NCBI GenBank assembly: GCA_947492955.1
Contig: CANLOV010000003.1
Span: 62,001-126,000 of the forward strand
Direction: 5' to 3'
Length of the DNA: 64,000 bases
Origin: an uncultured Cellulophaga sp.
GTDB lineage: Bacteria; Bacteroidota; Bacteroidia; Flavobacteriales; Flavobacteriaceae
This document shows, piece by piece, positions 1-64,000 of this stretch. Position 1 is the first letter of the stretch, and every line of letters starts with the position of its first letter. The position numbers and the translations under genes are program-made. The notes under the pieces were generated by a model. That model saw only the letters and a program-made list of their open reading frames with translations, made no database searches and had not been told where the DNA came from.

Positions 1-597
1 AAATTGGGATAAAGTTTTTAATTTATTTAATGCTTCATTGGGTAAAAAAGCTCCATTTGCATCAACTCTTAACTCTATTTCTTCTTGAGAATATTTTTTT
101 CTTATTGATGCTAATAATTTTATTTCAGTATCAAAATCTATGGCTCCAATTTTCATTTTAATACATGAAAATCCGGCTTCTAACTTTTGCTGAATCTGCT
201 CCAACATAAAGCTTTCATCTCCCATCCATATTAATCCATTTATAGAAATAGGTTTTTCTTTATGCAGAAAATCAAACGGGAATAATTTAAAAGGAATTTC
301 TGATACAAATGATAAAAATGCTTGCTCTATTCCAAACTGAATACTTGGAAATTCTATTAAAGCTTCTAGTAGCTTATCTTTTCCTAAATGAATATTAGCA
401 CATACCCATTGTAGTTTTTCTTCATACTCAGGAACATCATCTACACTAAGTCCTCTTAAAATACCACATTCTCCTATTCCGTATTTATTATTTTCTTTTA
501 ACACCAGAAACCATGTTTCTTTTTGCGTTAAAACACCACGAGAGGTTCCACTTGGCCTTTTAAAATTTAGTATATATTTTTTGCAACTGGCTTTCAT
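1..597 (-). CDS. menC: o-succinylbenzoate synthase (MenC), 3' end beyond window edge
   Basis: Enolase-superfamily enzyme predicted to dehydrate SHCHC to o-succinylbenzoate in menaquinone synthesis. The reading frame is open from ATG at 597 to the window edge, giving the first 199 residues; the C-terminal half, with the remaining metal ligands, lies outside. Visible are the KxK catalytic-lysine motif in CIKMKIGAIDFD and the first metal-ligand strand LRVDANGAF. The start peptide MKASCKKYILNFKRPSGTSR is typical of short Bacteroidota MenC proteins. The menA gene 3.3 kb upstream on the same strand supports the pathway assignment over other enolase-superfamily activities such as dipeptide epimerase. 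I am confident of the superfamily and fairly confident of MenC. Confidence 0.82.
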   Translation of the reverse strand, partial: MKASCKKYILNFKRPSGTSRGVLTQKETWFLVLKENNKYGIGECGILRGLSVDDVPEYEEKLQWVCANIHLGKDKLLEALIEFPSIQFGIEQAFLSFVSEIPFKLFPFDFLHKEKPISINGLIWMGDESFMLEQIQQKLEAGFSCIKMKIGAIDFDTEIKLLASIRKKYSQEEIELRVDANGAFLPNEALNKLKTLSQF

Positions 598-675
598 AAA
601 GTAAATAACTAAAAATTGTTCTATTTATAGAAATATATTAATCTTATTTCTAATAAACAGGTAAATGTATAGCTA

Positions 676-2631
676 TTATTTAAAATCGAACCAAAAACGA
701 ACTCCCTCTGGAGATTTATCTATATTTAAAGTAGATTGTAATTGATTTACCAAACGGTTCATTAAACGTATTCCCATAGAAGAATTAGTTCTTTCATCTG
801 TATCTTCTGGTAATCCTATTCCGTTATCTGTATACTCAAAGAAACCATGTTCTCCATTCTTTCTTAGATGTATGTATATTTTTCCATTCTCATCACCATC
901 TGGGAAAGCATACTTAAAAGAGTTAGATACTAATTCGTTTAATATTAATCCGAAAGGAATAGCTCTGTCTATATCTAATTCTGTTCCCTCGGCATCAATA
1001 GTTATATTAATATTATGCCCTCCTTTTTTATATACAGATTGTACACTATTTACCAAACTCTCTATGTAACCTTGCATTTCTATCACCGATAAATCATCAT
1101 TCTGATATAATTTTTGGTGTATTAATGCCATTGCTTTTACTCTACTTTTCCCTTCTTCTAAGGCTACAATAGCTGCTTTACTTCTTGTGTTTTTTGTTTG
1201 CAAACTTAATAGACTAGACACCATTTGTAAATTATTTTTTACTCTATGGTGTATTTCTTTTAACAAGGAATCTTTTTCTACTAATGAAGCTTCTATAATA
1301 TGATTTTGTTCCGCAATTAGTCGTTGAGATTTTATACTTTTTAAATATGCGTATACTAAACCAGCAAAACCTAATAATGTAAATATTAACGAGATAAAAA
1401 CAAGATTCATTCGCTCATCTTTCTCTTCCATTTGCCTTCTAGATAATTCTATATCTATCTTTTGCTCATCAATTGTTTTTTTAGAGCTTTCTAACTCTTG
1501 GGCAACTACGGCGCTTAATTGTTGTTTTTTTAATAAAGATTCATTAGATTTTAATGAATCTTGCATTCTTACATTTTTCATTAGATAAAATACAGAATTT
1601 TTATAATCTGTTATTTTATCGAAATATGAAGCTAGCAATCTATTCTTCTTTAATTTATTATTATACTTAATAGGATTTATATCATTTGACAAATATTCTT
1701 TAGCTTCTTTATAGTTCTCTACATGAAGATGACAATCTGCTAAATCTAAAATATTATCTATAACTTCGAAATTATATTTACCTATTCCATTTTCTTTTAT
1801 AATAGAAATACTAGATTCTAATCTTGGTATTGCTTCATCATATTGTTTTAATAGTGCCAAAGACTTACCAATATTTCCTTCTATAATTCCTTTTAACAAA
1901 TTACCCTCTAAAATTTCCTTTTCTGTTTTTTGCTTAGTTATATCATTTAAAAAAACTTCTATATAACCTTTAGCTTTTTTTAAACTTGTAATTGCGGGTG
2001 TTGGTGCTTTATCTAAACGCAAATAATTTCCAACCTTATTATGATATTCGGCTTTACCATAAAAATCTTCTTCTGGAATTGTTTTCTTTACTTCTAGAAT
2101 GTAATCGGTCATTGCCTTTCTATGCAATCCTAAATTTGAATAGATATCATAAAAAGCAATGTTCTTAGATATTCCTAATTCTTTTTTCTCTTTTCTTACT
2201 TCTAATTGTTTATCGTAAAGCTCTAATTCTGAATAACTATGATCCATTATATTTAACAGAATTTTTCTTTTTTCTAAACTCCATTCATAACTATGTAGTT
2301 CTTTAGCGGTACTTATACTATGATCAAATTCTCCCAAATTATAATAAATCTGAGATAGTATTAATTTGTAATGATTTATGGCCAATGAATCGTTTGCATT
2401 CTTTGCTGTATCTAAATACACATTAACAGTATCTTCCCAATCGTAAGGAGAATTCTCTTTATATCTATTAGATGTAATAAAAAAGAAATGAAACTTTTCT
2501 TGCAGACTAACTTTCTCTTGAAACTTCTTTAACACATTATCCTCATCTGCTACTTCTTGAGCATTAAGTAACCCTGATGATAGTGAAAAAATAATAATAA
2601 GAAAAAAATTACTAAAAAAACGTAGCTTCAT
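676..2631 (-). CDS. TPR-containing sensor histidine kinase (HisKA_2 family)
   Basis: Membrane sensor kinase of 651 residues. In order: an N-terminal signal segment (about 1-24), a long helical periplasmic region with degenerate tetratricopeptide repeats (about 60-380), a coiled coil, one membrane helix (about 409-431), a HisKA_2-type dimerisation/phosphoacceptor segment with KEIHHRVKNNLQMV (His near 458), and a HATPase_c domain with the N box NELVSNSFKYAFPD and the G1 box DNGIGLPE. The DHp type is the one found in Pdtas/EstK-like kinases, not the HisKA type. The likely partner is the LytTR response regulator encoded 435 bases upstream on the same strand. The signal sensed is unknown. No promoter of the TAnnTTTG type was found directly in front. 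Confidence 0.88.
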   Translation of the reverse strand: MKLRFFSNFFLIIIFSLSSGLLNAQEVADEDNVLKKFQEKVSLQEKFHFFFITSNRYKENSPYDWEDTVNVYLDTAKNANDSLAINHYKLILSQIYYNLGEFDHSISTAKELHSYEWSLEKRKILLNIMDHSYSELELYDKQLEVRKEKKELGISKNIAFYDIYSNLGLHRKAMTDYILEVKKTIPEEDFYGKAEYHNKVGNYLRLDKAPTPAITSLKKAKGYIEVFLNDITKQKTEKEILEGNLLKGIIEGNIGKSLALLKQYDEAIPRLESSISIIKENGIGKYNFEVIDNILDLADCHLHVENYKEAKEYLSNDINPIKYNNKLKKNRLLASYFDKITDYKNSVFYLMKNVRMQDSLKSNESLLKKQQLSAVVAQELESSKKTIDEQKIDIELSRRQMEEKDERMNLVFISLIFTLLGFAGLVYAYLKSIKSQRLIAEQNHIIEASLVEKDSLLKEIHHRVKNNLQMVSSLLSLQTKNTRSKAAIVALEEGKSRVKAMALIHQKLYQNDDLSVIEMQGYIESLVNSVQSVYKKGGHNINITIDAEGTELDIDRAIPFGLILNELVSNSFKYAFPDGDENGKIYIHLRKNGEHGFFEYTDNGIGLPEDTDERTNSSMGIRLMNRLVNQLQSTLNIDKSPEGVRFWFDFK

Positions 2632-2799
2632 ATGGTTGTTGTGGTTACATTAATAAAAATTTGGTTATACAAATATCAGAAAATAACAACAGAAGACATT
2701 ATAAAAATGATATTTATACTTGATGATGTTAATATAAATAAATAAATACACTTAATTGTAGCTTTTATAGTCTTAAAATTTTTAAATGCTAAAAACGAC

Positions 2800-2831
2800 A
2801 AAAGGCTGAACGAAACTACGCACAGCCTTTT
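2800..2831 (-). terminator. terminator-like hairpin upstream of the kinase gene
   Basis: Perfect 9-bp inverted repeat AAAAGGCTG / CAGCCTTTT with a 14-base loop. On the minus strand it is followed by a T-rich stretch. It is about 240 bases past the end of the response-regulator gene, so it is a second, distal stop signal or marks the end of an unrecognised short transcript. Confidence 0.5.
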
Positions 2832-3006
2832 ATAGGTTAATCGAAAATGATAAGATTTGGGAATCTTGTTATTTCATGATACCCCAAAAGTAATATGAAG
2901 TATTTAAAACATAAGAATATTGTTGTGTAAGTAAGTAATTTTGTTGTGAAATCTATTTTTTATTTTCAATGATGTAGTTCATCGGATTCTTTGTTATTTT
3001 AAGGAA

Positions 3007-3044
3007 TAAAAAAACACCTAGATTATACATAACCTAGGTGTTTT
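3007..3044 (-). terminator. rho-independent terminator after the LytTR response regulator
   Basis: Inverted repeat AAAACACCTAGATT / AACCTAGGTGTTTT (one mismatched pair) at 3011-3024 and 3031-3044, with an A-run at 3007-3014 that becomes a U-run on the minus strand. It starts 22 bases beyond the stop of the response-regulator gene. Confidence 0.75.
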
Positions 3045-3066
3045 AAAAATTTTATAAAAGTATATT

Positions 3067-3834
3067 TTATGAATTCATTGCTGAAATAATAAACTCTTTA
3101 AATTCTTTTGAAATAGGTATAAGCTTATTATTTATCATAATATCTTTAGAGTTAATAGCATCTATATGATCTACATTAACTATATATGATTTATGGGCTC
3201 TATAAAATTTCTTTTGAGGCAGTTTTTCTAAATAATCTTTTAAAGGCGACCTTACCAGAAATTTTTTATCTACAGTATTAACTTCTAAATATACATTATC
3301 TGCTTTTATAAACTGTATATCTTCAAATTGAATACGGTAATATAAATGCTGCTTTTTAACAAAAATAGAATCTTTTAATACAGAGTTAGACATTAACTTA
3401 CCATCATCATCATTGGATGCTGCCGCTTCTTTACCACCTGCTTTTTCTTTCTCTGCATAATTAAAGCTCGATAATGCTATTTCAATAGAAGTATATAAAT
3501 CTTGCTGCTCAAATGGTTTAACCAAATAACCGTTTGGTTTTACTGTTTTAGCATTTTCTACTGTTGCTCTATCCGAGTTAGATGTTACAAAAATAAAAGG
3601 AATGTTATAGTTTTCTCTAATATGTTTTCCTAAATCTATTCCTGTTTTATCAGATGCAAGAATTATATCTATAAGTACTAAATCTACATGGTTATTTTTC
3701 AGTACTTTTTCTGCTTGCTCGTATACAATTACATTATCTACGATTTCGTAACCAATCTCTTCTAACATTGACTGCATATCATCTGCAATAATAACATTGT
3801 CTTCTACTATTAGAATTTTTATGGCTTGTTCCAA
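3067..3834 (-). CDS. LytTR-family response regulator
   Basis: DNA-binding response regulator of 255 residues. The receiver domain (about 5-122) has the acidic pair E11/D12, phosphoacceptor D56 in LVLIDIIL, T84 and K106 in YLVKPF. An acidic, glycine/alanine-rich linker (about 128-150) leads to a LytTR DNA-binding domain (about 155-253) with the typical FYRAHKSYIVNVDHI core. LytTR proteins bind direct repeats upstream of target promoters. The kinase gene downstream, of the HisKA_2 type, is the probable partner. The gene starts 39 bases from menA, which could be its cotranscribed neighbour upstream. Confidence 0.9.
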   Translation of the reverse strand: MEQAIKILIVEDNVIIADDMQSMLEEIGYEIVDNVIVYEQAEKVLKNNHVDLVLIDIILASDKTGIDLGKHIRENYNIPFIFVTSNSDRATVENAKTVKPNGYLVKPFEQQDLYTSIEIALSSFNYAEKEKAGGKEAAASNDDDGKLMSNSVLKDSIFVKKQHLYYRIQFEDIQFIKADNVYLEVNTVDKKFLVRSPLKDYLEKLPQKKFYRAHKSYIVNVDHIDAINSKDIMINNKLIPISKEFKEFIISAMNS

Positions 3835-3873
3835 ATTATATAGGTTTTAGTTAAGTTCTTGTTAAAATCAAAT

Positions 3874-4782
3874 TTACAAAAAATTATTATAACTAAAATA
3901 AAATAGCAATGCTAGTAAAAAAGTTGATAGTGCTAGCTTTTTTAACTCTGGATCTAGTGAAGCTGGTTCGTTTATTTTTGATATTCTAAGAAAATGAGCC
4001 GCTACTGGTATAAAGGCTAAAAGACATATTGTATTAGTCCAGTTTTCAAAATTTAAAAACACAAAAAATGCCATGCATAAAAAACTAATAATCAATAATA
4101 AATAGTGGTATTTTTTTCCGTTGGCAAAACCTATTTTTACAACTAAAGTATTTTTATTAGATTTTTTATCTGATACGCAGTCTCTTAAATTATTTAAATT
4201 AAGAACCCCTACACTTAATAAACCTATTGTAATTGCTGGTAAAACCGATAAAAATGTAATGTATTTTGTGTATAAAAACATGGCTCCCAAAACTCCTAAT
4301 AAACCAAAGAAAAGAAAAACAAACACATCTCCTAATCCTTTGTAGCCATATGCAGAGTTACCTACCGTATATTTAATGGCTGCCCAAACACTAAATGCTC
4401 CTAAGCCTAAAAATAAAAGTATGTAGAGTAAATTTTCTATTCCAAATGAGATATATACCAGACTAAAGGTTAAAATCACATTAATAATTACCGAAATAAA
4501 TATTCCTCTTTTTAATTCTTCCTTAGACAACAAACCACTTTGTAAAGCTCTTTTAGGCCCTACTCTGTCTTCGTTATCTGTTCCTTTAACTCCATCTCCA
4601 TAATCATTAGCAAAATTAGATGTTATCTGAAAGCTAACTGTAGTTATTAATGCTAATATAAAAATAACACCATTAGTGTGGCCATTAATATGAGCTAATG
4701 TTGTACCTACAATAATACCAGAAATAGATAATGGGAGTGTTCTTAGCCTTGCAGCATTGAACCAAGATTTAATTTTTAACAA
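3874..4782 (-). CDS. menA: 1,4-dihydroxy-2-naphthoate polyprenyltransferase (MenA)
   Basis: Integral membrane UbiA-superfamily prenyltransferase of 302 residues that joins dihydroxynaphthoate to a polyprenyl diphosphate to make demethylmenaquinone. The first aspartate-rich motif NDYGDGVKGTDNED (about 59-72) and the second, LNNLRDCVSDKKSNKNTL (about 195-212), bind the Mg-diphosphate. Eight or so hydrophobic helices are visible. Length is normal for the family. The SPOR-like gene lies 3 bases upstream and probably shares its transcript. Together with menC at the window edge this points to menaquinone as respiratory quinone. Confidence 0.93.
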   Translation of the reverse strand: MLKIKSWFNAARLRTLPLSISGIIVGTTLAHINGHTNGVIFILALITTVSFQITSNFANDYGDGVKGTDNEDRVGPKRALQSGLLSKEELKRGIFISVIINVILTFSLVYISFGIENLLYILLFLGLGAFSVWAAIKYTVGNSAYGYKGLGDVFVFLFFGLLGVLGAMFLYTKYITFLSVLPAITIGLLSVGVLNLNNLRDCVSDKKSNKNTLVVKIGFANGKKYHYLLLIISFLCMAFFVFLNFENWTNTICLLAFIPVAAHFLRISKINEPASLDPELKKLALSTFLLALLFYFSYNNFL

Positions 4783-4785
4783 AAT

Positions 4786-5385
4786 TTAATAGGGGTCTTC
4801 TATTTTTAAACGTTTTCCTTCTTTATAGGAAGCTACAAATGCATCTTCGAAACCCATTTCTACTAGTTGGTTTCTAAACTCTCTTGCTTCTACTAAGGTT
4901 TCAAAATTACCTAAAGAATATGAATAAAAAGGATTTGTTTTTACAAAAAGGGTATTTGTTAATGATTCTGACGCAAGTGTCATATTATTTTCTACAAAAG
5001 ATTTTATCTGAACCGAGTATACTTTTTCTTTATCTATAAAGTTTTTAGCTAAGTAAAATTCTTTTACCAAACTAAGCTCTTCATTTTTAACTTTTAGATT
5101 AGCCATTCTAGTTTTATAAGCGTCTAAACTGTCTAAAGAAACTAACAAACTATTTTGATTATCATAAGAATTAGAACTACTTAAACCCGCAGTAAATGAG
5201 GTTACAGCCAAAGTTGCAAGTAAAAAAACTCCTGTAATACCAGCTAAAACATTACGTTGAATTTTTTTCCTTTTTATCTCTTTATTTTTAAATTTTATTT
5301 GATCTAAAAGTCGCTCGTTAATTATTTGAGCTTTGTCTATATCTTTATGCAATTCTAATAAATCGCTTTCTTCAATGAAAGGCAT
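4786..5385 (-). CDS. membrane protein with C-terminal SPOR-like domain
   Basis: Protein of 199 residues not assigned to a named gene. It has a charged cytoplasmic N-terminus with coiled-coil character (about 8-42), one membrane helix (about 47-66), a helical spacer, and a C-terminal segment (about 122-198) with the SPOR pattern: VYSVQIKSF at its start, then FETLVEAREFRNQLVEMGFE and a final beta strand. SPOR domains bind denuded glycan strands at division sites, so a periplasmic cell-wall role is likely but not shown. It ends 3 bases before menA, suggesting cotranscription without any obvious functional link. Confidence 0.65.
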   Translation of the reverse strand: MPFIEESDLLELHKDIDKAQIINERLLDQIKFKNKEIKRKKIQRNVLAGITGVFLLATLAVTSFTAGLSSSNSYDNQNSLLVSLDSLDAYKTRMANLKVKNEELSLVKEFYLAKNFIDKEKVYSVQIKSFVENNMTLASESLTNTLFVKTNPFYSYSLGNFETLVEAREFRNQLVEMGFEDAFVASYKEGKRLKIEDPY

Positions 5386-5554
5386 ATTCTTTTGTTTTTC
5401 TTAGATATTTACTATTATTCCCTAGCATTAAGTATAATTTATACCGTTCCTTACGCTAAAATAATGTTTTTAGATAAAAAACAAAATAAATAAACAAAAA
5501 AATAAAAGCTATTTAACTGATATACATATTATTATACATAACTTATTAATTCTT

Positions 5555-6385
5555 TTAAATAAGCTTAATACCGTTTTCTTTTATTTCTATTTTTCTTTCC
5601 CTATATAGGGTACCTACTCCTTTTTTAAAAACCTTTTTACTCATTTCTAATTGGTTTTTAATATCCTCAGGGTCAGATTTATCATGCAAAGCTAAAAAAC
5701 CTCCTTCTGCTACTAATTTTTGATAAATAGTATTCGCAGCAGGCTCTAAACTCTGGTACCCTATAGCTTGTAAAGAAATATCTATTTTATGGTCTGGTCT
5801 TATATTTTTTACAAATCCTTTTATTTTATCTCCTATAGCTATTTTTTTATACACTTCATTTAAATACACCAAGCCTTTATGCCTATTATTTATAATAACT
5901 TCCCAGCCTAAATCTGTGCTTCTTGTTACAATTAATGATACCTCATCTAGTACTTTTACTGTTAAATCCTCATTGCTTATAAATTTATCTAACTTATTAG
6001 AAGCCACTAACCTCTGTGATTTATCATCTAAATAACAATATACCACATACCATTGTCCTTCTTGCATCTTTGTTCTTTGCTCTCTAAATGGTACTAAAAG
6101 GTGTTTTTCTAAACCCCAATCTAAAAAAGCTCCTATATTATTTACCTCTGCTACTTTTAATAACTGAAAATTATCTCTTATTGTATAAGGCGTTAATGTT
6201 GTTGCCACTGGTCTTTCATCATGATCTAAATAGCAAAAAACACTAATCTCATCTCCTATTTCATAGGTTTTAGGAACATATTTATTGGGTAACAATATAT
6301 CTGTGCCTTCTTTATCTCCTAAAAAAACACCAACGCTTGTATCTCTAAGAATTTCTAATGTATTATAATCTCCTAATCGTATCAT
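5555..6385 (-). CDS. CvfB-family S1 RNA-binding protein
   Basis: Soluble protein of 276 residues from the chosen start. It shows the CvfB layout: consecutive S1-like OB folds, with GVFLGDKEGTDILLPNKYV in the first, NNIGAFLDWGLEKHLLVP in the second and a third near IGDKIKGFVKNIRPDHKIDISL, then a winged-helix-like C-terminus (KLVAEGGFLALHDKSDPEDI...). In Firmicutes CvfB affects virulence gene expression and binds RNA; the target is unknown here. I chose ATG at 6385 (MIRLGDYNTLEILRD) because family members start there; an upstream in-frame start at 6412 would add nine residues with no family support. Confidence 0.82.
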   Translation of the reverse strand: MIRLGDYNTLEILRDTSVGVFLGDKEGTDILLPNKYVPKTYEIGDEISVFCYLDHDERPVATTLTPYTIRDNFQLLKVAEVNNIGAFLDWGLEKHLLVPFREQRTKMQEGQWYVVYCYLDDKSQRLVASNKLDKFISNEDLTVKVLDEVSLIVTRSTDLGWEVIINNRHKGLVYLNEVYKKIAIGDKIKGFVKNIRPDHKIDISLQAIGYQSLEPAANTIYQKLVAEGGFLALHDKSDPEDIKNQLEMSKKVFKKGVGTLYRERKIEIKENGIKLI

Positions 6386-6450
6386 ATCTCTAATTGTATT
6401 GCAAAAATACACCTAAATGAATTCATAATTTCAAATTTCTTAAATAAGAA

Positions 6451-6480
6451 AAAAGTCACTCTAAAATTAGAATGACTTTT
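6451..6480 (-). terminator. terminator after the DJ-1/PfpI gene
   Basis: Inverted repeat AAAAGTCACTCTAA / TTAGAATGACTTTT with one mismatch and a two-base gap (effective loop larger), followed on the minus strand by U-rich sequence. It separates the DJ-1/PfpI-DoxX pair from cvfB. Confidence 0.7.
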
Positions 6481-6513
6481 ATTTTTTTACTTTACAACTT
6501 TGTTTTAAAATTT

Positions 6514-7302
6514 TTAATTATCAACATTATATTCTAGCAAAGCTGCTATATATAATTTATTAAAGGCATCACTTGAATAAGGGTTCTGACTAGTTACTAA
6601 ATTTCTGTCTTTAATAGCAAAATTAGATTTTGGTAATCCACTCCTATATCTTAAACCTAATTTCCTTAGCCTTTTCGCTATTTTTCTATTTTTAGGTTTC
6701 CCTTTCATTATAAAACTTTCTATCACAAACTCTTCTATAGGTGATACTGAGTTTACTTTAAAACCTACATATGGGTTTTCTAATTTAGGAATGGTAGAAA
6801 TTAAAACAGGTGCATGGCATATTAAACCTGTTGGCCTATTTTCATTGGCAAAATATTTTAAAAGTATTGGTATACGCTTATCATACAATAAATCTACCAT
6901 TAAACCTTGACCGCCTGGAATAACTAATCCAACGTATTGTTTTTTATTCTCAATTGCTTGCGTTAAACTTATTGGGTTTTTAAAATTTATATCATTTTCT
7001 ATAAAAGATAAGGCTTCTTTCTTTACTGCTAACTTTTTTTTCCAATATTTATCATGTATACTTTCTTGATCAATAGTTGCCTGTACTCCATTTGGAGTTG
7101 CAAATTCTACACTATAACCCGCATCTTTAACTGCTTTATATGCTAAATAAAACTCATTAAGAAAAACTCCTGTTTGCCTCAATTTTGCTTCATTATTTAG
7201 TGTTAAAGTATCTTCTGAGCTCATTACAAATAATACAATCTGTTTTTGCGAAAAAATCATAGTACTAAATAACATCATATATAATAAGAATATTTGTTTC
7301 AT
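6514..7302 (-). CDS. DJ-1/PfpI family protein, exported
   Basis: DJ-1/PfpI-fold protein of 262 residues with a cleavable signal peptide (MKQIFLLYMMLFSTMIFSQ). The fold markers are the conserved Glu50 in GVFLNEFYLAY, the glycine turn VIPGGQGLMVDLLYD (about 128-141) and the nucleophile elbow with Cys162 in GLICHAPVLIS. This pattern is closest to the Hsp31-like class I amidotransferase-fold proteins (glyoxalase III or chaperone/deglycase activities). Export to the periplasm is unusual for characterised Hsp31. It sits 7 bases downstream of a DoxX-like gene, so the pair is likely cotranscribed, perhaps for oxidative or carbonyl stress. Confidence 0.8.
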   Translation of the reverse strand: MKQIFLLYMMLFSTMIFSQKQIVLFVMSSEDTLTLNNEAKLRQTGVFLNEFYLAYKAVKDAGYSVEFATPNGVQATIDQESIHDKYWKKKLAVKKEALSFIENDINFKNPISLTQAIENKKQYVGLVIPGGQGLMVDLLYDKRIPILLKYFANENRPTGLICHAPVLISTIPKLENPYVGFKVNSVSPIEEFVIESFIMKGKPKNRKIAKRLRKLGLRYRSGLPKSNFAIKDRNLVTSQNPYSSDAFNKLYIAALLEYNVDN

Positions 7303-7309
7303 AAATGTT

Positions 7310-7765
7310 TTAATTATACCTAATAGAACTAATGTATACCCAAATTACAAACAATATTTGCAGAGGTATTCTAAACCATAAATAAGACAATCCGTTTCCG
7401 CTAAAAGTAGCTTTTTGATAATCTAAATGGATTATAGATGCATTAATATTTGCAGGCAAAAGAAGAAGAAAAAACAATATTAACAACCAAGCTGTTAATA
7501 CACGTAGTTGAGGAATATGTAGCCCTATTGCTGCAACGATTTCAATAATAGCTGTTAAATAAACTACTTCTTTTTTAAAAGGAATAAAATCTGGTACCAT
7601 TAAAGCCATGCCTTCTGAATATAAAAAATGTCCTAATGCAGTAAAAAGTAACATTACAGATATTCCTATACGTGCAGCAAATATAAAATCGTATTTACCA
7701 TTACTAATTTTTAGTATAAGTAATGATATTATAGTAATAACAATAAGTACAATAAGAGGTTTCAT
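7310..7765 (-). CDS. DoxX-like integral membrane protein
   Basis: Small membrane protein of 151 residues with four predicted helices (about 3-20, 31-48, 66-84, 88-105 and a last one near 132-148). The arrangement with GHFLYSEGMALMVPDFIPF followed by TAIIEIVAAIGLHIPQLR is typical for the DoxX/SURF4-like superfamily. Biochemical function in this subgroup is unknown; neighbours (exported DJ-1/PfpI protein and a Crp-type regulator) fit a small stress-response unit. It is separated from the regulator gene by 51 bases. Confidence 0.75.
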   Translation of the reverse strand: MKPLIVLIVITIISLLILKISNGKYDFIFAARIGISVMLLFTALGHFLYSEGMALMVPDFIPFKKEVVYLTAIIEIVAAIGLHIPQLRVLTAWLLILFFLLLLPANINASIIHLDYQKATFSGNGLSYLWFRIPLQILFVIWVYISSIRYN

Positions 7766-7816
7766 CTTTTTTGTACAAATGTCTTAACACATTCCGATTA
7801 ATACAATGAACCTAGG

Positions 7817-8383
7817 TTAAGAAATTCGTTTTCTTATTCTACTTAAAGCTTGAGGTGTTATTCCAATGTAGGATGCTAAATATTTTAATGGTATTTCTTT
7901 TATTAAATGCGGTTGCTCTGTAAATAGTTTTAAGTACCGCTCTTCAGCAGTATCATTCAAAAGCGATTGTTCTCTTTTAGCCTTTATCAAATATAAATTT
8001 TCAGCAGCTACGCGACCAATAATATGCCCTACTGATGTTCGCTTATAAATATCTTGCAAATCTTCATAGCTTAGTTGCCATAGTAAAGTATCTGTTAAGG
8101 TTTCTATTTGGTATGTACTTGGCTTTTGAGTTAAAAAAGAATCATAAGCACTCACAAATTGCCCTTTAAAACAAAAACCAAAAGTAATATCGTTTTCTTC
8201 TTTAGGCATAAAGAACCGAATAGAACCTTTTTCTATAAAATTAAGATGAGTTTCTATCGCTCCAACTTTTACAAGTGCTGTTCTTTTTTTTAGTTCAATC
8301 TTTTTTAATTTGGAAGAAAATATTATCCAATCATCATTGGTCATTTTAATGATGTTATCAAAATATTCTCTTACCTGGTACAT
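7817..8383 (-). CDS. Crp/Fnr-family transcriptional regulator
   Basis: Regulator of 188 residues. The cyclic-nucleotide-binding fold occupies about 15-125 (LKKRTALVKVGAIETHLNFIEKGSIRFF is the beta-roll). The C-terminal HTH has PLKYLASYIGITPQALSRIRK, the short form typical of Bacteroidota Crp-like proteins. The canonical cAMP phosphate-binding cassette is not intact, so the ligand is uncertain. It probably controls the adjacent DoxX-DJ-1 pair, which lies directly downstream in the same direction. It has no visible iron-sulfur cysteine cluster of the Fnr type. Confidence 0.83.
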   Translation of the reverse strand: MYQVREYFDNIIKMTNDDWIIFSSKLKKIELKKRTALVKVGAIETHLNFIEKGSIRFFMPKEENDITFGFCFKGQFVSAYDSFLTQKPSTYQIETLTDTLLWQLSYEDLQDIYKRTSVGHIIGRVAAENLYLIKAKREQSLLNDTAEERYLKLFTEQPHLIKEIPLKYLASYIGITPQALSRIRKRIS

Positions 8384-8419
8384 ATTAAAACTGATTATTT
8401 AAAAAAATCTTCATTACTT

Positions 8420-9313
8420 CTAAGAAGCTACCTCTGAATAATACAATGTTTTTATAATACCATCTGACAACCCTATTTTAGGTACATGTATTTTTTTAGC
8501 TCCACACCATTTTGCTGCGGATAAAAAGATACGTGTTGCAGGAATAATAACATCTGCTCTATCTGTATTTAATCCTAATTCTGATACTCTATCTTCATAA
8601 GTCATGCTATCTAAAAAATGGTATTGTGCATTTAACCATATGTATGATAAAGGTTCTCCTATTTTTCTGCCAGAAATTTTATGCAACTTATTAATATTCC
8701 CCCCAGAACCTATGATAGATATTTTTGGTAAATCTTGGGTATGCTCTATAATCCAAGATTCTAAATTACTCCACATACTATCGCTAACCATATTATTAAG
8801 CAAACGTACTGTACCTATTTTAAAAGATTTAGACACTTTTGCCTCTCCTTTTGTAAAAATGGTAAACTCGGTACTACCACCACCAACATCTACATATAAA
8901 TAAGAACTATCTTTTTTTATAGTTTCTTTTAAATCTGTAGAGGCAATAATGGCGGCTTCTTTTTTACCATCTATGAGTTCTATATCTATACCTGCTTCTT
9001 CTTTTATTTTACTAATAACCTGGCTCCCATTAGTAGCTTCTCGCATGGCAGAAGTTGCACAAGCCATATATTTTTCTACTCCATTAACATCCATTAAAAG
9101 CTTAAAAGCTTTCATGGTATTTACCATCCTATCTACATTATGCTCCGATATTTTCCCTAATGTAAAAGAATCTGCTCCTAAACGTACAGGAACACGAATT
9201 AAAGACCCTTTTTTAAACTGAGTTTTTTTTCCTTCCTCCTCTATAACATTATGTATTAGTAAGCGTACAGCATTAGAACCTATATCTATAGCTGCTAATT
9301 TTCGTATTTTCAA
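8420..9313 (-). CDS. ppx: Ppx/GppA-type exopolyphosphatase
   Basis: ASKHA-fold phosphatase of 297 residues that should hydrolyse polyphosphate ends or pppGpp. Phosphate-binding motifs are AAIDIGSNAVRLLIH at the N-terminus, YLYVDVGGGSTEFTIF (about 136-151) and the third motif SIIGSGGNINKLHKI. It is the short single-module form without the C-terminal HD-like domain found in E. coli Ppx. It follows ppk1 by 10 bases in a sixA-ppk1-ppx run, which makes polyphosphate turnover the most likely role. Confidence 0.85.
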   Translation of the reverse strand: MKIRKLAAIDIGSNAVRLLIHNVIEEEGKKTQFKKGSLIRVPVRLGADSFTLGKISEHNVDRMVNTMKAFKLLMDVNGVEKYMACATSAMREATNGSQVISKIKEEAGIDIELIDGKKEAAIIASTDLKETIKKDSSYLYVDVGGGSTEFTIFTKGEAKVSKSFKIGTVRLLNNMVSDSMWSNLESWIIEHTQDLPKISIIGSGGNINKLHKISGRKIGEPLSYIWLNAQYHFLDSMTYEDRVSELGLNTDRADVIIPATRIFLSAAKWCGAKKIHVPKIGLSDGIIKTLYYSEVAS

Positions 9314-9323
9314 ACTATTCTTT

Positions 9324-11387
9324 TTATGAATTTAACTTTTGCTGATAATAATTGTAAAGTTCAAATTGCGACCTTACTTTTTCTTTATCATTTTTCCTAT
9401 ATGCGTTATCCTGCTTATCAGAATAAATACGTGCCTTTAAATTATCTTTCCAAGAAATTTCAAAAGTATCAATTAATTCTTGTTTTATATCCTTATCATA
9501 TATTGGGCAACCTACTTCAACTCTAAAATCCAAATTACGAGTCATCCAATCTGCCGATGATATATATACTTTTGGGTCTCCTCCATTACCAAAAACAAAT
9601 ATTCTAGTATGTTCTAAGAATTTATCTACCACACTTATGGCTTCTATATTTTCGCTCATTCCTGGCACTCCTGGTATTAAACAGCAAACGCCCCTTACAA
9701 TCATCTGTATTTTAACTCCTGCATTACTTGCTTCGTATAGCTTATCTATCATTTTATAAGATGTAATACTGTTCATCTTAATTTTTATATAAGCTTCTTT
9801 TCCTTCTTGCGCATTTTTTATTTCTTGATCTATTAAACCTTTAAATACTGATTTGGTATAATGTGGCGATACAATTAAATGCTTGTATTTGTTTATTTTA
9901 TAAGTGGTTTCAAAAAAATCGAACACCTTATTTAGTTCTTTTAAAATTGGTGTGTGTGCTGTAAATAATGTATAATCTGTATATATCTTTGCTGTTGACT
10001 CATTAAAATTACCCGTACTTATAAATCCGTACCTCTTAATACCTTCATCTTCCTCTCGTTCTATTATACATATTTTACTATGTACTTTTAATCCTGGTAC
10101 TCCAAATATTAATTTAACTCCTTCTTCTTGTAACTTTTCTGCATAAAAAATATTAGCAGCTTCATCGAACCTAGCTTGCAGTTCTATCTGTACTGTAACT
10201 TGTTTACCGTTTTTTACTGCATTTATAAGTGCTGCTGCAACTTGTGAGTTATTAGCCAACCTATAAACTGTAATTTTTATTGTTCTTACTTTAGGATCAA
10301 GAGCTGCTTCTCTTAAAAAGCGTATTATATAAGAAAAGGTATGATAAGGCGTGTATTGTAAATAATCTTTTTCTGCTATACGCTCTAATAAACTACCATC
10401 TATACTTAATCCTTTTATAGGTAAAGGGCTAATTTTTTCGTACTGTAAATCTTGTCTTCCTAAACTAGGAAACCCCATATAATCTCTCCTATTATGATAA
10501 CGCCCTCCTGGAATTACACTATCTGTATCCTCTACATTCATTTTTTCTTTTAAAAAACTTAAAGTATCTGCTGCAATACTTTTATCATAAACAAAACGAA
10601 CTGGATCTCCTATTTTTCGATGCGCTACACTCGATGATATTTTTTCTATAAAACTCTTACTTAAATCATCATCTATATCTAATTCTGCATCTCTGGTTAT
10701 TTTTATCATGTGTGCAGATATAGATTCGTACTCAAACATAGTAAATACACCATCCATACAATAACGAATTAAATCGTCTAGAATAATAATATAGTTTTTA
10801 TCTCCTTCTTTAGGTAATTCTACAAAACGGTCTACTCTTTTTGGAATTTGTATTAAAGCATAACGATTCTCTTTACTCTCGCTATTCTTAAGTACCATTT
10901 TTACTGCTAAATATGCCGCAGTATCATTTAAAACAGGAAACTCTCTTAAATCATTTAAGATAATCGTCATTAATACCGGACTTACTTTTTTTATAAAGTA
11001 GTCTTTTATAAACTCCGATTGTTTTTCTGTTATCTCTGTTTCGTTTATAATAAATATATTCTCTCCTTCTAACTCCTTTTCTACCGACCTTAATATTTCT
11101 AAGCTATTAGATTGCTGCTCTATTACTATTTTGGTAATTTGTTCTAATAGATCTTTTGCTATCTCTCCTCCAAGAGCACTTTTCCCTTTTTTACCTGCTT
11201 CTACAATACGTTTTACAGTAGCATAACGAACTTTAAAGAACTCATCTAAATTATTAGAAAAAATACCTAAAAAACGAAGTCGTTCTATAAGAGGCACACT
11301 TTTATCTGCGCTTTCTTGTAAAACTCTTTCATTAAATCGTAACCAGCTAATTTCTCTATTTATATAGGTGTTCTTGGTTTTTATCAT
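9324..11387 (-). CDS. ppk1: polyphosphate kinase 1
   Basis: Polymerises the gamma-phosphate of ATP into polyphosphate at the inner membrane. From the chosen start the protein has 687 residues, the usual PPK1 length. The N domain begins INREISWLRFNERVLQEA-like; the phospholipase-D-like catalytic part contains the autophosphorylated histidine in GLKVHSKICIIERE and the FISTGNFNESTAKIYTDY motif. I chose ATG at 11387 because its ATGA overlaps the sixA stop codon, a classic coupling signal; an upstream in-frame start at 11447 would overlap sixA by 64 bases and add 20 residues without family support. It lies between sixA and ppx in one operon. Confidence 0.94.
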   Translation of the reverse strand: MIKTKNTYINREISWLRFNERVLQESADKSVPLIERLRFLGIFSNNLDEFFKVRYATVKRIVEAGKKGKSALGGEIAKDLLEQITKIVIEQQSNSLEILRSVEKELEGENIFIINETEITEKQSEFIKDYFIKKVSPVLMTIILNDLREFPVLNDTAAYLAVKMVLKNSESKENRYALIQIPKRVDRFVELPKEGDKNYIIILDDLIRYCMDGVFTMFEYESISAHMIKITRDAELDIDDDLSKSFIEKISSSVAHRKIGDPVRFVYDKSIAADTLSFLKEKMNVEDTDSVIPGGRYHNRRDYMGFPSLGRQDLQYEKISPLPIKGLSIDGSLLERIAEKDYLQYTPYHTFSYIIRFLREAALDPKVRTIKITVYRLANNSQVAAALINAVKNGKQVTVQIELQARFDEAANIFYAEKLQEEGVKLIFGVPGLKVHSKICIIEREEDEGIKRYGFISTGNFNESTAKIYTDYTLFTAHTPILKELNKVFDFFETTYKINKYKHLIVSPHYTKSVFKGLIDQEIKNAQEGKEAYIKIKMNSITSYKMIDKLYEASNAGVKIQMIVRGVCCLIPGVPGMSENIEAISVVDKFLEHTRIFVFGNGGDPKVYISSADWMTRNLDFRVEVGCPIYDKDIKQELIDTFEISWKDNLKARIYSDKQDNAYRKNDKEKVRSQFELYNYYQQKLNS

Positions 11388-11872
11388 TTTCTTAATTCTT
11401 TTGGAAATATATGTTCTGCTGTTACTCCTTTTTCTATAGAGTTCCAATTTTCTGTATTAAAATTTAGTTCTACTAAGCCTGCTGTAGGAACGTTTGCTAT
11501 TGAAGCAGTCCCATAAGCATTGGCTATGTATGTAAACGCATGGTTATGCCCAAATATTAGCACTACATCTAACTTATTATCTAAGGATTTTATAAACGAA
11601 ATAACGCTTTCTCCTGAAAAATCATATAACTCATTTGTAATATTTAGTGAGGTAATAGGAAAATTAAGCGCTCTTGTAAAAATAGTTGCCGTATGCAATG
11701 CTCTATTTGCAGGGCTAGAGTATATAGCATCTATAGAAATGTTTTTTGCACCCAACTGAGCAGCTACCAAATACGAATCATTAACACCACGTTCTTGTAA
11801 AACTCTATCCTTATCTGAAACATTAAAATCCCAAGATGATTTACCATGACGTACAAGTATTAGTTTTTTCAT
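11384..11872 (-). CDS. sixA: SixA-like phosphohistidine phosphatase
   Basis: Histidine-phosphatase-superfamily protein of 162 residues. The catalytic RHG motif is at the very start (LVRHGKSSWDF, His9); the acid/base region and the second catalytic histidine follow in LIFGHNHAFTYIANAYG. Small size and lack of a cap domain fit SixA, which removes phosphate from phosphohistidine. It overlaps ppk1 by four bases. As PPK1 itself forms a phosphohistidine intermediate, a link is tempting but unproven. Confidence 0.82.
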   Translation of the reverse strand: MKKLILVRHGKSSWDFNVSDKDRVLQERGVNDSYLVAAQLGAKNISIDAIYSSPANRALHTATIFTRALNFPITSLNITNELYDFSGESVISFIKSLDNKLDVVLIFGHNHAFTYIANAYGTASIANVPTAGLVELNFNTENWNSIEKGVTAEHIFPKELRK

Positions 11873-11896
11873 TTTCGCATAATTCTTTTAAGAAAA

Positions 11897-12541
11897 CTAC
11901 GGTGCTAATCGTTCTATTTTCCAATTATTATCTTCTAATGTATACCTAATCCTATCATGTAACCTATTGGGTCTTCCTTGCCAAAATTCTATTGAAACGG
12001 GTTTAATTATATATCCTCCCCAATGCTCTGGCCTTTTAATTTCTTTATTTTTATATGCCTCTTTTAACTCCTTTAATTTTGTTTCTAAAACCGCTCTAGA
12101 AGTAATAATACTGCTTTGGTTAGAAGCTAATGCTCCTAGCCTACTGCCTTCTGGTCTAGATTTAAAATAGGTATCTGATAATTCTTTGGTTATTTTTTTT
12201 GCCTCTCCTTTTATAATAATTTGTCGTTCTAAATTGGGCCAAAAAAAAGAAGCGCATACTTTAGAATTCTCTGCGATAGCTTTTCCTTTTTCACTGTTGT
12301 AATTGGTATAAAAAATAAAACCCTGATCTGTGTACTGCTTTAATAACACAATTCTACTTTTAGGAAACCCGTCTGAACCAACAGTGGCTACTGTCATAGC
12401 ATTTGCCTCTTCTACACCACCAGAAACTTCTACTTCTGTAAACCATTGCTCAAAAAGCTCCATGGGTAATTTAGAAACAACAGTTTCTAAAAACTCTTTT
12501 TTTTCGTATGATTTACGGTAATTACTTAAATCTTTTTGCAT
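11897..12541 (-). CDS. pdxH: pyridoxamine 5'-phosphate oxidase
   Basis: FMN enzyme of 214 residues that makes pyridoxal phosphate from the pyridoxine or pyridoxamine phosphate. The split-barrel FMN-binding part shows ANAMTVATVGSDGFPKSRIV and FIFYTNYNSEKGKAIAEN; the C-terminal dimerisation/PLP part has the diagnostic FWQGRPNRLHDRIRY with WKIERLAP at the very end, exactly as in characterised PdxH. Length is standard. It is 24 bases upstream of sixA in the same orientation, so it may be the first gene of the polyphosphate transcript. Confidence 0.95.
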   Translation of the reverse strand: MQKDLSNYRKSYEKKEFLETVVSKLPMELFEQWFTEVEVSGGVEEANAMTVATVGSDGFPKSRIVLLKQYTDQGFIFYTNYNSEKGKAIAENSKVCASFFWPNLERQIIIKGEAKKITKELSDTYFKSRPEGSRLGALASNQSSIITSRAVLETKLKELKEAYKNKEIKRPEHWGGYIIKPVSIEFWQGRPNRLHDRIRYTLEDNNWKIERLAP

Positions 12542-12630
12542 TTTTTTCTAATCTTAAAACAAGATAAACAAAGTTCTGCAAAAGATTGCAAAAGTGTACA
12601 AAGTATAATGATATATTAATACTTTTTACT

Positions 12631-13536
12631 TTACAAATGAAATTCTTTACCATCGTCTGCTAACGCAACATTAGCAAATATTTCTTGCGCCTCTTCTTTA
12701 AAAAGTGCTATAGATTTATAGCGTGTAGAATAATGCCCTAGAATTAACATCCCTGCATTAGCATCTTTTGCTATACTAGCGGCTTCTTTAGCCGTAGTAT
12801 GCTTTGTTTTAGGTGCTAAAAAAGCTTCTGTTTCTAAAAATGTAGCCTCATGGTATAACACATCTACATTTTTTATCTGTGGTACAATATCTGGTTTATA
12901 AGCAGTATCACTACAAAAAGCGTAGCTTTTTGGTTTTTTAGGATCAAACGATAGCTCTTCATTAGAAATAACACGCCCGTCATCTAACGTTATATCTCTT
13001 CCATTTTTTATATTTTGATAATAACATGTTTCTATGTTATATTCCTTAGCTACCTCTATATTTAAAATACGCTCCCCTAACTTTTCTTTAAACAAATAAC
13101 CATTGGTATAAACCCTATGGCTTAAAGGAATTGTTTCTACAGAAACTTTATCGTCTTCAAAAATTAATTCTGAATCTTTACTTTCTAACTCATGAAATAT
13201 TAGAGGGTAATTAGTCCATGAATCTCCCAATTTTAAAAGTAATGTTATGGCTTCTTTTATTCCTTTTGGTCCGTAAATATGCAATTCTTTTTCCCTTCCT
13301 AACAATCTAAAGGTAGATACTAAACCTGGTAAACCAAAAAAGTGATCTCCATGTAAATGAGAAATAAAAATGTGTTTAATTTTAGAGAATTTTATCTTGT
13401 GCTTACGCAATTGTACCTGCGTGCCTTCTCCGCAATCTATTAAAAAAAGATGGTTATTAATTTCTAATACCTGTGAAGTAGGATTTGTTAAAGTACGGGG
13501 AGTTGCAGCATAGCAACCTAAAATTTGTAACCTCAT
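12631..13536 (-). CDS. rnz: ribonuclease Z
   Basis: Metallo-beta-lactamase-fold endonuclease of 301 residues that trims tRNA 3' ends. The zinc-binding motif HLHGDH is at residues 60-65 (FISHLHGDHFFGLPGL). Further ligands are in the SHRVYTNGY region, AFCSDTAY (about 207-214) and the C-terminal LILGHYSTRYK. The exosite insertion expected between the second and third motifs is present. Length matches the short RNase Z class. The neighbouring 110-residue gene lies 67 bases upstream, in a constellation seen in other flavobacteria. Confidence 0.93.
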   Translation of the reverse strand: MRLQILGCYAATPRTLTNPTSQVLEINNHLFLIDCGEGTQVQLRKHKIKFSKIKHIFISHLHGDHFFGLPGLVSTFRLLGREKELHIYGPKGIKEAITLLLKLGDSWTNYPLIFHELESKDSELIFEDDKVSVETIPLSHRVYTNGYLFKEKLGERILNIEVAKEYNIETCYYQNIKNGRDITLDDGRVISNEELSFDPKKPKSYAFCSDTAYKPDIVPQIKNVDVLYHEATFLETEAFLAPKTKHTTAKEAASIAKDANAGMLILGHYSTRYKSIALFKEEAQEIFANVALADDGKEFHL

Positions 13537-13603
13537 TTACTTAATTATAAATTATAAATAGATGATTAAAAAATGAGATTTTACAATACATACTTTATTA
13601 AAA

Positions 13604-13936
13604 CTATAGCTCTAAATCTCTTTCTATTTCTTCCATTTCTATTAAATCGTTTGCTTCTTGTAAGGTTGGAACCACAGCTATTTCATCGGGCACATCATCA
13701 TAAGAAACCTTATTTGTTACTAATACAAAAGACTTTTTTGATGCTTTATGCTTATCTGACATTTGAAGAAATTCTAAAACATCACCAGCTTTTAATTCAG
13801 AAAAAGAAAAAAGATTTATTATAAGATTATCATTTTTAATTTTTGAGTACCCTTTATTTAAGTTTTCTAAAAATACTGATAACGATGTATCTTCTTGAAA
13901 AACAGTTGTTGTTGTTCCTTTTTTATCAAAAATCAT
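13604..13936 (-). CDS. conserved hypothetical protein, 110 residues
   Basis: Small acidic cytoplasmic protein without signal or membrane segment. It has alternating strands and helices (KNDNLIINLFSFSELKAGDVLEFLQ, then KKSFVLVTNKVSYDDVPDEIAVVPTLQEANDLIEMEEIERDLEL) resembling an STAS-like alpha/beta fold, but I cannot assign a family with confidence. It is 6 bases downstream of pyrB and upstream of rnz in one run, and is probably cotranscribed with pyrB. Function unknown. Confidence 0.7.
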   Translation of the reverse strand: MIFDKKGTTTTVFQEDTSLSVFLENLNKGYSKIKNDNLIINLFSFSELKAGDVLEFLQMSDKHKASKKSFVLVTNKVSYDDVPDEIAVVPTLQEANDLIEMEEIERDLEL

Positions 13937-13942
13937 AATTCC

Positions 13943-14869
13943 TTATTTTATTTTTGAAGCTAATAAATATAATACTGCCATACGAATTGCAACTCCATTT
14001 TCTACCTGATTTAATATGATAGATTGTTTAGAATCTGCCACATCACTAGTTATCTCTACACCTCTGTTAATAGGACCTGGATGCATTATTACAATCTCTT
14101 TATCTAAGCTATTTAGTAAAGCTTTATTTATTCCAAATTGTTGTGTATACTCTCTTGTTGTTGGAAAATAACTAATATCCATACGCTCGTTTTGCACACG
14201 CAACATATTAGCTACATCGCACCAATTTAGTGCTTTTCTTAAATCCATTTCTACTTCTACCCCCAAAGATTCTATATACTTAGGCAGTAATGTTTTTGGA
14301 CCACAGACCTTAACATTAGCTCCTTGTAACTTTAATGCAAATATATTAGATAGTGCTACTCTTGAGTGCAAAATATCTCCTACTATTACCACATTTTTAC
14401 CTGCTACATCTCCTAATTTTTCTCTAATAGAGTACGAGTCTAACAATGCCTGTGTTGGGTGTTCATGAGCTCCATCTCCTGCATTTACAATAGCCGCATC
14501 TACATGCTTTGCTAAAAATATACCTGCTCCAGGATTTGGATGTCTCATTACAACCATATCTACTTTCATAGATAAGATATTATTTACCGTATCTATTAAT
14601 GTTTCTCCTTTTTTAACAGATGATTGTCCTGCGGAAAAATTAACAACATCTGCAGATAATCTTTTCTCTGCCAATTCAAAAGAAAGCTTTGTACGCGTAC
14701 TATTTTCAAAAAAAACATTGGCAATAGTAATATCTCTAAGCGATGGTACTTTTTTTATAGATCTATTTATTACTTCTTTAAAGTGATCTGCAGTAGAAAA
14801 AATGAGCTGAATATCTTTTTCTGTTAGATATTTTATTCCCAACAAGTGTTTTACACTTAACTCGCTCAT
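13943..14869 (-). CDS. pyrB: aspartate carbamoyltransferase catalytic chain
   Basis: Catalyses carbamoyl phosphate plus aspartate to carbamoyl aspartate in pyrimidine synthesis. The 308-residue chain shows the carbamoyl-phosphate motif FFENSTRTKLSFE (about 53-65), the loop SSVKKGE with the active-site lysine, the HPTQALLD motif and the HPGPINRGVE aspartate-binding region near the C-terminus. No pyrI regulatory chain is encoded next to it. It is 57 bases downstream of pyrR, the probable regulator of the same transcript. Confidence 0.96.
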   Translation of the reverse strand: MSELSVKHLLGIKYLTEKDIQLIFSTADHFKEVINRSIKKVPSLRDITIANVFFENSTRTKLSFELAEKRLSADVVNFSAGQSSVKKGETLIDTVNNILSMKVDMVVMRHPNPGAGIFLAKHVDAAIVNAGDGAHEHPTQALLDSYSIREKLGDVAGKNVVIVGDILHSRVALSNIFALKLQGANVKVCGPKTLLPKYIESLGVEVEMDLRKALNWCDVANMLRVQNERMDISYFPTTREYTQQFGINKALLNSLDKEIVIMHPGPINRGVEITSDVADSKQSIILNQVENGVAIRMAVLYLLASKIK

Positions 14870-14926
14870 ATTCTTTATTTTCCTATTCTATATTTCACAA
14901 GGTTTTTACAAAATCCTTGTTTTTAT

Positions 14927-15466
14927 TTACTTATTTATTAGGTAAACAGCGTCTTCCCCTTCATTTTCTTCCCATTTCACCTTTACCTTTTCATTATTAA
15001 TAGCATCTACCTGCCTACCTCTATAATTGGGCTGTATGGGTAAATGTCTACTAAAACGCCTATCTATTAACGTTAGTAATTCTACTTCAGAAGGTCTTCC
15101 AAAAGATTGTATTGCCGTTAATGCTGCCCTAATGCTTCTTCCTGTATACAAAACATCATCTATTAAAACTACTTTTTTATTATCTACTAAAAAGTTTAAG
15201 TCCGTTTTATTAGCCTCTAAGGTTTTATCGCTTCTTCTAAAATCATCTCTGTAAAAAGTAATATCTAAAAATCCAAGGCTAATTTCTTTAACCCCATATT
15301 CTTCTTTTAAAATTTTAGTAAGTCTTTCTGCTAAATAGGTTCCACGAGGTTGTATTCCTATTAATACAGCATCTTTAAAATCTAAATGTTTTTCTAAAAG
15401 CTGGCATGCCAAACGATGTAGAATTATTTGTATCTCTTTAGAGGAAAGCAGTATTTTTTGACTCAT
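14927..15466 (-). CDS. pyrR: bifunctional pyr regulator / uracil phosphoribosyltransferase PyrR
   Basis: Type I phosphoribosyltransferase-fold protein of 179 residues. The PRPP-binding loop is VVLIDDVLYTGRSIRAAL (about 99-116), preceded by the IGIQPRGTYLAERL loop (about 37-50). In Firmicutes PyrR binds pyr mRNA and has weak UPRTase activity; whether the Bacteroidota protein regulates is not shown by sequence. It heads a pyrR-pyrB pair, in keeping with a regulatory role. A -7-type promoter element lies about 30 bases upstream. Confidence 0.9.
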   Translation of the reverse strand: MSQKILLSSKEIQIILHRLACQLLEKHLDFKDAVLIGIQPRGTYLAERLTKILKEEYGVKEISLGFLDITFYRDDFRRSDKTLEANKTDLNFLVDNKKVVLIDDVLYTGRSIRAALTAIQSFGRPSEVELLTLIDRRFSRHLPIQPNYRGRQVDAINNEKVKVKWEENEGEDAVYLINK

Positions 15467-15494
15467 AGGTTAGGTTACAAACACTGTTGCATAA

Positions 15495-15502
15495 CAAAAG
15501 TA
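15495..15502 (-). promoter_or_regulatory. candidate -7 promoter element for pyrR-pyrB
   Basis: On the minus strand this reads TACTTTTG, a full match to the Bacteroidetes -7 consensus TAnnTTTG, 29 bases upstream of the pyrR ATG. The -33 TTG expected about 20 bases further is not obvious, so the call rests on one element. Confidence 0.4.
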
Positions 15503-15761
15503 AGTATTTATCTTTAATTATAGATATCTGTTTATAAATTATCTATTTAAAATATAATCCCTAACAAATTCTTAAAATAACAAGTAGTGAACACAAGTAA
15601 TTTATTGCTAAAATTATTCCTACAAATAAAAAAAATGTAGGAAAAAATATTTCTGCGGGATTTTACTATCATCAATTATAGTTCTACAACATTTATTTTT
15701 ATACACTATTAAAAAAACAAATCTTTACAAGACTTAGCTCACGTACTATCTAAAAATAAGC

Positions 15762-16757
15762 ATGATGCAAAAAATAATTTTACTGAATCTTTTTATTATT
15801 TTTTTTTACTGCCCAAAAGTTTATCAACAAAATACAGCTCCTATTGCAAATGCAGACACATATACTTTTAAATTAAACCAAACAAAAACTATTGATGCTA
15901 GTATTGGTGTTCTTTTTAATGATACAGATAATAGTGGTTCTTCTACATTAACAGCCAACCCTAATTTAGTATCGCCTTCTGCAAATGGAGTAGTAAGCAT
16001 GAATACTGATGGTAGCTTTTCTTTTGTACCTCAAACTGGATTTGTTGGCACAACAACTTTTGAGTACCAAGTTTGTGATAATGGTATGCCAATAAAACTT
16101 GTTTCTGAATTTGATTTCGACAGCACTCCTTTAACTACAGCTTCTGTTGGGCCTGATGCTAATAGCATAAACCCAGATGCAGTACAAACAGATTGTGGTA
16201 TACGAATTCCAAGTGACAGAACAGGATCATCAGTAGGTCTAGATGTTAATGTGCCTAATACATCTTCTATTTTTAATTTTACAAGCTTTGTTATGGAATT
16301 TGAGTATGCTGACAGAGAAAGCCAAGCTAATATTGTTGAGGGAGGAAATTTTAGGATATACCATATTAGCAGTAATAATATTGGTGTAACAATTAATGTA
16401 ATTAATAGCAATACAGGTATAAGCACTTCTTATACTGTAAACCTAGGTCCTTTTTTATCAGGAACAGCAACTTACAATATTGAATACAATGAAATATCTG
16501 GCGATATTATTTACACTGCAAATGGAACTACTACCTCTTTTTCTAATGTTGCTCCTGACTTTTCACCAATAGATACTTCTCTTGCTTCTGATGTGATTAT
16601 TGGAAAAAATTTAGATAACGCAGGAAATGCTCTCCCGTCTCTTTGTAGAATATCTATTAACGATACCAGCAAATTGTGCGCAACAGGAACTGTTACTTTA
16701 GAGGCAAAAGCAACTATTATTACCAATAGACAAATTACATATAGAGTAAAAAAATAA
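15762..16757 (+). CDS. secreted Ig/cadherin-like protein with an inserted domain
   Basis: Exported protein of 331 residues with a signal peptide (about 1-22). It starts as a bacterial Ig-like tandem domain (NTAPIANADTYTF..., GVLFNDTDNSGS, GVVSMNTDGSFSFVPQTGFVG, FEYQVCDNGMP). Where such domains normally continue with a Leu-Cys-x-Thr-Ala-Thr-Val-type strand, about 180 residues of a different, concanavalin-like or LamG-like beta domain intervene (about 122-300), after which the expected strand resumes as KLCATGTVTLEA. It ends ITNRQITYRVKK; no clear type IX sorting domain is present. Function unknown, probably cell-surface or extracellular. The gene stands alone and is convergent with rpsA. Confidence 0.7.
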   Translation: MMQKIILLNLFIIFFYCPKVYQQNTAPIANADTYTFKLNQTKTIDASIGVLFNDTDNSGSSTLTANPNLVSPSANGVVSMNTDGSFSFVPQTGFVGTTTFEYQVCDNGMPIKLVSEFDFDSTPLTTASVGPDANSINPDAVQTDCGIRIPSDRTGSSVGLDVNVPNTSSIFNFTSFVMEFEYADRESQANIVEGGNFRIYHISSNNIGVTINVINSNTGISTSYTVNLGPFLSGTATYNIEYNEISGDIIYTANGTTTSFSNVAPDFSPIDTSLASDVIIGKNLDNAGNALPSLCRISINDTSKLCATGTVTLEAKATIITNRQITYRVKK

Positions 16758-16778
16758 GTTCTTATTTTAAAAGCAGGC

Positions 16779-16809
16779 AAAAAAAAGACCTGAGTCTTAA
16801 ACTCAGGCC
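16779..16809 (-). terminator. terminator after rpsA
   Basis: Hairpin GACCTGAGT / ACTCAGGCC with a five-base loop (16787-16809, one mismatched pair) and an A-run at 16779-16786 that is a U-run on the minus strand. It lies 27 bases after the rpsA stop and in the gap to the convergent secreted-protein gene. Confidence 0.8.
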
Positions 16810-16835
16810 TTCTTCAATCTGTAATAAACAAAAAC

Positions 16836-18668
16836 TTAATTTTTCTTGGCGTTAGCCTCCATTTTATCTTTTAACGCTTGTAAAGCTTCATTAGCATCAC
16901 CTATTGTTGGCTTAGCCTCATCAGCAGCAGCAGCTTGTCTTTTAACAGCAGCTTTTACATTGCGTTGCTCTTCTGCTCTAAATATTGCAGTGTGACTAGC
17001 AACAACTCTCTTGAATTCTTTATTAAATTCAATAATTTTGAATTCTGCTTCTTCACCTTTAGCTAATTTCTTACCGTCTTCTTTTTCTAAGTGACGAGTA
17101 GGCACAAATGCTACAATATCTTCGTTAAATTCTATTGTTGCACCTTTATCAACTATATCAGCAATAGTAGCCTTATGAACAGTTTCTAAAGCAAATTCTG
17201 CTTCGTACTTATCCCAAGGATTTTCTGTTGTTTGTTTGTGACCTAAACTTAATTTACGTCCTTCAACATCTAACTCTAAAACTTCCACTTCTAAGGTATC
17301 GTTTACAGATACAAATTCTGATGGATGCTTAATTTTCTTAGTCCAAGATAAGTCAGAAATATAAATTAAACCATCTATACCTTCTTCCATTTCTACAAAC
17401 ACACCAAAGTTTGTAAAGTTACGTACAATACCTTTATGCTTAGAACCTACTGGGTATTTAGCTGTAATATCTGTCCATGGGTCTGGAGTAGATTGCTTAA
17501 TACCTAGAGACATCTTACGATCTTCTCTATCTAAAGTTAAAACAACTGCTTCTACTTCATCTCCAACTTTTACGAAATCTTGAGCCGAACGTAAGTGTGT
17601 AGACCATGACATTTCTGAAACGTGAATTAATCCTTCAACTCCTTCAGCTACTTCAATAAATGCACCGTAATCTGCTATAACAACTACTTTACCTTTTACT
17701 TTATCTCCAATCTTAATTTCATCAGATAAAGCTTCCCAAGGGTGCTTCTCTAATTGCTTAAGACCTAATTGTATTCTAGATTTGTTATCATCAAAATCTA
17801 AGATTACAACATTTAATTTTTGATCTAATTCTACAACCTCGTTAGGGTGGTTAATCCTAGACCAAGAAAGGTCTGTAATGTGAACTAAACCATCTACACC
17901 ACCAAGATCAATAAACACACCGTAAGAAGTAATGTTTTTAACAACACCTTCTAATACTTGTCCTTTTTCTAACTGACCAATGATTTCTTTCTTCTGTACT
18001 TCAATATCAGCCTCGATTAACGCTTTATGAGATACTACTACGTTTTTAAATTCATGGTTAATTTTAACTACCTTGAATTCCATAGTTTTATTTACATACT
18101 GATCGTAATCACGGATTGGCTTAACATCTATCTGAGAACCTGGTAAGAATGCTTCGATTCCGAAAACATCTACAATCATACCACCTTTAGTTCTACATTT
18201 TACAAAACCATTAACGATTTCTTCTTTTTCATGAGCAGCATTTACTCTATCCCAAGCCATAATAGTTCTGGCTTTTCTATGAGATAATACTAACTGTCCA
18301 CTTTTATCTTCACGAATATCTATTAAAACCTCAACTTTATCGCCAACCTTTAAATCTGGATTGTAACGAAATTCGTTAAGAGAAATAACTCCTTCAGACT
18401 TAGCATTGATATCAATAATAGCCTCACGATCTGTAAGATAAACTACTGTACCTTCTACTACTTCTTCATCTGCAGTATCTACAAAGTTCTTAGCTACTAA
18501 AGCTTCAAATTCTTCTAATTGAGAATCTTCTACACGATCAATTCCTTGCTCGTATTTTTCCCAATTAAAATTTTCTAAAAATTCTTTTGGATCTTGTACA
18601 GGAACCTGTACTTCTTTTGGTGCTGCTGCAGTTTCTTCTGCTGGAGCTGTTGCTTTTTCTTCAGCCAT
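16836..18668 (-). CDS. rpsA: 30S ribosomal protein S1
   Basis: Protein of 610 residues made of consecutive S1 OB domains, recognisable from the repeated pattern such as GVVKNITSYGVFIDLGGVDGL, GKVVVIADYGAFIEVAEGVEG and GIVRNFTNFGVFVEMEEGID, each followed by H(V/I)(S/T)(D/E)(L/M)SW. Six domains can be counted, the first two and the last being the more divergent. The N-terminus is an Ala/Glu/Pro-rich extension, and the C-terminal tail is lysine/alanine-rich. S1 brings mRNA to the 30S subunit, which matters in Bacteroidota where Shine-Dalgarno sequences are weak. It is monocistronic, with its own promoter and terminator. Confidence 0.96.
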   Translation of the reverse strand: MAEEKATAPAEETAAAPKEVQVPVQDPKEFLENFNWEKYEQGIDRVEDSQLEEFEALVAKNFVDTADEEVVEGTVVYLTDREAIIDINAKSEGVISLNEFRYNPDLKVGDKVEVLIDIREDKSGQLVLSHRKARTIMAWDRVNAAHEKEEIVNGFVKCRTKGGMIVDVFGIEAFLPGSQIDVKPIRDYDQYVNKTMEFKVVKINHEFKNVVVSHKALIEADIEVQKKEIIGQLEKGQVLEGVVKNITSYGVFIDLGGVDGLVHITDLSWSRINHPNEVVELDQKLNVVILDFDDNKSRIQLGLKQLEKHPWEALSDEIKIGDKVKGKVVVIADYGAFIEVAEGVEGLIHVSEMSWSTHLRSAQDFVKVGDEVEAVVLTLDREDRKMSLGIKQSTPDPWTDITAKYPVGSKHKGIVRNFTNFGVFVEMEEGIDGLIYISDLSWTKKIKHPSEFVSVNDTLEVEVLELDVEGRKLSLGHKQTTENPWDKYEAEFALETVHKATIADIVDKGATIEFNEDIVAFVPTRHLEKEDGKKLAKGEEAEFKIIEFNKEFKRVVASHTAIFRAEEQRNVKAAVKRQAAAADEAKPTIGDANEALQALKDKMEANAKKN

Positions 18669-18784
18669 TTGCTGATTAAAATTTGTATTCTGTAGCTACA
18701 CAAGAGTTAAACAATTACTACAGAAGTGTTTATGTTTTTTATTTAATCCCTTTTTCCTCTTGATATTTCGTTAAAAAAGGAGTG

Positions 18785-18816
18785 CAAAACTACAACTAAA
18801 AAATGATTTTAACAAC
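18785..18816 (-). promoter_or_regulatory. Bacteroidetes-type promoter of rpsA
   Basis: On the minus strand the -7 element reads TAGTTTTGC (18784-18792), matching TAnnTTTGC, and a TTG for the -33 element lies 20 bases upstream (complement at 18813-18815). This leaves a leader of roughly 110 bases before the rpsA ATG, long enough for translational feedback, although no specific structure was identified. Confidence 0.65.
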
Positions 18817-18931
18817 CTATTTCTTATTAAGGATTAATTAGATTGCGATTTTTATTACTTTTAACTCCTAATACTATAATAATTTTAGTATATTGAGGTT
18901 TTATAAATATTAACCATAAATATTAAATAAC

Positions 18932-19312
18932 ATGAGCGTTAAAGCTAAATATCAAGGAGTTTTAAATCTTGGTGAAGAATTAGGAATTAAAGATGGTAAC
19001 GTAACTGAAGAAGGTGGCGTTTTAAAAATAAAAGGTGTTGCTAACACTCCTTATGAAAAAAACTTATTGTGGGATAAAATTAAAGAATTAGGCGGAGAAA
19101 ATGCTGCTGATATAGCTGCTAATATTTCTGTAGCTGATGATTCTGTTTACCACAGACATACTGTTAAAGGTGGGGAATCTTTAAGTAAAATTGCAAAAGC
19201 TTATTATGGAGACGCAATGAAATATAAAGAAATTTTTGCTGCGAATACAAATATCTTAAGCAACCCTGATGTTATACAACCAGACCAAGTTTTAGTTATT
19301 CCTAACTTATAA
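18932..19312 (+). CDS. BON-LysM domain protein (Kbp/YgaU-like)
   Basis: Protein of 126 residues with no signal peptide. The first part (about 1-70) resembles a BON-type fold (ITEEGGVLKIKGVANTPYEKNLLWDKIKE), and the C-terminal 50 residues are a LysM module, HTVKGGESLSKIAKAYYGDAMKYKEIFAANTNILSNPDVIQPDQVLVIP. The layout equals E. coli Kbp (YgaU), a small potassium-binding cytoplasmic protein, so LysM here need not mean peptidoglycan binding. It is a single gene with a strong terminator shared with cmk. Confidence 0.8.
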   Translation: MSVKAKYQGVLNLGEELGIKDGNVTEEGGVLKIKGVANTPYEKNLLWDKIKELGGENAADIAANISVADDSVYHRHTVKGGESLSKIAKAYYGDAMKYKEIFAANTNILSNPDVIQPDQVLVIPNL

Positions 19313-19338
19313 AACTAGTTCTAGATAAATAAAACTAA

Positions 19339-19367
19339 AAAAGACGCTCTAATGAGCGTCTTTTTTT
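19339..19367. terminator. bidirectional terminator between the LysM gene and cmk
   Basis: Perfect 11-bp stem AAAAGACGCTC / GAGCGTCTTTT with a four-base loop and a T-run on one side and an A-rich run on the other. It touches the cmk stop codon and can serve both convergent genes. Confidence 0.88.
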
Positions 19368-20058
19368 ATTGTTTTTCGATGACCCTAAGTGCATAATTAT
19401 ACATACGATCAAATTGTTCTTTTAATCCCATATCACTATTATCGAACTCTATAGCGTCTTTTGCTTGCTTTAAAGGAGATACTTCTCTATTCGAATCTAT
19501 ATAATCTCGTTCTTGTACATTTTTTAAAACTTCATCATAATTAACATCATCTCCCCTATCTAACAATTCTTTATAGCGCCTGTAAGCTCTTTTTTCTGGT
19601 GATGCTGTCATAAACACTTTAAATTCTGCATCAGGAAAAACTACTGTTCCTATATCTCTACCATCCATTACAACACCTTTCTCCTTACCCATTTCTTGCT
19701 GCATTTCTACCAACTTAATTCTCACCTCTTCTATAACAGCAACTTTACTTACTAATTTAGACACCTCTAAGGTTCTTATTTGCTTTTCTATATTCTCACC
19801 ATTTAAATACATTTCTGCAAAGCCTAACTCATCGTTATATACAAACTTTAAATTTATCTGAGATAAAGATGCTACTAATCCTTTTTTATCTTCTATAGCC
19901 TCACCAAAAAAATTATTTTGCATTGCAAAAAGCGTTACCGCTCTATACATTGCTCCTGTATCTACATATATATAGCCTAAGGATTTTGCTAATTGTTTGG
20001 CAATGGTACTTTTTCCGGTAGACGAAAACCCATCTATTGCTATTGTAATTTTTTGCAT
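19366..20058 (-). CDS. cmk: cytidylate kinase
   Basis: Phosphorylates CMP and dCMP with ATP. The 230-residue protein starts with the P-loop IAIDGFSSTGKSTIAKQLAK, then the CMP-binding YVDTGAMYRAVTLFA, the VVMDGRDIGTVVFPDAEFKVFMTAS strand with the catalytic Asp-Arg, and the lid region RAYRRYKELLDRG followed by the ERDYIDSNREVSPLKQA motif typical for bacterial CMP kinases. Length and motifs are standard. It follows lon by about 110 bases with a hairpin in between. Confidence 0.95.
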   Translation of the reverse strand: MQKITIAIDGFSSTGKSTIAKQLAKSLGYIYVDTGAMYRAVTLFAMQNNFFGEAIEDKKGLVASLSQINLKFVYNDELGFAEMYLNGENIEKQIRTLEVSKLVSKVAVIEEVRIKLVEMQQEMGKEKGVVMDGRDIGTVVFPDAEFKVFMTASPEKRAYRRYKELLDRGDDVNYDEVLKNVQERDYIDSNREVSPLKQAKDAIEFDNSDMGLKEQFDRMYNYALRVIEKQ

Positions 20059-20107
20059 CGGCTAAAAATAATAGAATTAATTAGTTTCTAAAAATTGTTC
20101 GCTAATA

Positions 20108-20142
20108 AAAAATGGACGAAAGTTGCCTACTTACGTCCATTT
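20108..20142 (-). terminator. terminator after lon
   Basis: Stem AAATGGACG / CGTCCATTT with a 15-base loop (20110-20118 and 20134-20142), followed on the minus strand by a U-rich run. It lies 25 bases beyond the lon stop and before cmk. Confidence 0.65.
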
Positions 20143-20166
20143 ATTGTTTATAAATTCTAAAGTTTT

Positions 20167-22617
20167 TTACAACTTCTTAGCATTCTTTACTTTCTGCTTT
20201 GTTACAGCAATAGCTACAACCTCAGACATTTCGCTTACGTAATGAAAAGTTAAGCCTTTTAAGTAACTCTCCTTTATTTCTAAAATATCTTTTCTATTGT
20301 CTTCACAAAGAATCAATTCTTTAATTTTTGCTCTCTTGGCGGCTAATATTTTTTCTTTTATACCTCCTACCGGTAATACTTTACCACGTAATGTAATTTC
20401 ACCTGTCATTGCTATACTCTTTTTTACTTTCTTTTGCGTATACAGAGAAACTAAAGAGGTTAACATAGTAATACCTGCACTAGGTCCGTCTTTTGGTGTT
20501 GCTCCTTCTGGCACGTGGATATGTACATTATACTTATCGAACACCTCACTATCTATACCATAACTATCTGCATTAGATTTAATATACTCCATAGCAATGG
20601 TAGCAGACTCTTTCATTACCTTTCCTAAATTACCCGTAATTGTTAGCGCTCCTTTTCCTTTAGAAAGAATAGATTCTATAAATAAAATATCTCCTCCTAC
20701 TCTAGTCCAAGCTAACCCAGTAACAACACCTGCTACATCATTATTCTCATACTTATCTCTTTCTAAACGAGCAGGGCCTAGTATTTTTTCTATATCATCG
20801 CTACTAACTTTTACATCGTAATCTTCTTCTGTAGCAATAGATTTAGCTGCATAACGCACTAATTTTGCTATTTTTTTCTCTAAAGTACGCACTCCAGATT
20901 CTCTTGTATAACCCTCTACTACTTTCTCTAACTGAGGCTTACCAACTTTTAAATCTTTATCGGATAAACCGTGTTCTTTTAATTGTTTTGGTAATAAATG
21001 CTGCTTTCCTATTTCTACCTTCTCTTCTATGGTATAGCCAGATACATCTATTATCTCCATACGATCTAGCAATGCAGGCTGTATGGTTCCTAAGCTATTA
21101 GCTGTTGCAATAAACATTACCTTAGAAAGGTCGTATCCCATTTCTAAAAAGTTATCGTAAAACTCACTATTTTGCTCTGGATCTAAAACTTCTAACATAG
21201 CAGAAGAAGGATCTCCTTGATGACTATTAGATAGCTTATCTATTTCATCTAAAATAAATACAGGATTAGATGTACCTGCCTTTTTAAGACTTTGTATAAT
21301 CCTACCTGGCATAGCACCAATATATGTTTTACGGTGCCCTCTTATTTCCGCTTCGTCTCGTAAACCTCCCAGCGATATTCTTACATATTCTCTTCCTAAA
21401 GCTTCAGCTACAGATTTCCCTAATGATGTTTTACCAACTCCTGGAGGGCCGTACAAACATAAAATAGGCGATTTCATATCGTTTCGGAGCTTTAAAACTG
21501 CCAAATACTCTATAATTCGCTTTTTTACGTCTTCTAAACCGTAATGCTCTCTATCTAATACTTTCTGTGCTCTTTTTAAATCAAATTTATCTTTAGAAAA
21601 CTCATTCCAAGGTAAATCTAAAAACAACTCTAAATAATTACGCTGTATAGAATATTCCGCCACTTGCGGATTCATACGTTGCATTTTATTTAATTCTTTT
21701 GTAAAATGCTCCTCTATCTTTTTACCCCATTTCTTTTTCTTAGCCTTGGCGCGCATTTCTTCTATTTCCTCATCATAAGAAACTCCGCCCAATTCTTCTT
21801 GGATGGTTTTCATTTGCTGATGTAAAAAATATTCTCTTTGCTGCTGGTCTAAGTCACTACGTACTTTAGATTGTATATCGTTCTTTAGCTCCAATTTCTG
21901 AAACTCTACATTCATATACTTTAAAGTAGCTAATGCGCGATCTTTTAAACTTGCTATTTCTAATAATTCTTGCTTTTCTTTTACTCCAATATTTAAATTA
22001 GACGATACAAAGTTGATTAAGAACGAATTACTTTCTATATTATTTATAGCAAAAGATGCCTCACTAGGAATATTAGGGTTATCCTTTATAATTTTTAAAG
22101 CTAGTTCTTTTATAGAGTCTATAATTGCACTAAACTCTTTACTTTCTGGTTCTGGTCTTTCTTCTTTCGTTTCTCTTACTGTTGCTGTTATATAAGGGTC
22201 TTCTGTTAACACCTCGGCAATCTCAAAACGCTTTTTACCTTGAATAATTACTGTAGTATTCCCATCTGGCATTTGCAAAACACGTAAAATTCTTGCTACA
22301 GTACCTAATGAATTAATATCTTTAATTCCTGGGTTTTCTACTTCTTTATCCTTTTGAGAAACTACCCCAACTACTTTAGAGCCATTATTTGCATCTTTAA
22401 TTAAGTTTATAGACTTATCTCTAGTTGCTGTTATTGGTATAACAACGCCTGGAAACAATACTGTATTCTTTAAAGATAAAATTGGTAAAGTCTCTGGTAA
22501 CGATTCATTATTTATTTCCTCTTCATCTTCAGGAGTCATTAACGGAATTAATTCCGAATCCTCATCTATCCCTTGAAGTGACATACTGTCCATATTTAAA
22601 AAATTAGATTTTCCCAT
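20167..22617 (-). CDS. lon: ATP-dependent protease Lon
   Basis: Protein of 816 residues. The N-terminal substrate-binding domain (about 40-240, [19 protein letters not shown]) is followed by a coiled-coil region, the AAA+ module with Walker [10 protein letters not shown] (about 386-394) and Walker [11 protein letters not shown], a sensor-2 helical domain, and the C-terminal serine protease domain with the Ser-Lys dyad in [10 protein letters not shown] (Ser near 711) and [13 protein letters not shown]. Length and order are canonical for LonA. It degrades misfolded and regulatory proteins in the cytoplasm. The gene is divergent from an ECF sigma factor gene. Confidence 0.97.
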
Positions 22618-22834
22618 ATCATTATTTCAGTCATTCTGTCATTAACAGACAAAAAATCTTTTTTTATTACTATTAAAACTCTTGTAAAACGCCCATGAAT
22701 AGTACATAGTACTTTTTACACGTATTATTTTACAACTACATAGACAATTGTTATGCCAACAAATAATAACTTTAAAATAAAATTACTGTAACAATTATTA
22801 AATTAATACATCTTTAAGACAAACCATTCATTTT

Positions 22835-23389
22835 TTGAGCCACAAAAAAGAACATATAAATATTTTATTGCAATGGTGCCAAGAAGGCAAACAAAGTGCA
22901 CAGTTAGAGGTATATAATAGATACTACAAAGCTATGTACAACACTGCCTTAAGAATTGTAAAGAATAGTGCTGAAGCCGAAGATGTAATGCAAGAATCAT
23001 TTTTAAACGCGTTTACAAAATTGCACACTTTTAAAGCAGAAGTTACTTTCGGATCTTGGTTAAAGCGTATTGTAATAAATAACAGTATTTATCATTACAG
23101 AAAACAACTAAAGAAAAATGAGGTTGGTCTGGATGATGTACTTTATAAGGTCGAAGATAACAACGAACTTATTTCAAATGATGTGTTTACAGAACTAAAG
23201 GCTCAAAAAGTGTTGGAAACCATGAATTTGTTAAAAGATAATTACAGAGTTTCTTTGACCTTACATTTAATTGAAGGTTATGATTATGAAGAAATAAGTA
23301 ATATAATGAATATAAGTTATGCAAATTGCAGAACAACAATTTCTAGAGCTAAAGAGAGTTTACGAAAAAAATTAATAATTGCCGAATGA
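22835..23389 (+). CDS. ECF RNA polymerase sigma factor
   Basis: Sigma-70-family protein of 184 residues. Region 2 covers about 15-85 (YNRYYKAMYNTALRIVKNSAEAEDVMQESFLNAFTKLHTF) and region 4 about 125-180 (MNLLKDNYRVSLTLHLIEGYDYEEISNIMNISYANCRTTISRAKESLR). The only start that fits is TTG at 22835; there is no in-frame ATG upstream within the open frame, and the peptide from there matches the family N-terminus. It overlaps the next gene by ATGA. The following membrane protein may be its anti-sigma factor, and the two repeat proteins downstream are probable targets or partners. Confidence 0.9.
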   Translation: MSHKKEHINILLQWCQEGKQSAQLEVYNRYYKAMYNTALRIVKNSAEAEDVMQESFLNAFTKLHTFKAEVTFGSWLKRIVINNSIYHYRKQLKKNEVGLDDVLYKVEDNNELISNDVFTELKAQKVLETMNLLKDNYRVSLTLHLIEGYDYEEISNIMNISYANCRTTISRAKESLRKKLIIAE

Positions 23390-23937
23390 TGGAAAAAGAT
23401 AACTTAACCCCGATGTTTGATAAACCTCAAGGCTTTTTTGATACTGAAGTACCAAAAGAAGGACACGAATTTCGTTTTTTAGAGAAATTAAATACCGATA
23501 CAAAAACTGCTTCTACCAAAAAGTATAAAAGAAATTGGTTAAAACCAATATCTATAGCAGCATCAATAGCATTTATATGCATAGCTGGCATAAGCTTTTT
23601 TAATAATGCTGCCTCTGTAGAAGAACAGGTTGCAGAAATTTCTCCAGAAGCCTCAAAAACAGAGCTTTATTTTACAAGCCTTATAGAAGAACAAATACAA
23701 TTAATGCAAGGAGAAAATACTCCTGAAACTAAACAAATTATAGAAGACACAATGCTTCAGTTAAAAAAACTAGAAGCTAATTATAAAAAAATGGAACAAG
23801 ATCTTTTAAACGGAGGTAATAGCAAACTTATTTTAAGTGCCATGATTACCAATTTCCAAACAAGGATAGATCTTTTACAAGATGTTCTAAATCAAATTGA
23901 AACTATAAAAAAATACAAGCATGAAAATATCATATAA
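23386..23937 (+). CDS. single-pass membrane protein, possible anti-sigma factor
   Basis: Protein of 183 residues, not recognised as a named family. About 50 cytoplasmic residues precede one membrane helix (about 53-72, ISIAASIAFICIAGISFF); the periplasmic part is a helical coiled coil (KTELYFTSLIEEQIQLMQ... to the end). The N-terminal segment HEFRFLEKL recurs at this place in flavobacterial proteins next to ECF sigma genes. The ATGA overlap with the sigma gene and the one-helix topology fit an anti-sigma factor, but the zinc-finger HxxxCxxC motif of ZAS proteins is missing. Confidence 0.65.
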   Translation: MMEKDNLTPMFDKPQGFFDTEVPKEGHEFRFLEKLNTDTKTASTKKYKRNWLKPISIAASIAFICIAGISFFNNAASVEEQVAEISPEASKTELYFTSLIEEQIQLMQGENTPETKQIIEDTMLQLKKLEANYKKMEQDLLNGGNSKLILSAMITNFQTRIDLLQDVLNQIETIKKYKHENII

Positions 23938-25009
23938 ATATATAACCTTTCTTTTTTTAGCGCTATCAACATTCGCTATAGCTTCTGAAAAGAAAATGGA
24001 CGGAAAATATACCAAGGAAAAAACTATAAAAAAAGAATATAATGTAAACTCAGATGCATTATTAAAGATAGACAATAGCTATGGCAACCTTAATATTACT
24101 TCTTGGGATAAAGATATTATCCTAATTGAAGTACACATAAAAACAAATGGCAATAACGAAGAAAAAGTACAAGATAAACTTAATGAAATTAGAGTAAATT
24201 TTGAAGCAAGTAGCGATATGGTATATGCCAAAACAATCTTTAACAATAATAAAAGTAGTTGGGGATGGAACTGGGGCAAGAGTAATAAAGTAAACATGCA
24301 AATAAATTATACTATAAAAGTTCCCGTAAAAAACAATATTAATTTAAGTAATAATTATGGTAATATTTATTTAGACAGAATTGATGGGCACGCTAAAATA
24401 AGTTGCGATTATGGAAGATTAGAAATTGGAGAATTGCACGGAAGAAATAACGACTTAAATTTTGATTACACTTCTAAATCTCACATTAGCTATATTAATA
24501 GCGGAAATATAAGGGCAGATTATTCTGGTTTTACCATAGATAAAGCAGGAAACTTGGATATAAATGCCGATTATACCAATTCTACCATAATAACTATGCA
24601 AAACCTTAAGTACTCTTGTAATTATGGTAACTTAGAAGTAAAACGCGCTAACAATATTATAGGAAATGGAGACTATGTAAATATTAATTTAGGTAATATT
24701 TATGGTAATATTGATTTAAATTCTGATTACGGCTCTATTAAAATAAAAGAACTAACAGAAAGTGCTGGTAATGTAAATATAAAAACAGATTATACAGGGA
24801 TAAAAATTGGATACAGCCCCACGTATCATTTCGACTTTGAAATTGAAACTGAATATGCTGGTTTTAGCGGCAAAGAAAACCTTGAAATTAACATTAGTAA
24901 CGTAAAAAACACCTCTGCATACTACAAAGGTTACCATGGAAAGCAAAATAGCGGAAAAAGAATCTCTATTAACAGTGGTTATGGAGGAGTTGCATTTTAT
25001 AAAAATTAA
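23921..25009 (+). CDS. secreted DUF4097-like beta-solenoid protein
   Basis: Exported protein of 362 residues with a signal peptide (about 1-21). Nearly the whole chain is built of about a dozen irregular repeats of roughly 20 residues, each with a (D/N/E)Y(G/T/S)-x-hydrophobic-x-hydrophobic core: SYGNLNI, NYGNIYL, DYGRLEI, DYTSKSHI, DYSGFTI, NYGNLEV, DYGSIKI, DYTGIKI and GYGGVAF. This predicts a right- or left-handed beta solenoid like the DUF4097/GIN adhesin group. It overlaps the preceding gene by 17 bases, which ties it to the sigma operon. Function is unknown; a surface or periplasmic structural role is likely. Confidence 0.75.
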   Translation: MKISYKYITFLFLALSTFAIASEKKMDGKYTKEKTIKKEYNVNSDALLKIDNSYGNLNITSWDKDIILIEVHIKTNGNNEEKVQDKLNEIRVNFEASSDMVYAKTIFNNNKSSWGWNWGKSNKVNMQINYTIKVPVKNNINLSNNYGNIYLDRIDGHAKISCDYGRLEIGELHGRNNDLNFDYTSKSHISYINSGNIRADYSGFTIDKAGNLDINADYTNSTIITMQNLKYSCNYGNLEVKRANNIIGNGDYVNINLGNIYGNIDLNSDYGSIKIKELTESAGNVNIKTDYTGIKIGYSPTYHFDFEIETEYAGFSGKENLEINISNVKNTSAYYKGYHGKQNSGKRISINSGYGGVAFYKN

Positions 25010-25034
25010 TCATCATCATCAAAAAAGAACAGTC

Positions 25035-25757
25035 ATGAAAAATTTAATCGTATTTATTTTAACCCTATTATCTATAAACCTTAGTAATTGTCAATCGCAT
25101 AAAAAAATTAAAGGAAATGGAAACACTGTAAAAATTAACAGAACTACCCAGGAATACAACGCCATAAATGTATCTGGATGGTATAATGTTGAGATAGTAG
25201 ATGGTAAAGAAGGTAATATTACTCTAAAAGGTGAAGAAAACTTATTAGAACATATTGAAACTAAAGTACAAAATGGAAATCTTGTTATTAAGACTAAAAA
25301 CGGAATTAACCTTAAATCTTCTTGGAACAAAGGAATTACAATTATAGTTCCTGTAGAAACTATAAATGCGGTGTCTTTAGCAGGTTCTGGAGATATCATT
25401 GGCAAAAAAACCATAAAAACAGAAAACTTTTCTACCTCCATGGCGGGTTCTGGCGATATTACTTTAACTATTGAAGCTAAATCTGTAAAAGCAAATATGT
25501 CTGGTTCTGGGGATATAAACTTAAATGGCTTAACCTCTAATTTTAGTGCTAACCTTTCTGGTAGTGGAGATATAAAAGCATATGACTTAAAAGCCGATAA
25601 TGTAGATGCTATTGTTTCTGGCTCGGCAAATATAAAAGTAAGCGTAAAAGAACAAATTAAAGCAAGAGTCTCTGGTTCCGGAGATATAAGCTACCGAGGA
25701 AACCCTATAAAAGTAGATGCTAAGACTTCTGGTTCAGGAAATATTTCAAAAGGATAG
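25035..25757 (+). CDS. GIN-domain (DUF2807) secreted protein
   Basis: Protein of 240 residues from ATG at 25035, where a lipoprotein-type or plain signal (MKNLIVFILTLLSINLSNCQ) begins; an upstream in-frame ATG at 24936 lies inside the preceding gene and adds a hydrophilic segment before the signal, so I rejected it. The body is the putative auto-transporter adhesin head GIN domain, with seven SGSGDI-like repeats (AGSGDIIGK, AGSGDITL, SGSGDINL, SGSGDIKA, SGSANIKV, SGSGDISY, SGSGNISKG) that form a beta-solenoid. It closes the sigma-factor operon. Function is not known. Confidence 0.82.
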   Translation: MKNLIVFILTLLSINLSNCQSHKKIKGNGNTVKINRTTQEYNAINVSGWYNVEIVDGKEGNITLKGEENLLEHIETKVQNGNLVIKTKNGINLKSSWNKGITIIVPVETINAVSLAGSGDIIGKKTIKTENFSTSMAGSGDITLTIEAKSVKANMSGSGDINLNGLTSNFSANLSGSGDIKAYDLKADNVDAIVSGSANIKVSVKEQIKARVSGSGDISYRGNPIKVDAKTSGSGNISKG

Positions 25758-25792
25758 TAACAGTAAACAATCTTACACTAAATTAAACCTAA

Positions 25793-27316
25793 TTACTTAG
25801 TACCAGATTGCAGGTCTGTTTTCCATTTATTCCAATCGTCTATAAAATAGTTAAGAATAATTGGGTTATCTAAAGTGTTCAACTTTGTCTTTTGTATTTT
25901 AATATCTTTTGGAAACTCAAATCCTATTTGATATTGTGTGTCCGTTAAAAATTTTAAATCTTTAGGCAAAGGGGTTCTCTTTTTTTCGTTAATTGGTAAA
26001 TCGCTTCCTAAAATAAAGCCCCAATCTCCAAAAGATGGAATATAAGAATGGTATGGTTTAACATTACTAAAAACCTCTTGCAATGTATTATTTATACAAC
26101 TAAAAACAGAATTTGAAAAGTACACTTCTCCAGACTGTGTTACAAAGAGCCCGTCTTTATTTAATTTATGCTTAGCTAAAATAAAAAACTGCTTGCTATA
26201 CAAACGAGCAATTGCCTCATTGGTTGGATCTGGCAAATCTGCTATAATAACATCATATTTTTCTGTGCTCGTATGCAAAAAAGTAAATGCATCCTGGGCT
26301 ATTAAATTTACTTTAGAGCTCTTAGCCGCATTTTCATTTATTGTTACAAAATTAGCATCATTCTTAGCTAAATAAAACATTGTACTATCAATATCTACAA
26401 CATCAATACGTTCAATATCTTTATATTTTAAAACCTCTCTACTTGCTAAATTTTCACCCCCACCTAAAATTAGCACCTTTTTAGGGTTTTCATGAATGGT
26501 TAATGGTACATGCACTAAAGGTTCATGATACCTATACTCATCCAAAGAAGAAAATTGTATTACACGATTTAAGTACAACCTAACATCTTCTTGTTTTTTA
26601 GTAACTACAATTTTTTGATATGGCGTTTGTTTATTTAAAACAATTGGACTTTTATATATTGCATGATCCCATGCTTTTAATAACTTTCCTCCAAAAATTA
26701 CCATTACAACTAAAATTACAATAGAAACAAGCCCTAAAACCATTGTTTTAATTGATTTACCTAAGAATACATGGTTTAGTACCAATCCTAGGAGAATATT
26801 TAATATACCAAACACCAAGGAGGAATAAAACAAGCCTACAAAAGGCAGTAGTACAAAAGGAAACAATAAAGTAGCTATTAAGCCCCCTATATAATCTAAA
26901 GACAAAACATTAGACAAATTATTTTTAAAATCTACCTCATTAGAAGCGAATGTTAATAAAGGCACTTCCATTCCCGTTAGTAGGCCAATTATAAATATAA
27001 TAACCAAACACAATATTTGTAAGGTTAGTGTATTAACATTTACAAATAAAAAGAAAATAAGTGGCACAGAAATCCCCCCTATTAATCCCAATAAAAATTC
27101 TATATGAACAAAAAAACGCAAAGGCATATCCTTTAAAAACTTAGAAAAAAAGGCTCCTAAGCCCATAGAAAAGAGATAAATTCCAATAATTATTGAAAAT
27201 TGCCTTACTCCGTCTCCAAGAAAATAAGTGGCTGTAGTACTAATTAATAGTTCGTAAATAATAGAACAAAGCCCAGCTATAAACACAGCAAAAGAAAGAA
27301 GTATTTTTTTTCTCAT
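25793..27316 (-). CDS. membrane-fused spermidine synthase-like protein
   Basis: Protein of 507 residues. The N-terminal half (about 1-215) has six to seven membrane helices, the rest (about 220-495) a spermidine-synthase Rossmann domain. The SAM-binding glycine loop is KVLILGGGENLASREVLKY, with GGGEN in place of the usual GGGDG; further motifs are IDVVDIDSTMFYLAKN, LIAQDAFTFL and YDVIIADLPDPTNEAIARLYS, the last containing the catalytic Asp in the usual D-x-x-D-P context. It may transfer an aminopropyl group from decarboxylated SAM at the membrane. SpeD, encoded 1.7 kb away, would supply that donor. Divergent from the YgiB-like gene by a 51-base gap to its chosen start. Confidence 0.85.
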   Translation of the reverse strand: MRKKILLSFAVFIAGLCSIIYELLISTTATYFLGDGVRQFSIIIGIYLFSMGLGAFFSKFLKDMPLRFFVHIEFLLGLIGGISVPLIFFLFVNVNTLTLQILCLVIIFIIGLLTGMEVPLLTFASNEVDFKNNLSNVLSLDYIGGLIATLLFPFVLLPFVGLFYSSLVFGILNILLGLVLNHVFLGKSIKTMVLGLVSIVILVVMVIFGGKLLKAWDHAIYKSPIVLNKQTPYQKIVVTKKQEDVRLYLNRVIQFSSLDEYRYHEPLVHVPLTIHENPKKVLILGGGENLASREVLKYKDIERIDVVDIDSTMFYLAKNDANFVTINENAAKSSKVNLIAQDAFTFLHTSTEKYDVIIADLPDPTNEAIARLYSKQFFILAKHKLNKDGLFVTQSGEVYFSNSVFSCINNTLQEVFSNVKPYHSYIPSFGDWGFILGSDLPINEKKRTPLPKDLKFLTDTQYQIGFEFPKDIKIQKTKLNTLDNPIILNYFIDDWNKWKTDLQSGTK

Positions 27317-27326
27317 AAAATTTAAT

Positions 27327-27334
27327 TAAGTTTG
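27327..27334 (+). promoter_or_regulatory. candidate -7 element for the YgiB-like / ATP-grasp pair
   Basis: TAAGTTTG matches TAnnTTTG and ends 33 bases before ATG 27368. The TTG at 27332 that could open a longer reading frame lies inside this element, so ATG 27368 is the better start. No clear -33 TTG was seen. Confidence 0.4.
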
Positions 27335-27367
27335 AATACGTTACAACAACTGAAAACAATTCCAAAG

Positions 27368-27931
27368 ATGAATAAAAAAACGATGACTGGTTTAGCATTT
27401 TCAAAAAAATTAATACTAGCATCAGCAATAAGTAGCTCTATTGCGCTTACAAGCTGTGGTGGCGATGGTAGTCCAAGAATTAAAGATTCTCAAGAAAAAA
27501 CTATTTATGAGTCTACAAAAGGAGTTGTAACAGAAGTTGAAGAAATTGAACCTGGCAATGATTATAAAATTATTGACGAGCGTATTATAGACGAAAAAGA
27601 AAGATCAATTGCTATTGTACATGGATTAGACGGAAAAATTGATACTCTTTCTTTAGCTAAAATAGATAAAGGCTCTCAAGAAGATGGTTACAGAAATAGG
27701 TCTGGACTAAGAAGTATTTTATACTACTCATTAGCCGCTTCTTACTTTAATAGAAACCTATCTAATGTAACGCCAAATTCTAGTGCCTACAAAAACACTA
27801 GTGCTTATAATAAATCTACTGGATTAAAAAACGATTTAACCAATTCTGCCACTTCAAGAAAAGTTAGAGTGCCAGGAGCATCATCAAAAGGATACGGAAG
27901 TGGAAAATCGTTTAGATCATTTGGAGGATAG
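27368..27931 (+). CDS. YgiB-like lipoprotein (DUF1190-like)
   Basis: Protein of 187 residues from ATG 27368. A short basic N-terminus (MNKKTMTGLAFSKK) leads to a hydrophobic segment ending in a lipobox-like SIALTSC, then an acidic middle part and a Ser/Gly/Asn-rich tail ending GSGKSFRSFGG. The size, lipobox, low-complexity tail with repeated (S/N)xAY and the terminal SxGG resemble E. coli YgiB, which is always next to the ATP-grasp protein YgiC. Here the next gene, overlapping by 32 bases, is the YgiC-type ligase. The similarity is by layout, not by strong identity. It could present a C-terminal peptide as substrate for that ligase (inference). Confidence 0.6.
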   Translation: MNKKTMTGLAFSKKLILASAISSSIALTSCGGDGSPRIKDSQEKTIYESTKGVVTEVEEIEPGNDYKIIDERIIDEKERSIAIVHGLDGKIDTLSLAKIDKGSQEDGYRNRSGLRSILYYSLAASYFNRNLSNVTPNSSAYKNTSAYNKSTGLKNDLTNSATSRKVRVPGASSKGYGSGKSFRSFGG

Positions 27932-29072
27932 TCGTTTTAAAGAAATAAAACGATTAAAAAAAAAGCACGTACCTCATCATCTTCATTGGTTTTTAAATGA
28001 AGACTATTTTTCTGAAGAACTTTTAGGAATATATAAGCATGAGCTAAATAAATATACTCGTATAAGTAACGAGGCATTTTCTGTTTTTGAAAAAGCTACC
28101 GATAAAATAATTAATGATAACAAGCTAGGTGATTTAGATATTCCTGAATTCTTTCACAAATGTATTATACACACTTGGCAAAATAGAACTAAAAACCCTT
28201 TTCTATACGGCAGATTTGATATCAATGGCGGCATAAAACATAATGACCCTCATATTATTGAATTTAACGCGGATACTTGCAGTACATTACCAGAAACTAT
28301 TCACTGGCAAAAAATTCAGCAAGAACAATTAAAGGGAAATGTAGAGCAATTTAACAATCTAGAAAAAGATATTGGTAATACGCTACATACATTAAAAAAC
28401 TCTATCAATCATCCTAATCCATTTCTACTTGGTTCTTCGTTTGGTTACAAAGAAGATATTTTAAATGTAAATTGTATTCTAGACATTGCATATAACCAAG
28501 GCTACAAATCTTTCTATGTTAATCTTGAAGAAGTTATTTTTTCTCAAGAACAAGGTATTTTGTATGAAATAAATGGCGAATATCAAATTGTAGATGTATG
28601 GTTTAAAATGATTCCTTGGGATTGGATGTTTAACGAAGAACCACAACTAGCAAAGGACTTATCTGGTATTATATGCAATGACTTGTGTACTGTGCTAAAT
28701 CCTGCTTATACTGCTATATGGCAAAATAAAAAGTTCTTGGCATACATAAGCAAATATTTCCCTAATAACATTATAGCAGAAACCCACCTAGAAAAGCCTT
28801 TGTTAAATGAATATGTTACTAAGCCATATTATGGTAGATTGGGTGAAAACATATCTATTTTAAGCTCAAAAATTAAGGAACAATCTGCTGGAGATTATGG
28901 AGCCCAAAAAATGATTCATCAAAAGTATTTTCCGCTAGAAAAAGATTTAGAAAATTATTACTATCAAGTAGGAATGTTTTATACCAATAAAGCTTCTGCC
29001 TTAAATTTTAGAACTCAGGAGAAACCAATTATAACAGATGATTGTGAATTTATGTCGCACTATATTATTTAA
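27900..29072 (+). CDS. glutathionylspermidine synthase-like ATP-grasp ligase (YgiC/YjfC-type)
   Basis: Protein of 390 residues of the GSP_synth C-terminal family without the N-terminal amidase. Motifs include the polar-substrate region GRFDINGGIKHNDPHIIEFNADTCSTLPET (about 103-132), the nucleotide/lysine region NEYVTKPYYGRLGENISIL (about 308-326) and a C-terminal NFRTQEKPIITDDCEFMSHYI. Such enzymes form amide bonds between a carboxylate and an amine such as spermidine; E. coli YgiC/YjfC have unknown substrates. It overlaps the YgiB-like gene by 32 bases and converges on speD with an 8-base overlap. Confidence 0.82.
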   Translation: MENRLDHLEDSRFKEIKRLKKKHVPHHLHWFLNEDYFSEELLGIYKHELNKYTRISNEAFSVFEKATDKIINDNKLGDLDIPEFFHKCIIHTWQNRTKNPFLYGRFDINGGIKHNDPHIIEFNADTCSTLPETIHWQKIQQEQLKGNVEQFNNLEKDIGNTLHTLKNSINHPNPFLLGSSFGYKEDILNVNCILDIAYNQGYKSFYVNLEEVIFSQEQGILYEINGEYQIVDVWFKMIPWDWMFNEEPQLAKDLSGIICNDLCTVLNPAYTAIWQNKKFLAYISKYFPNNIIAETHLEKPLLNEYVTKPYYGRLGENISILSSKIKEQSAGDYGAQKMIHQKYFPLEKDLENYYYQVGMFYTNKASALNFRTQEKPIITDDCEFMSHYII

Positions 29073-29439
29073 GTTTAGAAACAACTTCTTTTGCTATTTT
29101 TAAATCTCCTCTTTTAATAATGTTAGCAACTACTTTATCTGTATTAAATAATGCTTTTAAAACATTTGTAACCAAATCACTATCAAATGGTTTACAAGAA
29201 AAAACATCTACAGCCGCATAATTATGTTCTGGCCACGTATGTATACTTATATGGCTCTCTTCTAAAAGAATAAAACCAGTAACACCAACGGGATCAAACT
29301 GTTTAAAAGCTTCGTTAAGTTCTACTAAATCTAATGTAGCGGTTACGCTATGAAGTGCTTTTTTAATATATGGAACATAAGATAGTTTTTCACCATCGCC
29401 ATGATAAACCTCCCACGTAGCATGCATTCCTATGTACAA
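29065..29439 (-). CDS. speD: S-adenosylmethionine decarboxylase proenzyme
   Basis: Short class 1B SpeD of 124 residues. The self-cleavage site is LLEESHISIHTWPEHNYA, where Ser62 becomes the pyruvoyl group; His67 and Cys82 (DVFSCKPF) are the processing and catalytic residues. The enzyme makes decarboxylated SAM, the aminopropyl donor for spermidine. It is 23 bases downstream of a lipoprotein gene in the same direction and overlaps the 3' end of the ATP-grasp ligase gene. No ordinary soluble speE is adjacent; the membrane-fused homologue at 25.8-27.3 kb is the closest candidate partner. Confidence 0.94.
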   Translation of the reverse strand: MYIGMHATWEVYHGDGEKLSYVPYIKKALHSVTATLDLVELNEAFKQFDPVGVTGFILLEESHISIHTWPEHNYAAVDVFSCKPFDSDLVTNVLKALFNTDKVVANIIKRGDLKIAKEVVSKLK

Positions 29440-29462
29440 AATAGTATATTATTTTTAAATTC

Positions 29463-29999
29463 CTATTTCGCTTGACTTTCTCTCTGGACCATCTGAATAA
29501 ACTCATTAGCCGAATACAATTTTTGCAATATTTCGTAATTATCTCCTTCTTCCATTTCTATCATTTCAGGAAGTTCTTCTCTTGGTCCGTAATCCCATAT
29601 TATAGGATTAATTACATCTTTAACTACTGTATAATCTCCTTCAAATTCATAACCTAAAAACTGCACTTTATTTTTAGGAGACATCTTTTCGTATATAGAA
29701 TACCAAGATTGGTTTCCGTAATACTCGCCATACATTAAATATTCTGATAATGTTGGGTTTATCATGTATATAGATTGTGTAAAATTAAAATTAACAATAC
29801 TATCGTTTGCTAAAGTTATACTATGATCTCCTTTCCCCATCTCTACCCACACAACTTGCTCCGCAGGTACTTCTACCTCTAACGAATCTACTTTTACAAA
29901 AACCGATTCAGATGTTGGGTTATCTATAGCTAAATCTACATTATTACTACAAGAGATTAAAACTAATGCTATACATATAACCGTAAATACTCTTTTCAT
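29463..29999 (-). CDS. lipoprotein of unknown function, 178 residues
   Basis: Lipobox signal MKRVFTVICIALVLISC followed by a beta-rich domain (NVDLAIDNPTSESVFVKVDSLEVEVPAEQVVWVEMGKGDHSITLAND) that resembles an Ig-like or DUF4397-like fold, then an acidic helical tail. No family was recognised. The gene lies immediately upstream of speD and probably shares its promoter. It has no visible catalytic motif. Confidence 0.65.
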   Translation of the reverse strand: MKRVFTVICIALVLISCSNNVDLAIDNPTSESVFVKVDSLEVEVPAEQVVWVEMGKGDHSITLANDSIVNFNFTQSIYMINPTLSEYLMYGEYYGNQSWYSIYEKMSPKNKVQFLGYEFEGDYTVVKDVINPIIWDYGPREELPEMIEMEEGDNYEILQKLYSANEFIQMVQRESQAK

Positions 30000-30092
30000 T
30001 TTAAAATTGGTTTTTGATTGTTACGCTAATTTAAAAAAATTAATCTACTTTATTATTACATTATAATATTACAACTTATCTATTTTATAAAA

Positions 30093-31475
30093 CTACTCTT
30101 TTTTATTTACTTTGGTTAATAAAAACATTCCTATTAAAAAGAATATCCCAAGAAAAACAATTGCATTACGCATACTACCAGTAAGTTGGGCAACAAAACC
30201 ATACATAAAAGTTCCTATAACTATACCTATTTTCTCTGCTACATCATAAAAACTAAAAAACGATGTTGTGTCTGTTGTATCTGGAATAAATTTAGAATAA
30301 GTAGAACGAGACAATGCTTGTATTCCTCCCATTACCAAACCTACAAAAGATGCTCCTATATAAAAATCTATAGGAGAAACCATAAAGAAGGCATAAATAC
30401 ATATAAAAACCCATAACAGATTTACTACTATAAGCGTTTTAATATTTCCGAAAGATTTTGAAGCCCTTGCCGTAATTAATGCGCCCAAAATGGCTATTAA
30501 TTGTATAACTAGTATACTTACTATTAACCCTATAGTTCTATCACTATCTGAGCCCCAATTAATTTCTTCTTCCCCAAAATATGTTGCAATTAACATCACC
30601 GTTTGTACTGCCATACTGTAAACAAAAAATGCCTTTAAATAACGCTTTAGTTTAATTTGGTTTCCTAATTGATGCCAAACACTTTTTAATTCTTTAAAAC
30701 CATTAAATAAAACATTCTTTTTTTCTCCTTCTTTTTTGTTTCCTTTAGGCAGGTGTAAAAAAGTATACTGAGCAAAAAGAATCCACCATATACCTACTGT
30801 TACAAAAGAAATTTTCATAGCCTCAAAAGAAGCTGCATTTTTTACCGCTTCGGTAGCCGCTTCTATTTCTACTGCTGTACCATTTTTAATAATAGACTCA
30901 GTAATACTAATATCAAAACCAAACCATTGTGGCTGCATTACCATTGCTAAATTAAATATTAGTAAAAGAACACTACCAATATAGCCCATAGAAAATCCCT
31001 TAGCACTTATTTTATCTTGCTGTTCAGGGAAAGCTACATCTGGCAAATAAGAATTATTAATAGCAAAACTCACCCAAAAACCTACTAACCCAAAAAAGTA
31101 ACATGTAAGTCCTAAGTATATATTTTCAATTGAAAACCAATATAAACCAATACATGAAATAGCTCCCAAATAGCAAAAAAACTTCATAAACAGCTTTTTG
31201 TTTCCTAAATAATCTGCTACTCCAGATATTAACGGAGTTATAATTGCTATGAAAACAAATGCCAATGAAGTGATATAACTTATAAGCGGTGCTCTAGAAA
31301 TTTCGCCTCCAAAAACGGTAACCTTTTCTATTTCTGCTGCCCTAAATAATGCTCCATAAAAAATAGGAAATATTGCTGAAGTAATAACTAAACTATATAC
31401 CGAATTAGCCCAATCGTAAAATGCCCAAGCATTTAATAATTTTTTACTTCCTTTTTCTAGTATTGGTCTTGCCAT
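30093..31475 (-). CDS. MFS transporter of the UMF1 (Atg22-like) family
   Basis: Integral membrane protein of 460 residues with about 12 helices. The N-terminal signature LNAWAFYDWANSVYSLVITSAIFP is diagnostic for the UMF1 family (YxiO-like), and GGIQALSRSTYSKFIPDTTDTTSFFSFYDVAEKIG marks the second half. A hydrophilic loop with basic residues (KGNKKEGEKKN) separates the halves. Family members are proposed amino-acid or peptide effluxers related to yeast Atg22; the substrate is unknown. A single gene upstream of which lies the M48 protease terminator. Confidence 0.88.
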   Translation of the reverse strand: MARPILEKGSKKLLNAWAFYDWANSVYSLVITSAIFPIFYGALFRAAEIEKVTVFGGEISRAPLISYITSLAFVFIAIITPLISGVADYLGNKKLFMKFFCYLGAISCIGLYWFSIENIYLGLTCYFFGLVGFWVSFAINNSYLPDVAFPEQQDKISAKGFSMGYIGSVLLLIFNLAMVMQPQWFGFDISITESIIKNGTAVEIEAATEAVKNAASFEAMKISFVTVGIWWILFAQYTFLHLPKGNKKEGEKKNVLFNGFKELKSVWHQLGNQIKLKRYLKAFFVYSMAVQTVMLIATYFGEEEINWGSDSDRTIGLIVSILVIQLIAILGALITARASKSFGNIKTLIVVNLLWVFICIYAFFMVSPIDFYIGASFVGLVMGGIQALSRSTYSKFIPDTTDTTSFFSFYDVAEKIGIVIGTFMYGFVAQLTGSMRNAIVFLGIFFLIGMFLLTKVNKKE

Positions 31476-31582
31476 GTTTATATGTTATACCGTTAGTGCT
31501 TTAGCTGTTTTTCTAATGAATATTAATATCTGTTTAGTATTTAATCATTCATTTTTAAGGTATTCGAATTTTATATACAAAA

Positions 31583-31607
31583 AAGCTGTTCCCAAAAGGA
31601 ACAGCTT
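31583..31607 (-). terminator. terminator after the M48 protease gene
   Basis: Stem AAGCTGTTCC / GGAACAGCTT with a five-base loop, followed on the minus strand by a run of U residues. Located 46 bases past the stop of the M48 gene. Confidence 0.85.
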
Positions 31608-31653
31608 CTAATATACAATTAATACTATTTAGTTTTCTTTTCTGTGCGTTATT

Positions 31654-32463
31654 TTATCTAAAAGAAGTAACACCATATTTTCTAGCTTCAACTTTTGCTT
31701 CTGGAGCCCATGCTGTTAAATTATTAATTCTTGTATCGTTAGATGGGTGCGTACTCATAAATTCTGGCGGAGCTTCTCCTCCACTATTTGCTTTCATTCT
31801 TCTCCACAGTTCTGCTGCTTCATCTGGGTTATAACCTGCAATAGCCATAATTTGTAAACCTATACGATCTGCTTCTGTTTCATGTCCTCTGCTGAAAGGT
31901 AACATTACTCCTAATTGTGATCCAATTCCATAGGCTTGGTTAAACATATTTCTTTTTTGTTCATCTTGTATAGCTATATTACCAGCTACAGCACCTAATT
32001 GTTGTAATGTACCAGCACTCATACGTTGTGCTCCATGATCTGCTAATGCATGGGCTACCTCGTGCCCCATAACTACTGCTACACCTGTTTCTGTTTGCGT
32101 TATTGGCAATATTCCTGTGTAAAATACAATTTTACCTCCTGGCATACACCAAGCATTTACTGTTTTGTCTTCTACTAAATTATACTCCCATTTATAGTCT
32201 TTTAAGTACCCAGCATGCCCATTAGCATTTAACCAACGTTCTGCTGCTGCAGATATACGTTGCCCTACTTTAGTTATCATATTTGCATCTGCTGTGCCTT
32301 TTAAAACTTTATTGCTACCTAAAAACTGGTCGTATTGCGCAAAAGCCGTTGGAAATATTTGACTATTCCCATAAAAATTCAATGTTTTTTGTCCTGTGAA
32401 TGGATTTGTTTTACAGGCAGAGATTGCCAAAAAAACAACCATCATTAATACTAATTTTTTCAT
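31654..32463 (-). CDS. M48-family metalloprotease lipoprotein
   Basis: Lipoprotein (lipobox LAISAC, Cys17) of 269 residues with the zinc protease motif HEVAH at 134-138 in VVMGHEVAHALADHG; the third ligand is the Glu in RGHETEADRIG (about 200). It has the layout of LoiP/YcaL/BepA-core proteases without a TPR extension. Such enzymes act in the periplasm on misfolded outer-membrane proteins. The conserved tail STHPSNDTRI is present. It lies 44 bases downstream of the GH31 gene, but no functional link is evident. Confidence 0.9.
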   Translation of the reverse strand: MKKLVLMMVVFLAISACKTNPFTGQKTLNFYGNSQIFPTAFAQYDQFLGSNKVLKGTADANMITKVGQRISAAAERWLNANGHAGYLKDYKWEYNLVEDKTVNAWCMPGGKIVFYTGILPITQTETGVAVVMGHEVAHALADHGAQRMSAGTLQQLGAVAGNIAIQDEQKRNMFNQAYGIGSQLGVMLPFSRGHETEADRIGLQIMAIAGYNPDEAAELWRRMKANSGGEAPPEFMSTHPSNDTRINNLTAWAPEAKVEARKYGVTSFR

Positions 32464-32507
32464 AGTTAATGTTTAGTGGTGTTTAAGGAAATAAAATTAC
32501 AAAAATT

Positions 32508-34907
32508 TTATTTTCCTATTATATGTAGCTCATTAAAATCTTTACCAACCTCTATTGTATGGTCTTCACTTAACTTTACATCTTCAAAAGAAACAACCAC
32601 ATTATCTATCTCAATTGTTCCTATTTCAAAAGGTAATCCTATTAATTTAAGCTTCATCGTATCATAAGGAGTTAAAAATTCGCCTGCTTTATGCTGCTGT
32701 ATAATAAGCTCATTTTCTTTACCATTTAACTTAAAGCTTCGTAAACTGTACCTTCCTTTTGTATAGTCATATCCATCTTGTGCATCTTCGTAAACTTCAG
32801 AATTTTCTTTTCCTATTCTAAAATACACTTCTAACAACAATTCTTTTATTTCTTTTTCCCCTACATATTGTTGTACTGGGTACTTAGGTATAATTGAACC
32901 TTCTTTAATGTATAATGGTATTATATCTAAAGCCGCTTCTACCCATTTTTCTTTTCCTCCTTCTTCTACTTCATTAGTCCAATAATTGTACCATTTTCCT
33001 CTTGGAATATACATTCTTCTTCCTTGAACATTAGGTTCTTGTACTGGACATACTAATATTTTGTCTCCAAAAATAAATTCGTCTGTTCTAAAGTGAGTTT
33101 GCAAATCCTCTTGATCATAGTACACAATAGGCTGTAGTAATGGAGTTCCCTCATTAGTATAATTCCAAAACATAGTATATATGTATGGTAACAATTGATA
33201 CCTTAACTCTATATATTTACGAGCGATATCGGTAATTTCTACACCAAAAGACCATGGTTCTTGCTCTCCGTGATCTCCACTCGAATGTACTCTACAAAAT
33301 GGGTGAAATATTCCTAACTGTATCCATCTGGCAAATAATTCACCATTAGGTTGCTCTGCAAAACCTCCTATATCTGAACCTACAAAAGACATACCACTAA
33401 TACACATACGTTGCATTTGTACATTAGCTATCCATAAGTGCTCCCATGTTGCTACATTATCTCCTGTCCATGTAGAAGTATAACGTTGCGCTCCTGAATA
33501 AGCAGATCTTGTAATTACAAATGGTCTTTTAGGGTAATTAAACTTCTTTACTCCTTCATAGGTAGCACGCGCCATTTGTGTTCCATAAATATTATGCGCT
33601 TTTCTATGACTACAAGGGTGACCATCATAATCGTGACGTACATCTAACGGAAATGTTTTTCCTGGTACTTCCATTACCGCAGGCTCATTCATATCATTCC
33701 AAATTCCTTGTACTCCCACATCTCCAATTAGTTCTTTATATAATCCTGCCCACCACTCTCTTACTTCAGGGTTGGTATAATCTGGAAAATTACATTCTCC
33801 TGGCCATACTTTCCCTCTCATATATGGCCCATCTCCACGTTTACAGAAATAATCGTTTTCTTTTCCCTCTTGGTAAACCCAGTAATCTTTATCTACTTTT
33901 ATACCCGGATCTATAATGGCTACTGTTTTAAAACCATCATCGTTTAATTCCTTTACCATTCTTTTTGGGTCTGGAAAATAATCTTTATTCCAAGTAAAAC
34001 ATCTAAACCCATCCATATAATCTATATCTAAATAAATAGCATCGCACGGGATATTTAATTCTCTAAATGTCCCTGTAATTTCTTTTACTTTAGACTCAGG
34101 GTAGTAACTCCATTTACACTGATGAAAACCTAATGCCCATAATGGTGGTAATTCTGGTTTTCCTGTTAAATTAGTATAAGAGTCTACTACTTTAGACATC
34201 TGCGGCCCATAGAAAAAATAATAATTCATTTCTCCCCCATCTGCCCAAAAACTAGTAATATTTCTTCGCTCTTGAGAAAAATCGAAATGTGTTCTAAAAC
34301 TGTTATCAAAAAACACACCGTAGCTTACTTTATTATGTAACCCTATATAAAAAGGAATTGCTTTGTATAATGGCTCTTGGTCTTTACCATAAGCATATTG
34401 ATCTGTTGCCCAGTTATGTACTCTTTTTCCTTTTAAATTATTATGTGTTGCTTTATCTCCTAACCCATAAAAACTCTCCGATGGTTGGGTAATTTTACTC
34501 ATTTTTACGGTATTACCACCATACTCGTAGTTTTCTTCCCAATGAAAACCTAACTCATCTTCGTTAAGTATATTCCCATCTAAATCAGAAATTTGAGTTC
34601 TTAAAGTTTGTTTATCTATAAGTACTTTTAATTTAGCAGTTTGTGCTAAATATTCAGTATCATTTTCTGTTACTTCTAAATGATTAAACCCTCTACTAGC
34701 ATCATCTGCAATTGCATAAGAAAAATCGGGTTCAAATGTATTTTCAGTAGCATACCTAAAACGTAAAACACTATCTCTTAAGATAGTAATCTCTAATATA
34801 ACTCCGTTTTCTGTAGTAAAATAAAGCTTATCTACTTCCTTTTTGTAATCTACTATCTTATTTGGGTATAAATTCCCTTTATATTCTAGTTCCGTATTTG
34901 TAATCAT
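32508..34907 (-). CDS. glycoside hydrolase family 31 alpha-glucosidase
   Basis: Cytoplasmic enzyme (no signal peptide) of 799 residues. The GH31 signature with the nucleophile Asp is GIWNDMNEPAVME; the acid/base Asp is in FVGSDIGGF. N-terminal beta-sandwich, catalytic barrel (about 240-600) and C-terminal beta domains (GRRMYIPRGKWYNYWTNE...) are all visible. Substrate is probably malto- or isomalto-oligosaccharide from glycogen or starch, as glgB lies directly upstream. Absence of an export signal argues for turnover of internal glucans or imported sugars. Alpha-xylosidase is a less likely alternative. Confidence 0.9.
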   Translation of the reverse strand: MITNTELEYKGNLYPNKIVDYKKEVDKLYFTTENGVILEITILRDSVLRFRYATENTFEPDFSYAIADDASRGFNHLEVTENDTEYLAQTAKLKVLIDKQTLRTQISDLDGNILNEDELGFHWEENYEYGGNTVKMSKITQPSESFYGLGDKATHNNLKGKRVHNWATDQYAYGKDQEPLYKAIPFYIGLHNKVSYGVFFDNSFRTHFDFSQERRNITSFWADGGEMNYYFFYGPQMSKVVDSYTNLTGKPELPPLWALGFHQCKWSYYPESKVKEITGTFRELNIPCDAIYLDIDYMDGFRCFTWNKDYFPDPKRMVKELNDDGFKTVAIIDPGIKVDKDYWVYQEGKENDYFCKRGDGPYMRGKVWPGECNFPDYTNPEVREWWAGLYKELIGDVGVQGIWNDMNEPAVMEVPGKTFPLDVRHDYDGHPCSHRKAHNIYGTQMARATYEGVKKFNYPKRPFVITRSAYSGAQRYTSTWTGDNVATWEHLWIANVQMQRMCISGMSFVGSDIGGFAEQPNGELFARWIQLGIFHPFCRVHSSGDHGEQEPWSFGVEITDIARKYIELRYQLLPYIYTMFWNYTNEGTPLLQPIVYYDQEDLQTHFRTDEFIFGDKILVCPVQEPNVQGRRMYIPRGKWYNYWTNEVEEGGKEKWVEAALDIIPLYIKEGSIIPKYPVQQYVGEKEIKELLLEVYFRIGKENSEVYEDAQDGYDYTKGRYSLRSFKLNGKENELIIQQHKAGEFLTPYDTMKLKLIGLPFEIGTIEIDNVVVSFEDVKLSEDHTIEVGKDFNELHIIGK

Positions 34908-34998
34908 AATTGCGGGTTTAATTGTCTAACAAAAAAATACAATAACTGCTAATTTAACAAACATGTTATATGTAATTGCAAACAAAACATTTTATTCG

Positions 34999-36903
34999 TT
35001 ATATATTATTAAAAACTATTATTCCTAAAGGCGGAATTGTGATTTCAACAGAATTATCACATCCATGCCATGGTTTTTTTTCTATTTTAAGTACTTTATT
35101 ACTATACTTATTACTACCTCCATACTTTTTAGCATCGGTATTTAATAGCTCTTTTATTTTACCTTTCATAGGAATTCCTATTCTATAATTTTCTCTTGGA
35201 ATAGGAGTAAAATTACACGCTATAATAACATCATTCTTAGCATCGTGTCCTTTTCTTATGTAGGTTAAAATTGAATTTTCATGATCACCATAATCTATCC
35301 ATTGAAACCCTTCAGGGCTAAATTGCTTTTCGTACAAAGCAGGATATTCTTTATATAATGAGTTAAGGTCTTTAACCAATTCTTTAATTCCGGCATGGTA
35401 ATTATATTGTAACAAATGCCAATCTAAACTTTGTTGAAAATTCCATTCGGAAGATTGCCCAAACTCTGAACCCATAAATAACAAATTTGCTCCTGGGTGT
35501 GTGTACATATATCCAAAAAGTAACCTAAGGTTTGCAAATTGCTGCCATTCGTCTCCTGGCATGCGGTATAATAAAGATTTTTTACCGTAGACTACCTCAT
35601 CATGTGAAAAGGGAAGCATAAAATTTTCGGTAAAAGCATAGGTCATACTAAATGTTAAATCATTCTGATGATGCTTTCTATATATCGGTTCTTTTTTAAA
35701 ATATTCTAGGGTATCGTGCATCCATCCCATCATCCATTTCATACCAAATCCAAGTCCACCAATAGCTACAGGTCTAGATACACCGTTAAAAGCAGTAGAT
35801 TCTTCTGCAATAGTCTGCACCCCATTAAAACTTGCATATACCTCTTCATTCATTTCACGAATAAAAGACATGGCTTCTAAATTTTCATTATTACCATACA
35901 TATTAGGCTCCCACTCTCCCTCTTCTCTAGAATAGTCTAAATAAAGCATAGAAGCAACAGCATCTACACGTAAACCATCTGCATGGTATTGATCTAACCA
36001 GAAAACGGCATTACTTATTAAAAAAGAACGTACTTCGTTACGACCATAATTAAAAATTAAACTTTTCCAATCTGGATGATAGCCTTTTCGTCTGTCTGGA
36101 TGCTCGTACAAATGTGAGCCATCAAAAAAGCCTAGCCCATGAGCATCTTCTGGAAAATGAGAAGGTACCCAATCTAAAATTACACCAATATCATTCTGGT
36201 GTAATTTATCTACTAAAAATTTAAATTCTTCGGGAGTTCCAAACCTAGAAGTAGGGGAAAAATAACCTGTAAGCTGATACCCCCATGATGGATCATAAGG
36301 GTACTCCATAATAGGCATAAACTCTACATGGGTAAAATTCATTTCTTTTACATAAGCCACCAAATCTTCTGCAAGCTCTGTATACGACAAAAACTCATTA
36401 TCGTTTTTTCTTTTCCATGAACCTAAATGTACTTCGTAAACAGCATAAGGCTTATCTAAACCATTTTTGTCTGCTCGGTAGCCCATCCAATTCTTATCTT
36501 GCCAATCATAAGTATCTTGCCAAACAACAGAAGCTGTTTTAGGCGGGTGCTCACAAGAACGTGCAAAAGGATCTGCCTTTTCTGTTTTTATATTATCGTT
36601 ATTAGAGGTAATAGCATATTTGTAAATAGCTCCCTTGGCTACTTCCGGAATAAAACCTTCCCATATACCACTAGCATCCCATCTTACATTTAATTTATGT
36701 TCACTTGAGTTCCAATAATTAAAATCTCCTATTACAACAACTTCTTTAGCACTTGGAGCCCATACCGCAAAATAAGTCCCTTTTACTCCATTAAGCTCTA
36801 TTAAATGAGCTCCTAATTTTTTATACAACCGAAAATGTTTTCCTCCTTTAAATAAATCGATATCAAAATCGGAAAATAAACTATGCGGTATTACGTTTGG
36901 CAT
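34999..36903 (-). CDS. glgB: 1,4-alpha-glucan branching enzyme
   Basis: GH13 enzyme of 634 residues, transferring glucan chains to alpha-1,6 branches. It has the CBM48 domain (about 20-110, GTYFAVWAPSAKEVVVIGDFNYW), then the catalytic barrel with VLDWVPSHFPED, DGLRVDAVASMLYLDYSR (nucleophile Asp), the acid Glu in TIAEESTAF and the final motif LPFSHDEVVYGKKS. The C-terminal beta domain closes with NSVEITIPPLGIIVF. It lacks the extra N1 domain of E. coli GlgB. It is upstream of the GH31 gene by 91 bases, which suggests a glycogen unit; no glgA or glgC is in the window. Confidence 0.95.
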   Translation of the reverse strand: MPNVIPHSLFSDFDIDLFKGGKHFRLYKKLGAHLIELNGVKGTYFAVWAPSAKEVVVIGDFNYWNSSEHKLNVRWDASGIWEGFIPEVAKGAIYKYAITSNNDNIKTEKADPFARSCEHPPKTASVVWQDTYDWQDKNWMGYRADKNGLDKPYAVYEVHLGSWKRKNDNEFLSYTELAEDLVAYVKEMNFTHVEFMPIMEYPYDPSWGYQLTGYFSPTSRFGTPEEFKFLVDKLHQNDIGVILDWVPSHFPEDAHGLGFFDGSHLYEHPDRRKGYHPDWKSLIFNYGRNEVRSFLISNAVFWLDQYHADGLRVDAVASMLYLDYSREEGEWEPNMYGNNENLEAMSFIREMNEEVYASFNGVQTIAEESTAFNGVSRPVAIGGLGFGMKWMMGWMHDTLEYFKKEPIYRKHHQNDLTFSMTYAFTENFMLPFSHDEVVYGKKSLLYRMPGDEWQQFANLRLLFGYMYTHPGANLLFMGSEFGQSSEWNFQQSLDWHLLQYNYHAGIKELVKDLNSLYKEYPALYEKQFSPEGFQWIDYGDHENSILTYIRKGHDAKNDVIIACNFTPIPRENYRIGIPMKGKIKELLNTDAKKYGGSNKYSNKVLKIEKKPWHGCDNSVEITIPPLGIIVFNNI

Positions 36904-37082
36904 GGTATTTTAATTTTATTACAATAATAAGCAACTTTGTATAATAAGTACGAATTTTCTAACGTTAGTTTCAACGGTATATAAAGCCTCCTATTGTATA
37001 AAACATCAATAATAATTTGGAACGCTTTTTGTTATTAAATTAAGGTACATTTACAAATCATTTAAAATTTAAAATAAAAACT

Positions 37083-37604
37083 ATGAGAAATTTCAAACTT
37101 TTACTAGGAGCATTTATAACCTTATTTATTATTTCTTGTGAAGGACCAGAAGGACCTCCTGGTATAAATGGGTCAGAATTTGAGGCTCCAGCATTTGAAA
37201 TCACTAGAGATTTAGTTTTTAATGCAGATAACGGAACATACGAATTAACTCCACAATCTTATCCTTCGGATATTACTCTTTTAATAGATGATGTTATTTT
37301 AATATATAGACTAGAAGATGTTGTAGATAACAACACCCCTTTATGGAGACAATTACCACAACCTTTAATCACAGATCAAGGAACCTTGTTTTACAACTTT
37401 GATTTTACGTTAAATGATTTTAATATTGTTGTAGAATCTGATTTTGATTCTAATTTAGTTCCCTTAGATTTAGTAGAAGACCAAACATTTAGAATTGTTG
37501 TTATACCTGCTAACTTAGGTACTTCTAAATTAGACACTTCTAACATAGAAGCTGTTTTAAGTGCTTTAAATATTAATGAAGCTGATATTAAAAAAGTAGA
37601 ATAA
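37083..37604 (+). CDS. lipoprotein with short collagen-like segment
   Basis: Lipoprotein of 173 residues: lipobox LFIISC, then a brief GPEGPPGINGSEF stretch (three Gly-x-y triplets at the most), followed by a beta-rich domain of about 130 residues (FEITRDLVFNADNGTYELTPQSY ... RIVVIPANLG). The type is common in Flavobacteriaceae and anchored to the outer membrane; its function is unknown. The gene stands alone between glgB (divergent) and the msrB gene, with a strong terminator. Confidence 0.75.
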   Translation: MRNFKLLLGAFITLFIISCEGPEGPPGINGSEFEAPAFEITRDLVFNADNGTYELTPQSYPSDITLLIDDVILIYRLEDVVDNNTPLWRQLPQPLITDQGTLFYNFDFTLNDFNIVVESDFDSNLVPLDLVEDQTFRIVVIPANLGTSKLDTSNIEAVLSALNINEADIKKVE

Positions 37605-37623
37605 GAAATTTAATTCCTCATAC

Positions 37624-37660
37624 AAATCCTCATTACTAATATTGTAATGAGGATTTTTTT
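37624..37660 (+). terminator. terminator after the collagen-like lipoprotein gene
   Basis: Perfect 13-bp stem AAATCCTCATTAC / GTAATGAGGATTT with a seven-base loop and a run of seven T residues, 20 bases after the stop codon. Confidence 0.9.
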
Positions 37661-37746
37661 ATACCTAGCCCATAAAAACTTCTATTTTCTATCGTAATTT
37701 TGAAAACAATCTTTCGTCTAACAAAGCATACACAATAAAAATTGCT

Positions 37747-38232
37747 ATGAATAAATTTATCTATATCCTTTGTATCTTAGTTTGCAGCTGCAAAGGTATT
37801 TCTCAGGAGAAAGTTACCACGCCAAAACAAGAAAAAACATTTAAGGTTACTAAGACTAAAGAAGAGTGGAAAAAACATTTAACAGAAAGTCAATATTACA
37901 TCCTTAGAGAAGCTGCAACAGAAAGCCCCTTTACAAGTAATTTATTAAACAATAAAGAAACAGGCGTTTATGTTTGTGTTGGTTGCGACACTCCTTTATT
38001 TAAAAGTGAAAATAAATTTAATTCGGGAACAGGTTGGCCTTCGTTTGACCAAGAAATAAAAGGTAATGTAGCTTATGATGTAGACTATAAAATAGGTTAC
38101 AAACGTACCGAAGAACATTGCGCTACTTGTGGCGGACATCTTGGACATGTTTTTGAAGATGGCCCTAGTAATACTACTGGGCTAAGACATTGCATTAATG
38201 GTGCAGTACTAAAATTTATTCCTACAAAATAA
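37747..38232 (+). CDS. msrB: peptide-methionine (R)-S-oxide reductase, exported
   Basis: MsrB of 161 residues with an N-terminal lipoprotein or signal segment (MNKFIYILCILVCSCKG). Zinc-binding cysteine pairs are in VCVGCDTPLF and CATCGGHLGHVF; the catalytic cysteine is in GLRHCINGAVLKF. Reduces methionine-R-sulfoxide in proteins, here probably in the periplasm. A cytosolic MsrB is encoded 1.4 kb downstream on the same strand, with a kelch protein between them. The electron donor for the exported form is not encoded nearby. Confidence 0.93.
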   Translation: MNKFIYILCILVCSCKGISQEKVTTPKQEKTFKVTKTKEEWKKHLTESQYYILREAATESPFTSNLLNNKETGVYVCVGCDTPLFKSENKFNSGTGWPSFDQEIKGNVAYDVDYKIGYKRTEEHCATCGGHLGHVFEDGPSNTTGLRHCINGAVLKFIPTK

Positions 38233-38296
38233 TCTATTGAAAATAAAAAGAGCTGTACTAAAAAACATGTATATTTAGATACTCTAAATTTTAATT

Positions 38297-39604
38297 ATGT
38301 ATACTCGTTTTTTAGTATTCTTAAATTCTTTTTTTACTATAATTATTTCTTTTTTATGCTCAATATCTTATGCACAATCTGATGTATGGATCGATAAGAA
38401 TGAAAATGAAAACTATACCGCTAGGCACGAGTGCTCTTTTGTACAAGCTGGCGACTCATTTATTTTATTTGGAGGCAGAGAAAAAGCACAACAATTAGAT
38501 ATTTACAATTTTAAAACGGATACATGGAGTGTTGGCCAAAGTGCTCCAAAAGAATTTAACCATTTCCAAGCTACCTATTACAAAGGGTTTATTTGGGTTA
38601 TTGGTAGTTTTAAAACAAATGAGTTTCCTAAAGAAATACCCGCAGAATACATTTGGCTATATCATGTAAAAAATAACCAATGGATTAAAGGACCTAAAAT
38701 ACCTGTAGATAGGCAAAGAGGTGGTGCTGGTTTAGTTGTTTATAAGGATAAATTTTATTTATTAGGAGGTAATACCATTGGGCATAGCGGAGGTTTTGTA
38801 AATTGGTTTGATGAATACGACCCTGTTAAAAATACGTGGACAATATTAGAAAATGCACCTAATGCCAGAGATCATTTTAATGCCGCAATTATTGGTGATA
38901 CATTATATGCAATTGCCGGAAGACATTCTGGAGGAAAAGGTGGTTTTTTTGCACCACTAGTTAAGCATATAGATACCTATAATTTTACCACAAAAAAATG
39001 GGCTACACTTAAGGAGGGCATACCAACACCAAGAGCTGCTCCTGCTACTGCTCTTTTTAATGAGCAGTTATTTATTGTAGGTGGCGAAGGCGAAAATAAA
39101 GGACCAGCATACAAACTTGTAGAAGTTTACAATCCCAAAACAACTACTTGGACTCAAAAAAAAGACATAAAATATCCTCGCCATGGTACACAAGCAATTG
39201 TATCTGGACAAGGAATTTACATTACTGGCGGATCTCCTAACAGAGGTGGCGGTAACCAATTAAACATGGAAGTATACAATAAAGACAAGCCTAAAGCTGA
39301 AAAAATAAAAACAACCAAATTAAAGACGCCAAAAAATGTGTCGCTAAAACCGAATTCACAAAAAAATATTTATATTAAAAGTACAGGAGGAAATACTGGT
39401 AATTTTATACATTCAATTACAATTAACGGAGTAGATAAAAATAATTTTAAAATAAATTCTAATACAGACTTAACACTTTTAAACTCTGGTAAAGAAATAA
39501 AATTAACAGTGGAACATTTAGGAACACATAAAAAGGATTCAGCCTTAATTAATATTATTTACAACGGAAGCAGAAAAAAAACAATCCCTATAACTATCAA
39601 ATAA
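38297..39604 (+). CDS. secreted kelch-repeat protein with C-terminal beta-sandwich
   Basis: Exported protein of 435 residues. After the signal (about 1-26), kelch repeats form a beta propeller (about 35-330); each blade shows the double Gly and the Tyr-x(6)-Trp spacing, as in DSFILFGGREKAQQLDIYNFKTDTW, DKFYLLGGNTIGHSGGF and EQLFIVGGEGENKGPAYKLVEVYNP. The last 90 residues are a beta-sandwich (SLKPNSQKNIYIKSTGGNTG ... KKTIPITIK) like the choice-of-anchor D group. It may bind carbohydrate or protein. No catalytic residues of galactose oxidase were recognised. Placed between two msrB genes. Confidence 0.8.
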   Translation: MYTRFLVFLNSFFTIIISFLCSISYAQSDVWIDKNENENYTARHECSFVQAGDSFILFGGREKAQQLDIYNFKTDTWSVGQSAPKEFNHFQATYYKGFIWVIGSFKTNEFPKEIPAEYIWLYHVKNNQWIKGPKIPVDRQRGGAGLVVYKDKFYLLGGNTIGHSGGFVNWFDEYDPVKNTWTILENAPNARDHFNAAIIGDTLYAIAGRHSGGKGGFFAPLVKHIDTYNFTTKKWATLKEGIPTPRAAPATALFNEQLFIVGGEGENKGPAYKLVEVYNPKTTTWTQKKDIKYPRHGTQAIVSGQGIYITGGSPNRGGGNQLNMEVYNKDKPKAEKIKTTKLKTPKNVSLKPNSQKNIYIKSTGGNTGNFIHSITINGVDKNNFKINSNTDLTLLNSGKEIKLTVEHLGTHKKDSALINIIYNGSRKKTIPITIK

Positions 39605-39647
39605 TTTTAATATACATTAGTAGATAGATAACCTTATTTTTAATACA

Positions 39648-40049
39648 ATGGCTAAAAAATACGCTATAGAAAAATCTGAAGAAGATTGGAGAGCACAACT
39701 TTCGGAAGAAGAGTATAGAATACTAAGAAAAAAAGGAACAGAATACCCACATACTGGCGCATACAATCTTCATTTTGAAAACGGAGATTACCACTGTAAA
39801 GCCTGTAACTCTAAACTTTTTGATAGTAAACATAAATTTGAAAGTGGTTGTGGCTGGCCTTCTTTTGATAAAGCTGAAGAAGGCGCTATAGAATATATAA
39901 AAGATACTTCTCATGGTATGATACGTGTAGAAACTGTATGTGCAAATTGTGGCGGACATTTAGGTCATGTTTTTAATGATGGGCCACAAGAAACAACAGG
40001 GCAACGGTATTGTATAAATTCGGTTAGTATCGATTTTAAAAAGCCATAA
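39648..40049 (+). CDS. msrB: peptide-methionine (R)-S-oxide reductase, cytosolic
   Basis: MsrB of 133 residues without a signal sequence. Zinc cysteines are in YHCKACNSKLF and VCANCGGHLGHVF; the catalytic cysteine is in GQRYCINSVSIDF. The sequence is clearly different from the exported copy at 37.7 kb, so this is a pair of long-separate paralogues and not a recent duplication. The start MAKKYAIEKSEEDWRAQL is typical for cytosolic MsrB. It lies 43 bases after the kelch gene. Confidence 0.95.
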   Translation: MAKKYAIEKSEEDWRAQLSEEEYRILRKKGTEYPHTGAYNLHFENGDYHCKACNSKLFDSKHKFESGCGWPSFDKAEEGAIEYIKDTSHGMIRVETVCANCGGHLGHVFNDGPQETTGQRYCINSVSIDFKKP

Positions 40050-40461
40050 TTTTTTATACAGTGAGTGTTATTAATAATTATCTTAAAACGAAAAGGACAT
40101 ACAGTGGCAATATAACTCAGAAAATAATAGCACTGCACTTATTAGAAAAACATATGCAGCAAAGTGCTTAACAGGTAAACAAATGTTTAACTAAAACTAT
40201 TAATCGTCTGTTAATACATTATGCAAGTCATGTAGGGCGAATTATACTAATAGGAAAAATACTAAAAGGAGCGCAATAGATTTCACTTTCTACACCCAAA
40301 GGAGCTTCTAATGCTTTTAACAAAGAAAAATTCTCCAAATAAGCTATTTAACCTAAGAATCCATAAAAAATTAAAGCTTTTTTTAATAATAGCCCGCATG
40401 GAAGTATAGGAATGGTTTTGTAACTTTGCAGCTTCAATTTTAGACATAAAAAAATATATAC
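40050..40461. other. 412-bp intergenic region upstream of lpd
   Basis: No open reading frame of note on either strand and no obvious hairpin terminator. It contains the lpd promoter element near its 3' end (40421-40429). The rest is AT-rich with scattered stops in all frames. Confidence 0.55.
40421..40429 (+). promoter_or_regulatory. -7 promoter element of lpd
   Basis: TAACTTTGC is a perfect match to the Bacteroidetes consensus TAnnTTTGC, 32 bases before the lpd ATG. The position of the -33 element (about 40398) reads ATG in place of TTG, so only the proximal box is strong. Confidence 0.55.
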
Positions 40462-41853
40462 ATGAGCAATTTCGATGTTATTGTATTGGGAAGTGGACCT
40501 GGTGGTTATGTAACTGCTATTAGAGCCTCTCAATTAGGATTTAAAACCGCAATTATAGAAAAAGAAAATTTAGGTGGTGTTTGTTTAAATTGGGGATGTA
40601 TCCCAACTAAAGCCCTTTTAAAATCTGCTCAAGTTTTTGAATACTTACAACATGCTGAAGATTACGGACTTAAAGCAACAGGAGTAGAAAAAGATTTTGA
40701 TGCCGTTGTAAAAAGAAGCCGTAACGTAGCTGCAGGAATGAGCAAAGGTGTTCAGTTTCTTATGAAAAAGAACAAAATTGAAGTTATTAATGGTTTTGGG
40801 AAAATTAAAACTGGTAAAAAAGTAGCTGTTACTGATGCCGATGGAAAAGTAACTGAATATAGTGCCAAAAATATAATTATAGCTACAGGTGCTCGTAGTA
40901 GAGAACTACCTAGTTTACCACAAGATGGTAAAAAAATAATAGGATACAGACAAGCTATGACATTAGACAAGCAACCTAAAAAAATGGTTGTTGTTGGTAG
41001 TGGAGCTATAGGGATAGAATTTGCTTATTTTTATAATGCAATGGGAACAGAAGTTACTGTTGTAGAATACCTACCAAATATAGTTCCTGTTGAAGATGAA
41101 GATATTTCTAAACAACTAGAGCGTAACTTTAAAAAAGCAGGTGTTAAAGTAATGACGTCTTCTGAAGTAACAAAAGTAGATACTTCTGGTGAAGGTGTTA
41201 GCGTTACTGTAAAAACAAGTAAAGGAGAGGAAATTTTAGAAGCAGATTTAGTTTTATCTGCAGTTGGTATAAAAACCAATATAGAAAACATAGGCTTAGA
41301 AGACGTTGGTATAATTACCGATAGAGATAAAATATTAGTAAACGATTTTTACCAAACAAATATTCCTGGATACTTTGCTATTGGTGATGTTACTCCTGGG
41401 CAAGCATTAGCCCATGTAGCTTCTGCTGAAGGCATACTTTGTGTAGAAAAATTAGCAGGTTTACATGTTGAAGCTTTAGATTACGGAAACATCCCTGGTT
41501 GTACATATTCTACACCAGAAATTGCTTCAGTAGGTCTTACCGAAAAGCAAGCAAAAGAAAAAGGCTTTGATATTAAAGTTGGTAAGTTCCCATTCTCGGC
41601 TAGTGGTAAAGCAAAAGCAGCTGGTACTCCAGATGGTTTTGTTAAAGTTATTTTTGATGCTAAATATGGAGAATGGCTAGGATGCCATATGATTGGAGCT
41701 GGTGTTACAGATATGATTGCTGAAGCCGTTGTTGCTCGTAAACTAGAAACTACTGGTCATGATGTTTTAAAAGCAGTACACCCTCATCCAACAATGAGTG
41801 AAGCTGTTATGGAAGCTGTAGCTGACGCTTACGACGAAGTAATTCACTTATAA
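40462..41853 (+). CDS. lpdA: dihydrolipoyl dehydrogenase (E3)
   Basis: FAD enzyme of 463 residues serving 2-oxoacid dehydrogenase complexes and the glycine cleavage system. N-terminal FAD loop VLGSGPGGYVTAIRASQLG, redox disulfide in GGVCLNWGCIPTKALLK, NAD loop VVGSGAIGIEFAYFYNAMG, second FAD motif YFAIGDVTPG and the catalytic His-Glu dyad in AVHPHPTMSEAVMEA are all present. No E1/E2 genes are adjacent, so it is a stand-alone E3. A promoter with a good -7 element precedes it. Confidence 0.96.
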   Translation: MSNFDVIVLGSGPGGYVTAIRASQLGFKTAIIEKENLGGVCLNWGCIPTKALLKSAQVFEYLQHAEDYGLKATGVEKDFDAVVKRSRNVAAGMSKGVQFLMKKNKIEVINGFGKIKTGKKVAVTDADGKVTEYSAKNIIIATGARSRELPSLPQDGKKIIGYRQAMTLDKQPKKMVVVGSGAIGIEFAYFYNAMGTEVTVVEYLPNIVPVEDEDISKQLERNFKKAGVKVMTSSEVTKVDTSGEGVSVTVKTSKGEEILEADLVLSAVGIKTNIENIGLEDVGIITDRDKILVNDFYQTNIPGYFAIGDVTPGQALAHVASAEGILCVEKLAGLHVEALDYGNIPGCTYSTPEIASVGLTEKQAKEKGFDIKVGKFPFSASGKAKAAGTPDGFVKVIFDAKYGEWLGCHMIGAGVTDMIAEAVVARKLETTGHDVLKAVHPHPTMSEAVMEAVADAYDEVIHL

Positions 41854-41862
41854 AATAATACA

Positions 41863-42141
41863 ATGCTACAACTATTTAGGCTTACTGCAATTCTCGAAGG
41901 AGTATCATACATTCTACTTTTTGGATTAAGTATGCCTCTAAAATATGCAGCACAAATATTAGAACCTAATAAATATATAGGCTATGCACACGGATTTCTG
42001 TTCATAGCCTATGTATTATTAGCTATTATTATTTGGTATCAAAAAAAATGGAGCTTAAAAAAAGGTTTCATTCTACTAGTGGCATCATTACTTCCTTTTG
42101 CCACTTTTTATGTAGAAAAAAAATATTTAAAATCTTCATAG
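41863..42141 (+). CDS. DUF3817 small membrane protein
   Basis: Protein of 92 residues with three membrane helices. The opening LFRLTAILEGVSYILLFGLSMPLKYA and the second-helix YIGYAHGFLFIAYVLLA, followed by a KKW(S/T)xKKxxxL loop, are the DUF3817 signature (YdzA-like). It follows lpd by nine bases and so is probably cotranscribed. Function is not known. Confidence 0.85.
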   Translation: MLQLFRLTAILEGVSYILLFGLSMPLKYAAQILEPNKYIGYAHGFLFIAYVLLAIIIWYQKKWSLKKGFILLVASLLPFATFYVEKKYLKSS

Positions 42142-42177
42142 ATAATTAGTTAAAATTAAAAAGTAAGAGTTATTTTA

Positions 42178-42215
42178 AATTAATTTTTAGATATTAGTAC
42201 ATCTAAAAATTAATT
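42178..42215 (+). promoter_or_regulatory. perfect inverted repeat ending at a start codon
   Basis: Perfect 15-bp inverted repeat AATTAATTTTTAGAT / ATCTAAAAATTAATT (42178-42192 and 42201-42215) with an eight-base loop. The right arm ends on the base before ATG 42216. In RNA it would fold over the ribosome landing site of the next gene; as DNA it could be an operator. The lack of a T-run after it argues against a normal terminator for the DUF3817 gene. Confidence 0.5.
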
Positions 42216-42890
42216 ATGTTCTATCAAATAACCGAGTACTTTGACCCTGTAGGCAATAAAAAGATTAGTTCTAAATGTCCAGATTGTGGCAATACAAACT
42301 GTTTAGAGCTTAATTTTTATCAAAAAAGAATAGAAACTCCTTTTGCTACTAACATTACCAACAAAGTTTCGGGTATTCTCTTTTGCAACCATACAAATAC
42401 CGAAATAGCTCCTGTTTTATGGACAGATGAAATAGAAAATTATTTTACAACAGAAAAGCAAAAACTTAAATTAACCCCTAAAAAGTTTAAATTTTCTAAA
42501 GGTTTAATTATAATTTTAATCTTAATAACACTACTAGTCGTTGGTGGTATTGCTTATTCTTCTTTTGAGAGCAAACAGTATGCTAATACTACTGAAGCCA
42601 TAAAGAATGTAAAAAAAGGAGATAAAGTAAAAACGCTGGCAACCATTCTAGGAAAAAGCGGAACTACTTGGTTTTTGGTAAAAGAGATAAAAGCAGATAC
42701 TATTTGGCTGCAACAACACAAAAATTTAAGCGCTGATAAAAATGCTGATTTTGATTTAGATGATAAAAATTTCACAAACAAAACACTGAAATTATCTTTA
42801 AAATATTTTAAACTAGGTGTACTTTATGGTTTTGACCCCAAAAACCAAGAAATATCTGGAGGTATATTCGATATTAAACAAGAACAATAA
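42216..42890 (+). CDS. zinc-ribbon membrane protein of unknown function
   Basis: Protein of 224 residues. It has an N-terminal zinc ribbon (CPDCGNTNCLEL, with a second Cys/His pair near FCNHTN at about 59), one membrane helix (about 93-115, LIIILILITLLVVGGIAYSSF) and an external or periplasmic beta-rich domain. I do not recognise the family. The small gene downstream starts 13 bases after it and is likely to be in the same transcript. The 15-bp inverted repeat directly before its ATG is unusual. Confidence 0.65.
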   Translation: MFYQITEYFDPVGNKKISSKCPDCGNTNCLELNFYQKRIETPFATNITNKVSGILFCNHTNTEIAPVLWTDEIENYFTTEKQKLKLTPKKFKFSKGLIIILILITLLVVGGIAYSSFESKQYANTTEAIKNVKKGDKVKTLATILGKSGTTWFLVKEIKADTIWLQQHKNLSADKNADFDLDDKNFTNKTLKLSLKYFKLGVLYGFDPKNQEISGGIFDIKQEQ

Positions 42891-42903
42891 AAACTATATA
42901 ATT

Positions 42904-43206
42904 ATGAGTGATAATATGTACACAGGAAAGTCGTCTAGAAATCCTAATTCTTCTATGATTTGGAGTATTCTGTTAGGTGTTGGCTTTATAGCTTTTGGTA
43001 TTTACCTGTATTTTGATTTAGCGGCATGGGAAAATTCTAACGAAGAAATGCATTTAAATTCTATATTATGGGGTATTTACGATATCGCTGGTAAAATTGG
43101 GGTTGCTGGTTTTTTTAGTATCATAGGTTTAGGAGTTGCTGGTGCTGGAATTAAAAAAAGTATTGATTTAAAAAAATTACAACAAAAAACACAAAACAAG
43201 CAATAA
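42904..43206 (+). CDS. two-helix small membrane protein
   Basis: Protein of 100 residues from ATG 42904 (MSDNMYTGKSSRNPNSSMIW); an upstream in-frame start at 42817 lies inside the previous gene and was rejected. Two membrane helices (about 19-39 and 61-83) flank an acidic loop (AAWENSNEEMHLN). The C-terminus is Lys/Gln-rich. No family recognised. It is probably cotranscribed with the zinc-ribbon gene. Confidence 0.65.
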   Translation: MSDNMYTGKSSRNPNSSMIWSILLGVGFIAFGIYLYFDLAAWENSNEEMHLNSILWGIYDIAGKIGVAGFFSIIGLGVAGAGIKKSIDLKKLQQKTQNKQ

Positions 43207-43221
43207 ATCTTGTTTTCTATA

Positions 43222-43271
43222 ATTAGAATTTAGTTAATTCGGAATAGTATAAAGAATAACTAAATTCTAAT
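43222..43271. terminator. terminator-like inverted repeat between convergent genes
   Basis: Perfect 15-bp inverted repeat ATTAGAATTTAGTTA / TAACTAAATTCTAAT with a 20-base loop, followed on the plus strand by a T-rich stretch. It lies in the 86-base gap between two convergent genes and could serve either. Confidence 0.65.
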
Positions 43272-43292
43272 TTATCTTTTTTAAACAACTTA

Positions 43293-44474
43293 TTATTCCT
43301 GAAACTTATAAATATAACCATCAAAACTACAAAAGTAAATTTCATTGTTTATATCGGTACCAAAAGACGATACCGTTATATCTGTATCTATTAATAATTC
43401 ATTAGACAATCTTGTATTTAAATCTGTGGTAAGCGCCCAAATACGACCCGATACAAAATCTCCATAAATATATTTCCCTTTTAAACTGGGAATAACCTCT
43501 CCCCTATACACATAACCTCCTGTAATAGATACATCTCCATTAGTTTGTAAATACTCAAAAACTGGTAATATTAAATCTGTTTGATCACAACTTTCTGCAT
43601 TATAACATTCGGATGCTTCCATAATATTCCACCCATAATTTTTTCCGCTCTCAATAACATCTATTTCTTCAATTTTGTTTTGCCCTACATCGGCAGCCCA
43701 TAAAACACCCGTGTCTACATCAAAACTAATTCTCCAAGGGTTTCTAAGTCCATAAGCATATATCTCATTCCTAAAATTGGTATTATTTACATAAGGGTTA
43801 TCCTCTGGTATAGCATAATTTAATCCATTTTCAACCTTATCTACATCTATTCTTAAAATATTACCTAATAAATTACTCCTGTTTTGAGAATGATTTTGAG
43901 GGTCACCTGCAGCACCTCCGTCTCCTACTGCTATATATAAATAACCATCGGGTCCAAAAACCAACTGACCTCCATTATGATTTCTATACGGTTGTGTAAA
44001 CTCTAATAGCACTGTTTCACTATCTGCATTAGCAATATTAGGGTTATCGGCTGCTACCTGAAAACGAGATATTACTGTTGTTGTAGCTGTAGTATAATTT
44101 ACATAAAACAATCCATTAACACTATAATTAGGATGAAAAGCCAATCCTAACAACCCCATTTCATTTCTAGAATCGTCTACCTTATCTTCTATAGTTAAAA
44201 AAGTAGTTTTCTCTTTTACATTTTCTAAATTCGTAAAAGAACTTATAACCCCTCTTTGCTCTACTATAAAAACTCTATTAGTAGCGTCGTCTGGAGTTTG
44301 AAAATCTACAGGACGTGTAAATTTTAATGCAGGAAATGCCTTTTTTATTTGAATAGAGGAAGACTCTTCTTCTCCCCTATCAACTAGTTCCTCTTTTTCT
44401 GTATTACTACCTGCACAAACAATAATTATAGGAAGTACACTTAATAATAAAATTACTTTATATACTACTTTCAT
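43293..44474 (-). CDS. PQQ-dependent sugar dehydrogenase-like beta-propeller protein
   Basis: Exported protein of 393 residues with a signal peptide (about 1-22, possibly a lipobox at IIVCAG) and the glucose/sorbosone dehydrogenase (GSDH) propeller. Typical strands are RVFIVEQRGVISSF, EMGLLGLAFHPNY, HNGGQLVFGPDGYLYIAVGDGG, YAYGLRNPWRISFDVDTG, ADVGQNKIEEIDVIESGKNYGWN and SITGGYVYRGEVIPSLKGKYIYGDF. The HNGG motif holds the catalytic-type histidine of soluble aldose dehydrogenases. Substrate unknown. Single gene. Confidence 0.9.
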   Translation of the reverse strand: MKVVYKVILLLSVLPIIIVCAGSNTEKEELVDRGEEESSSIQIKKAFPALKFTRPVDFQTPDDATNRVFIVEQRGVISSFTNLENVKEKTTFLTIEDKVDDSRNEMGLLGLAFHPNYSVNGLFYVNYTTATTTVISRFQVAADNPNIANADSETVLLEFTQPYRNHNGGQLVFGPDGYLYIAVGDGGAAGDPQNHSQNRSNLLGNILRIDVDKVENGLNYAIPEDNPYVNNTNFRNEIYAYGLRNPWRISFDVDTGVLWAADVGQNKIEEIDVIESGKNYGWNIMEASECYNAESCDQTDLILPVFEYLQTNGDVSITGGYVYRGEVIPSLKGKYIYGDFVSGRIWALTTDLNTRLSNELLIDTDITVSSFGTDINNEIYFCSFDGYIYKFQE

Positions 44475-44581
44475 CTAATTAGCATTTATATTAATACAGA
44501 TGAAGTTAGTTATTTATAACTTAAAAAGAAAGAATCAAAGTTGTAAAACAATGAATTACAACACTTTAAACACAGTCACTA

Positions 44582-44995
44582 TTATAAAAAGCTCTGTATC
44601 GCTAAATCGTAACTTTGTAAACCAAAACCTAAAATAACACCTTTAGCCACTGGAGATATATAAGATACATGTCTGTAAGCTTCTCTTTTATGTGTGTTAG
44701 ATATATGCACTTCTACTACTGGTGTTGTTACTGCTTTTATGGCATCTCCTATACCTACAGAAGTATGAGTATAAGCTGCTGCATTTAATACAATACCATC
44801 ATAAGAAAATCCTACCTCTTGTATTTTTCCTATAAGCTCACCTTCTATATTAGACTGAAAATAAGTAAATTCTACCTTAGGAAACTTTTCTTGAAGCTTT
44901 TTATAATAATCTTCGAAAGTAGCGCTACCATAAATTTCTGGCTCTCTTTTTCCTAGAAGATTTAAATTTGGACCGTTTATAATGATAATTTTCAT
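44582..44995 (-). CDS. aroQ: 3-dehydroquinate dehydratase type II
   Basis: Enzyme of 137 residues of the shikimate pathway. Motifs: GPNLNLLGKREPEIYG with the catalytic Tyr at the end, FFQSN-like strand FTYFQSNIEGELI, VLNAAAYTHTSVGI and the closing VEVHISNTHKREAYRHVSYISPVAKGVILG. Length is slightly short of the usual 145-150 but all catalytic parts are present. It is a single gene downstream of which lies the sugar dehydrogenase. Confidence 0.95.
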   Translation of the reverse strand: MKIIIINGPNLNLLGKREPEIYGSATFEDYYKKLQEKFPKVEFTYFQSNIEGELIGKIQEVGFSYDGIVLNAAAYTHTSVGIGDAIKAVTTPVVEVHISNTHKREAYRHVSYISPVAKGVILGFGLQSYDLAIQSFL

Positions 44996-45022
44996 GGGAT
45001 AAAAATACTAAAATGCATTGCA

Positions 45023-45050
45023 TAAAAAAAGCAGAAGATTATCTTCTGCT
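45023..45050 (-). terminator. terminator after the outer-membrane protein gene
   Basis: Stem AGCAGAAGA / TCTTCTGCT with a three-base loop, and on the minus strand a run of seven U residues directly after it. Located 25 bases past the stop at 45075. Confidence 0.85.
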
Positions 45051-45074
45051 CTTTATTAATTCTTGTGTGTGTAT

Positions 45075-45536
45075 TTATTGAAATACGTACTTAACTCCTA
45101 AACCAAAAGTACCTACTTCATTACCTAAATCTCCAAGCCCTATAAACGGTCTCCAATCAAAAGAAAGAACTAAAGGAACACTTTCTATTATATATTCTAC
45201 ACCAGCTGTTGGTCTTAATGCTAACTCATTTCCTAATCCATTAGAAATAAGCCATAAAGAAATTCCACCACCTGCAAACCAATTTAAATTATCAACCTGC
45301 GCAATTGACCCATTATAATGGTATAACGCATTCACTGCAGTTACATTAGTTTCAAATAAAATTTCTGCCTGTACTGCATGTTCTTCTGCAAAGAAATATT
45401 TTGCACTAGGTCCAAAAAAATTAGCCCCATTTCCTAAATCAAAACCAATTCCTCCAGCTATAGTATAATCTTGCGCATTAGATTGCATAATTGCAAAAGC
45501 ACAAAAAGATAAAGTAAGTGTTAATAGTTTTCTCAT
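45075..45536 (-). CDS. small outer-membrane beta-barrel protein
   Basis: Protein of 153 residues from ATG 45536, where a signal peptide starts (MRKLLTLTLSFCAFAIMQSNAQ); a longer frame to 45569 adds a hydrophilic stretch before the signal and was rejected. The mature part is built of amphipathic strands, ending with FGLGVKYVFQ, the terminal aromatic signature of barrel proteins. Eight strands fit an OmpA/OmpX- or OmpW-like barrel. Function unknown. Confidence 0.8.
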   Translation of the reverse strand: MRKLLTLTLSFCAFAIMQSNAQDYTIAGGIGFDLGNGANFFGPSAKYFFAEEHAVQAEILFETNVTAVNALYHYNGSIAQVDNLNWFAGGGISLWLISNGLGNELALRPTAGVEYIIESVPLVLSFDWRPFIGLGDLGNEVGTFGLGVKYVFQ

Positions 45537-45634
45537 TTTTATAGTTTTTATTTTTAAATAATTTTCCAAATATATATGTTTTTAACATCAAATAATGTTA
45601 AATATTTAATCTACGTTATAGAGTAATAATTTGG

Positions 45635-45667
45635 TTGTTAAAAACCAATAAACTTTTATACATTTGC
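45635..45667 (+). promoter_or_regulatory. promoter of tRNA-Pro
   Basis: TTG at 45635-45637, 21-base spacer, then TACATTTGC (45659-45667), a full match to the Bacteroidetes -7 consensus. It lies 40 bases before the tRNA. Confidence 0.75.
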
Positions 45668-45707
45668 TTCTTTTCGTTTTTTAACAAAAAAAATGTAACA
45701 CAATAAT

Positions 45708-45781
45708 CGGGATGTAGCGCAGTCCGGTAGCGCACTCGGCTGGGGGTCGAGTGGTCGCAGGTTCAAATCCTGTCATCCCGA
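45708..45781 (+). tRNA. tRNA-Pro (anticodon GGG)
   Basis: Cloverleaf of 74 bases. Acceptor stem CGGGATG / CATCCCG pairs fully with discriminator A at 45781. D arm GCGC-AGTCCGGTA-GCGC, anticodon stem CTCGG / TCGAG with loop CTGGGGG giving anticodon GGG, variable loop GGTCG-type and T arm with GGTTCAAATCC. No CCA is encoded. GGG reads proline CCC and CCU codons. Confidence 0.96.
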
Positions 45782-45782
45782 C

Positions 45783-45824
45783 AAAGCCTAAAACCTTAAG
45801 CTTATTAAGGTTTTAGGCTTTTAT
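45783..45824 (+). terminator. terminator after tRNA-Pro
   Basis: Perfect 17-bp stem starting AAAGCCTAAAACCTTAA (45783-45799), with its complement at 45805-45821 and a five-base loop, followed by a T-rich run. It begins one base after the tRNA. Confidence 0.88.
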
Positions 45825-45965
45825 ATTTTCTTTTTTTATAATAACAATTTGCATATTAAGTGCCATTTTGCACCTTCAAATACCATTTTTACTCAAGTTT
45901 TGACAGCTATATAGAGTTCTTAGAACACATTATAACACCAAGTAAATTAACCAGACAAAGCTTAA

Positions 45966-46343
45966 TTAAGCACAAGCATTGCACTCCCCAACCATAAGTA
46001 AACTAGCAGATTCTACTTTATAACCATTTACAGAAGGTAACTTAAAACTTACCGATAGGCATTCTACCTCACCACAGGTTTTACATTGAAAATGAGGATG
46101 TACATCGTTATGTGTTTCGCAAGAACAATCTTGGCACTTTGCATACCATTTAAGTCCTCCTTTACCAATAAAAGAATGTACAACACCATCATCCATAAGC
46201 TTATCTAAAATACGATAAACAGTGGTTTTATTCATTTTCGATTCTAATAATTTAACCAAATCTGCAACAGAGATTGCAGTTTTTTTATTATCAAAAATAT
46301 CAATCAGAGCTTTAACCTGTTTTGTCTGTCTTGTAATACCCAT
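45966..46343 (-). CDS. zur: Fur-family metalloregulator, Zur-like
   Basis: Regulator of 125 residues from ATG 46343 (MGITRQTKQVKALIDIF); an in-frame TTG at 46361 lies inside the operator and is less likely. The winged-helix domain (about 1-75, NKTTVYRILDKLMDDGVVHSF as recognition region) leads to a dimer domain with HPHFQCKTCGEVECL, the extra cysteines CQDCSC and the C-terminal CNAC. CxxC pairs for structural zinc are intact. It is divergent from the 46.4-55.2 kb gene set, and a 23-bp palindrome lies 9 bases before its own start, so it is probably self-regulated. The Zur assignment rests on the regulated genes; Fur-type regulation by iron is the alternative. Confidence 0.8.
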   Translation of the reverse strand: MGITRQTKQVKALIDIFDNKKTAISVADLVKLLESKMNKTTVYRILDKLMDDGVVHSFIGKGGLKWYAKCQDCSCETHNDVHPHFQCKTCGEVECLSVSFKLPSVNGYKVESASLLMVGECNACA

Positions 46344-46352
46344 AATACAAAT

Positions 46353-46375
46353 ATAGTGCAACTAAGTTGCACTAT
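46353..46375. promoter_or_regulatory. Zur-type operator 1 (distal), zur / merC intergenic region
   Basis: Perfect 23-bp palindrome centred on A46364 with core TGCAACTAAGTTGCA and arms extended by ATAG / CTAT. It covers the -33 TTG of the rightward promoter and sits directly in front of the leftward regulator gene. Its core recurs three more times in the window, only in front of the two plus-strand operons. Confidence 0.82.
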
Positions 46376-46398
46376 AAAAATAATTATATTAATATTGC
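46367..46398 (+). promoter_or_regulatory. promoter of the first zinc-island operon
   Basis: TTG (46367-46369), 20-base spacer, TAATATTGC (46390-46398), one mismatch to TAnnTTTGC. The -33 element lies in operator 1 and the end of the -7 element in operator 2, so binding of the repressor to both would cover the promoter. ATG of the first gene is 26 bases downstream. Confidence 0.7.
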
Positions 46399-46410
46399 AA
46401 CTTAGTTGCA
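46396..46410. promoter_or_regulatory. Zur-type operator 2 (proximal)
   Basis: Perfect palindrome TGCAACTTAGTTGCA centred on 46403, 39 bp from the centre of operator 1. It overlaps the 3' end of the -7 element. The bases after it (TTAAAATA) are the same as those after operator 4 at 55289-55296. Confidence 0.82.
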
Positions 46411-46423
46411 TTAAAATATTAAT

Positions 46424-46843
46424 ATGAATTTATCAATAAAAAATAAGCCAGATTCCATTGGCATTATTTCTAGTACATTATGCCTAATACATTGTTTAGC
46501 TACACCATTACTTTTTGCTGCACAAATCCATATTGTAAATGGTGGTCATGGTAAACCCTTTTGGTGGTCAAACATCGATTTAATTTTTTTATTAATTTCT
46601 TCTTTAGCAATATATAAAGCAAGCCTTAACGGAACAAAAGAATGGATTAAAATTGCACTTTGGGGGAGTTTTCTTCTGTTAACATTTATAATAGTAAACG
46701 AAAAAATGGCTTGGTATCATATCCCTGAGCCAGCTATTTATATACCTACATTAAGCCTAATATTTTTACATATCTATAATAATAAATATTGTCAATGTAA
46801 AGATGAATCGTGTTGTGTAAACGATAGACAAAAAAATGGATAA
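46424..46843 (+). CDS. MerC-domain membrane protein
   Basis: Protein of 139 residues with four membrane helices. The MerC signature is in the first helix, STLCLIHCLATPLLF, with the metal-binding Cys pair, and the tail carries a second Cys cluster (NKYCQCKDESCCVND). MerC proteins import mercuric ions in mer operons, but no merA or merR is here. The gene is first behind a Zur-type operator pair, so a role in zinc or other soft-metal movement is more likely. It overlaps folE by eight bases. Confidence 0.82.
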   Translation: MNLSIKNKPDSIGIISSTLCLIHCLATPLLFAAQIHIVNGGHGKPFWWSNIDLIFLLISSLAIYKASLNGTKEWIKIALWGSFLLLTFIIVNEKMAWYHIPEPAIYIPTLSLIFLHIYNNKYCQCKDESCCVNDRQKNG

Positions 46844-47489
46844 AAAAGACATTGAAATAATAGGTAATAACCATATATCTACAAGTGTTGAAACTCCAAT
46901 GCTTTCCAATGCATTTGATAAATCGGATGATGAAAAGATAAAAAACATTCAGCAGCATTTTAAAAAAATTATGGAAGAGTTAGGTCTCGATTTATCAGAT
47001 GATAGCTTGTCTGGTACACCATATCGTTTTGCTAAAATGTACGTAAAAGAACTATTCTATGGCTTAAACCCTAAAAACAAGCCAAAATTATCGGTTTTTG
47101 ATAATAAATATGGTTATAAAAAAATGTTGATAGAGCAGAATATAACCATAGATTCTTCTTGCGAACACCACTTTTTACCCATAACAGGGCACGCGCATAT
47201 TGCCTATATACCAAATGATAAAGTGATAGGGCTTTCTAAAATAAATAGATTGGTAGATTATTATGCACATAGACCACAGGTACAAGAAAGATTGTCTTTG
47301 CAAATTCTTAAAGAATTACAAAATGCATTAGATACAAAAGATGTTATTGTAATGATTTCTGCAAAACACCTGTGTGTATCCTCTAGAGGAATTAAAGACA
47401 AAGATAGTTTTACAACTTCTATAGAGTATGGAGGATGCTTTGAAAGCAAAGAAAATCGTGATGAATTTTTAAATGTAATTAACAATTAA
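46836..47489 (+). CDS. folE: GTP cyclohydrolase I (zinc type)
   Basis: Protein of 217 residues catalysing the first step of tetrahydrofolate synthesis, GTP to dihydroneopterin triphosphate. The three zinc ligands of FolE type IA are present: Cys109 and His112 in SSCEHHFLPI, and Cys180 in SAKHLCVSSRGIKD, with the same 71-residue spacing as in E. coli. It is therefore not the zinc-independent FolE2. Its place behind a Zur-type promoter and upstream of a COG0523 GTPase is notable. It may be a second copy next to a housekeeping folE elsewhere, which the window cannot show. Confidence 0.93.
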   Translation: MDKKDIEIIGNNHISTSVETPMLSNAFDKSDDEKIKNIQQHFKKIMEELGLDLSDDSLSGTPYRFAKMYVKELFYGLNPKNKPKLSVFDNKYGYKKMLIEQNITIDSSCEHHFLPITGHAHIAYIPNDKVIGLSKINRLVDYYAHRPQVQERLSLQILKELQNALDTKDVIVMISAKHLCVSSRGIKDKDSFTTSIEYGGCFESKENRDEFLNVINN

Positions 47490-47500
47490 AAAATATAAGA

Positions 47501-47977
47501 ATGATATCAAAAGAACAAGTACTAGAAGCACAAACCACATGGGGAAATGGTGTAGTAAAAATAGGAGTATTAAAACAGGAAAGACAGGAATGCGAAAAAT
47601 TCACTAGCAAATTTCTTGATGAGTTATATGCATTTGAGGCAGGTACAGTTTTATTTAAACCTACCAAATGTGCTATAGAACAATTTAGACCTACTAAACC
47701 AGAAGCATTATCATATTTTATAGCAGGAGAAAATCGTGCCTGTAACGAGGATAAAGGTTTTGCTATTAATCCTTGGACAAAGGTAAGGTTTGAGAATTCT
47801 GGTATTATTTTAGGAGAAAAACGTGCTATTGCCATGGGGAATTACTTTTTTACAGATTTAAAAGGTAATGAGGCTAAAGTAGAATATACATTTGGCTATA
47901 AGTTAGTTGATCATAAACTAAAGATAGACCTGCATCATTCATCATTCCCTTTCAGTTTAGACGATACTATTGCATAA
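47501..47977 (+). CDS. NTF2/SnoaL-like protein of the zinc island
   Basis: Protein of 158 residues without signal or membrane segment. It has a cone-like alpha+beta layout: MISKEQVLEAQTTWGNGVVKIG helix, LDELYAFEAGTVLFKPTK, then strands INPWTKVRFENSGIILGEKRAIAMGNYFF and VEYTFGYKLVDHKLKIDLHHSSFPF. I recall homologues labelled phosphoribosyl-AMP cyclohydrolase in databases, yet none of the HisI metal motifs are present here, so that name should not be used. His and Cys residues (LHHSS, ENRACNEDKG) could bind metal. Its stop overlaps the next start by one base (TAATG). Confidence 0.65.
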   Translation: MISKEQVLEAQTTWGNGVVKIGVLKQERQECEKFTSKFLDELYAFEAGTVLFKPTKCAIEQFRPTKPEALSYFIAGENRACNEDKGFAINPWTKVRFENSGIILGEKRAIAMGNYFFTDLKGNEAKVEYTFGYKLVDHKLKIDLHHSSFPFSLDDTIA

Positions 47978-48388
47978 TGTACAAGTGCTTGCACCTTGTG
48001 TGCCCTACCGATTGTTTAGAATCTATTATAAACAATAGATTTAAGTATGAAAATTACTTTTATACTTCTTTGGGGAACTCTGTTATGTTTAATAGTAACA
48101 CCATAAGCGAAATTAAAAAACTGATTCTAAAACATAGTATAGCAGAAGTTTCAAATAGAAGTAAATAATCAAAAAGCACATTCTAATATATTATGGCGAA
48201 CAGATAGAAAGCAATTTGCTATTCTTTCTTATTACTTAAATAAGAAAATAAGCGAATTACAATCTGAATTAAATAACTTGTTTTCGACACCAATTAAATT
48301 AAGTGGTAAAATTTACTACAAGCAAGAGAATGTCTTTAGTAATATATATTCTAATTTATTGTGTATTGAAAAACATTATTTAAACTAA
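47977..48388 (+). pseudogene. small gene split by a frameshift
   Basis: The first frame (47977-48168) encodes 63 residues from ATG, MYKCLHLVCPTDCLESIINN to IAEVSNRSK. A second frame, shifted by one base, is open from 48143 to a stop at 48388 and continues with VNNQKAHSNILWRTDRKQF to CIEKHYLN. Both have the codon use of the region, and together they make a plausible protein of about 137 residues. The crossing must lie within 48143-48168. The start is coupled to the previous stop (TAATG), so an intact gene was once, or still is, part of the operon. A sequencing error or programmed frameshift are the alternatives. Function not known. Confidence 0.6.
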
Positions 48389-48447
48389 AAAATATCTATA
48401 GATACCTATCTAAAGTACAATGGTTTCATTAATACAAACTAAATATA

Positions 48448-50127
48448 ATGGAATATAATAGAAGAAAGTTTGTAGCTTTTTTAGGAAAAGCAGGTTTAGG
48501 AATAGCTTTAATACTTCCTTACTTAACAAGTTGTGGAAATAATACTTCAAGTCCAAAAACAGCAGAAAGTATTTCCGCAGAAAATCTTAAACGGTTAAAG
48601 GAGCTATCTTTAGAAGGCTTACTACCATCTAACAAAGACGATTTATTACTTACAAAAGGATTAAATTACCATACTATCATAAAATGGGGAGATCGCATTA
48701 ATGATAAAGATACTTTTGGATTTAATAACGATTTTACTTGTTTTATTCCTTTTGATAAAAACAATCCTTATGATGGTTTATTATGGGTAAATCATGAGTA
48801 TGTAACTTCACTCTTTGTTTCAGGTTTCAATTCTAAAAAAAACAAAGACTCTTTGCAACTTAAGACTAAAGAACAAGTAAATAAAGAGATGTATAATGTT
48901 GGAGGGACCATTGTAAGAATAAAGCAAGAAAACGGGTTATGGAAAGTAGTAGAAAACGATCCGCATAATAAACGCATAACAGCACATACTCCAATAGAAA
49001 TTAATTGGGATACCCCAATAAAAGAGAAAACAACAATAATAGGAACTAATAGTAATTGTTCTGGAGGAATTACTCCTTGGAACACATTTCTTACTTGCGA
49101 AGAAAACTATGATAGCTTTTTTGGGGAAACAGTATATGACAAAGAAGGTACCTACAAACATAAACCAGGTATTTACGGATGGGAAAAATTTTATAATTAT
49201 CCTCCCGAACACTATGGCTGGGTGGTTGAAGTAAATCCAAAAAACGGAACAGCTAAAAAACACATTGCTTTAGGGAGGTTTGCCCATGAATGTTGTACAC
49301 TTTATGAACTTCCAGATCAAAGAATAGTAGCTTACACAGGAGATGATGCGAATGATGAGCATCTGTACAAATTCATTTCATCTAAACCTAGTTCTTTAAA
49401 AGAAGGTACTCTTTATGTAGCCGATGTAGAAAATGGCAATTGGCTGGCTTTAGATTGGGAAAATCAACCTATTTTAAAAAGTAATTTTAAAAACCAAACC
49501 GAGGTGCTTATTAGAACAAGAGAAGCAGCAAAACTATTAGGTGCCACAGCGTTAAATCGTCCCGAAGATATCGAAATTGACCCTGTTACAGGTAATATAC
49601 TAGTCTCTTTAACCAATAATAAAAGTAAAAATGATTATCATGGCTCAATTTTAAAAATAGAAGAATCCAATGGTGTATTTGATGCGTTAACTTTTAAAGC
49701 GTCAAACTATATGGCTGGCGGAGAAGAAAATGGATTTTCTTGTCCAGATAATTTAGCATTTGATTTATCTGGGAATCTTTGGATGACTACAGATATGTCT
49801 GGAAATGCTATGAATAAAGAAAATGGTCCATACATGCCCTTTAAGAATAATAGCCTTTTTGTAATACCAAGATATGGAAAAGATGCAGGTAAAGTAATTC
49901 GTGTTGTATCTGCTCCCACAGATGCTGAACTTACGGGACCATGGTTTGCTCCTGATGGTAAAACACTTTTTTTAAGTGTACAACACCCCGGAGAACAAAG
50001 TAAAGATTTAGAAAACTTAACAAGTAAATGGCCTTTTTATACCGATAATATTCCTAAACCAGCCGTTGTTGCCATTACTGGTGATTTAATTGAGAAAATG
50101 AATTATCTAAATAAAATAGAATCTTAA
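48448..50127 (+). CDS. PhoX-type phosphatase (DUF839 family)
   Basis: Exported protein of 559 residues with a twin-arginine-like signal (NRRKFVAFLGKAGLG) that ends in a lipobox-like LTSCG. The PhoX family signature is seen in NCSGGITPWNTFLTCEENY (about 200-220), AHECC, VAYTGDDANDEHLYKFIS and the C-terminal GPWFAPDGKTLFLSVQHPGE. Characterised PhoX enzymes are beta-propeller alkaline phosphatases using Fe and Ca, unlike the zinc enzyme PhoA. Placing such an enzyme in a zinc-regulated operon suggests replacement of a zinc phosphatase. Whether this member is a phosphomonoesterase is inferred from the family. It is 59 bases after the frameshifted gene. Confidence 0.85.
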   Translation: MEYNRRKFVAFLGKAGLGIALILPYLTSCGNNTSSPKTAESISAENLKRLKELSLEGLLPSNKDDLLLTKGLNYHTIIKWGDRINDKDTFGFNNDFTCFIPFDKNNPYDGLLWVNHEYVTSLFVSGFNSKKNKDSLQLKTKEQVNKEMYNVGGTIVRIKQENGLWKVVENDPHNKRITAHTPIEINWDTPIKEKTTIIGTNSNCSGGITPWNTFLTCEENYDSFFGETVYDKEGTYKHKPGIYGWEKFYNYPPEHYGWVVEVNPKNGTAKKHIALGRFAHECCTLYELPDQRIVAYTGDDANDEHLYKFISSKPSSLKEGTLYVADVENGNWLALDWENQPILKSNFKNQTEVLIRTREAAKLLGATALNRPEDIEIDPVTGNILVSLTNNKSKNDYHGSILKIEESNGVFDALTFKASNYMAGGEENGFSCPDNLAFDLSGNLWMTTDMSGNAMNKENGPYMPFKNNSLFVIPRYGKDAGKVIRVVSAPTDAELTGPWFAPDGKTLFLSVQHPGEQSKDLENLTSKWPFYTDNIPKPAVVAITGDLIEKMNYLNKIES

Positions 50128-50147
50128 TTCGATTAAAGAAAGTATAA

Positions 50148-51350
50148 ATGAAAAAACTCCCCGTAACTGTATTAAGTGGTTTTTTAGGAGCTGGTAAAAC
50201 AACTTTACTTAATCATATATTACACAATAAAGAAGGTTTAAAAGTGGCCGTTATAGTAAATGATATGAGTGAAGTTAATATTGACGCTCAATTTATTGAA
50301 AACGAAAACACACTTTCTAGAACCGAAGAAAAACTTGTAGAGATGAGTAACGGATGTATTTGCTGTACTTTACGAGAAGACCTCATGGTAGAAGTAGAAA
50401 AATTAGCTAATCAAAATAAGTTCGACTATCTATTGATTGAAAGTACAGGAATAAGTGAACCTATTCCTGTAGCTGAAACTTTTACTTTTGAAAGCGAAGA
50501 CGGCACCATAGATTTAAGTCGCTTTAGTTATATAGATACCATGGTAACAGTGGTAGATGCATTTAACTTTTTAAAAGATTTTTCTAGCCCAGATTATTTA
50601 GTTTCAAGAGAGTTAACAAATATAGAAGGAGATGATAGAACTATAGTTAATTTATTAACCGACCAAATTGAATTTGCGAATGTTATACTTATTAATAAAA
50701 TTGACTTAGTAACTAAAGAACAGTTAGAAGAGCTTAAAGCCATTATTAACTCCTTAAACCCTGAAGCTAAAATTATATATACCCAACAATCTAAAGTTAA
50801 ACCTACAGACGTAATTAATACAGAGTTATTTGATTATGAAAAAGCCGAAGCTTCCGCTGGGTGGTTAAAAGAATTAGAGAATGAGCACGTTCCTGAAACA
50901 GAAGAATATGGTATTGGTTCCTTTGTTTTTAGAAGTAAAAAACCATTTCACCCCCAACGCTTTCTAAATTACCTTAATCAGAGTTTCCCTCAAAATGTTA
51001 TTAGAAGTAAAGGTTTATTTTGGCTAGCATCTAGACCCAAACAAGCACTTATATGGAGTTCTGCAGGTGGCTCTTGTAAAGCTGATAATGATGGTGTTTG
51101 GTGGGCATCTATGCTTTTTTCTGAAAGAATTAACTATACTGCTTTCATTGAAAACCAAACAGAAATAGAATCGAATTGGGATCCCCTTTTTGGAGATAGA
51201 AAAATAGAACTCGTATTTATAGGGCAATATTTAGAACAAGAAAAAATTATTAATCAACTAAATGAATGCCTTTTATCTAATACTGAAATAGAACAATGGC
51301 AAGACCATTTATTCCCAGAGATAGACCAATGGCCTATTCAAAAAATTTAA
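50148..51350 (+). CDS. COG0523 GTPase, ZigA/YciC-type zinc metallochaperone
   Basis: G3E-family GTPase of 400 residues. Walker A is [15 protein letters not shown] (about 10-24), the CxCC metal motif is [11 protein letters not shown] (about 69-79), the guanine motif is NKID. The long C-terminal CobW_C domain contains [32 protein letters not shown], which is characteristic for the zinc-linked ZigA/YciC(ZagA) branch. Such proteins deliver zinc to client enzymes during starvation. In Bacillus ZagA has been linked to FolE; here folE is three genes upstream in the same operon. Twenty bases separate it from the phosphatase gene. Confidence 0.92.
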
Positions 51351-51401
51351 TACTAAAACCATAGAGAAAAACGTTAAGTATTAGGCTTTAAAAGCTCTAA
51401 A

Positions 51402-52034
51402 ATGATTAAAACAGATAATCTTACATTTTATTACAACAAGGAAAAAAAAGATGCTTTTTCATTTCCCAATATCACTTTAAAAGAACAAGAAGATTTACTC
51501 ATTTTAGGAAAATCAGGAATAGGCAAAACAACTTTTTTACACCTTTTGGCTGGCTTACTAAAACCTACAAGCGGAAAGGTAAGTATTAACAATGTTGATA
51601 TAAACTCATTATCAAATAATAAGTTAGATAAATTTAGAGGGCAAAACATTGGATTGGTATTTCAAAAAAAACATGCTATACAGTCTTTAAGCGTTTTAAA
51701 AAACTTGGAAGCACGTCTTTTTTTTAGTAAAAAAACGGTTCCTAATTCAGAGATAGAAACCCTGCTACAAAAATTAGGCTTAAGTGCATTTAAACACAAA
51801 AGATTAAATGAACTTAGCGAGGGGCAACTGCAACGTCTTAATATTGCAATGTCTGTTATACATAAACCAAAAGTAATTTTAGCAGACGAACCCACCTCTA
51901 GCCTAGACGATGAAAACTGTAAAATTGTTGTAGAGTTACTTAAAAAACAAGCAAAACTTAATAATGCCTGCTTAATTATAATTACACACGATTCTAGAAT
52001 TAAACCATTCTTTCAAAACACCATTATAATATGA
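51402..52034 (+). CDS. ABC transporter ATP-binding protein, LolD/MacB type
   Basis: Nucleotide-binding subunit of 210 residues. Walker A LGKSGIGKTTFLHLLAGLL, Q-loop VFQKKHAIQSL, signature LSEGQLQRLNIAMSV, Walker B VILADEPTSSLDD and the H-loop THDSR are complete. The signature reads LSEGQ in place of LSGGQ. It overlaps the permease gene by ATGA. The group is mechanotransmission-type (LolCDE, MacB), which suggests work on the cell envelope and not simple ion import. Confidence 0.92.
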   Translation: MIKTDNLTFYYNKEKKDAFSFPNITLKEQEDLLILGKSGIGKTTFLHLLAGLLKPTSGKVSINNVDINSLSNNKLDKFRGQNIGLVFQKKHAIQSLSVLKNLEARLFFSKKTVPNSEIETLLQKLGLSAFKHKRLNELSEGQLQRLNIAMSVIHKPKVILADEPTSSLDDENCKIVVELLKKQAKLNNACLIIITHDSRIKPFFQNTIII

Positions 52035-53245
52035 ATATTTGGAAGATTGCTTTACATAATATAAAGTCTAAACCATTATACACTGCTTTAAGTGTTTTAA
52101 CCTTAGCATTAAGTATTTCATTACTTCTTGCTATGCAGCAATTAAAAAATTCTTTTCAATACCAAATTAAAAATAATTTAGGAGAAATAGATTTAGTTAT
52201 TGGTACAAAAGGCAGCCCATTACAATTAATACTAGCTTCTGTATTACATTTAGATAACCCAACAGGTAATATTTCATATAACGAAGCAAAGAAAATTAGT
52301 AATACCCCTAGCATTAAATCGGCTATTCCAATTTCTTATGGCGATAATTATAAAGGTTTTAGAATTATTGGCACAAACAAAGCTTTTAAAAAACTTTATA
52401 AGGCTAAACTACAAAAGGGACGAGATTTTAATAATCCCATGGAGGTAATTATTGGGCACACTGTTGCTAAACAATTAAAACTTTCAATAGGAGATACATT
52501 TTTAAGTTCTCATGGTTTAGTAGAATCAGACATAGAAATACATGACGAAAAATTTACTATAGTTGGTATTTTAAAACCTACCAAAAAAGTTATAGACCGC
52601 TTAGTTATATGTAATTTAGAAAGTATATGGGATATTCATGAACATGAAGAGGATATAGATATCAATAAAAATCATGATAAAAAAGAACATAACTACGATA
52701 ATGAAATAACGGCATTATTAGTTTCTTTTAGAAATCCTACAGGTTTTTTAACAATACCTAGAATAATTAACGAGCGTAGCAATATGCAAGCTGCATTACC
52801 AAAATACGAACTAGATAAATTATACAATTATATGGGTATTGGCATTAAAACCATTACTTGGATAGCCTATTTAGTGCTTATAATAGCCGGATTAACTATA
52901 TTTATAAGCCTATACAAGATGGTTAAAGAGCGTGCTTTTGATTTAGCTCTTTTACGAACCTATGGCGCAACCAATTTCCAAGTAATGAAAATCGTTGCCT
53001 ATGAAGGAATTATTATAGTTCTTTTTGCCTTTTTAATTGGTATCGCAAGTATTAAAATAGTTTTACCATTGCTACTTAAAACTATTGACTTAGGTTTTAA
53101 AGTTAATTTACTGCAACAATTACCATTACAAATGATATTGCAAATAGGAGCAATAGTTTTTGTTATTATGTTTTTGGCTATTGCTGTAGCAGTGCATCCG
53201 ATTATGAAAATGAAAGTGTCAGAAATTTTAAGAAATGAAAAATAA
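52031..53245 (+). CDS. FtsX/MacB-type ABC permease with His/Asp-rich periplasmic loop
   Basis: Permease of 404 residues with the type VII layout: one N-terminal helix (about 17-37), a large periplasmic domain and three C-terminal helices (about 275-295, 325-350, 365-390). Within the periplasmic domain, residues about 201-226 form a hydrophilic loop with His, Asp and Glu (DIHEHEEDIDIN, then NHDKKEHNYDNE), a probable metal-binding insertion. The FtsX core is seen in VKERAFDLALLRTYGATNFQVMKI. ATGA overlap with the ATPase and an 11-base overlap with the next gene show tight coupling. Confidence 0.88.
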   Translation: MNIWKIALHNIKSKPLYTALSVLTLALSISLLLAMQQLKNSFQYQIKNNLGEIDLVIGTKGSPLQLILASVLHLDNPTGNISYNEAKKISNTPSIKSAIPISYGDNYKGFRIIGTNKAFKKLYKAKLQKGRDFNNPMEVIIGHTVAKQLKLSIGDTFLSSHGLVESDIEIHDEKFTIVGILKPTKKVIDRLVICNLESIWDIHEHEEDIDINKNHDKKEHNYDNEITALLVSFRNPTGFLTIPRIINERSNMQAALPKYELDKLYNYMGIGIKTITWIAYLVLIIAGLTIFISLYKMVKERAFDLALLRTYGATNFQVMKIVAYEGIIIVLFAFLIGIASIKIVLPLLLKTIDLGFKVNLLQQLPLQMILQIGAIVFVIMFLAIAVAVHPIMKMKVSEILRNEK

Positions 53246-53666
53246 AATATTAATCGTATTAATTTCCCTAACCGGTTTAGTGTCTTTTTCTCAAAAGAGT
53301 ATTACATGGGAAGATTTATCAAAAGTAGAATTCACAGAAAAATTTTATCCTTCTTACGATCAAAACTTTTTAGAACCAAAGTTTTCAGAATCGGTTAAAG
53401 CTTTAGAAGGAGAATTAATAATGATAACAGGGTATTTTTTAAATATAGACCCTAATGAAAAAATGTATATCCTATCTAAAGGGCCAATGGCATCTTGTTT
53501 TTTTTGCGGTATAGGAGGTCCCGAAACTGCTATGGAACTTCAATTTAAATCTAAACCAAAGTTTAAGACTGATGACATTATAGTGGTAACTGGTAAATTA
53601 GTATTGAATAAAGACGATATTGAACATTTTAATTATATCCTAACGGAATGCGAAGGTCAACTTTAA
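53235..53666 (+). CDS. periplasmic DUF3299-like protein
   Basis: Exported protein of 143 residues with a signal peptide (MKNKILIVLISLTGLVSFSQ). Its opening ITWEDL, the middle VKALEGELIMITGYFLNI and the late VTGKLVLN resemble the OB-like DUF3299 family, which I recall next to LolD/FtsX-type transporters in zinc-responsive loci of proteobacteria. Two cysteines in ASCFFCGIGG and one in TECEGQ could bind metal. The 11-base overlap with the permease gene suggests that it is the periplasmic partner of that transporter. Confidence 0.65.
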   Translation: MKNKILIVLISLTGLVSFSQKSITWEDLSKVEFTEKFYPSYDQNFLEPKFSESVKALEGELIMITGYFLNIDPNEKMYILSKGPMASCFFCGIGGPETAMELQFKSKPKFKTDDIIVVTGKLVLNKDDIEHFNYILTECEGQL

Positions 53667-53692
53667 AATAAAATAAAGCAAGAGCAACAAAC

Positions 53693-54220
53693 ATGTCAAT
53701 TAAAATCGGAATCATCACTGTAAGCGATAGAGCAAGTAAAGGAATTTATGAAGACCTAAGCGGAAAAGCAATAATAAATACACTACAAAATTATTTAATT
53801 TCTACTTGGAAAGAGGTTTACAAAATAGTCCCAGATGAGCAAGCGCTTATAGAGAAAACAATCATTGATATGGTAGATAATCAAAATTGCTGTTTAGTTA
53901 TTACAACAGGTGGTACTGGCCCAGCAAAAAGAGATGTAACACCAGAAGCTACTGAAGCTGTATGTGATCGTATGATGCCGGGTTTTGGAGAACTTATGAG
54001 AGCAGAATCGTTAAAACATGTGCCAACAGCAATTCTATCTAGGCAAACTGCTGGTTTAAGAGGAACTAGTTTAATTATTAACCTTCCAGGCAAACCTAAA
54101 TCTATACGCGAATGTTTAGACGCTGTTTTTCCTGCTATCCCCTATTGCATAGATCTAATGGAAGGTCCTTATTTAAAATGTAATGAAAACAATATAAAAC
54201 CTTTTAGGCCAAAAAAATAA
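53693..54220 (+). CDS. mogA: molybdopterin adenylyltransferase MogA-like
   Basis: MoaB/MogA-family protein of 175 residues. IGIITVSDRASKGIYEDLSG, the nucleotide loop CLVITTGGTGPAKRDVTPEAT, and LRGTSLIINLPGKPKSIRECLDAVFPAIPYCIDLM are all in the expected order. The length and the RDVTPEA motif favour MogA over MoaB. It activates molybdopterin by adenylation before metal insertion. No other molybdenum-cofactor gene is in the window; why it is here, between a transporter and a COG0523 GTPase, is unclear. Confidence 0.9.
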   Translation: MSIKIGIITVSDRASKGIYEDLSGKAIINTLQNYLISTWKEVYKIVPDEQALIEKTIIDMVDNQNCCLVITTGGTGPAKRDVTPEATEAVCDRMMPGFGELMRAESLKHVPTAILSRQTAGLRGTSLIINLPGKPKSIRECLDAVFPAIPYCIDLMEGPYLKCNENNIKPFRPKK

Positions 54221-54250
54221 AACATAGTAGCAATGATTAGTGTTTAAAAT

Positions 54251-55153
54251 ATGGAAGCCATTATTACTATTGTTGGGTTTTTAGGAGCAGGAAAAACTAC
54301 ACTCTTAAAATATTTAATAGATAAATTTACAGAAGCCAATCACAATCCTTTTATTATTCTTAATGATTATGAAAATGCCTATATAGACGCTCAACAGTTT
54401 ACAAATCAAATACAATCAAAATCTATTAAAGCCCTTAGTGGTAGTTGTATATGTTGTAGTGGTATTGTTGAACTTAGAAATATTGTTAACAGAATTCCCG
54501 AAAGAGAAAATGGCATTACTTTTATAGAAGCCAATGGCACATCCGATGCGTGCTCATTAATAGAGTTTTTGGGTGTAGGGATTAATGAACGTTTTCTACC
54601 TCCTATTCAAATATCCGTAGTTGATGTAAAAAACTGGCAAAAGAGAGGCGAACATAATGATTTAGAATCCAATCAAATACAAGTATCTTCTCTTATCATT
54701 TTAACTCATCTTAATACTATTTCGACCAAGAGAAAAGCAAAAGTTATTCATGAACTAAAAATATTAAATACTTCTGCTAAAATTATAACTATGGATGCAA
54801 TTGATGTGGCATTGCTTCCAAAATTATTACCCTCTAATAATACTGCCCAAAAGTTTGAGCATTTAAAAGCTCACTGGGCATCTTGTTCTGTAGATTTACC
54901 AAATTTACCCAGTATAAAATGTATTAATAATATTTGTAATTCGCTGCCCAAAAGCATTCTTCGTGTTAAAGGTTGCACTCAAATTAACCAAGAACAAGGC
55001 TATATATATTTTGAACGTAAACCAGACGGAGAAATACATATTAGACCATTTAATGGCGTACCCATAACAGGATCAAAACTACTCACTATTGGTCCTGGTA
55101 GCAGCCCCGCTATCCTTAATAAGGCAATTGAAATAAACCTTAAAACAAAGTAG
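54251..55153 (+). CDS. second COG0523 GTPase, short form
   Basis: G3E-family GTPase of 300 residues with Walker [17 protein letters not shown] and the CxCC motif GSCICCSGIVELRNIV. The guanine-specificity motif is degenerate: ILTHLN stands where NKxD is expected. The C-terminal domain is short (LRVKGCTQINQEQGYIYFERKPDGEIHIRPF). It belongs to another COG0523 branch than the one at 50.1 kb, so the two probably serve different clients. It is the last gene before the second operator pair. Confidence 0.85.
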   Translation: MEAIITIVGFLGAGKTTLLKYLIDKFTEANHNPFIILNDYENAYIDAQQFTNQIQSKSIKALSGSCICCSGIVELRNIVNRIPERENGITFIEANGTSDACSLIEFLGVGINERFLPPIQISVVDVKNWQKRGEHNDLESNQIQVSSLIILTHLNTISTKRKAKVIHELKILNTSAKIITMDAIDVALLPKLLPSNNTAQKFEHLKAHWASCSVDLPNLPSIKCINNICNSLPKSILRVKGCTQINQEQGYIYFERKPDGEIHIRPFNGVPITGSKLLTIGPGSSPAILNKAIEINLKTK

Positions 55154-55234
55154 ATTTTATGTAATTATTTATAAGTAAATAAGCTAAAATAAACGCACAC
55201 TACATATATTATTTAATCTTAATTAAAATTATAA

Positions 55235-55249
55235 TGCAACCAAGTTGCT
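55235..55249. promoter_or_regulatory. Zur-type operator 3 (distal)
   Basis: TGCAACCAAGTTGCT, matching the palindrome TGCAACNNAGTTGCA except for the last base. It covers the -33 TTG at 55245-55247. Its centre, 55242, is 39 bp from that of operator 4. Confidence 0.75.
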
Positions 55250-55276
55250 TTATAATGAAATGCAATGTACTTTTGC
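55245..55276 (+). promoter_or_regulatory. promoter of the second zinc-island operon
   Basis: TTG (55245-55247), 20-base spacer, TACTTTTGC (55268-55276), a full match to the Bacteroidetes consensus. The geometry with respect to the two operators is the same as at 46367-46398. ATG 55315 is 39 bases downstream. Confidence 0.78.
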
Positions 55277-55288
55277 AACAAAGTTGCA
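55274..55288. promoter_or_regulatory. Zur-type operator 4 (proximal)
   Basis: TGCAACAAAGTTGCA, a match to the palindrome of operator 2 except at the two central positions. It overlaps the end of the -7 element and is followed by TTAAAATA as in operator 2. Confidence 0.8.
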
Positions 55289-55314
55289 TTAAAATAAGTA
55301 AATAAACTAATATT

Positions 55315-56028
55315 ATGCTACAAGCAAAAAAGCTTAGTATGCGCTATGAAGATACGCAAGCGCTTAAAGATTTAAGTTTTTCTGTTGCACCAGGAGAAGT
55401 CTTTTGTTTATTAGGACAAAATGGAGCAGGTAAAACAACAACTATTAATATTTTTTTGGGTTTATTAAAACCTACATCAGGAGAAGCTTTAATTAATAAT
55501 AAAGCTATAGCTAAAAACAACTCTACGCGTAGTATGATTGCTTATATCCCAGAAATTGTTCAACTCTATGGGAATTTATCTGGTCAAGAAAATTTAGATT
55601 TTTTTAGCAGATTAGCAAAATGTGTTTATACCAAAGAAGAACTCATTAATTTTTTAACTCAGGCTAATTTACAAGAAGAAGCACATCAAAAAAAATTATC
55701 TACATATTCTAAAGGAATGCGTCAAAAAGTAGGTATCGCTATTGCTTTAGCAAAAAATGCATCATACATACTTATGGACGAACCAACGTCTGGTTTAGAC
55801 CCAAAAGCATCAGTTGAATTTGCAAAAACGTGTAAAGAATTATCAGAAAATGGTGTTGGTATTCTAATGGCTACACACGATATTTTTAACGCCGTAAATA
55901 TTGGCTCCAAAATAGGCATCATGAAAGAAGGAACTTTAGTTCATACTACTGAAACCTCAAAAATTTCTGCACAAGAATTACAAAATTTATACATAAAAAC
56001 AATTGAATTAACTCAAACATTACACTGA
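55315..56028 (+). CDS. ABC transporter ATP-binding protein of the receptor operon
   Basis: Nucleotide-binding protein of 237 residues, ABC-2 export type. Walker A LGQNGAGKTTTINIFLGLL, signature YSKGMRQKVGIAIALA (in place of LSGGQ), Walker B YILMDEPTSGLDP and the H-loop THDIF are present. It should energise the two DUF3526-type permeases encoded at 58.5-61.3 kb. It is separated from the TonB-receptor gene by two bases. Confidence 0.92.
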   Translation: MLQAKKLSMRYEDTQALKDLSFSVAPGEVFCLLGQNGAGKTTTINIFLGLLKPTSGEALINNKAIAKNNSTRSMIAYIPEIVQLYGNLSGQENLDFFSRLAKCVYTKEELINFLTQANLQEEAHQKKLSTYSKGMRQKVGIAIALAKNASYILMDEPTSGLDPKASVEFAKTCKELSENGVGILMATHDIFNAVNIGSKIGIMKEGTLVHTTETSKISAQELQNLYIKTIELTQTLH

Positions 56029-56030
56029 AA

Positions 56031-58529
56031 ATGAATTTTAAAAATATAGTAATAGCTATTACTTTTCTAATTCTACAATTAGGATTTTCACAAGCTAAAA
56101 TTAGTGGAAAAATTGTAGATAAAAACGAAGCACCAATTGTTGGAGCCAATGTTATACTAACCAATACGGCACAACAAAAAACTGGAATGGTTTCTGATAA
56201 CAAGGGTAATTTTAACATTGATATACAAAAAGATGGCACTTATAACATCCGTATTACTTATATAGGTTTTAAAACGTACGTAAAAGAAATTACGATAACT
56301 ACTAATGAAAATTTAGATTTAGGAACCATCTCTTTAATGCAATCTGTAGAGGCATTACAATCTGTAGAGGTCATTGGTAGAATACGTAAAGACTACAATA
56401 GTGATTATTCTTTTTCGGCTACAAAAACAGCCATTAAAAATAAAGAATTACCACAGGCAGTTGCCACCGTTACAAAAGAACTTCTTGCAGACCGTTTAGC
56501 TTTTCAGCTAGCAGATGCGGTAAAAACGGTAAGTAATGTAGCTCCTACTGGTTTATACAACCATTATAATATTCGTGGTATTACACAAGCAGATGACGGA
56601 CAGGTTATTAATGGTATGCGTACTCGCCAATATTACTTTTTACAACCAATAACATCTCATTTAGAGCGTGTAGAAGTTATTAAAGGCCCATCTTCTGTAA
56701 CATTTTCTAGTGCAGACCCAGGAGGTACGGTAAATATGGTTACTAAAAAACCATTAGCTGAAAAAAGAAGTTCTATAGGTTTAACCACAGGTAGTTTTGG
56801 TACGTTAAGAGCTACAGCAGATTTTACAGGACCATTAAACGATTCTAAAACTTTATTATATCGTTTTAATGCAGCTTTTCAAGAAGCAGATTCTTTTAGA
56901 GATGTAGTAAATAACAATGCTATTTTAATCTCACCATCCTTAAGTTATATCCCTAACGAAAGTACATCACTTAATGTGGAAATGATTTATAACAATGCAG
57001 AAGGTAATTTAGATAGAGGTCAGCCAATTTTTGATGCAGTAGATGACAACTACGATATCAATAGTACACCCATTACAAGGAATGTTGGCGCATCTAGCGA
57101 TCATTACAAAACTAAAGAGTTAATACTTATGGCAAGCTTTAGTAAAAAGTTTACAGAAAATTTTAGTTTCAATACTCAGTATATGAAACAAACTTGGGAT
57201 GAAGATTTAGCAGAACATAGAGTAGAAACTACTGCTGTTGATATTGATGGTAATACTGTTCCTAATTTAATAAGATTAAGATATGATGAAAGACAACAAT
57301 TCTGGGAAACTGATAATTTTAGTGGTTATTTTAATTACGATATAAAAAAGAATAATTTTACTAATAAAACTTTAGTAGGTTATGATGCTACTCGTTGGGA
57401 ACGAAAAACTGGTGCAGGTTTTCTTAGAGCTAGAAGATATTCAAAAATTGATGGTGGGCAATCTAATTACAATCCAAGTAATGCCGCAGATTTTCAACAA
57501 ATTGTAGTTAATGGAACAACGCTTCCTGCTCCTGCTGCTGCTTTTTTTGATTTAGACAATACATTTAATGGCGCTAGAGATACAAGAAATTACAATATTG
57601 CTCAATTAAGTATTCCTGCAAATTTAACATCATCGGATGGTATATATATTCAAAATCAATTCAAGATTGGAAAATTCTCGGCATTGGTAAATTTAAGATA
57701 TGAGTGGTTTACAGATATTTTTAATTACAAAGGAGATGAACAGGAATTTAAAACCAGTGCTTTTGTACCTAGACTTGGTTTAACTTATGAAATTACCGAT
57801 AACATAAGTGCTTACACTACATATTTAGAAGGGTTTCAACCGCATACCAATACAGTGTCCTTATCACCTACAGCAGAAGGGTTCTTCTGGGGAGCATCAC
57901 CAGGAAGATTTGACCCATTAGAAAGTAGTTTAAAAGAGATTGGTGCTAAGGGCGAATTTTTAAATGGTAAAATATTTGCAAACATTGCTTTTTTTGATAT
58001 TAATCAAAAAAACATTTTACTTGGAGACACATACGATTTAGAAAGTTTAACAACAAGAGGTGAGCAAAGAAGCAAAGGTTTTGAAATGGATATTTCTGGT
58101 TATGTAATGCCAAATTTTCAGCTTACAGCATCTTACGGTTTTACAGATGCTGAAATTGTAGAAGATGCTATAGAAGAGTTTATAGGAGAACGTATCGGAG
58201 GTGCGCCAAAGCATAATGCAAATTTTTGGGGACGTTATGATTTTATGAATAAAACATTAAGAGGTATTGGAATTGGTTTTGGTGCCCAGTATGTAGATGA
58301 AAAATATACATGGTACAATCCTACTTACGATACTAATAGAGTACTATTACCAGATTATACCATATTTGATGCTGCTATTTATTACAAGCCAGATAATACA
58401 GGCATCCAATTAACACTTAAAGTAAATAATTTATTTGATAAAACATATTGGTTAGGTGGGCTTAACCCTTCTAGATTAGGCCCGGGAGCACCAAGAAATG
58501 TATTACTAAACGCTACTTATAAATTTTAG
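56031..58529 (+). CDS. TonB-dependent siderophore-type receptor
   Basis: Outer-membrane receptor of 832 residues. It has a signal peptide (about 1-21), a carboxypeptidase-regulatory-like domain (about 24-105, ISGKIVDKNEAPIVGANVIL), a plug (about 130-240, with YNIRGITQADDGQVINGMRT and ERVEVIKGPSSVTFSSADPGGTVN) and a 22-strand barrel ending in NVLLNATYKF. The plug pattern is that of FhuA/FpvA-type siderophore receptors. As its operon is under the Zur-type operators, the ligand is more likely a zinc chelate (zincophore) or a xenosiderophore that carries zinc than plain iron siderophore. This is inference. Confidence 0.9.
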   Translation: MNFKNIVIAITFLILQLGFSQAKISGKIVDKNEAPIVGANVILTNTAQQKTGMVSDNKGNFNIDIQKDGTYNIRITYIGFKTYVKEITITTNENLDLGTISLMQSVEALQSVEVIGRIRKDYNSDYSFSATKTAIKNKELPQAVATVTKELLADRLAFQLADAVKTVSNVAPTGLYNHYNIRGITQADDGQVINGMRTRQYYFLQPITSHLERVEVIKGPSSVTFSSADPGGTVNMVTKKPLAEKRSSIGLTTGSFGTLRATADFTGPLNDSKTLLYRFNAAFQEADSFRDVVNNNAILISPSLSYIPNESTSLNVEMIYNNAEGNLDRGQPIFDAVDDNYDINSTPITRNVGASSDHYKTKELILMASFSKKFTENFSFNTQYMKQTWDEDLAEHRVETTAVDIDGNTVPNLIRLRYDERQQFWETDNFSGYFNYDIKKNNFTNKTLVGYDATRWERKTGAGFLRARRYSKIDGGQSNYNPSNAADFQQIVVNGTTLPAPAAAFFDLDNTFNGARDTRNYNIAQLSIPANLTSSDGIYIQNQFKIGKFSALVNLRYEWFTDIFNYKGDEQEFKTSAFVPRLGLTYEITDNISAYTTYLEGFQPHTNTVSLSPTAEGFFWGASPGRFDPLESSLKEIGAKGEFLNGKIFANIAFFDINQKNILLGDTYDLESLTTRGEQRSKGFEMDISGYVMPNFQLTASYGFTDAEIVEDAIEEFIGERIGGAPKHNANFWGRYDFMNKTLRGIGIGFGAQYVDEKYTWYNPTYDTNRVLLPDYTIFDAAIYYKPDNTGIQLTLKVNNLFDKTYWLGGLNPSRLGPGAPRNVLLNATYKF

Positions 58530-58534
58530 ATAAA

Positions 58535-59980
58535 ATGAGGATAAACCTCGTTATTTTAATATGCAAACAGTTTTTCAAAAAGACCTTTTTCTCTAAAGGT
58601 CTTTTTGTGCTGTTAACACTATTCTTAATTGTATTAACTTATATAACTGTAAATGGTTGGTATACTTTTGAGGAGCATCACCATGTAGTGGAACACCATC
58701 AGGGAAAAGAACGGCAAAGTTGGGAAGCCAATCCAGATAAACACCCACATAGAATGGCACATTTTGGGTCATTTGTTTTTAGGATACAGCATCCTTTAAG
58801 CATTTTTGATTCTGGTATTGAGAGTTATACAGGTAATGCCATTTTTTTAGAAGCACATAAACAGCATACAGCTAATTTTTCAGAAGCAAGTTTATCAACT
58901 GGATTAATGCGTTTTGGGGATTTAAACATTGCCATATTATTACAACTCGTATTACCTTTAATTATATTTTTTATTGGTTATGCATCTATCACTTCAGAAA
59001 AAGAAAATGGTACGCTTAAAGTTATTTATATCCAAGGCACATCAATAAAAGAAGTGCTTTTTGGAAAAACTTTAGGCCTATTTTTAATTGCCGCTCTGTT
59101 TTTTATTCCAGCCTTAATTGCACTTTGGAGTATTTCGTTTATAGAAACGCATACGGTTAATTCGGCTCTAGTTCTAAGGGCTCTTTTAATCTCAATAAGT
59201 TATGTTTTATTCTTTTTTATTTTATGCTGCATTACGGTAATTATTTCAGGAAAAAGCGAAAATTCTAACAAGTCTTTATTAACCTTATTAGGAGGTTGGT
59301 TGCTATTCTTTATTATAATTCCTAAAACAGCACAAGTTGTTGGAAATTCTATTTACCCTAATGTATCTAAAATTGAATTTAAAGCTAATATTGAAAACGA
59401 AGTATTAAAACAAGGCGATAGTCATGACCCAAACGATCCGCAATTTAATAAACTAAGAGATTCTATTTTAAAAGCAAATAATGTTAGTGATACAAAAGAT
59501 TTACCTTTTAACTACGGTGGATTTCTTATGAGTAAAGGTGAAGCGCAAACAGCAAAAATTTATGCAAATCAGCATAATAAACTAATTAAAACCTATCAAA
59601 AGCAAAATAGTATTACCAATAGTTTAGTGTTGTTTAACCCTTATCTAGCTATTAAAAATATATCTATGGGGCTATCTGGAACAGATTTTAATACCTACAC
59701 GAATTTCTTAGTTCAAACAGAAAAGTATAGATACATGCAATCTCAATACATGAATGATTTACAAATGAAATATATTAGTAACGAAGCTAAAAGTAGTGAA
59801 GGAAAGGTTCATATTGTGAAAAGCGACTATTGGAAATCTATACCAAAATTTAATTACGAGTTTGTTTCATTATCCAAAACACTAAAACACCAAATACTTG
59901 CATTATTATCATTTAGCATTTGGTTGGCTATAATGCTAATAATTATGACAAAATTTTCTAATCATTTTAAAATTATTTAA
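58535..59980 (+). CDS. DUF3526-type ABC permease with His-rich segment
   Basis: Membrane protein of 481 residues. An N-terminal helix (about 22-40) leads to a periplasmic part whose first 33 residues (about 45-77) hold ten histidines (EEHHHVVEHHQGKE, then DKHPHRMAHFG); five further helices form the ABC-2 permease core (about 130-270), and a last one is near the C-terminus. Part of this segment (W...NPxxxxHxxHFG) is common in DUF3526 proteins, but the HHHVVEHH stretch looks like an addition for metal. It lies between the receptor and the sister permease, spacing 5 and 2 bases. Confidence 0.85.
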   Translation: MRINLVILICKQFFKKTFFSKGLFVLLTLFLIVLTYITVNGWYTFEEHHHVVEHHQGKERQSWEANPDKHPHRMAHFGSFVFRIQHPLSIFDSGIESYTGNAIFLEAHKQHTANFSEASLSTGLMRFGDLNIAILLQLVLPLIIFFIGYASITSEKENGTLKVIYIQGTSIKEVLFGKTLGLFLIAALFFIPALIALWSISFIETHTVNSALVLRALLISISYVLFFFILCCITVIISGKSENSNKSLLTLLGGWLLFFIIIPKTAQVVGNSIYPNVSKIEFKANIENEVLKQGDSHDPNDPQFNKLRDSILKANNVSDTKDLPFNYGGFLMSKGEAQTAKIYANQHNKLIKTYQKQNSITNSLVLFNPYLAIKNISMGLSGTDFNTYTNFLVQTEKYRYMQSQYMNDLQMKYISNEAKSSEGKVHIVKSDYWKSIPKFNYEFVSLSKTLKHQILALLSFSIWLAIMLIIMTKFSNHFKII

Positions 59981-59982
59981 TT

Positions 59983-61329
59983 GTGTATAACCTATTAATT
60001 AAACAATTTTTCAGGTCTAAAACCGTATGGTTAGCCTTTGGCATTATAATGGTTTTAGGTATTTTAAGTATTGGTACAGGAAAACAGTTTGTAATACAAA
60101 AAGAAGAAGCGATTGCTAAAACTATTGAAAAACAAGAAGAACATATAAAAAGGCAAGTAAAACTTCATGAAAATCATATTGGCTTATTATTATATTATTT
60201 AAAATTCTCATTTATTAATCCTGTTGAGCCACTTTCCGCTATTTCAATTGGACAAAGCGATTTAAACTCACACATTCAAAATGTAAAAATTTTAAATTTA
60301 GAAGGACAAAAATATGATACCGATTTGGTAAATCCTATGCGTTTACAAGTAGGTAATTTAGATTTGAGTTTTCTTATTATTTTTCTCTTTCCACTTGTAA
60401 TTATAGCATTAAATTTTAATGTGCTTTCAGAAGAAATTGAAAAAGGCACTTGGAAAATGGTTACCCTCCAAGGCATTTCGCCTTTTAAGTTTTTAATAAT
60501 GAAATTAGGCATTAGAATACTCTTTATTTGCTTAGTCTTAGGCGTTTTATTTTTGTTGTCTAAACTTATCTTAGATATACCATTCAATACAGATTTTATA
60601 AACATTATAATCATTAGTTATTTGTATATCTTTTTCTGGTTTTCATTATGTTTTTTTGTGATTTTACTTAGAAAATCATCAAACACTAATGCTATTACGC
60701 TGTTAGCGAGTTGGTTGCTATTGGTTGTGTTCTTACCTGTTTTAGTAAATAACTACATTATTAACAAATATCCTGTTGATGAAGCTTTTACAATGACTAT
60801 TAAGCAAAGAGACGAATACCATAAACGATGGGATACCGATAAAAAAGAGACTATGGACAAGTTTTATAAACATTACCCACAGTTTAAAAAATACAAATTG
60901 CAAGAAGAAGGCTTTTCCTGGTTATGGTATTACGCTATGCAGCAAATGGGAGATGACGAATCTCAGCATGAAAAAGAAGATATGTATAGTAAGATTAAAA
61001 ATAGAGAACAGTTAAGTTCCCAAATAGCGCAATTTTTTCCTCCGTTACAAGTACAATTAGCAATGAATACTATTGCTAACACCAGTTTAACAAATCATGT
61101 TGATTTTTTAAACGAAACCACAAACTTTCATGAAAAAATCCGTTTACAGTTTTATCCTAAAATTTTTGAAAACCAAAAGGCAAGTGCTGTAAATTGGGAA
61201 GTATATAAACCTGAGTTTTTTATATCTACTGCTAATTTTAGTTGGATAAAAAATATATTACCAATGACTTTAATTACAATAGTTTTAATTGGTTTTGCAG
61301 TTTTTAGAAACTTTAGATACTTTAATTAA
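59983..61329 (+). CDS. DUF3526-type ABC permease, second subunit
   Basis: Membrane protein of 448 residues with the same topology as its neighbour: N-terminal helix (about 15-33), periplasmic domain, a five-helix core (about 120-260) and a C-terminal helix (about 425-443). It lacks the His-rich stretch. The start is GTG at 59983, two bases after the previous stop; there is no ATG that would keep the first helix. The two permeases probably form a heterodimer with the ATPase at 55.3 kb. Confidence 0.84.
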   Translation: MYNLLIKQFFRSKTVWLAFGIIMVLGILSIGTGKQFVIQKEEAIAKTIEKQEEHIKRQVKLHENHIGLLLYYLKFSFINPVEPLSAISIGQSDLNSHIQNVKILNLEGQKYDTDLVNPMRLQVGNLDLSFLIIFLFPLVIIALNFNVLSEEIEKGTWKMVTLQGISPFKFLIMKLGIRILFICLVLGVLFLLSKLILDIPFNTDFINIIIISYLYIFFWFSLCFFVILLRKSSNTNAITLLASWLLLVVFLPVLVNNYIINKYPVDEAFTMTIKQRDEYHKRWDTDKKETMDKFYKHYPQFKKYKLQEEGFSWLWYYAMQQMGDDESQHEKEDMYSKIKNREQLSSQIAQFFPPLQVQLAMNTIANTSLTNHVDFLNETTNFHEKIRLQFYPKIFENQKASAVNWEVYKPEFFISTANFSWIKNILPMTLITIVLIGFAVFRNFRYFN

Positions 61330-61363
61330 ATAAAATTAGTAACTAATAAACTATATCTATTTA

Positions 61364-62515
61364 ATGACAACTGATACGGTAGAAAATAAAAAGAAAGTAA
61401 GCAGAATTGCTTCCATAGACATATTAAGGGGTTTGGTAATGCTAATAATGTTGGTAGATCATGTGAGAGAACATTTTTTTTCTCATCATACAGTAATGGA
61501 CCCAATGATAATTGAAGAGACAAGTAGTAGTTTATTTTTCACCAGATTCTCAGCACATTTCTGCGCCCCCATTTTTGTTTTTTTAACAGGTTTATCTGCT
61601 TGGCTATATTCAAACCCAAAGGGTAAACCCCAAAGGTCTGCAACAGCATTTTTATTAAAGCGAGGACTTTTTTTAATTCTTTTAGAAGTAACTCTTATTA
61701 ATTTTTCATGGTCTGGCACCTATAACATCTTGTACTTACAAGTTATATGGGCAATTGGTTTAAGTATGATTTCTTTGGGCTTTTTAAGCAGATTACCAAG
61801 AGTTTGGATTGGAATACTTGGATTTATTATTGTTTTTGGGCATAATCTTTTAACTCCGATTACATTTTTAAAGGATGAGCTAGGTTACAACCTTTGGACT
61901 GTTCTTCACGATAGAGGTTATTTGGTAATCGATGGCTTTATAAATACCAGAGTTTCTTATCCTTTGCTACCATGGATAGGAGTAATTTTATTAGGGTATT
62001 TTGCAGGACCTATATTTCATTATACATCAACCATAAAAAGACAAAAAACACTTTTGCTTATTGGTGTATCTTCTATTACTTTACTTTTAATATTAAGAGG
62101 ATTTAATATATATGGAGAAACTTTAGCTTGGGAAGCTCATAATTCAACAATAAAATCGGTAATGTCTTTTTTAAACTATACAAAATACCCTCCATCATTA
62201 CATTTTATACTACTTACTGTGGGTATTGGTATTTTACTTCTTTCTTGTTTTGAAAACATTACTAATAAATTTACCCAAATATTAAAGGTATTTGGCTCTG
62301 CTCCTATGTTTTTTTATATTCTTCACCTATATACCATCCTAATAATTCATGGAATTTTAATGTCAACAATAAATAATGGTGAAATTATTAAAGTAAATAA
62401 CATTTATCAGGTTTTGCTAATTTCAATAGGCTTATCTGTTTTACTATATTTTCCAACAAAAATATTCTCTAACTACAAACGCAGAAGCTCATCTAAACTA
62501 ATAAAGTATTTTTAG
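61364..62515 (+). CDS. DUF1624 / heparan-alpha-glucosaminide N-acetyltransferase-like membrane protein
   Basis: Integral membrane protein of 383 residues with ten or so helices. The start RIASIDILRGLVMLIMLVDHVREHFF is the family signature with conserved Asp and His; FLTGLSAWLYSNPKGKPQRSATAFLLKRGLFLILLEVTLI and PLLPWIGVILLGYFAGP follow. Such proteins move acyl groups over the membrane or modify sugars; substrate unknown. The 34-base gap to the permease gene suggests that it is the last gene of the second operon, but a direct role in metal uptake is not evident. Confidence 0.82.
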   Translation: MTTDTVENKKKVSRIASIDILRGLVMLIMLVDHVREHFFSHHTVMDPMIIEETSSSLFFTRFSAHFCAPIFVFLTGLSAWLYSNPKGKPQRSATAFLLKRGLFLILLEVTLINFSWSGTYNILYLQVIWAIGLSMISLGFLSRLPRVWIGILGFIIVFGHNLLTPITFLKDELGYNLWTVLHDRGYLVIDGFINTRVSYPLLPWIGVILLGYFAGPIFHYTSTIKRQKTLLLIGVSSITLLLILRGFNIYGETLAWEAHNSTIKSVMSFLNYTKYPPSLHFILLTVGIGILLLSCFENITNKFTQILKVFGSAPMFFYILHLYTILIIHGILMSTINNGEIIKVNNIYQVLLISIGLSVLLYFPTKIFSNYKRRSSSKLIKYF

Positions 62516-62568
62516 ACCTACTTAATCTAAGTAAATTTTTTATGTATTCCTAAAACTAAAACACATTT

Positions 62569-62604
62569 AAGCACTGTAAAACAATTGTTTTACAGTGCTT
62601 TTAT
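62569..62604. terminator. bidirectional terminator at the end of the zinc island
   Basis: Perfect 32-base palindrome with arms AAGCACTGTAAAACAA / TTGTTTTACAGTGCTT (62569-62600) and a short T-run after it. It lies between the DUF1624 gene and the convergent hydrolase gene. Confidence 0.85.
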
Positions 62605-62660
62605 AATGCAATTCTATATAATCTAATACTTAATAAAAGACCTTATACTTTACGTATAGA

Positions 62661-63713
62661 TTAATGGCTATTGATAAATTCTATGACTTTTTCTGAAAAA
62701 AGCTTAGGTTCAGTAGACATAGGGCTATGAGCAGATTTTTCAAAAATAAAAAATTGTTTATCGTTAGAGCCAAAATTATCAAAAGCTTCATAGGCAAATG
62801 TTGTAGGAACTACAAGATCATATTTACCCCATAACACTATAGAAGGTAAGGTAATTTTAGACAATTGATTCGTATATGATACGTTTTGAAAAAGCCCTTG
62901 TTTTTTCATTAATATATCTTGTATTTTATTACTGTTCCACCTAACTTTAGGTAAATGATCAGAAGGAACATCATCTCCATAATCAGCTTTAAAATCATTA
63001 ATAACCTTATCTTCCTCTAGTTTTGCTTCTCCTTCATGCGAAGCAGTATTTAATTTACCAAAACTCTCTAAAGTATTAGTTGGCTCTATATTTTGAACCA
63101 AATCTAGAGTGTTTCTCCAATAATCAACACTATTTCCTAAAGCTATTTGCTCATTTGCTACAGTGTTTAAGGTTATTTTATAGGCATCATAAAGCCCTTT
63201 AGGAGAATGTACACCAGCAACATCTATCCATCCAGAAAAAATGCTTTGGTTCTTTAATAAAGTTGCTGTACCTAGTGTACCTCCCCAACTATGCCCCATT
63301 AAAAATAGTTTAGAATCGTCTCCGAATTTTGCCTTAATTACCCTTCCCAAGGCTATTATATCTTCAGCCATAATATCGACACTTACCTCCTTTTCAGAGT
63401 AATTCCCTTGTGCATTGTTATGACCTCTTTGATCAAAGTAAACAACAGCGTTATTTTTTTCTATTTCTGTTCTAATAGTATTTGATCTATACTGTAATCC
63501 ACTTCCTCCTGGTCCGCCGTGCAGTATAATAAGGAATACTTTATCCGAACCGTTACCATGAATATAAGCAGGCATGTCTGCTTTTTTATGCCTCACAAAA
63601 ATGGTTTCATCTAGGCTATTTATGTTTACATCTTCTTTAGCACAAGAGAAAACAGTGAACACTAATAATATAATAGCAACTATTTTTATTTTGCTTTTAA
63701 CTATTCTTTCCAT
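62661..63713 (-). CDS. alpha/beta hydrolase lipoprotein (proline iminopeptidase-like)
   Basis: Lipoprotein (lipobox FTVFSC) of 350 residues. Alpha/beta-hydrolase landmarks are the oxyanion loop ILHGGPGGSGLQYRS, VVYFDQRGHNNAQG, the nucleophile elbow LFLMGHSWGGTLG with Ser, the Asp in VLWGKYDLVVP and the final His in EKSAHSPMS. The HGGPGG plus GHSWGG combination is seen in proline iminopeptidases (S33). The gene lies two bases downstream of the partial outer-membrane gene, which suggests an operon. Substrate not known. Confidence 0.88.
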   Translation of the reverse strand: MERIVKSKIKIVAIILLVFTVFSCAKEDVNINSLDETIFVRHKKADMPAYIHGNGSDKVFLIILHGGPGGSGLQYRSNTIRTEIEKNNAVVYFDQRGHNNAQGNYSEKEVSVDIMAEDIIALGRVIKAKFGDDSKLFLMGHSWGGTLGTATLLKNQSIFSGWIDVAGVHSPKGLYDAYKITLNTVANEQIALGNSVDYWRNTLDLVQNIEPTNTLESFGKLNTASHEGEAKLEEDKVINDFKADYGDDVPSDHLPKVRWNSNKIQDILMKKQGLFQNVSYTNQLSKITLPSIVLWGKYDLVVPTTFAYEAFDNFGSNDKQFFIFEKSAHSPMSTEPKLFSEKVIEFINSH

Positions 63714-63715
63714 AA

Positions 63716-64000
63716 TTATTTCTTTTTAAAATTAAAACGGTGACCATATTGTATAGATAAAATGTCTAATGTACCAGCATTGTAGGGTGTTCTTAATGCA
63801 TAGTTTAAGTTAAGATACCAGCCAGAACGCCTTTTTCCTTTACGGAGTCTTCCTATCCCAAAACCAACTGATGGCGCATAGTAACTTCTTCCTGGAAACT
63901 TAACTTTAGAAACCTCATCTCCTTTTACCTCAAAAGTTTCTGGTAAAAAAGAACGATAATAACCAAGTGGGTTTAGTTCTAGATTTAACTGCCATCTTTT
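63716..64000 (-). CDS. outer-membrane beta-barrel protein, 3' end only
   Basis: The last 94 residues of a gene whose start lies beyond the window. The strand pattern (RWQLNLELNPLGYY, YYAPSVGFGIGRL, GWYLNLNYALRTPYN, DILSIQYGHRFNF) with alternate hydrophobic and aromatic residues is that of an outer-membrane barrel. It ends FNFKKK. The family cannot be told from this part. Directly upstream of the hydrolase gene. Confidence 0.7.
   Translation of the reverse strand, partial: KRWQLNLELNPLGYYRSFLPETFEVKGDEVSKVKFPGRSYYAPSVGFGIGRLRKGKRRSGWYLNLNYALRTPYNAGTLDILSIQYGHRFNFKKK

What the first reader, a model, noticed from the sequence alone, without database searches (positions are those of the whole stretch)
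45966..62515. A Zur-type zinc-starvation island made of two operons
Seen: a Fur-family regulator, four copies of one palindrome found only before two adjacent plus-strand operons, and within these operons two COG0523 GTPases, FolE, a PhoX-type phosphatase, two different ABC systems each with a His-rich periplasmic segment, and a TonB receptor. Known: COG0523 proteins of the ZigA/YciC branch and paralogues of zinc enzymes are typical members of Zur regulons. Inferred: the set combines uptake over both membranes, zinc delivery and metal sparing. There is no ZnuABC, so uptake would rely on other transporters. As a whole set I do not know a described counterpart.
Basis: partly seen in the sequence, partly recalled or inferred. 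Interest (0 to 1): 0.9.

Follow-up and report, generated by a model that had tools for sequence, protein, structure and literature searches.

The report
Zinc-starvation regulon with metal-free carbonic anhydrase
A flavobacterium appears to carry a zinc-sensing switch that, when zinc runs out, turns on zinc-handling machinery together with a carbonic anhydrase that needs no metal, so that an essential reaction could go on without zinc.

Summary
A Fur-family regulator (45966-46343, -) sits beside two plus-strand operons. Each is headed by a pair of TGCAAC-N3-GTTGCA palindromes 39 nt apart; the three exact copies are the only ones in the 3.87 Mb genome. The Zur reading is well supported by kinship, conserved metal-ligand positions and operators beside 50 of 57 orthologs. 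Response to zinc is untested.

Of 80 Bacteroidota iota-CA loci, 45 hold the palindrome. Genomes of the palindrome class mostly keep a zinc beta-CA (37 of 44 searched); the others mostly lack one (4 of 35 have it). So iota-CA looks like a zinc-starvation backup that became the main enzyme in small-genome lineages.

The operator pair carries the promoter: the second palindrome overlaps a perfect -7 box in 42 of 50 pairs, against 0 of 49 at the first.

"No described counterpart" is only partly right. Operon 2 is built like Caulobacter ZnuK-ZnuGHI, and the other ABC module resembles PA4064-4066/Zrg. DUF1624 probably does not belong. A companion gene of iota-CA, with a predicted beta-CA fold but no zinc site, is decayed here. 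A new variant of a known kind.

The parts
45966..46343 (-). Zur-type Fur-family regulator (ATG at 46343; a TTG-started ORF reaches 46361)
   Evidence: PF01475 38.5 bits; nearest solved structures E. coli Zur, Mtb FurB; conserved H56, C70, H78, H82, H84, C87, C90, C95, C121, C124
46348..46355 (-). -7 box TATATTTG of the regulator's own promoter, abutting operator 1
   Evidence: 28 of 36 merC-facing pairs have such a box
46357..46371 (.). operator 1 of pair 1 (TGCAACTAAGTTGCA); its right arm supplies TTG 46367-46369 for merC
46396..46410 (.). operator 2 of pair 1 (TGCAACTTAGTTGCA); overlaps merC -7-like box TAATATTG 46390-46397 (one mismatch)
46424..46843 (+). MerC-family membrane protein
   Evidence: PF03203 61.5 bits; C20, H23, C24, D52, H116, C123 invariant in 56 aligned relatives
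46836..47489 (+). FolE paralogue (class IA, zinc ligands intact)
   Evidence: NCBIfam FolE; one of 3 copies in the genome; CEHH and HLC motifs kept
47501..47977 (+). iota-class (metal-free) carbonic anhydrase
   Evidence: PDB 7c5x E 1.4e-85, 7c5v E 1.7e-27; NCBIfam metal-independent CA 108 bits, E 3e-31, below cut-off 350; T55, Y72, H145, S147 kept
47977..48385 (+). decayed companion gene (beta-CA fold family without zinc site): two pieces in different frames with a middle part missing
   Evidence: tblastn pieces; intact relatives follow iota-CA in 34 of 35 loci
48448..50127 (+). PhoX-family phosphatase
   Evidence: PF05787 338.8 bits
50148..51350 (+). ZigA-type COG0523 GTPase
   Evidence: NF038288 567 bits, cut-off 600
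51402..52034 (+). LolD/MacB-type ABC ATPase
   Evidence: PF00005; LolD 158 bits, below cut-off
52031..53245 (+). MacB/FtsX-type permease with His-rich loop
   Evidence: PF12704, PF02687; H73, H161, H203 invariant in 21 aligned
53235..53666 (+). 143-aa secreted OB-fold protein, PA4066/DUF3299-like by fold
   Evidence: AlphaFold pLDDT 82; best PDB match 4hsp
53693..54220 (+). MogA-type molybdopterin adenylyltransferase; role in the set unclear
   Evidence: PRK09417 285 bits over cut-off
54251..55153 (+). second COG0523 GTPase
   Evidence: PF02492 90.4 bits
55235..55249 (.). operator 1 of pair 2 (TGCAACCAAGTTGCT, one mismatch); carries TTG 55245-55247
55268..55275 (+). -7 box TACTTTTG of operon 2, sharing its last TG with operator 2
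55274..55288 (.). operator 2 of pair 2 (TGCAACAAAGTTGCA)
55315..56028 (+). ABC ATPase (ABC-2 type, ZnuG-like position)
   Evidence: PF00005
56031..58529 (+). TonB-dependent receptor, siderophore-receptor type
   Evidence: TIGR01783 272.7 bits over cut-off
58535..59980 (+). DUF3526 ABC-2 permease with His-rich N-terminal segment
   Evidence: PF12040 102.8 bits; H72, H76, H108 in 82% of 17 aligned
59983..61329 (+). second DUF3526 ABC-2 permease
   Evidence: PF12040 96.2 bits
61364..62515 (+). DUF1624/HGSNAT-type protein; membership doubtful
   Evidence: PF07786; no homolog in the related loci

Best explanation
This is the zinc-starvation regulon of a Zur-type repressor (inferred from kinship and context; zinc response not shown). 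With zinc bound, Zur dimers would sit on paired operators that carry the promoter itself: the first holds the -33 TTG, the second overlaps the -7 box TAnnTTTG, and operator 1 also abuts the regulator's own -7 box, so the regulator should repress itself (sequence shown, binding inferred). When zinc falls, both operons are released. Operon 1 then makes a metal-free iota-carbonic anhydrase that takes over CO2 hydration from the cell's zinc beta-carbonic anhydrase (inferred), the zinc-delivering GTPase ZigA and a second COG0523 GTPase, a FolE paralogue that still needs zinc and may be their client, MerC, PhoX and a PA4064-4066-like ABC/OB-fold module. Operon 2 makes a ZnuK-ZnuGHI-like set: TonB receptor, ABC-2 ATPase and two DUF3526 permeases, for zinc acquisition (direction of transport not shown).
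For: Operators confined to the two promoters; best solved-structure matches are Zur; ligand positions conserved. 50 of 57 distinct orthologs have the palindrome (at most one mismatch) within 200 bp upstream, 33 exact, pair spacing 37-39 in 27 of 27. The same dyad ranks first in an unbiased count upstream of iota-CA and of the regulators. Second palindrome overlaps perfect TAnnTTTG in 42 of 50 pairs, first palindrome in 0 of 49. iota-CA identity. Palindrome and other genes of the set go together at 80 iota-CA loci: 43 both, 2 palindrome only, 4 genes only, 31 neither. Zinc beta-CA present in 37 of 44 palindrome genomes and 4 of 35 others; own genome has one.
Against: No expression or binding data. 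NCBIfam scores PerR and Zur models about equally, far below both cut-offs. Seven of 57 orthologs lack a nearby palindrome (in L109, L113, L114, L116 the regulator follows a TonB-receptor gene set on the same strand). The palindrome also stands beside 30-33%-identical Fur-like paralogues (L119-L121), and 33 of 169 family genomes without the ortholog have an exact copy, so the motif is not exclusive to this regulator. FolE is not a zinc-free form; MogA and PhoX (no PhoA in the genome) have no clear zinc-sparing role. iota-CA stays below the NCBIfam equivalog cut-off.
Confidence: 0.8

Rival explanations
1. The regulator senses another metal (manganese, iron, cobalt, nickel) or redox stress, and the operons are a general metal-stress set.
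For: NCBIfam PerR and Zur models score about equally. The related Fur-like paralogue at C2 faces a pyridine-nucleotide oxidoreductase, and such paralogues share the palindrome. PhoX, MogA and MerC are not zinc-specific.
Against: Best solved-structure matches are zinc regulators. ZigA-type GTPase, metal-free CA and PA4066-like protein point to zinc. Manganese-type uptake in this genome is led by a separate DtxR-type regulator.
Confidence: 0.13
2. A loose island: unrelated genes gathered behind a strong regulated promoter; iota-CA and others are passengers, and only ZigA and the ABC modules are true zinc genes.
For: Gene order and content vary greatly among relatives; MerC, FolE or other genes appear as fragments in several (L057, L058, L080, L115, L117); the companion gene is decayed here; DUF1624 is not found in relatives.
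Against: iota-CA has the palindrome within 200 bp upstream in 15 of 80 loci, among them records titled Flavobacteriaceae, Crocinitomicaceae, Saprospiraceae and Cyclobacteriaceae. Beta-CA presence splits sharply with the context of iota-CA.
Confidence: 0.1
3. The two ABC systems export or relay something (a metallophore, lipoproteins, or zinc away from the outer membrane) rather than import zinc.
For: MacB/LolD-type and ABC-2/NatA-type systems are best known for export or mechanotransmission (recalled; the models matched are mostly export systems). No classical solute-binding protein is in the operons.
Against: znuGHI is listed as a putative high-affinity uptake system repressed by Zur, and ZnuK is needed for growth without zinc, in Caulobacter (PMC4176598, passages). 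[quoted passage not shown] His-rich periplasmic segments are conserved.
Confidence: 0.35

Closest known systems
Proteobacterial Zur regulons with COG0523 genes and enzyme paralogues (Haas et al. 2009, PMC2770081; passages seen)
   Same: COG0523 GTPases beside FolE-type and carbonic-anhydrase genes under Zur; idea that paralogues need another metal or none
   Different: There FolE2 and gamma-class CA; here FolE class IA and iota-class CA, another operator motif and another phylum ('Bacteroidetes' and 'Flavobacteri' occur 0 times in that text)
Caulobacter ZnuK-ZnuGHI (PMC4176598; passages seen)
   Same: TonB receptor plus ABC-2 ATPase plus two ABC-2 permeases under a Zur box
   Different: Other operator sequence; here the receptor gene lies between ATPase and permeases; sequence kinship to the Caulobacter proteins not tested
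PA4063-PA4066 and ZrgABCDE (PMC8561739, PMC9817125; passages seen)
   Same: MacB-like ATPase, permease and a periplasmic OB-fold (DUF3299) protein, zinc-repressed
   Different: No PA4063/ZrgA-like His-rich protein found in the operons; the permease has a His-rich loop instead; the 143-aa protein matches DUF3299 only by fold
iota-carbonic anhydrases of Anabaena (all2909) and Bigelowiella (PMC8132391; passages seen)
   Same: Full-length similarity and the four residues shown to matter there
   Different: That text does not contain 'Zur'; here the gene sits behind Zur-type operators

Membership tests
Zur (Fur superfamily) | FUR domain | tested here: met
   PF01475 38.5 bits, cut-off 23.1
Zur (Fur superfamily) | Two structural CxxC pairs and sensor ligands (E. 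coli Zur numbering recalled) | tested here: met
   C87/C90 and C121/C124 invariant, H56, C70, H78 at least 90% in 29 orthologs; alignment to 4mtd. The fourth sensor position, Glu in E. coli as recalled, is Cys95 here
Zur (Fur superfamily) | Curated NCBIfam Zur equivalog score | tested here: not met
   30.1 bits against 167; that model is of the E. coli type. I therefore call it Zur-type, not an equivalog
Zur (Fur superfamily) | Zinc-dependent repression | not testable with these tools
   needs binding or expression data
iota-carbonic anhydrase (COG4337) | Sequence kinship over the whole domain | tested here: met
   7c5x E 1.4e-85, 7c5v E 1.7e-27, residues 2-152
iota-carbonic anhydrase (COG4337) | Thr, Tyr, His, Ser of the active site | tested here: met
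   T55, Y72, H145, S147 by alignment, invariant in 6 sequences
iota-carbonic anhydrase (COG4337) | NCBIfam NF047901 equivalog cut-off | tested here: not met
   108 bits against 350, E 3e-31
iota-carbonic anhydrase (COG4337) | Activity without metal | not testable with these tools
   needs enzyme assay
PA4063-4066 / Zrg | MacB-like ATPase and permease | tested here: met
PA4063-4066 / Zrg | DUF3299 OB-fold protein | tested here: inconclusive
PA4063-4066 / Zrg | His-rich periplasmic PA4063/ZrgA protein | tested here: not met
   no such gene in the operons; so it may work like Zrg but is not filed as a member
ZnuK-ZnuGHI | TonB receptor, ABC-2 ATPase, two ABC-2 permeases together | tested here: met
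ZnuK-ZnuGHI | Sequence kinship with the Caulobacter proteins | not tested
   no Caulobacter sequences were fetched
beta-carbonic anhydrase (companion gene family) | Fold | tested here: met
beta-carbonic anhydrase (companion gene family) | Two Cys and one His as zinc ligands (PMC8132391 background) | tested here: not met
   one invariant Cys, no invariant or nearly invariant His in 26 sequences

The most novel reading that the evidence does not exclude
Bacteroidota answer zinc starvation by a full carbonic-anhydrase handover. Zur releases metal-free iota-CA together with a zinc-less protein of beta-CA fold, which mixes into the housekeeping beta-CA oligomers to unload or silence them, much as zinc-free L31 displaces zinc L31 in ribosomes. 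Small-genome lineages later made the handover permanent by losing beta-CA. In this genome the companion has already decayed, leaving iota-CA alone.
Probability: 0.12. Interest if true: 0.85.

Novelty: new variant of a known kind. Interest (0 to 1): 0.66.

Why it matters
I found no description of a Zur regulon in Bacteroidota in the listings. This gives the phylum a candidate operator, a promoter layout and a gene set that can be tested directly. It also gives the metal-free iota-carbonic anhydrase, whose role in non-photosynthetic bacteria is open as far as I know, a plausible reason to exist (zinc sparing), and a genome-wide prediction that held: genomes whose iota-CA has the palindrome mostly keep zinc beta-CA, the others mostly have none.

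Tried and rejected
PhoX as replacement of a zinc PhoA: rejected for this genome, which has no PF00245 gene. FolE as zinc-free FolE2: rejected, it is class IA with ligands intact. The 143-aa protein by sequence: no Pfam DUF3299 match (best were weak OB-type matches, E 0.03 and above) and no useful PDB sequence match (best E 0.16). ZnuA at C5 as a target: no palindrome there, DtxR-type regulator at the head. C6:23459 as a target: inside an ORF. A separate promoter before phoX in the 47977-48448 gap: no perfect TAnnTTTG found there. Operators with two mismatches were not sought genome-wide.

Limits of the counts. Loci were chosen by regulator or iota-CA, so the nearness of palindromes to these genes is partly built in; the first-palindrome control and the shuffled arms guard only in part (the 122 shuffled arms gave about 11 matches in all). 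In the region downstream of iota-CA an unrelated A/T repeat reaches 10 of 80 loci. In the pair analysis the TG of the -7 box and the TTG belong to the palindrome itself, and pairs were picked at 36-40 nt, so only the four other bases of the -7 box are independent evidence; the 37-39 spacing was first seen without that choice. One search has 49 pairs and not 50 because one lies at the edge of its stretch. The genome-contig scan used two peptide patterns from six flavobacterial sequences and kept 80 of 98 relatives, so it says nothing on other phyla. L147 was not searched for beta-CA (not held). Completeness of the genomes behind the loci is not told; the comparison below 2.5 Mb is my guard. The loci are related, so the Fisher values overstate independence.
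Full report
What is there. The window lies in contig C3 of a 3.87 Mb, 99.8% complete genome. On the minus strand at 45966-46343 is a 125-aa Fur-family regulator. To its right lie fifteen intact plus-strand genes and one decayed gene in two blocks, 46424-55153 and 55315-62515. The palindrome TGCAAC-N3-GTTGCA stands at 46357, 46396, 55235 (one mismatch) and 55274. The three exact copies are the only exact ones in the genome; two further one-mismatch sites lie elsewhere, and the reversed control gives none. In both places the two palindromes start 39 nt apart.

The regulator. At E<=0.001 it matches four solved sequences: E. coli Zur (4mtd) and M. tuberculosis FurB, both named zinc uptake regulation proteins, and two 'putative metal uptake regulation proteins', which I recall as Streptomyces Zur. 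The Pfam score is modest, and NCBIfam PerR and Zur models score about equally, far below their cut-offs. In 29 orthologs both CxxC pairs and several His/Cys positions that I recall as Zur sensor ligands are conserved. Orthologs at 46% identity or more are in 30 of 199 genomes of the family, one per genus (hand count), and in 13 of 18 of the genus. Below them the scores drop from at least 121 to at most 104 bits.

The operators. I fetched neighbourhoods of 44 such loci, 43 with an ortholog and one with a 36% relative. Of 57 distinct orthologs, including those met later in iota-CA loci, 50 have a palindrome with at most one mismatch within 200 bp upstream, 33 an exact one; all 27 spacings between neighbouring copies are 37-39, 26 of them 38 or 39. 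An unbiased count of all 6-nt inverted repeats with spacers of 0-10 puts TGCAAC-N3 first upstream of the regulators (23 of 41) and upstream of iota-CA (27 of 79 within 1500 bp, 13 of 79 within 250 bp); the best unrelated repeat there reaches 6, while in the region downstream of iota-CA an A/T repeat reaches 10 of 80. Of 74 exact palindromes in these loci 69 lie within 250 bp of a gene of the set, most often the regulator, merC or iota-CA; 122 shuffled arms gave about 11 matches in all, none beside such a gene. At genome level 23 of 30 genomes with an ortholog and 33 of 169 without have an exact copy (hand count). The latter, and exact copies beside 30-33% paralogues at L119-L121, show that other Fur-like proteins probably share the motif.

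The promoter. In Flavobacterium the main -7 box is TAnnTTTG (PMC9723704, passages). In 42 of 50 distinct operator pairs the second palindrome overlaps a perfect TAnnTTTG by its first two bases; the other 8 have one mismatch. At the same offset of the first palindrome 0 of 49 are perfect and 2 have one mismatch. The right arm of the first palindrome puts TTG 17-21 nt before that box (19 or 20 in 43 of 49); that TTG is the -33 element of such promoters is recalled. So the fixed spacing has a simple reason: each operator of a pair lies on one promoter element. In the window operon 2 has TTG at 55245 and TACTTTTG at 55268, and merC has TTG at 46367 and TAATATTG at 46390. On the other strand TATATTTG at 46348-46355 abuts operator 1; 28 of 36 merC-facing pairs have such a box within 30 nt, 26 at the same place. 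Repression in both directions, of its own gene too, is inference.

47501-47977 matches the solved iota-carbonic anhydrases of Bigelowiella (E 1.4e-85 over three domains) and Anabaena (E 1.7e-27) and keeps the residues whose mutation reduced or abolished activity there (PMC8132391, passages). That paper reports activity without metal. It stays below the NCBIfam equivalog cut-off. The genome has one zinc-type beta-CA elsewhere. A scan of one genome per species for 84,980 species found 98 relatives and kept 80, all with titles of groups that I know as Bacteroidota. 45 of the 80 hold the palindrome with at most one mismatch, 43 of them together with other genes of the set; of the 35 without it 4 have such genes. 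In 15 loci the palindrome lies within 200 bp before iota-CA itself, 13 exact. If iota-CA is a zinc-starvation backup, palindrome genomes should keep the zinc enzyme. Beta-CA is present in 37 of 44 palindrome genomes searched and in 4 of 35 others (hand count; L147 not held; one palindrome genome with only a weak broken match counted as lacking). Below 2.5 Mb it is 9 of 13 against 1 of 31 (hand count, Fisher). Many of these are draft or single-cell genomes of unknown completeness and the loci are related, so the p-values overstate the case; the contrast is large.

A companion. In 34 of 35 loci that have it a 165-aa gene starts within 60 nt after iota-CA. The one member scanned has no Pfam family. 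The predicted fold of an intact relative (mean pLDDT 77) is that of beta-carbonic anhydrase, but 26 sequences share one invariant Cys and no conserved His, so the usual zinc site is missing. In the window the gene is decayed, 47977-48385.

What does not fit neatly. FolE keeps its zinc ligands. MogA has no evident zinc role; it recurs in 4 regulator neighbourhoods and 2 of 80 iota-CA loci. PhoX has no PhoA partner in this genome, and five relatives have a PhoA-type gene next to the 143-aa gene instead.

Prior description. COG4337 is in 4 papers of the library. Metal-independent with carbonic anhydrase and Zur is in 5, 4 listed, none of which reads as iota-CA under Zur by title and abstract start; one is on a Pseudomonas gamma-CA. 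iota-CA with carbonic anhydrase, Bacteroid- and zinc starvation (three of four) gave 2 unrelated papers; metal-independent carbonic anhydrase with zinc and iota gave 0; one search listed 25 of 152. For Zur in Bacteroidetes or Flavobacteria searches listed 3 of 3, 25 of 8,584 and 15 of 45; none describes such a regulon by title and abstract start. Most subscription journals are not in the library. The nearest precedent is a gamma-CA in proteobacterial Zur regulons (PMC2770081, passages).

Verdict. A zinc-starvation regulon of Zur type: a known kind, with an operator and promoter layout, a metal-free carbonic-anhydrase swap and a companion protein that I have not found described. The zinc response is inferred throughout.

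Noticed in passing
47977-48385; intact relatives e.g. L150:8477-8974 (+), L131:8477-8974 (+): A 165-aa gene family right after iota-CA (34 of 35 loci) has a predicted beta-carbonic anhydrase fold without the Cys2His zinc site; the window copy is in two frames with a middle part missing.
   Followed up: yes
L136-L139, L142, L144, L149, L151 and the other iota-CA loci without the palindrome: Genomes with solitary iota-CA, mostly 1-2.5 Mb, mostly lack beta-CA, as if iota-CA were their main carbonic anhydrase.
   Followed up: yes
G000:C24:1-7425 (L124): A second Fur-like gene behind a TonB-receptor gene and a His/Cys-rich DUF6660 gene, with a one-mismatch palindrome upstream: perhaps a second regulator of the same kind.
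   Followed up: partly
G000:C2:28381-28740 (L118); L119, L120, L121: About 30%-identical Fur-like paralogues beside a Pyr_redox_2 oxidoreductase; in L119-L121 they have an exact copy of the same palindrome, so operators may be shared between paralogues.
   Followed up: partly
L061, L069, L081, L083, L084 against L064, L107, L108, L110: A PhoA-type alkaline phosphatase gene (471-488 aa; Pfam run on the L083 copy) follows the 143-aa gene in five relatives, while four others have PhoX in the set; no fetched neighbourhood showed both, and none of 80 iota-CA loci has the PhoA-type gene.
   Followed up: no
L083:9654-14826, L064, L071, L109, L110, L113, L114, L116: Relatives have another TonB receptor of about 790 aa with a 102-aa protein and His-rich DUF4625 lipoproteins near the regulator, a likely further zinc-uptake set that was not seen in the window.
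   Followed up: partly
G000:C5:284240-285058 (L126): The only ZnuA-family gene of the genome sits in an operon led by a DtxR-type repressor, which suggests manganese rather than zinc uptake.
   Followed up: partly
L131 / G015:C7: A same-genus genome has a contig of the same length (87,698) as a record titled 'uncultured Cellulophaga sp.', a hint at the genus of the window.
   Followed up: no
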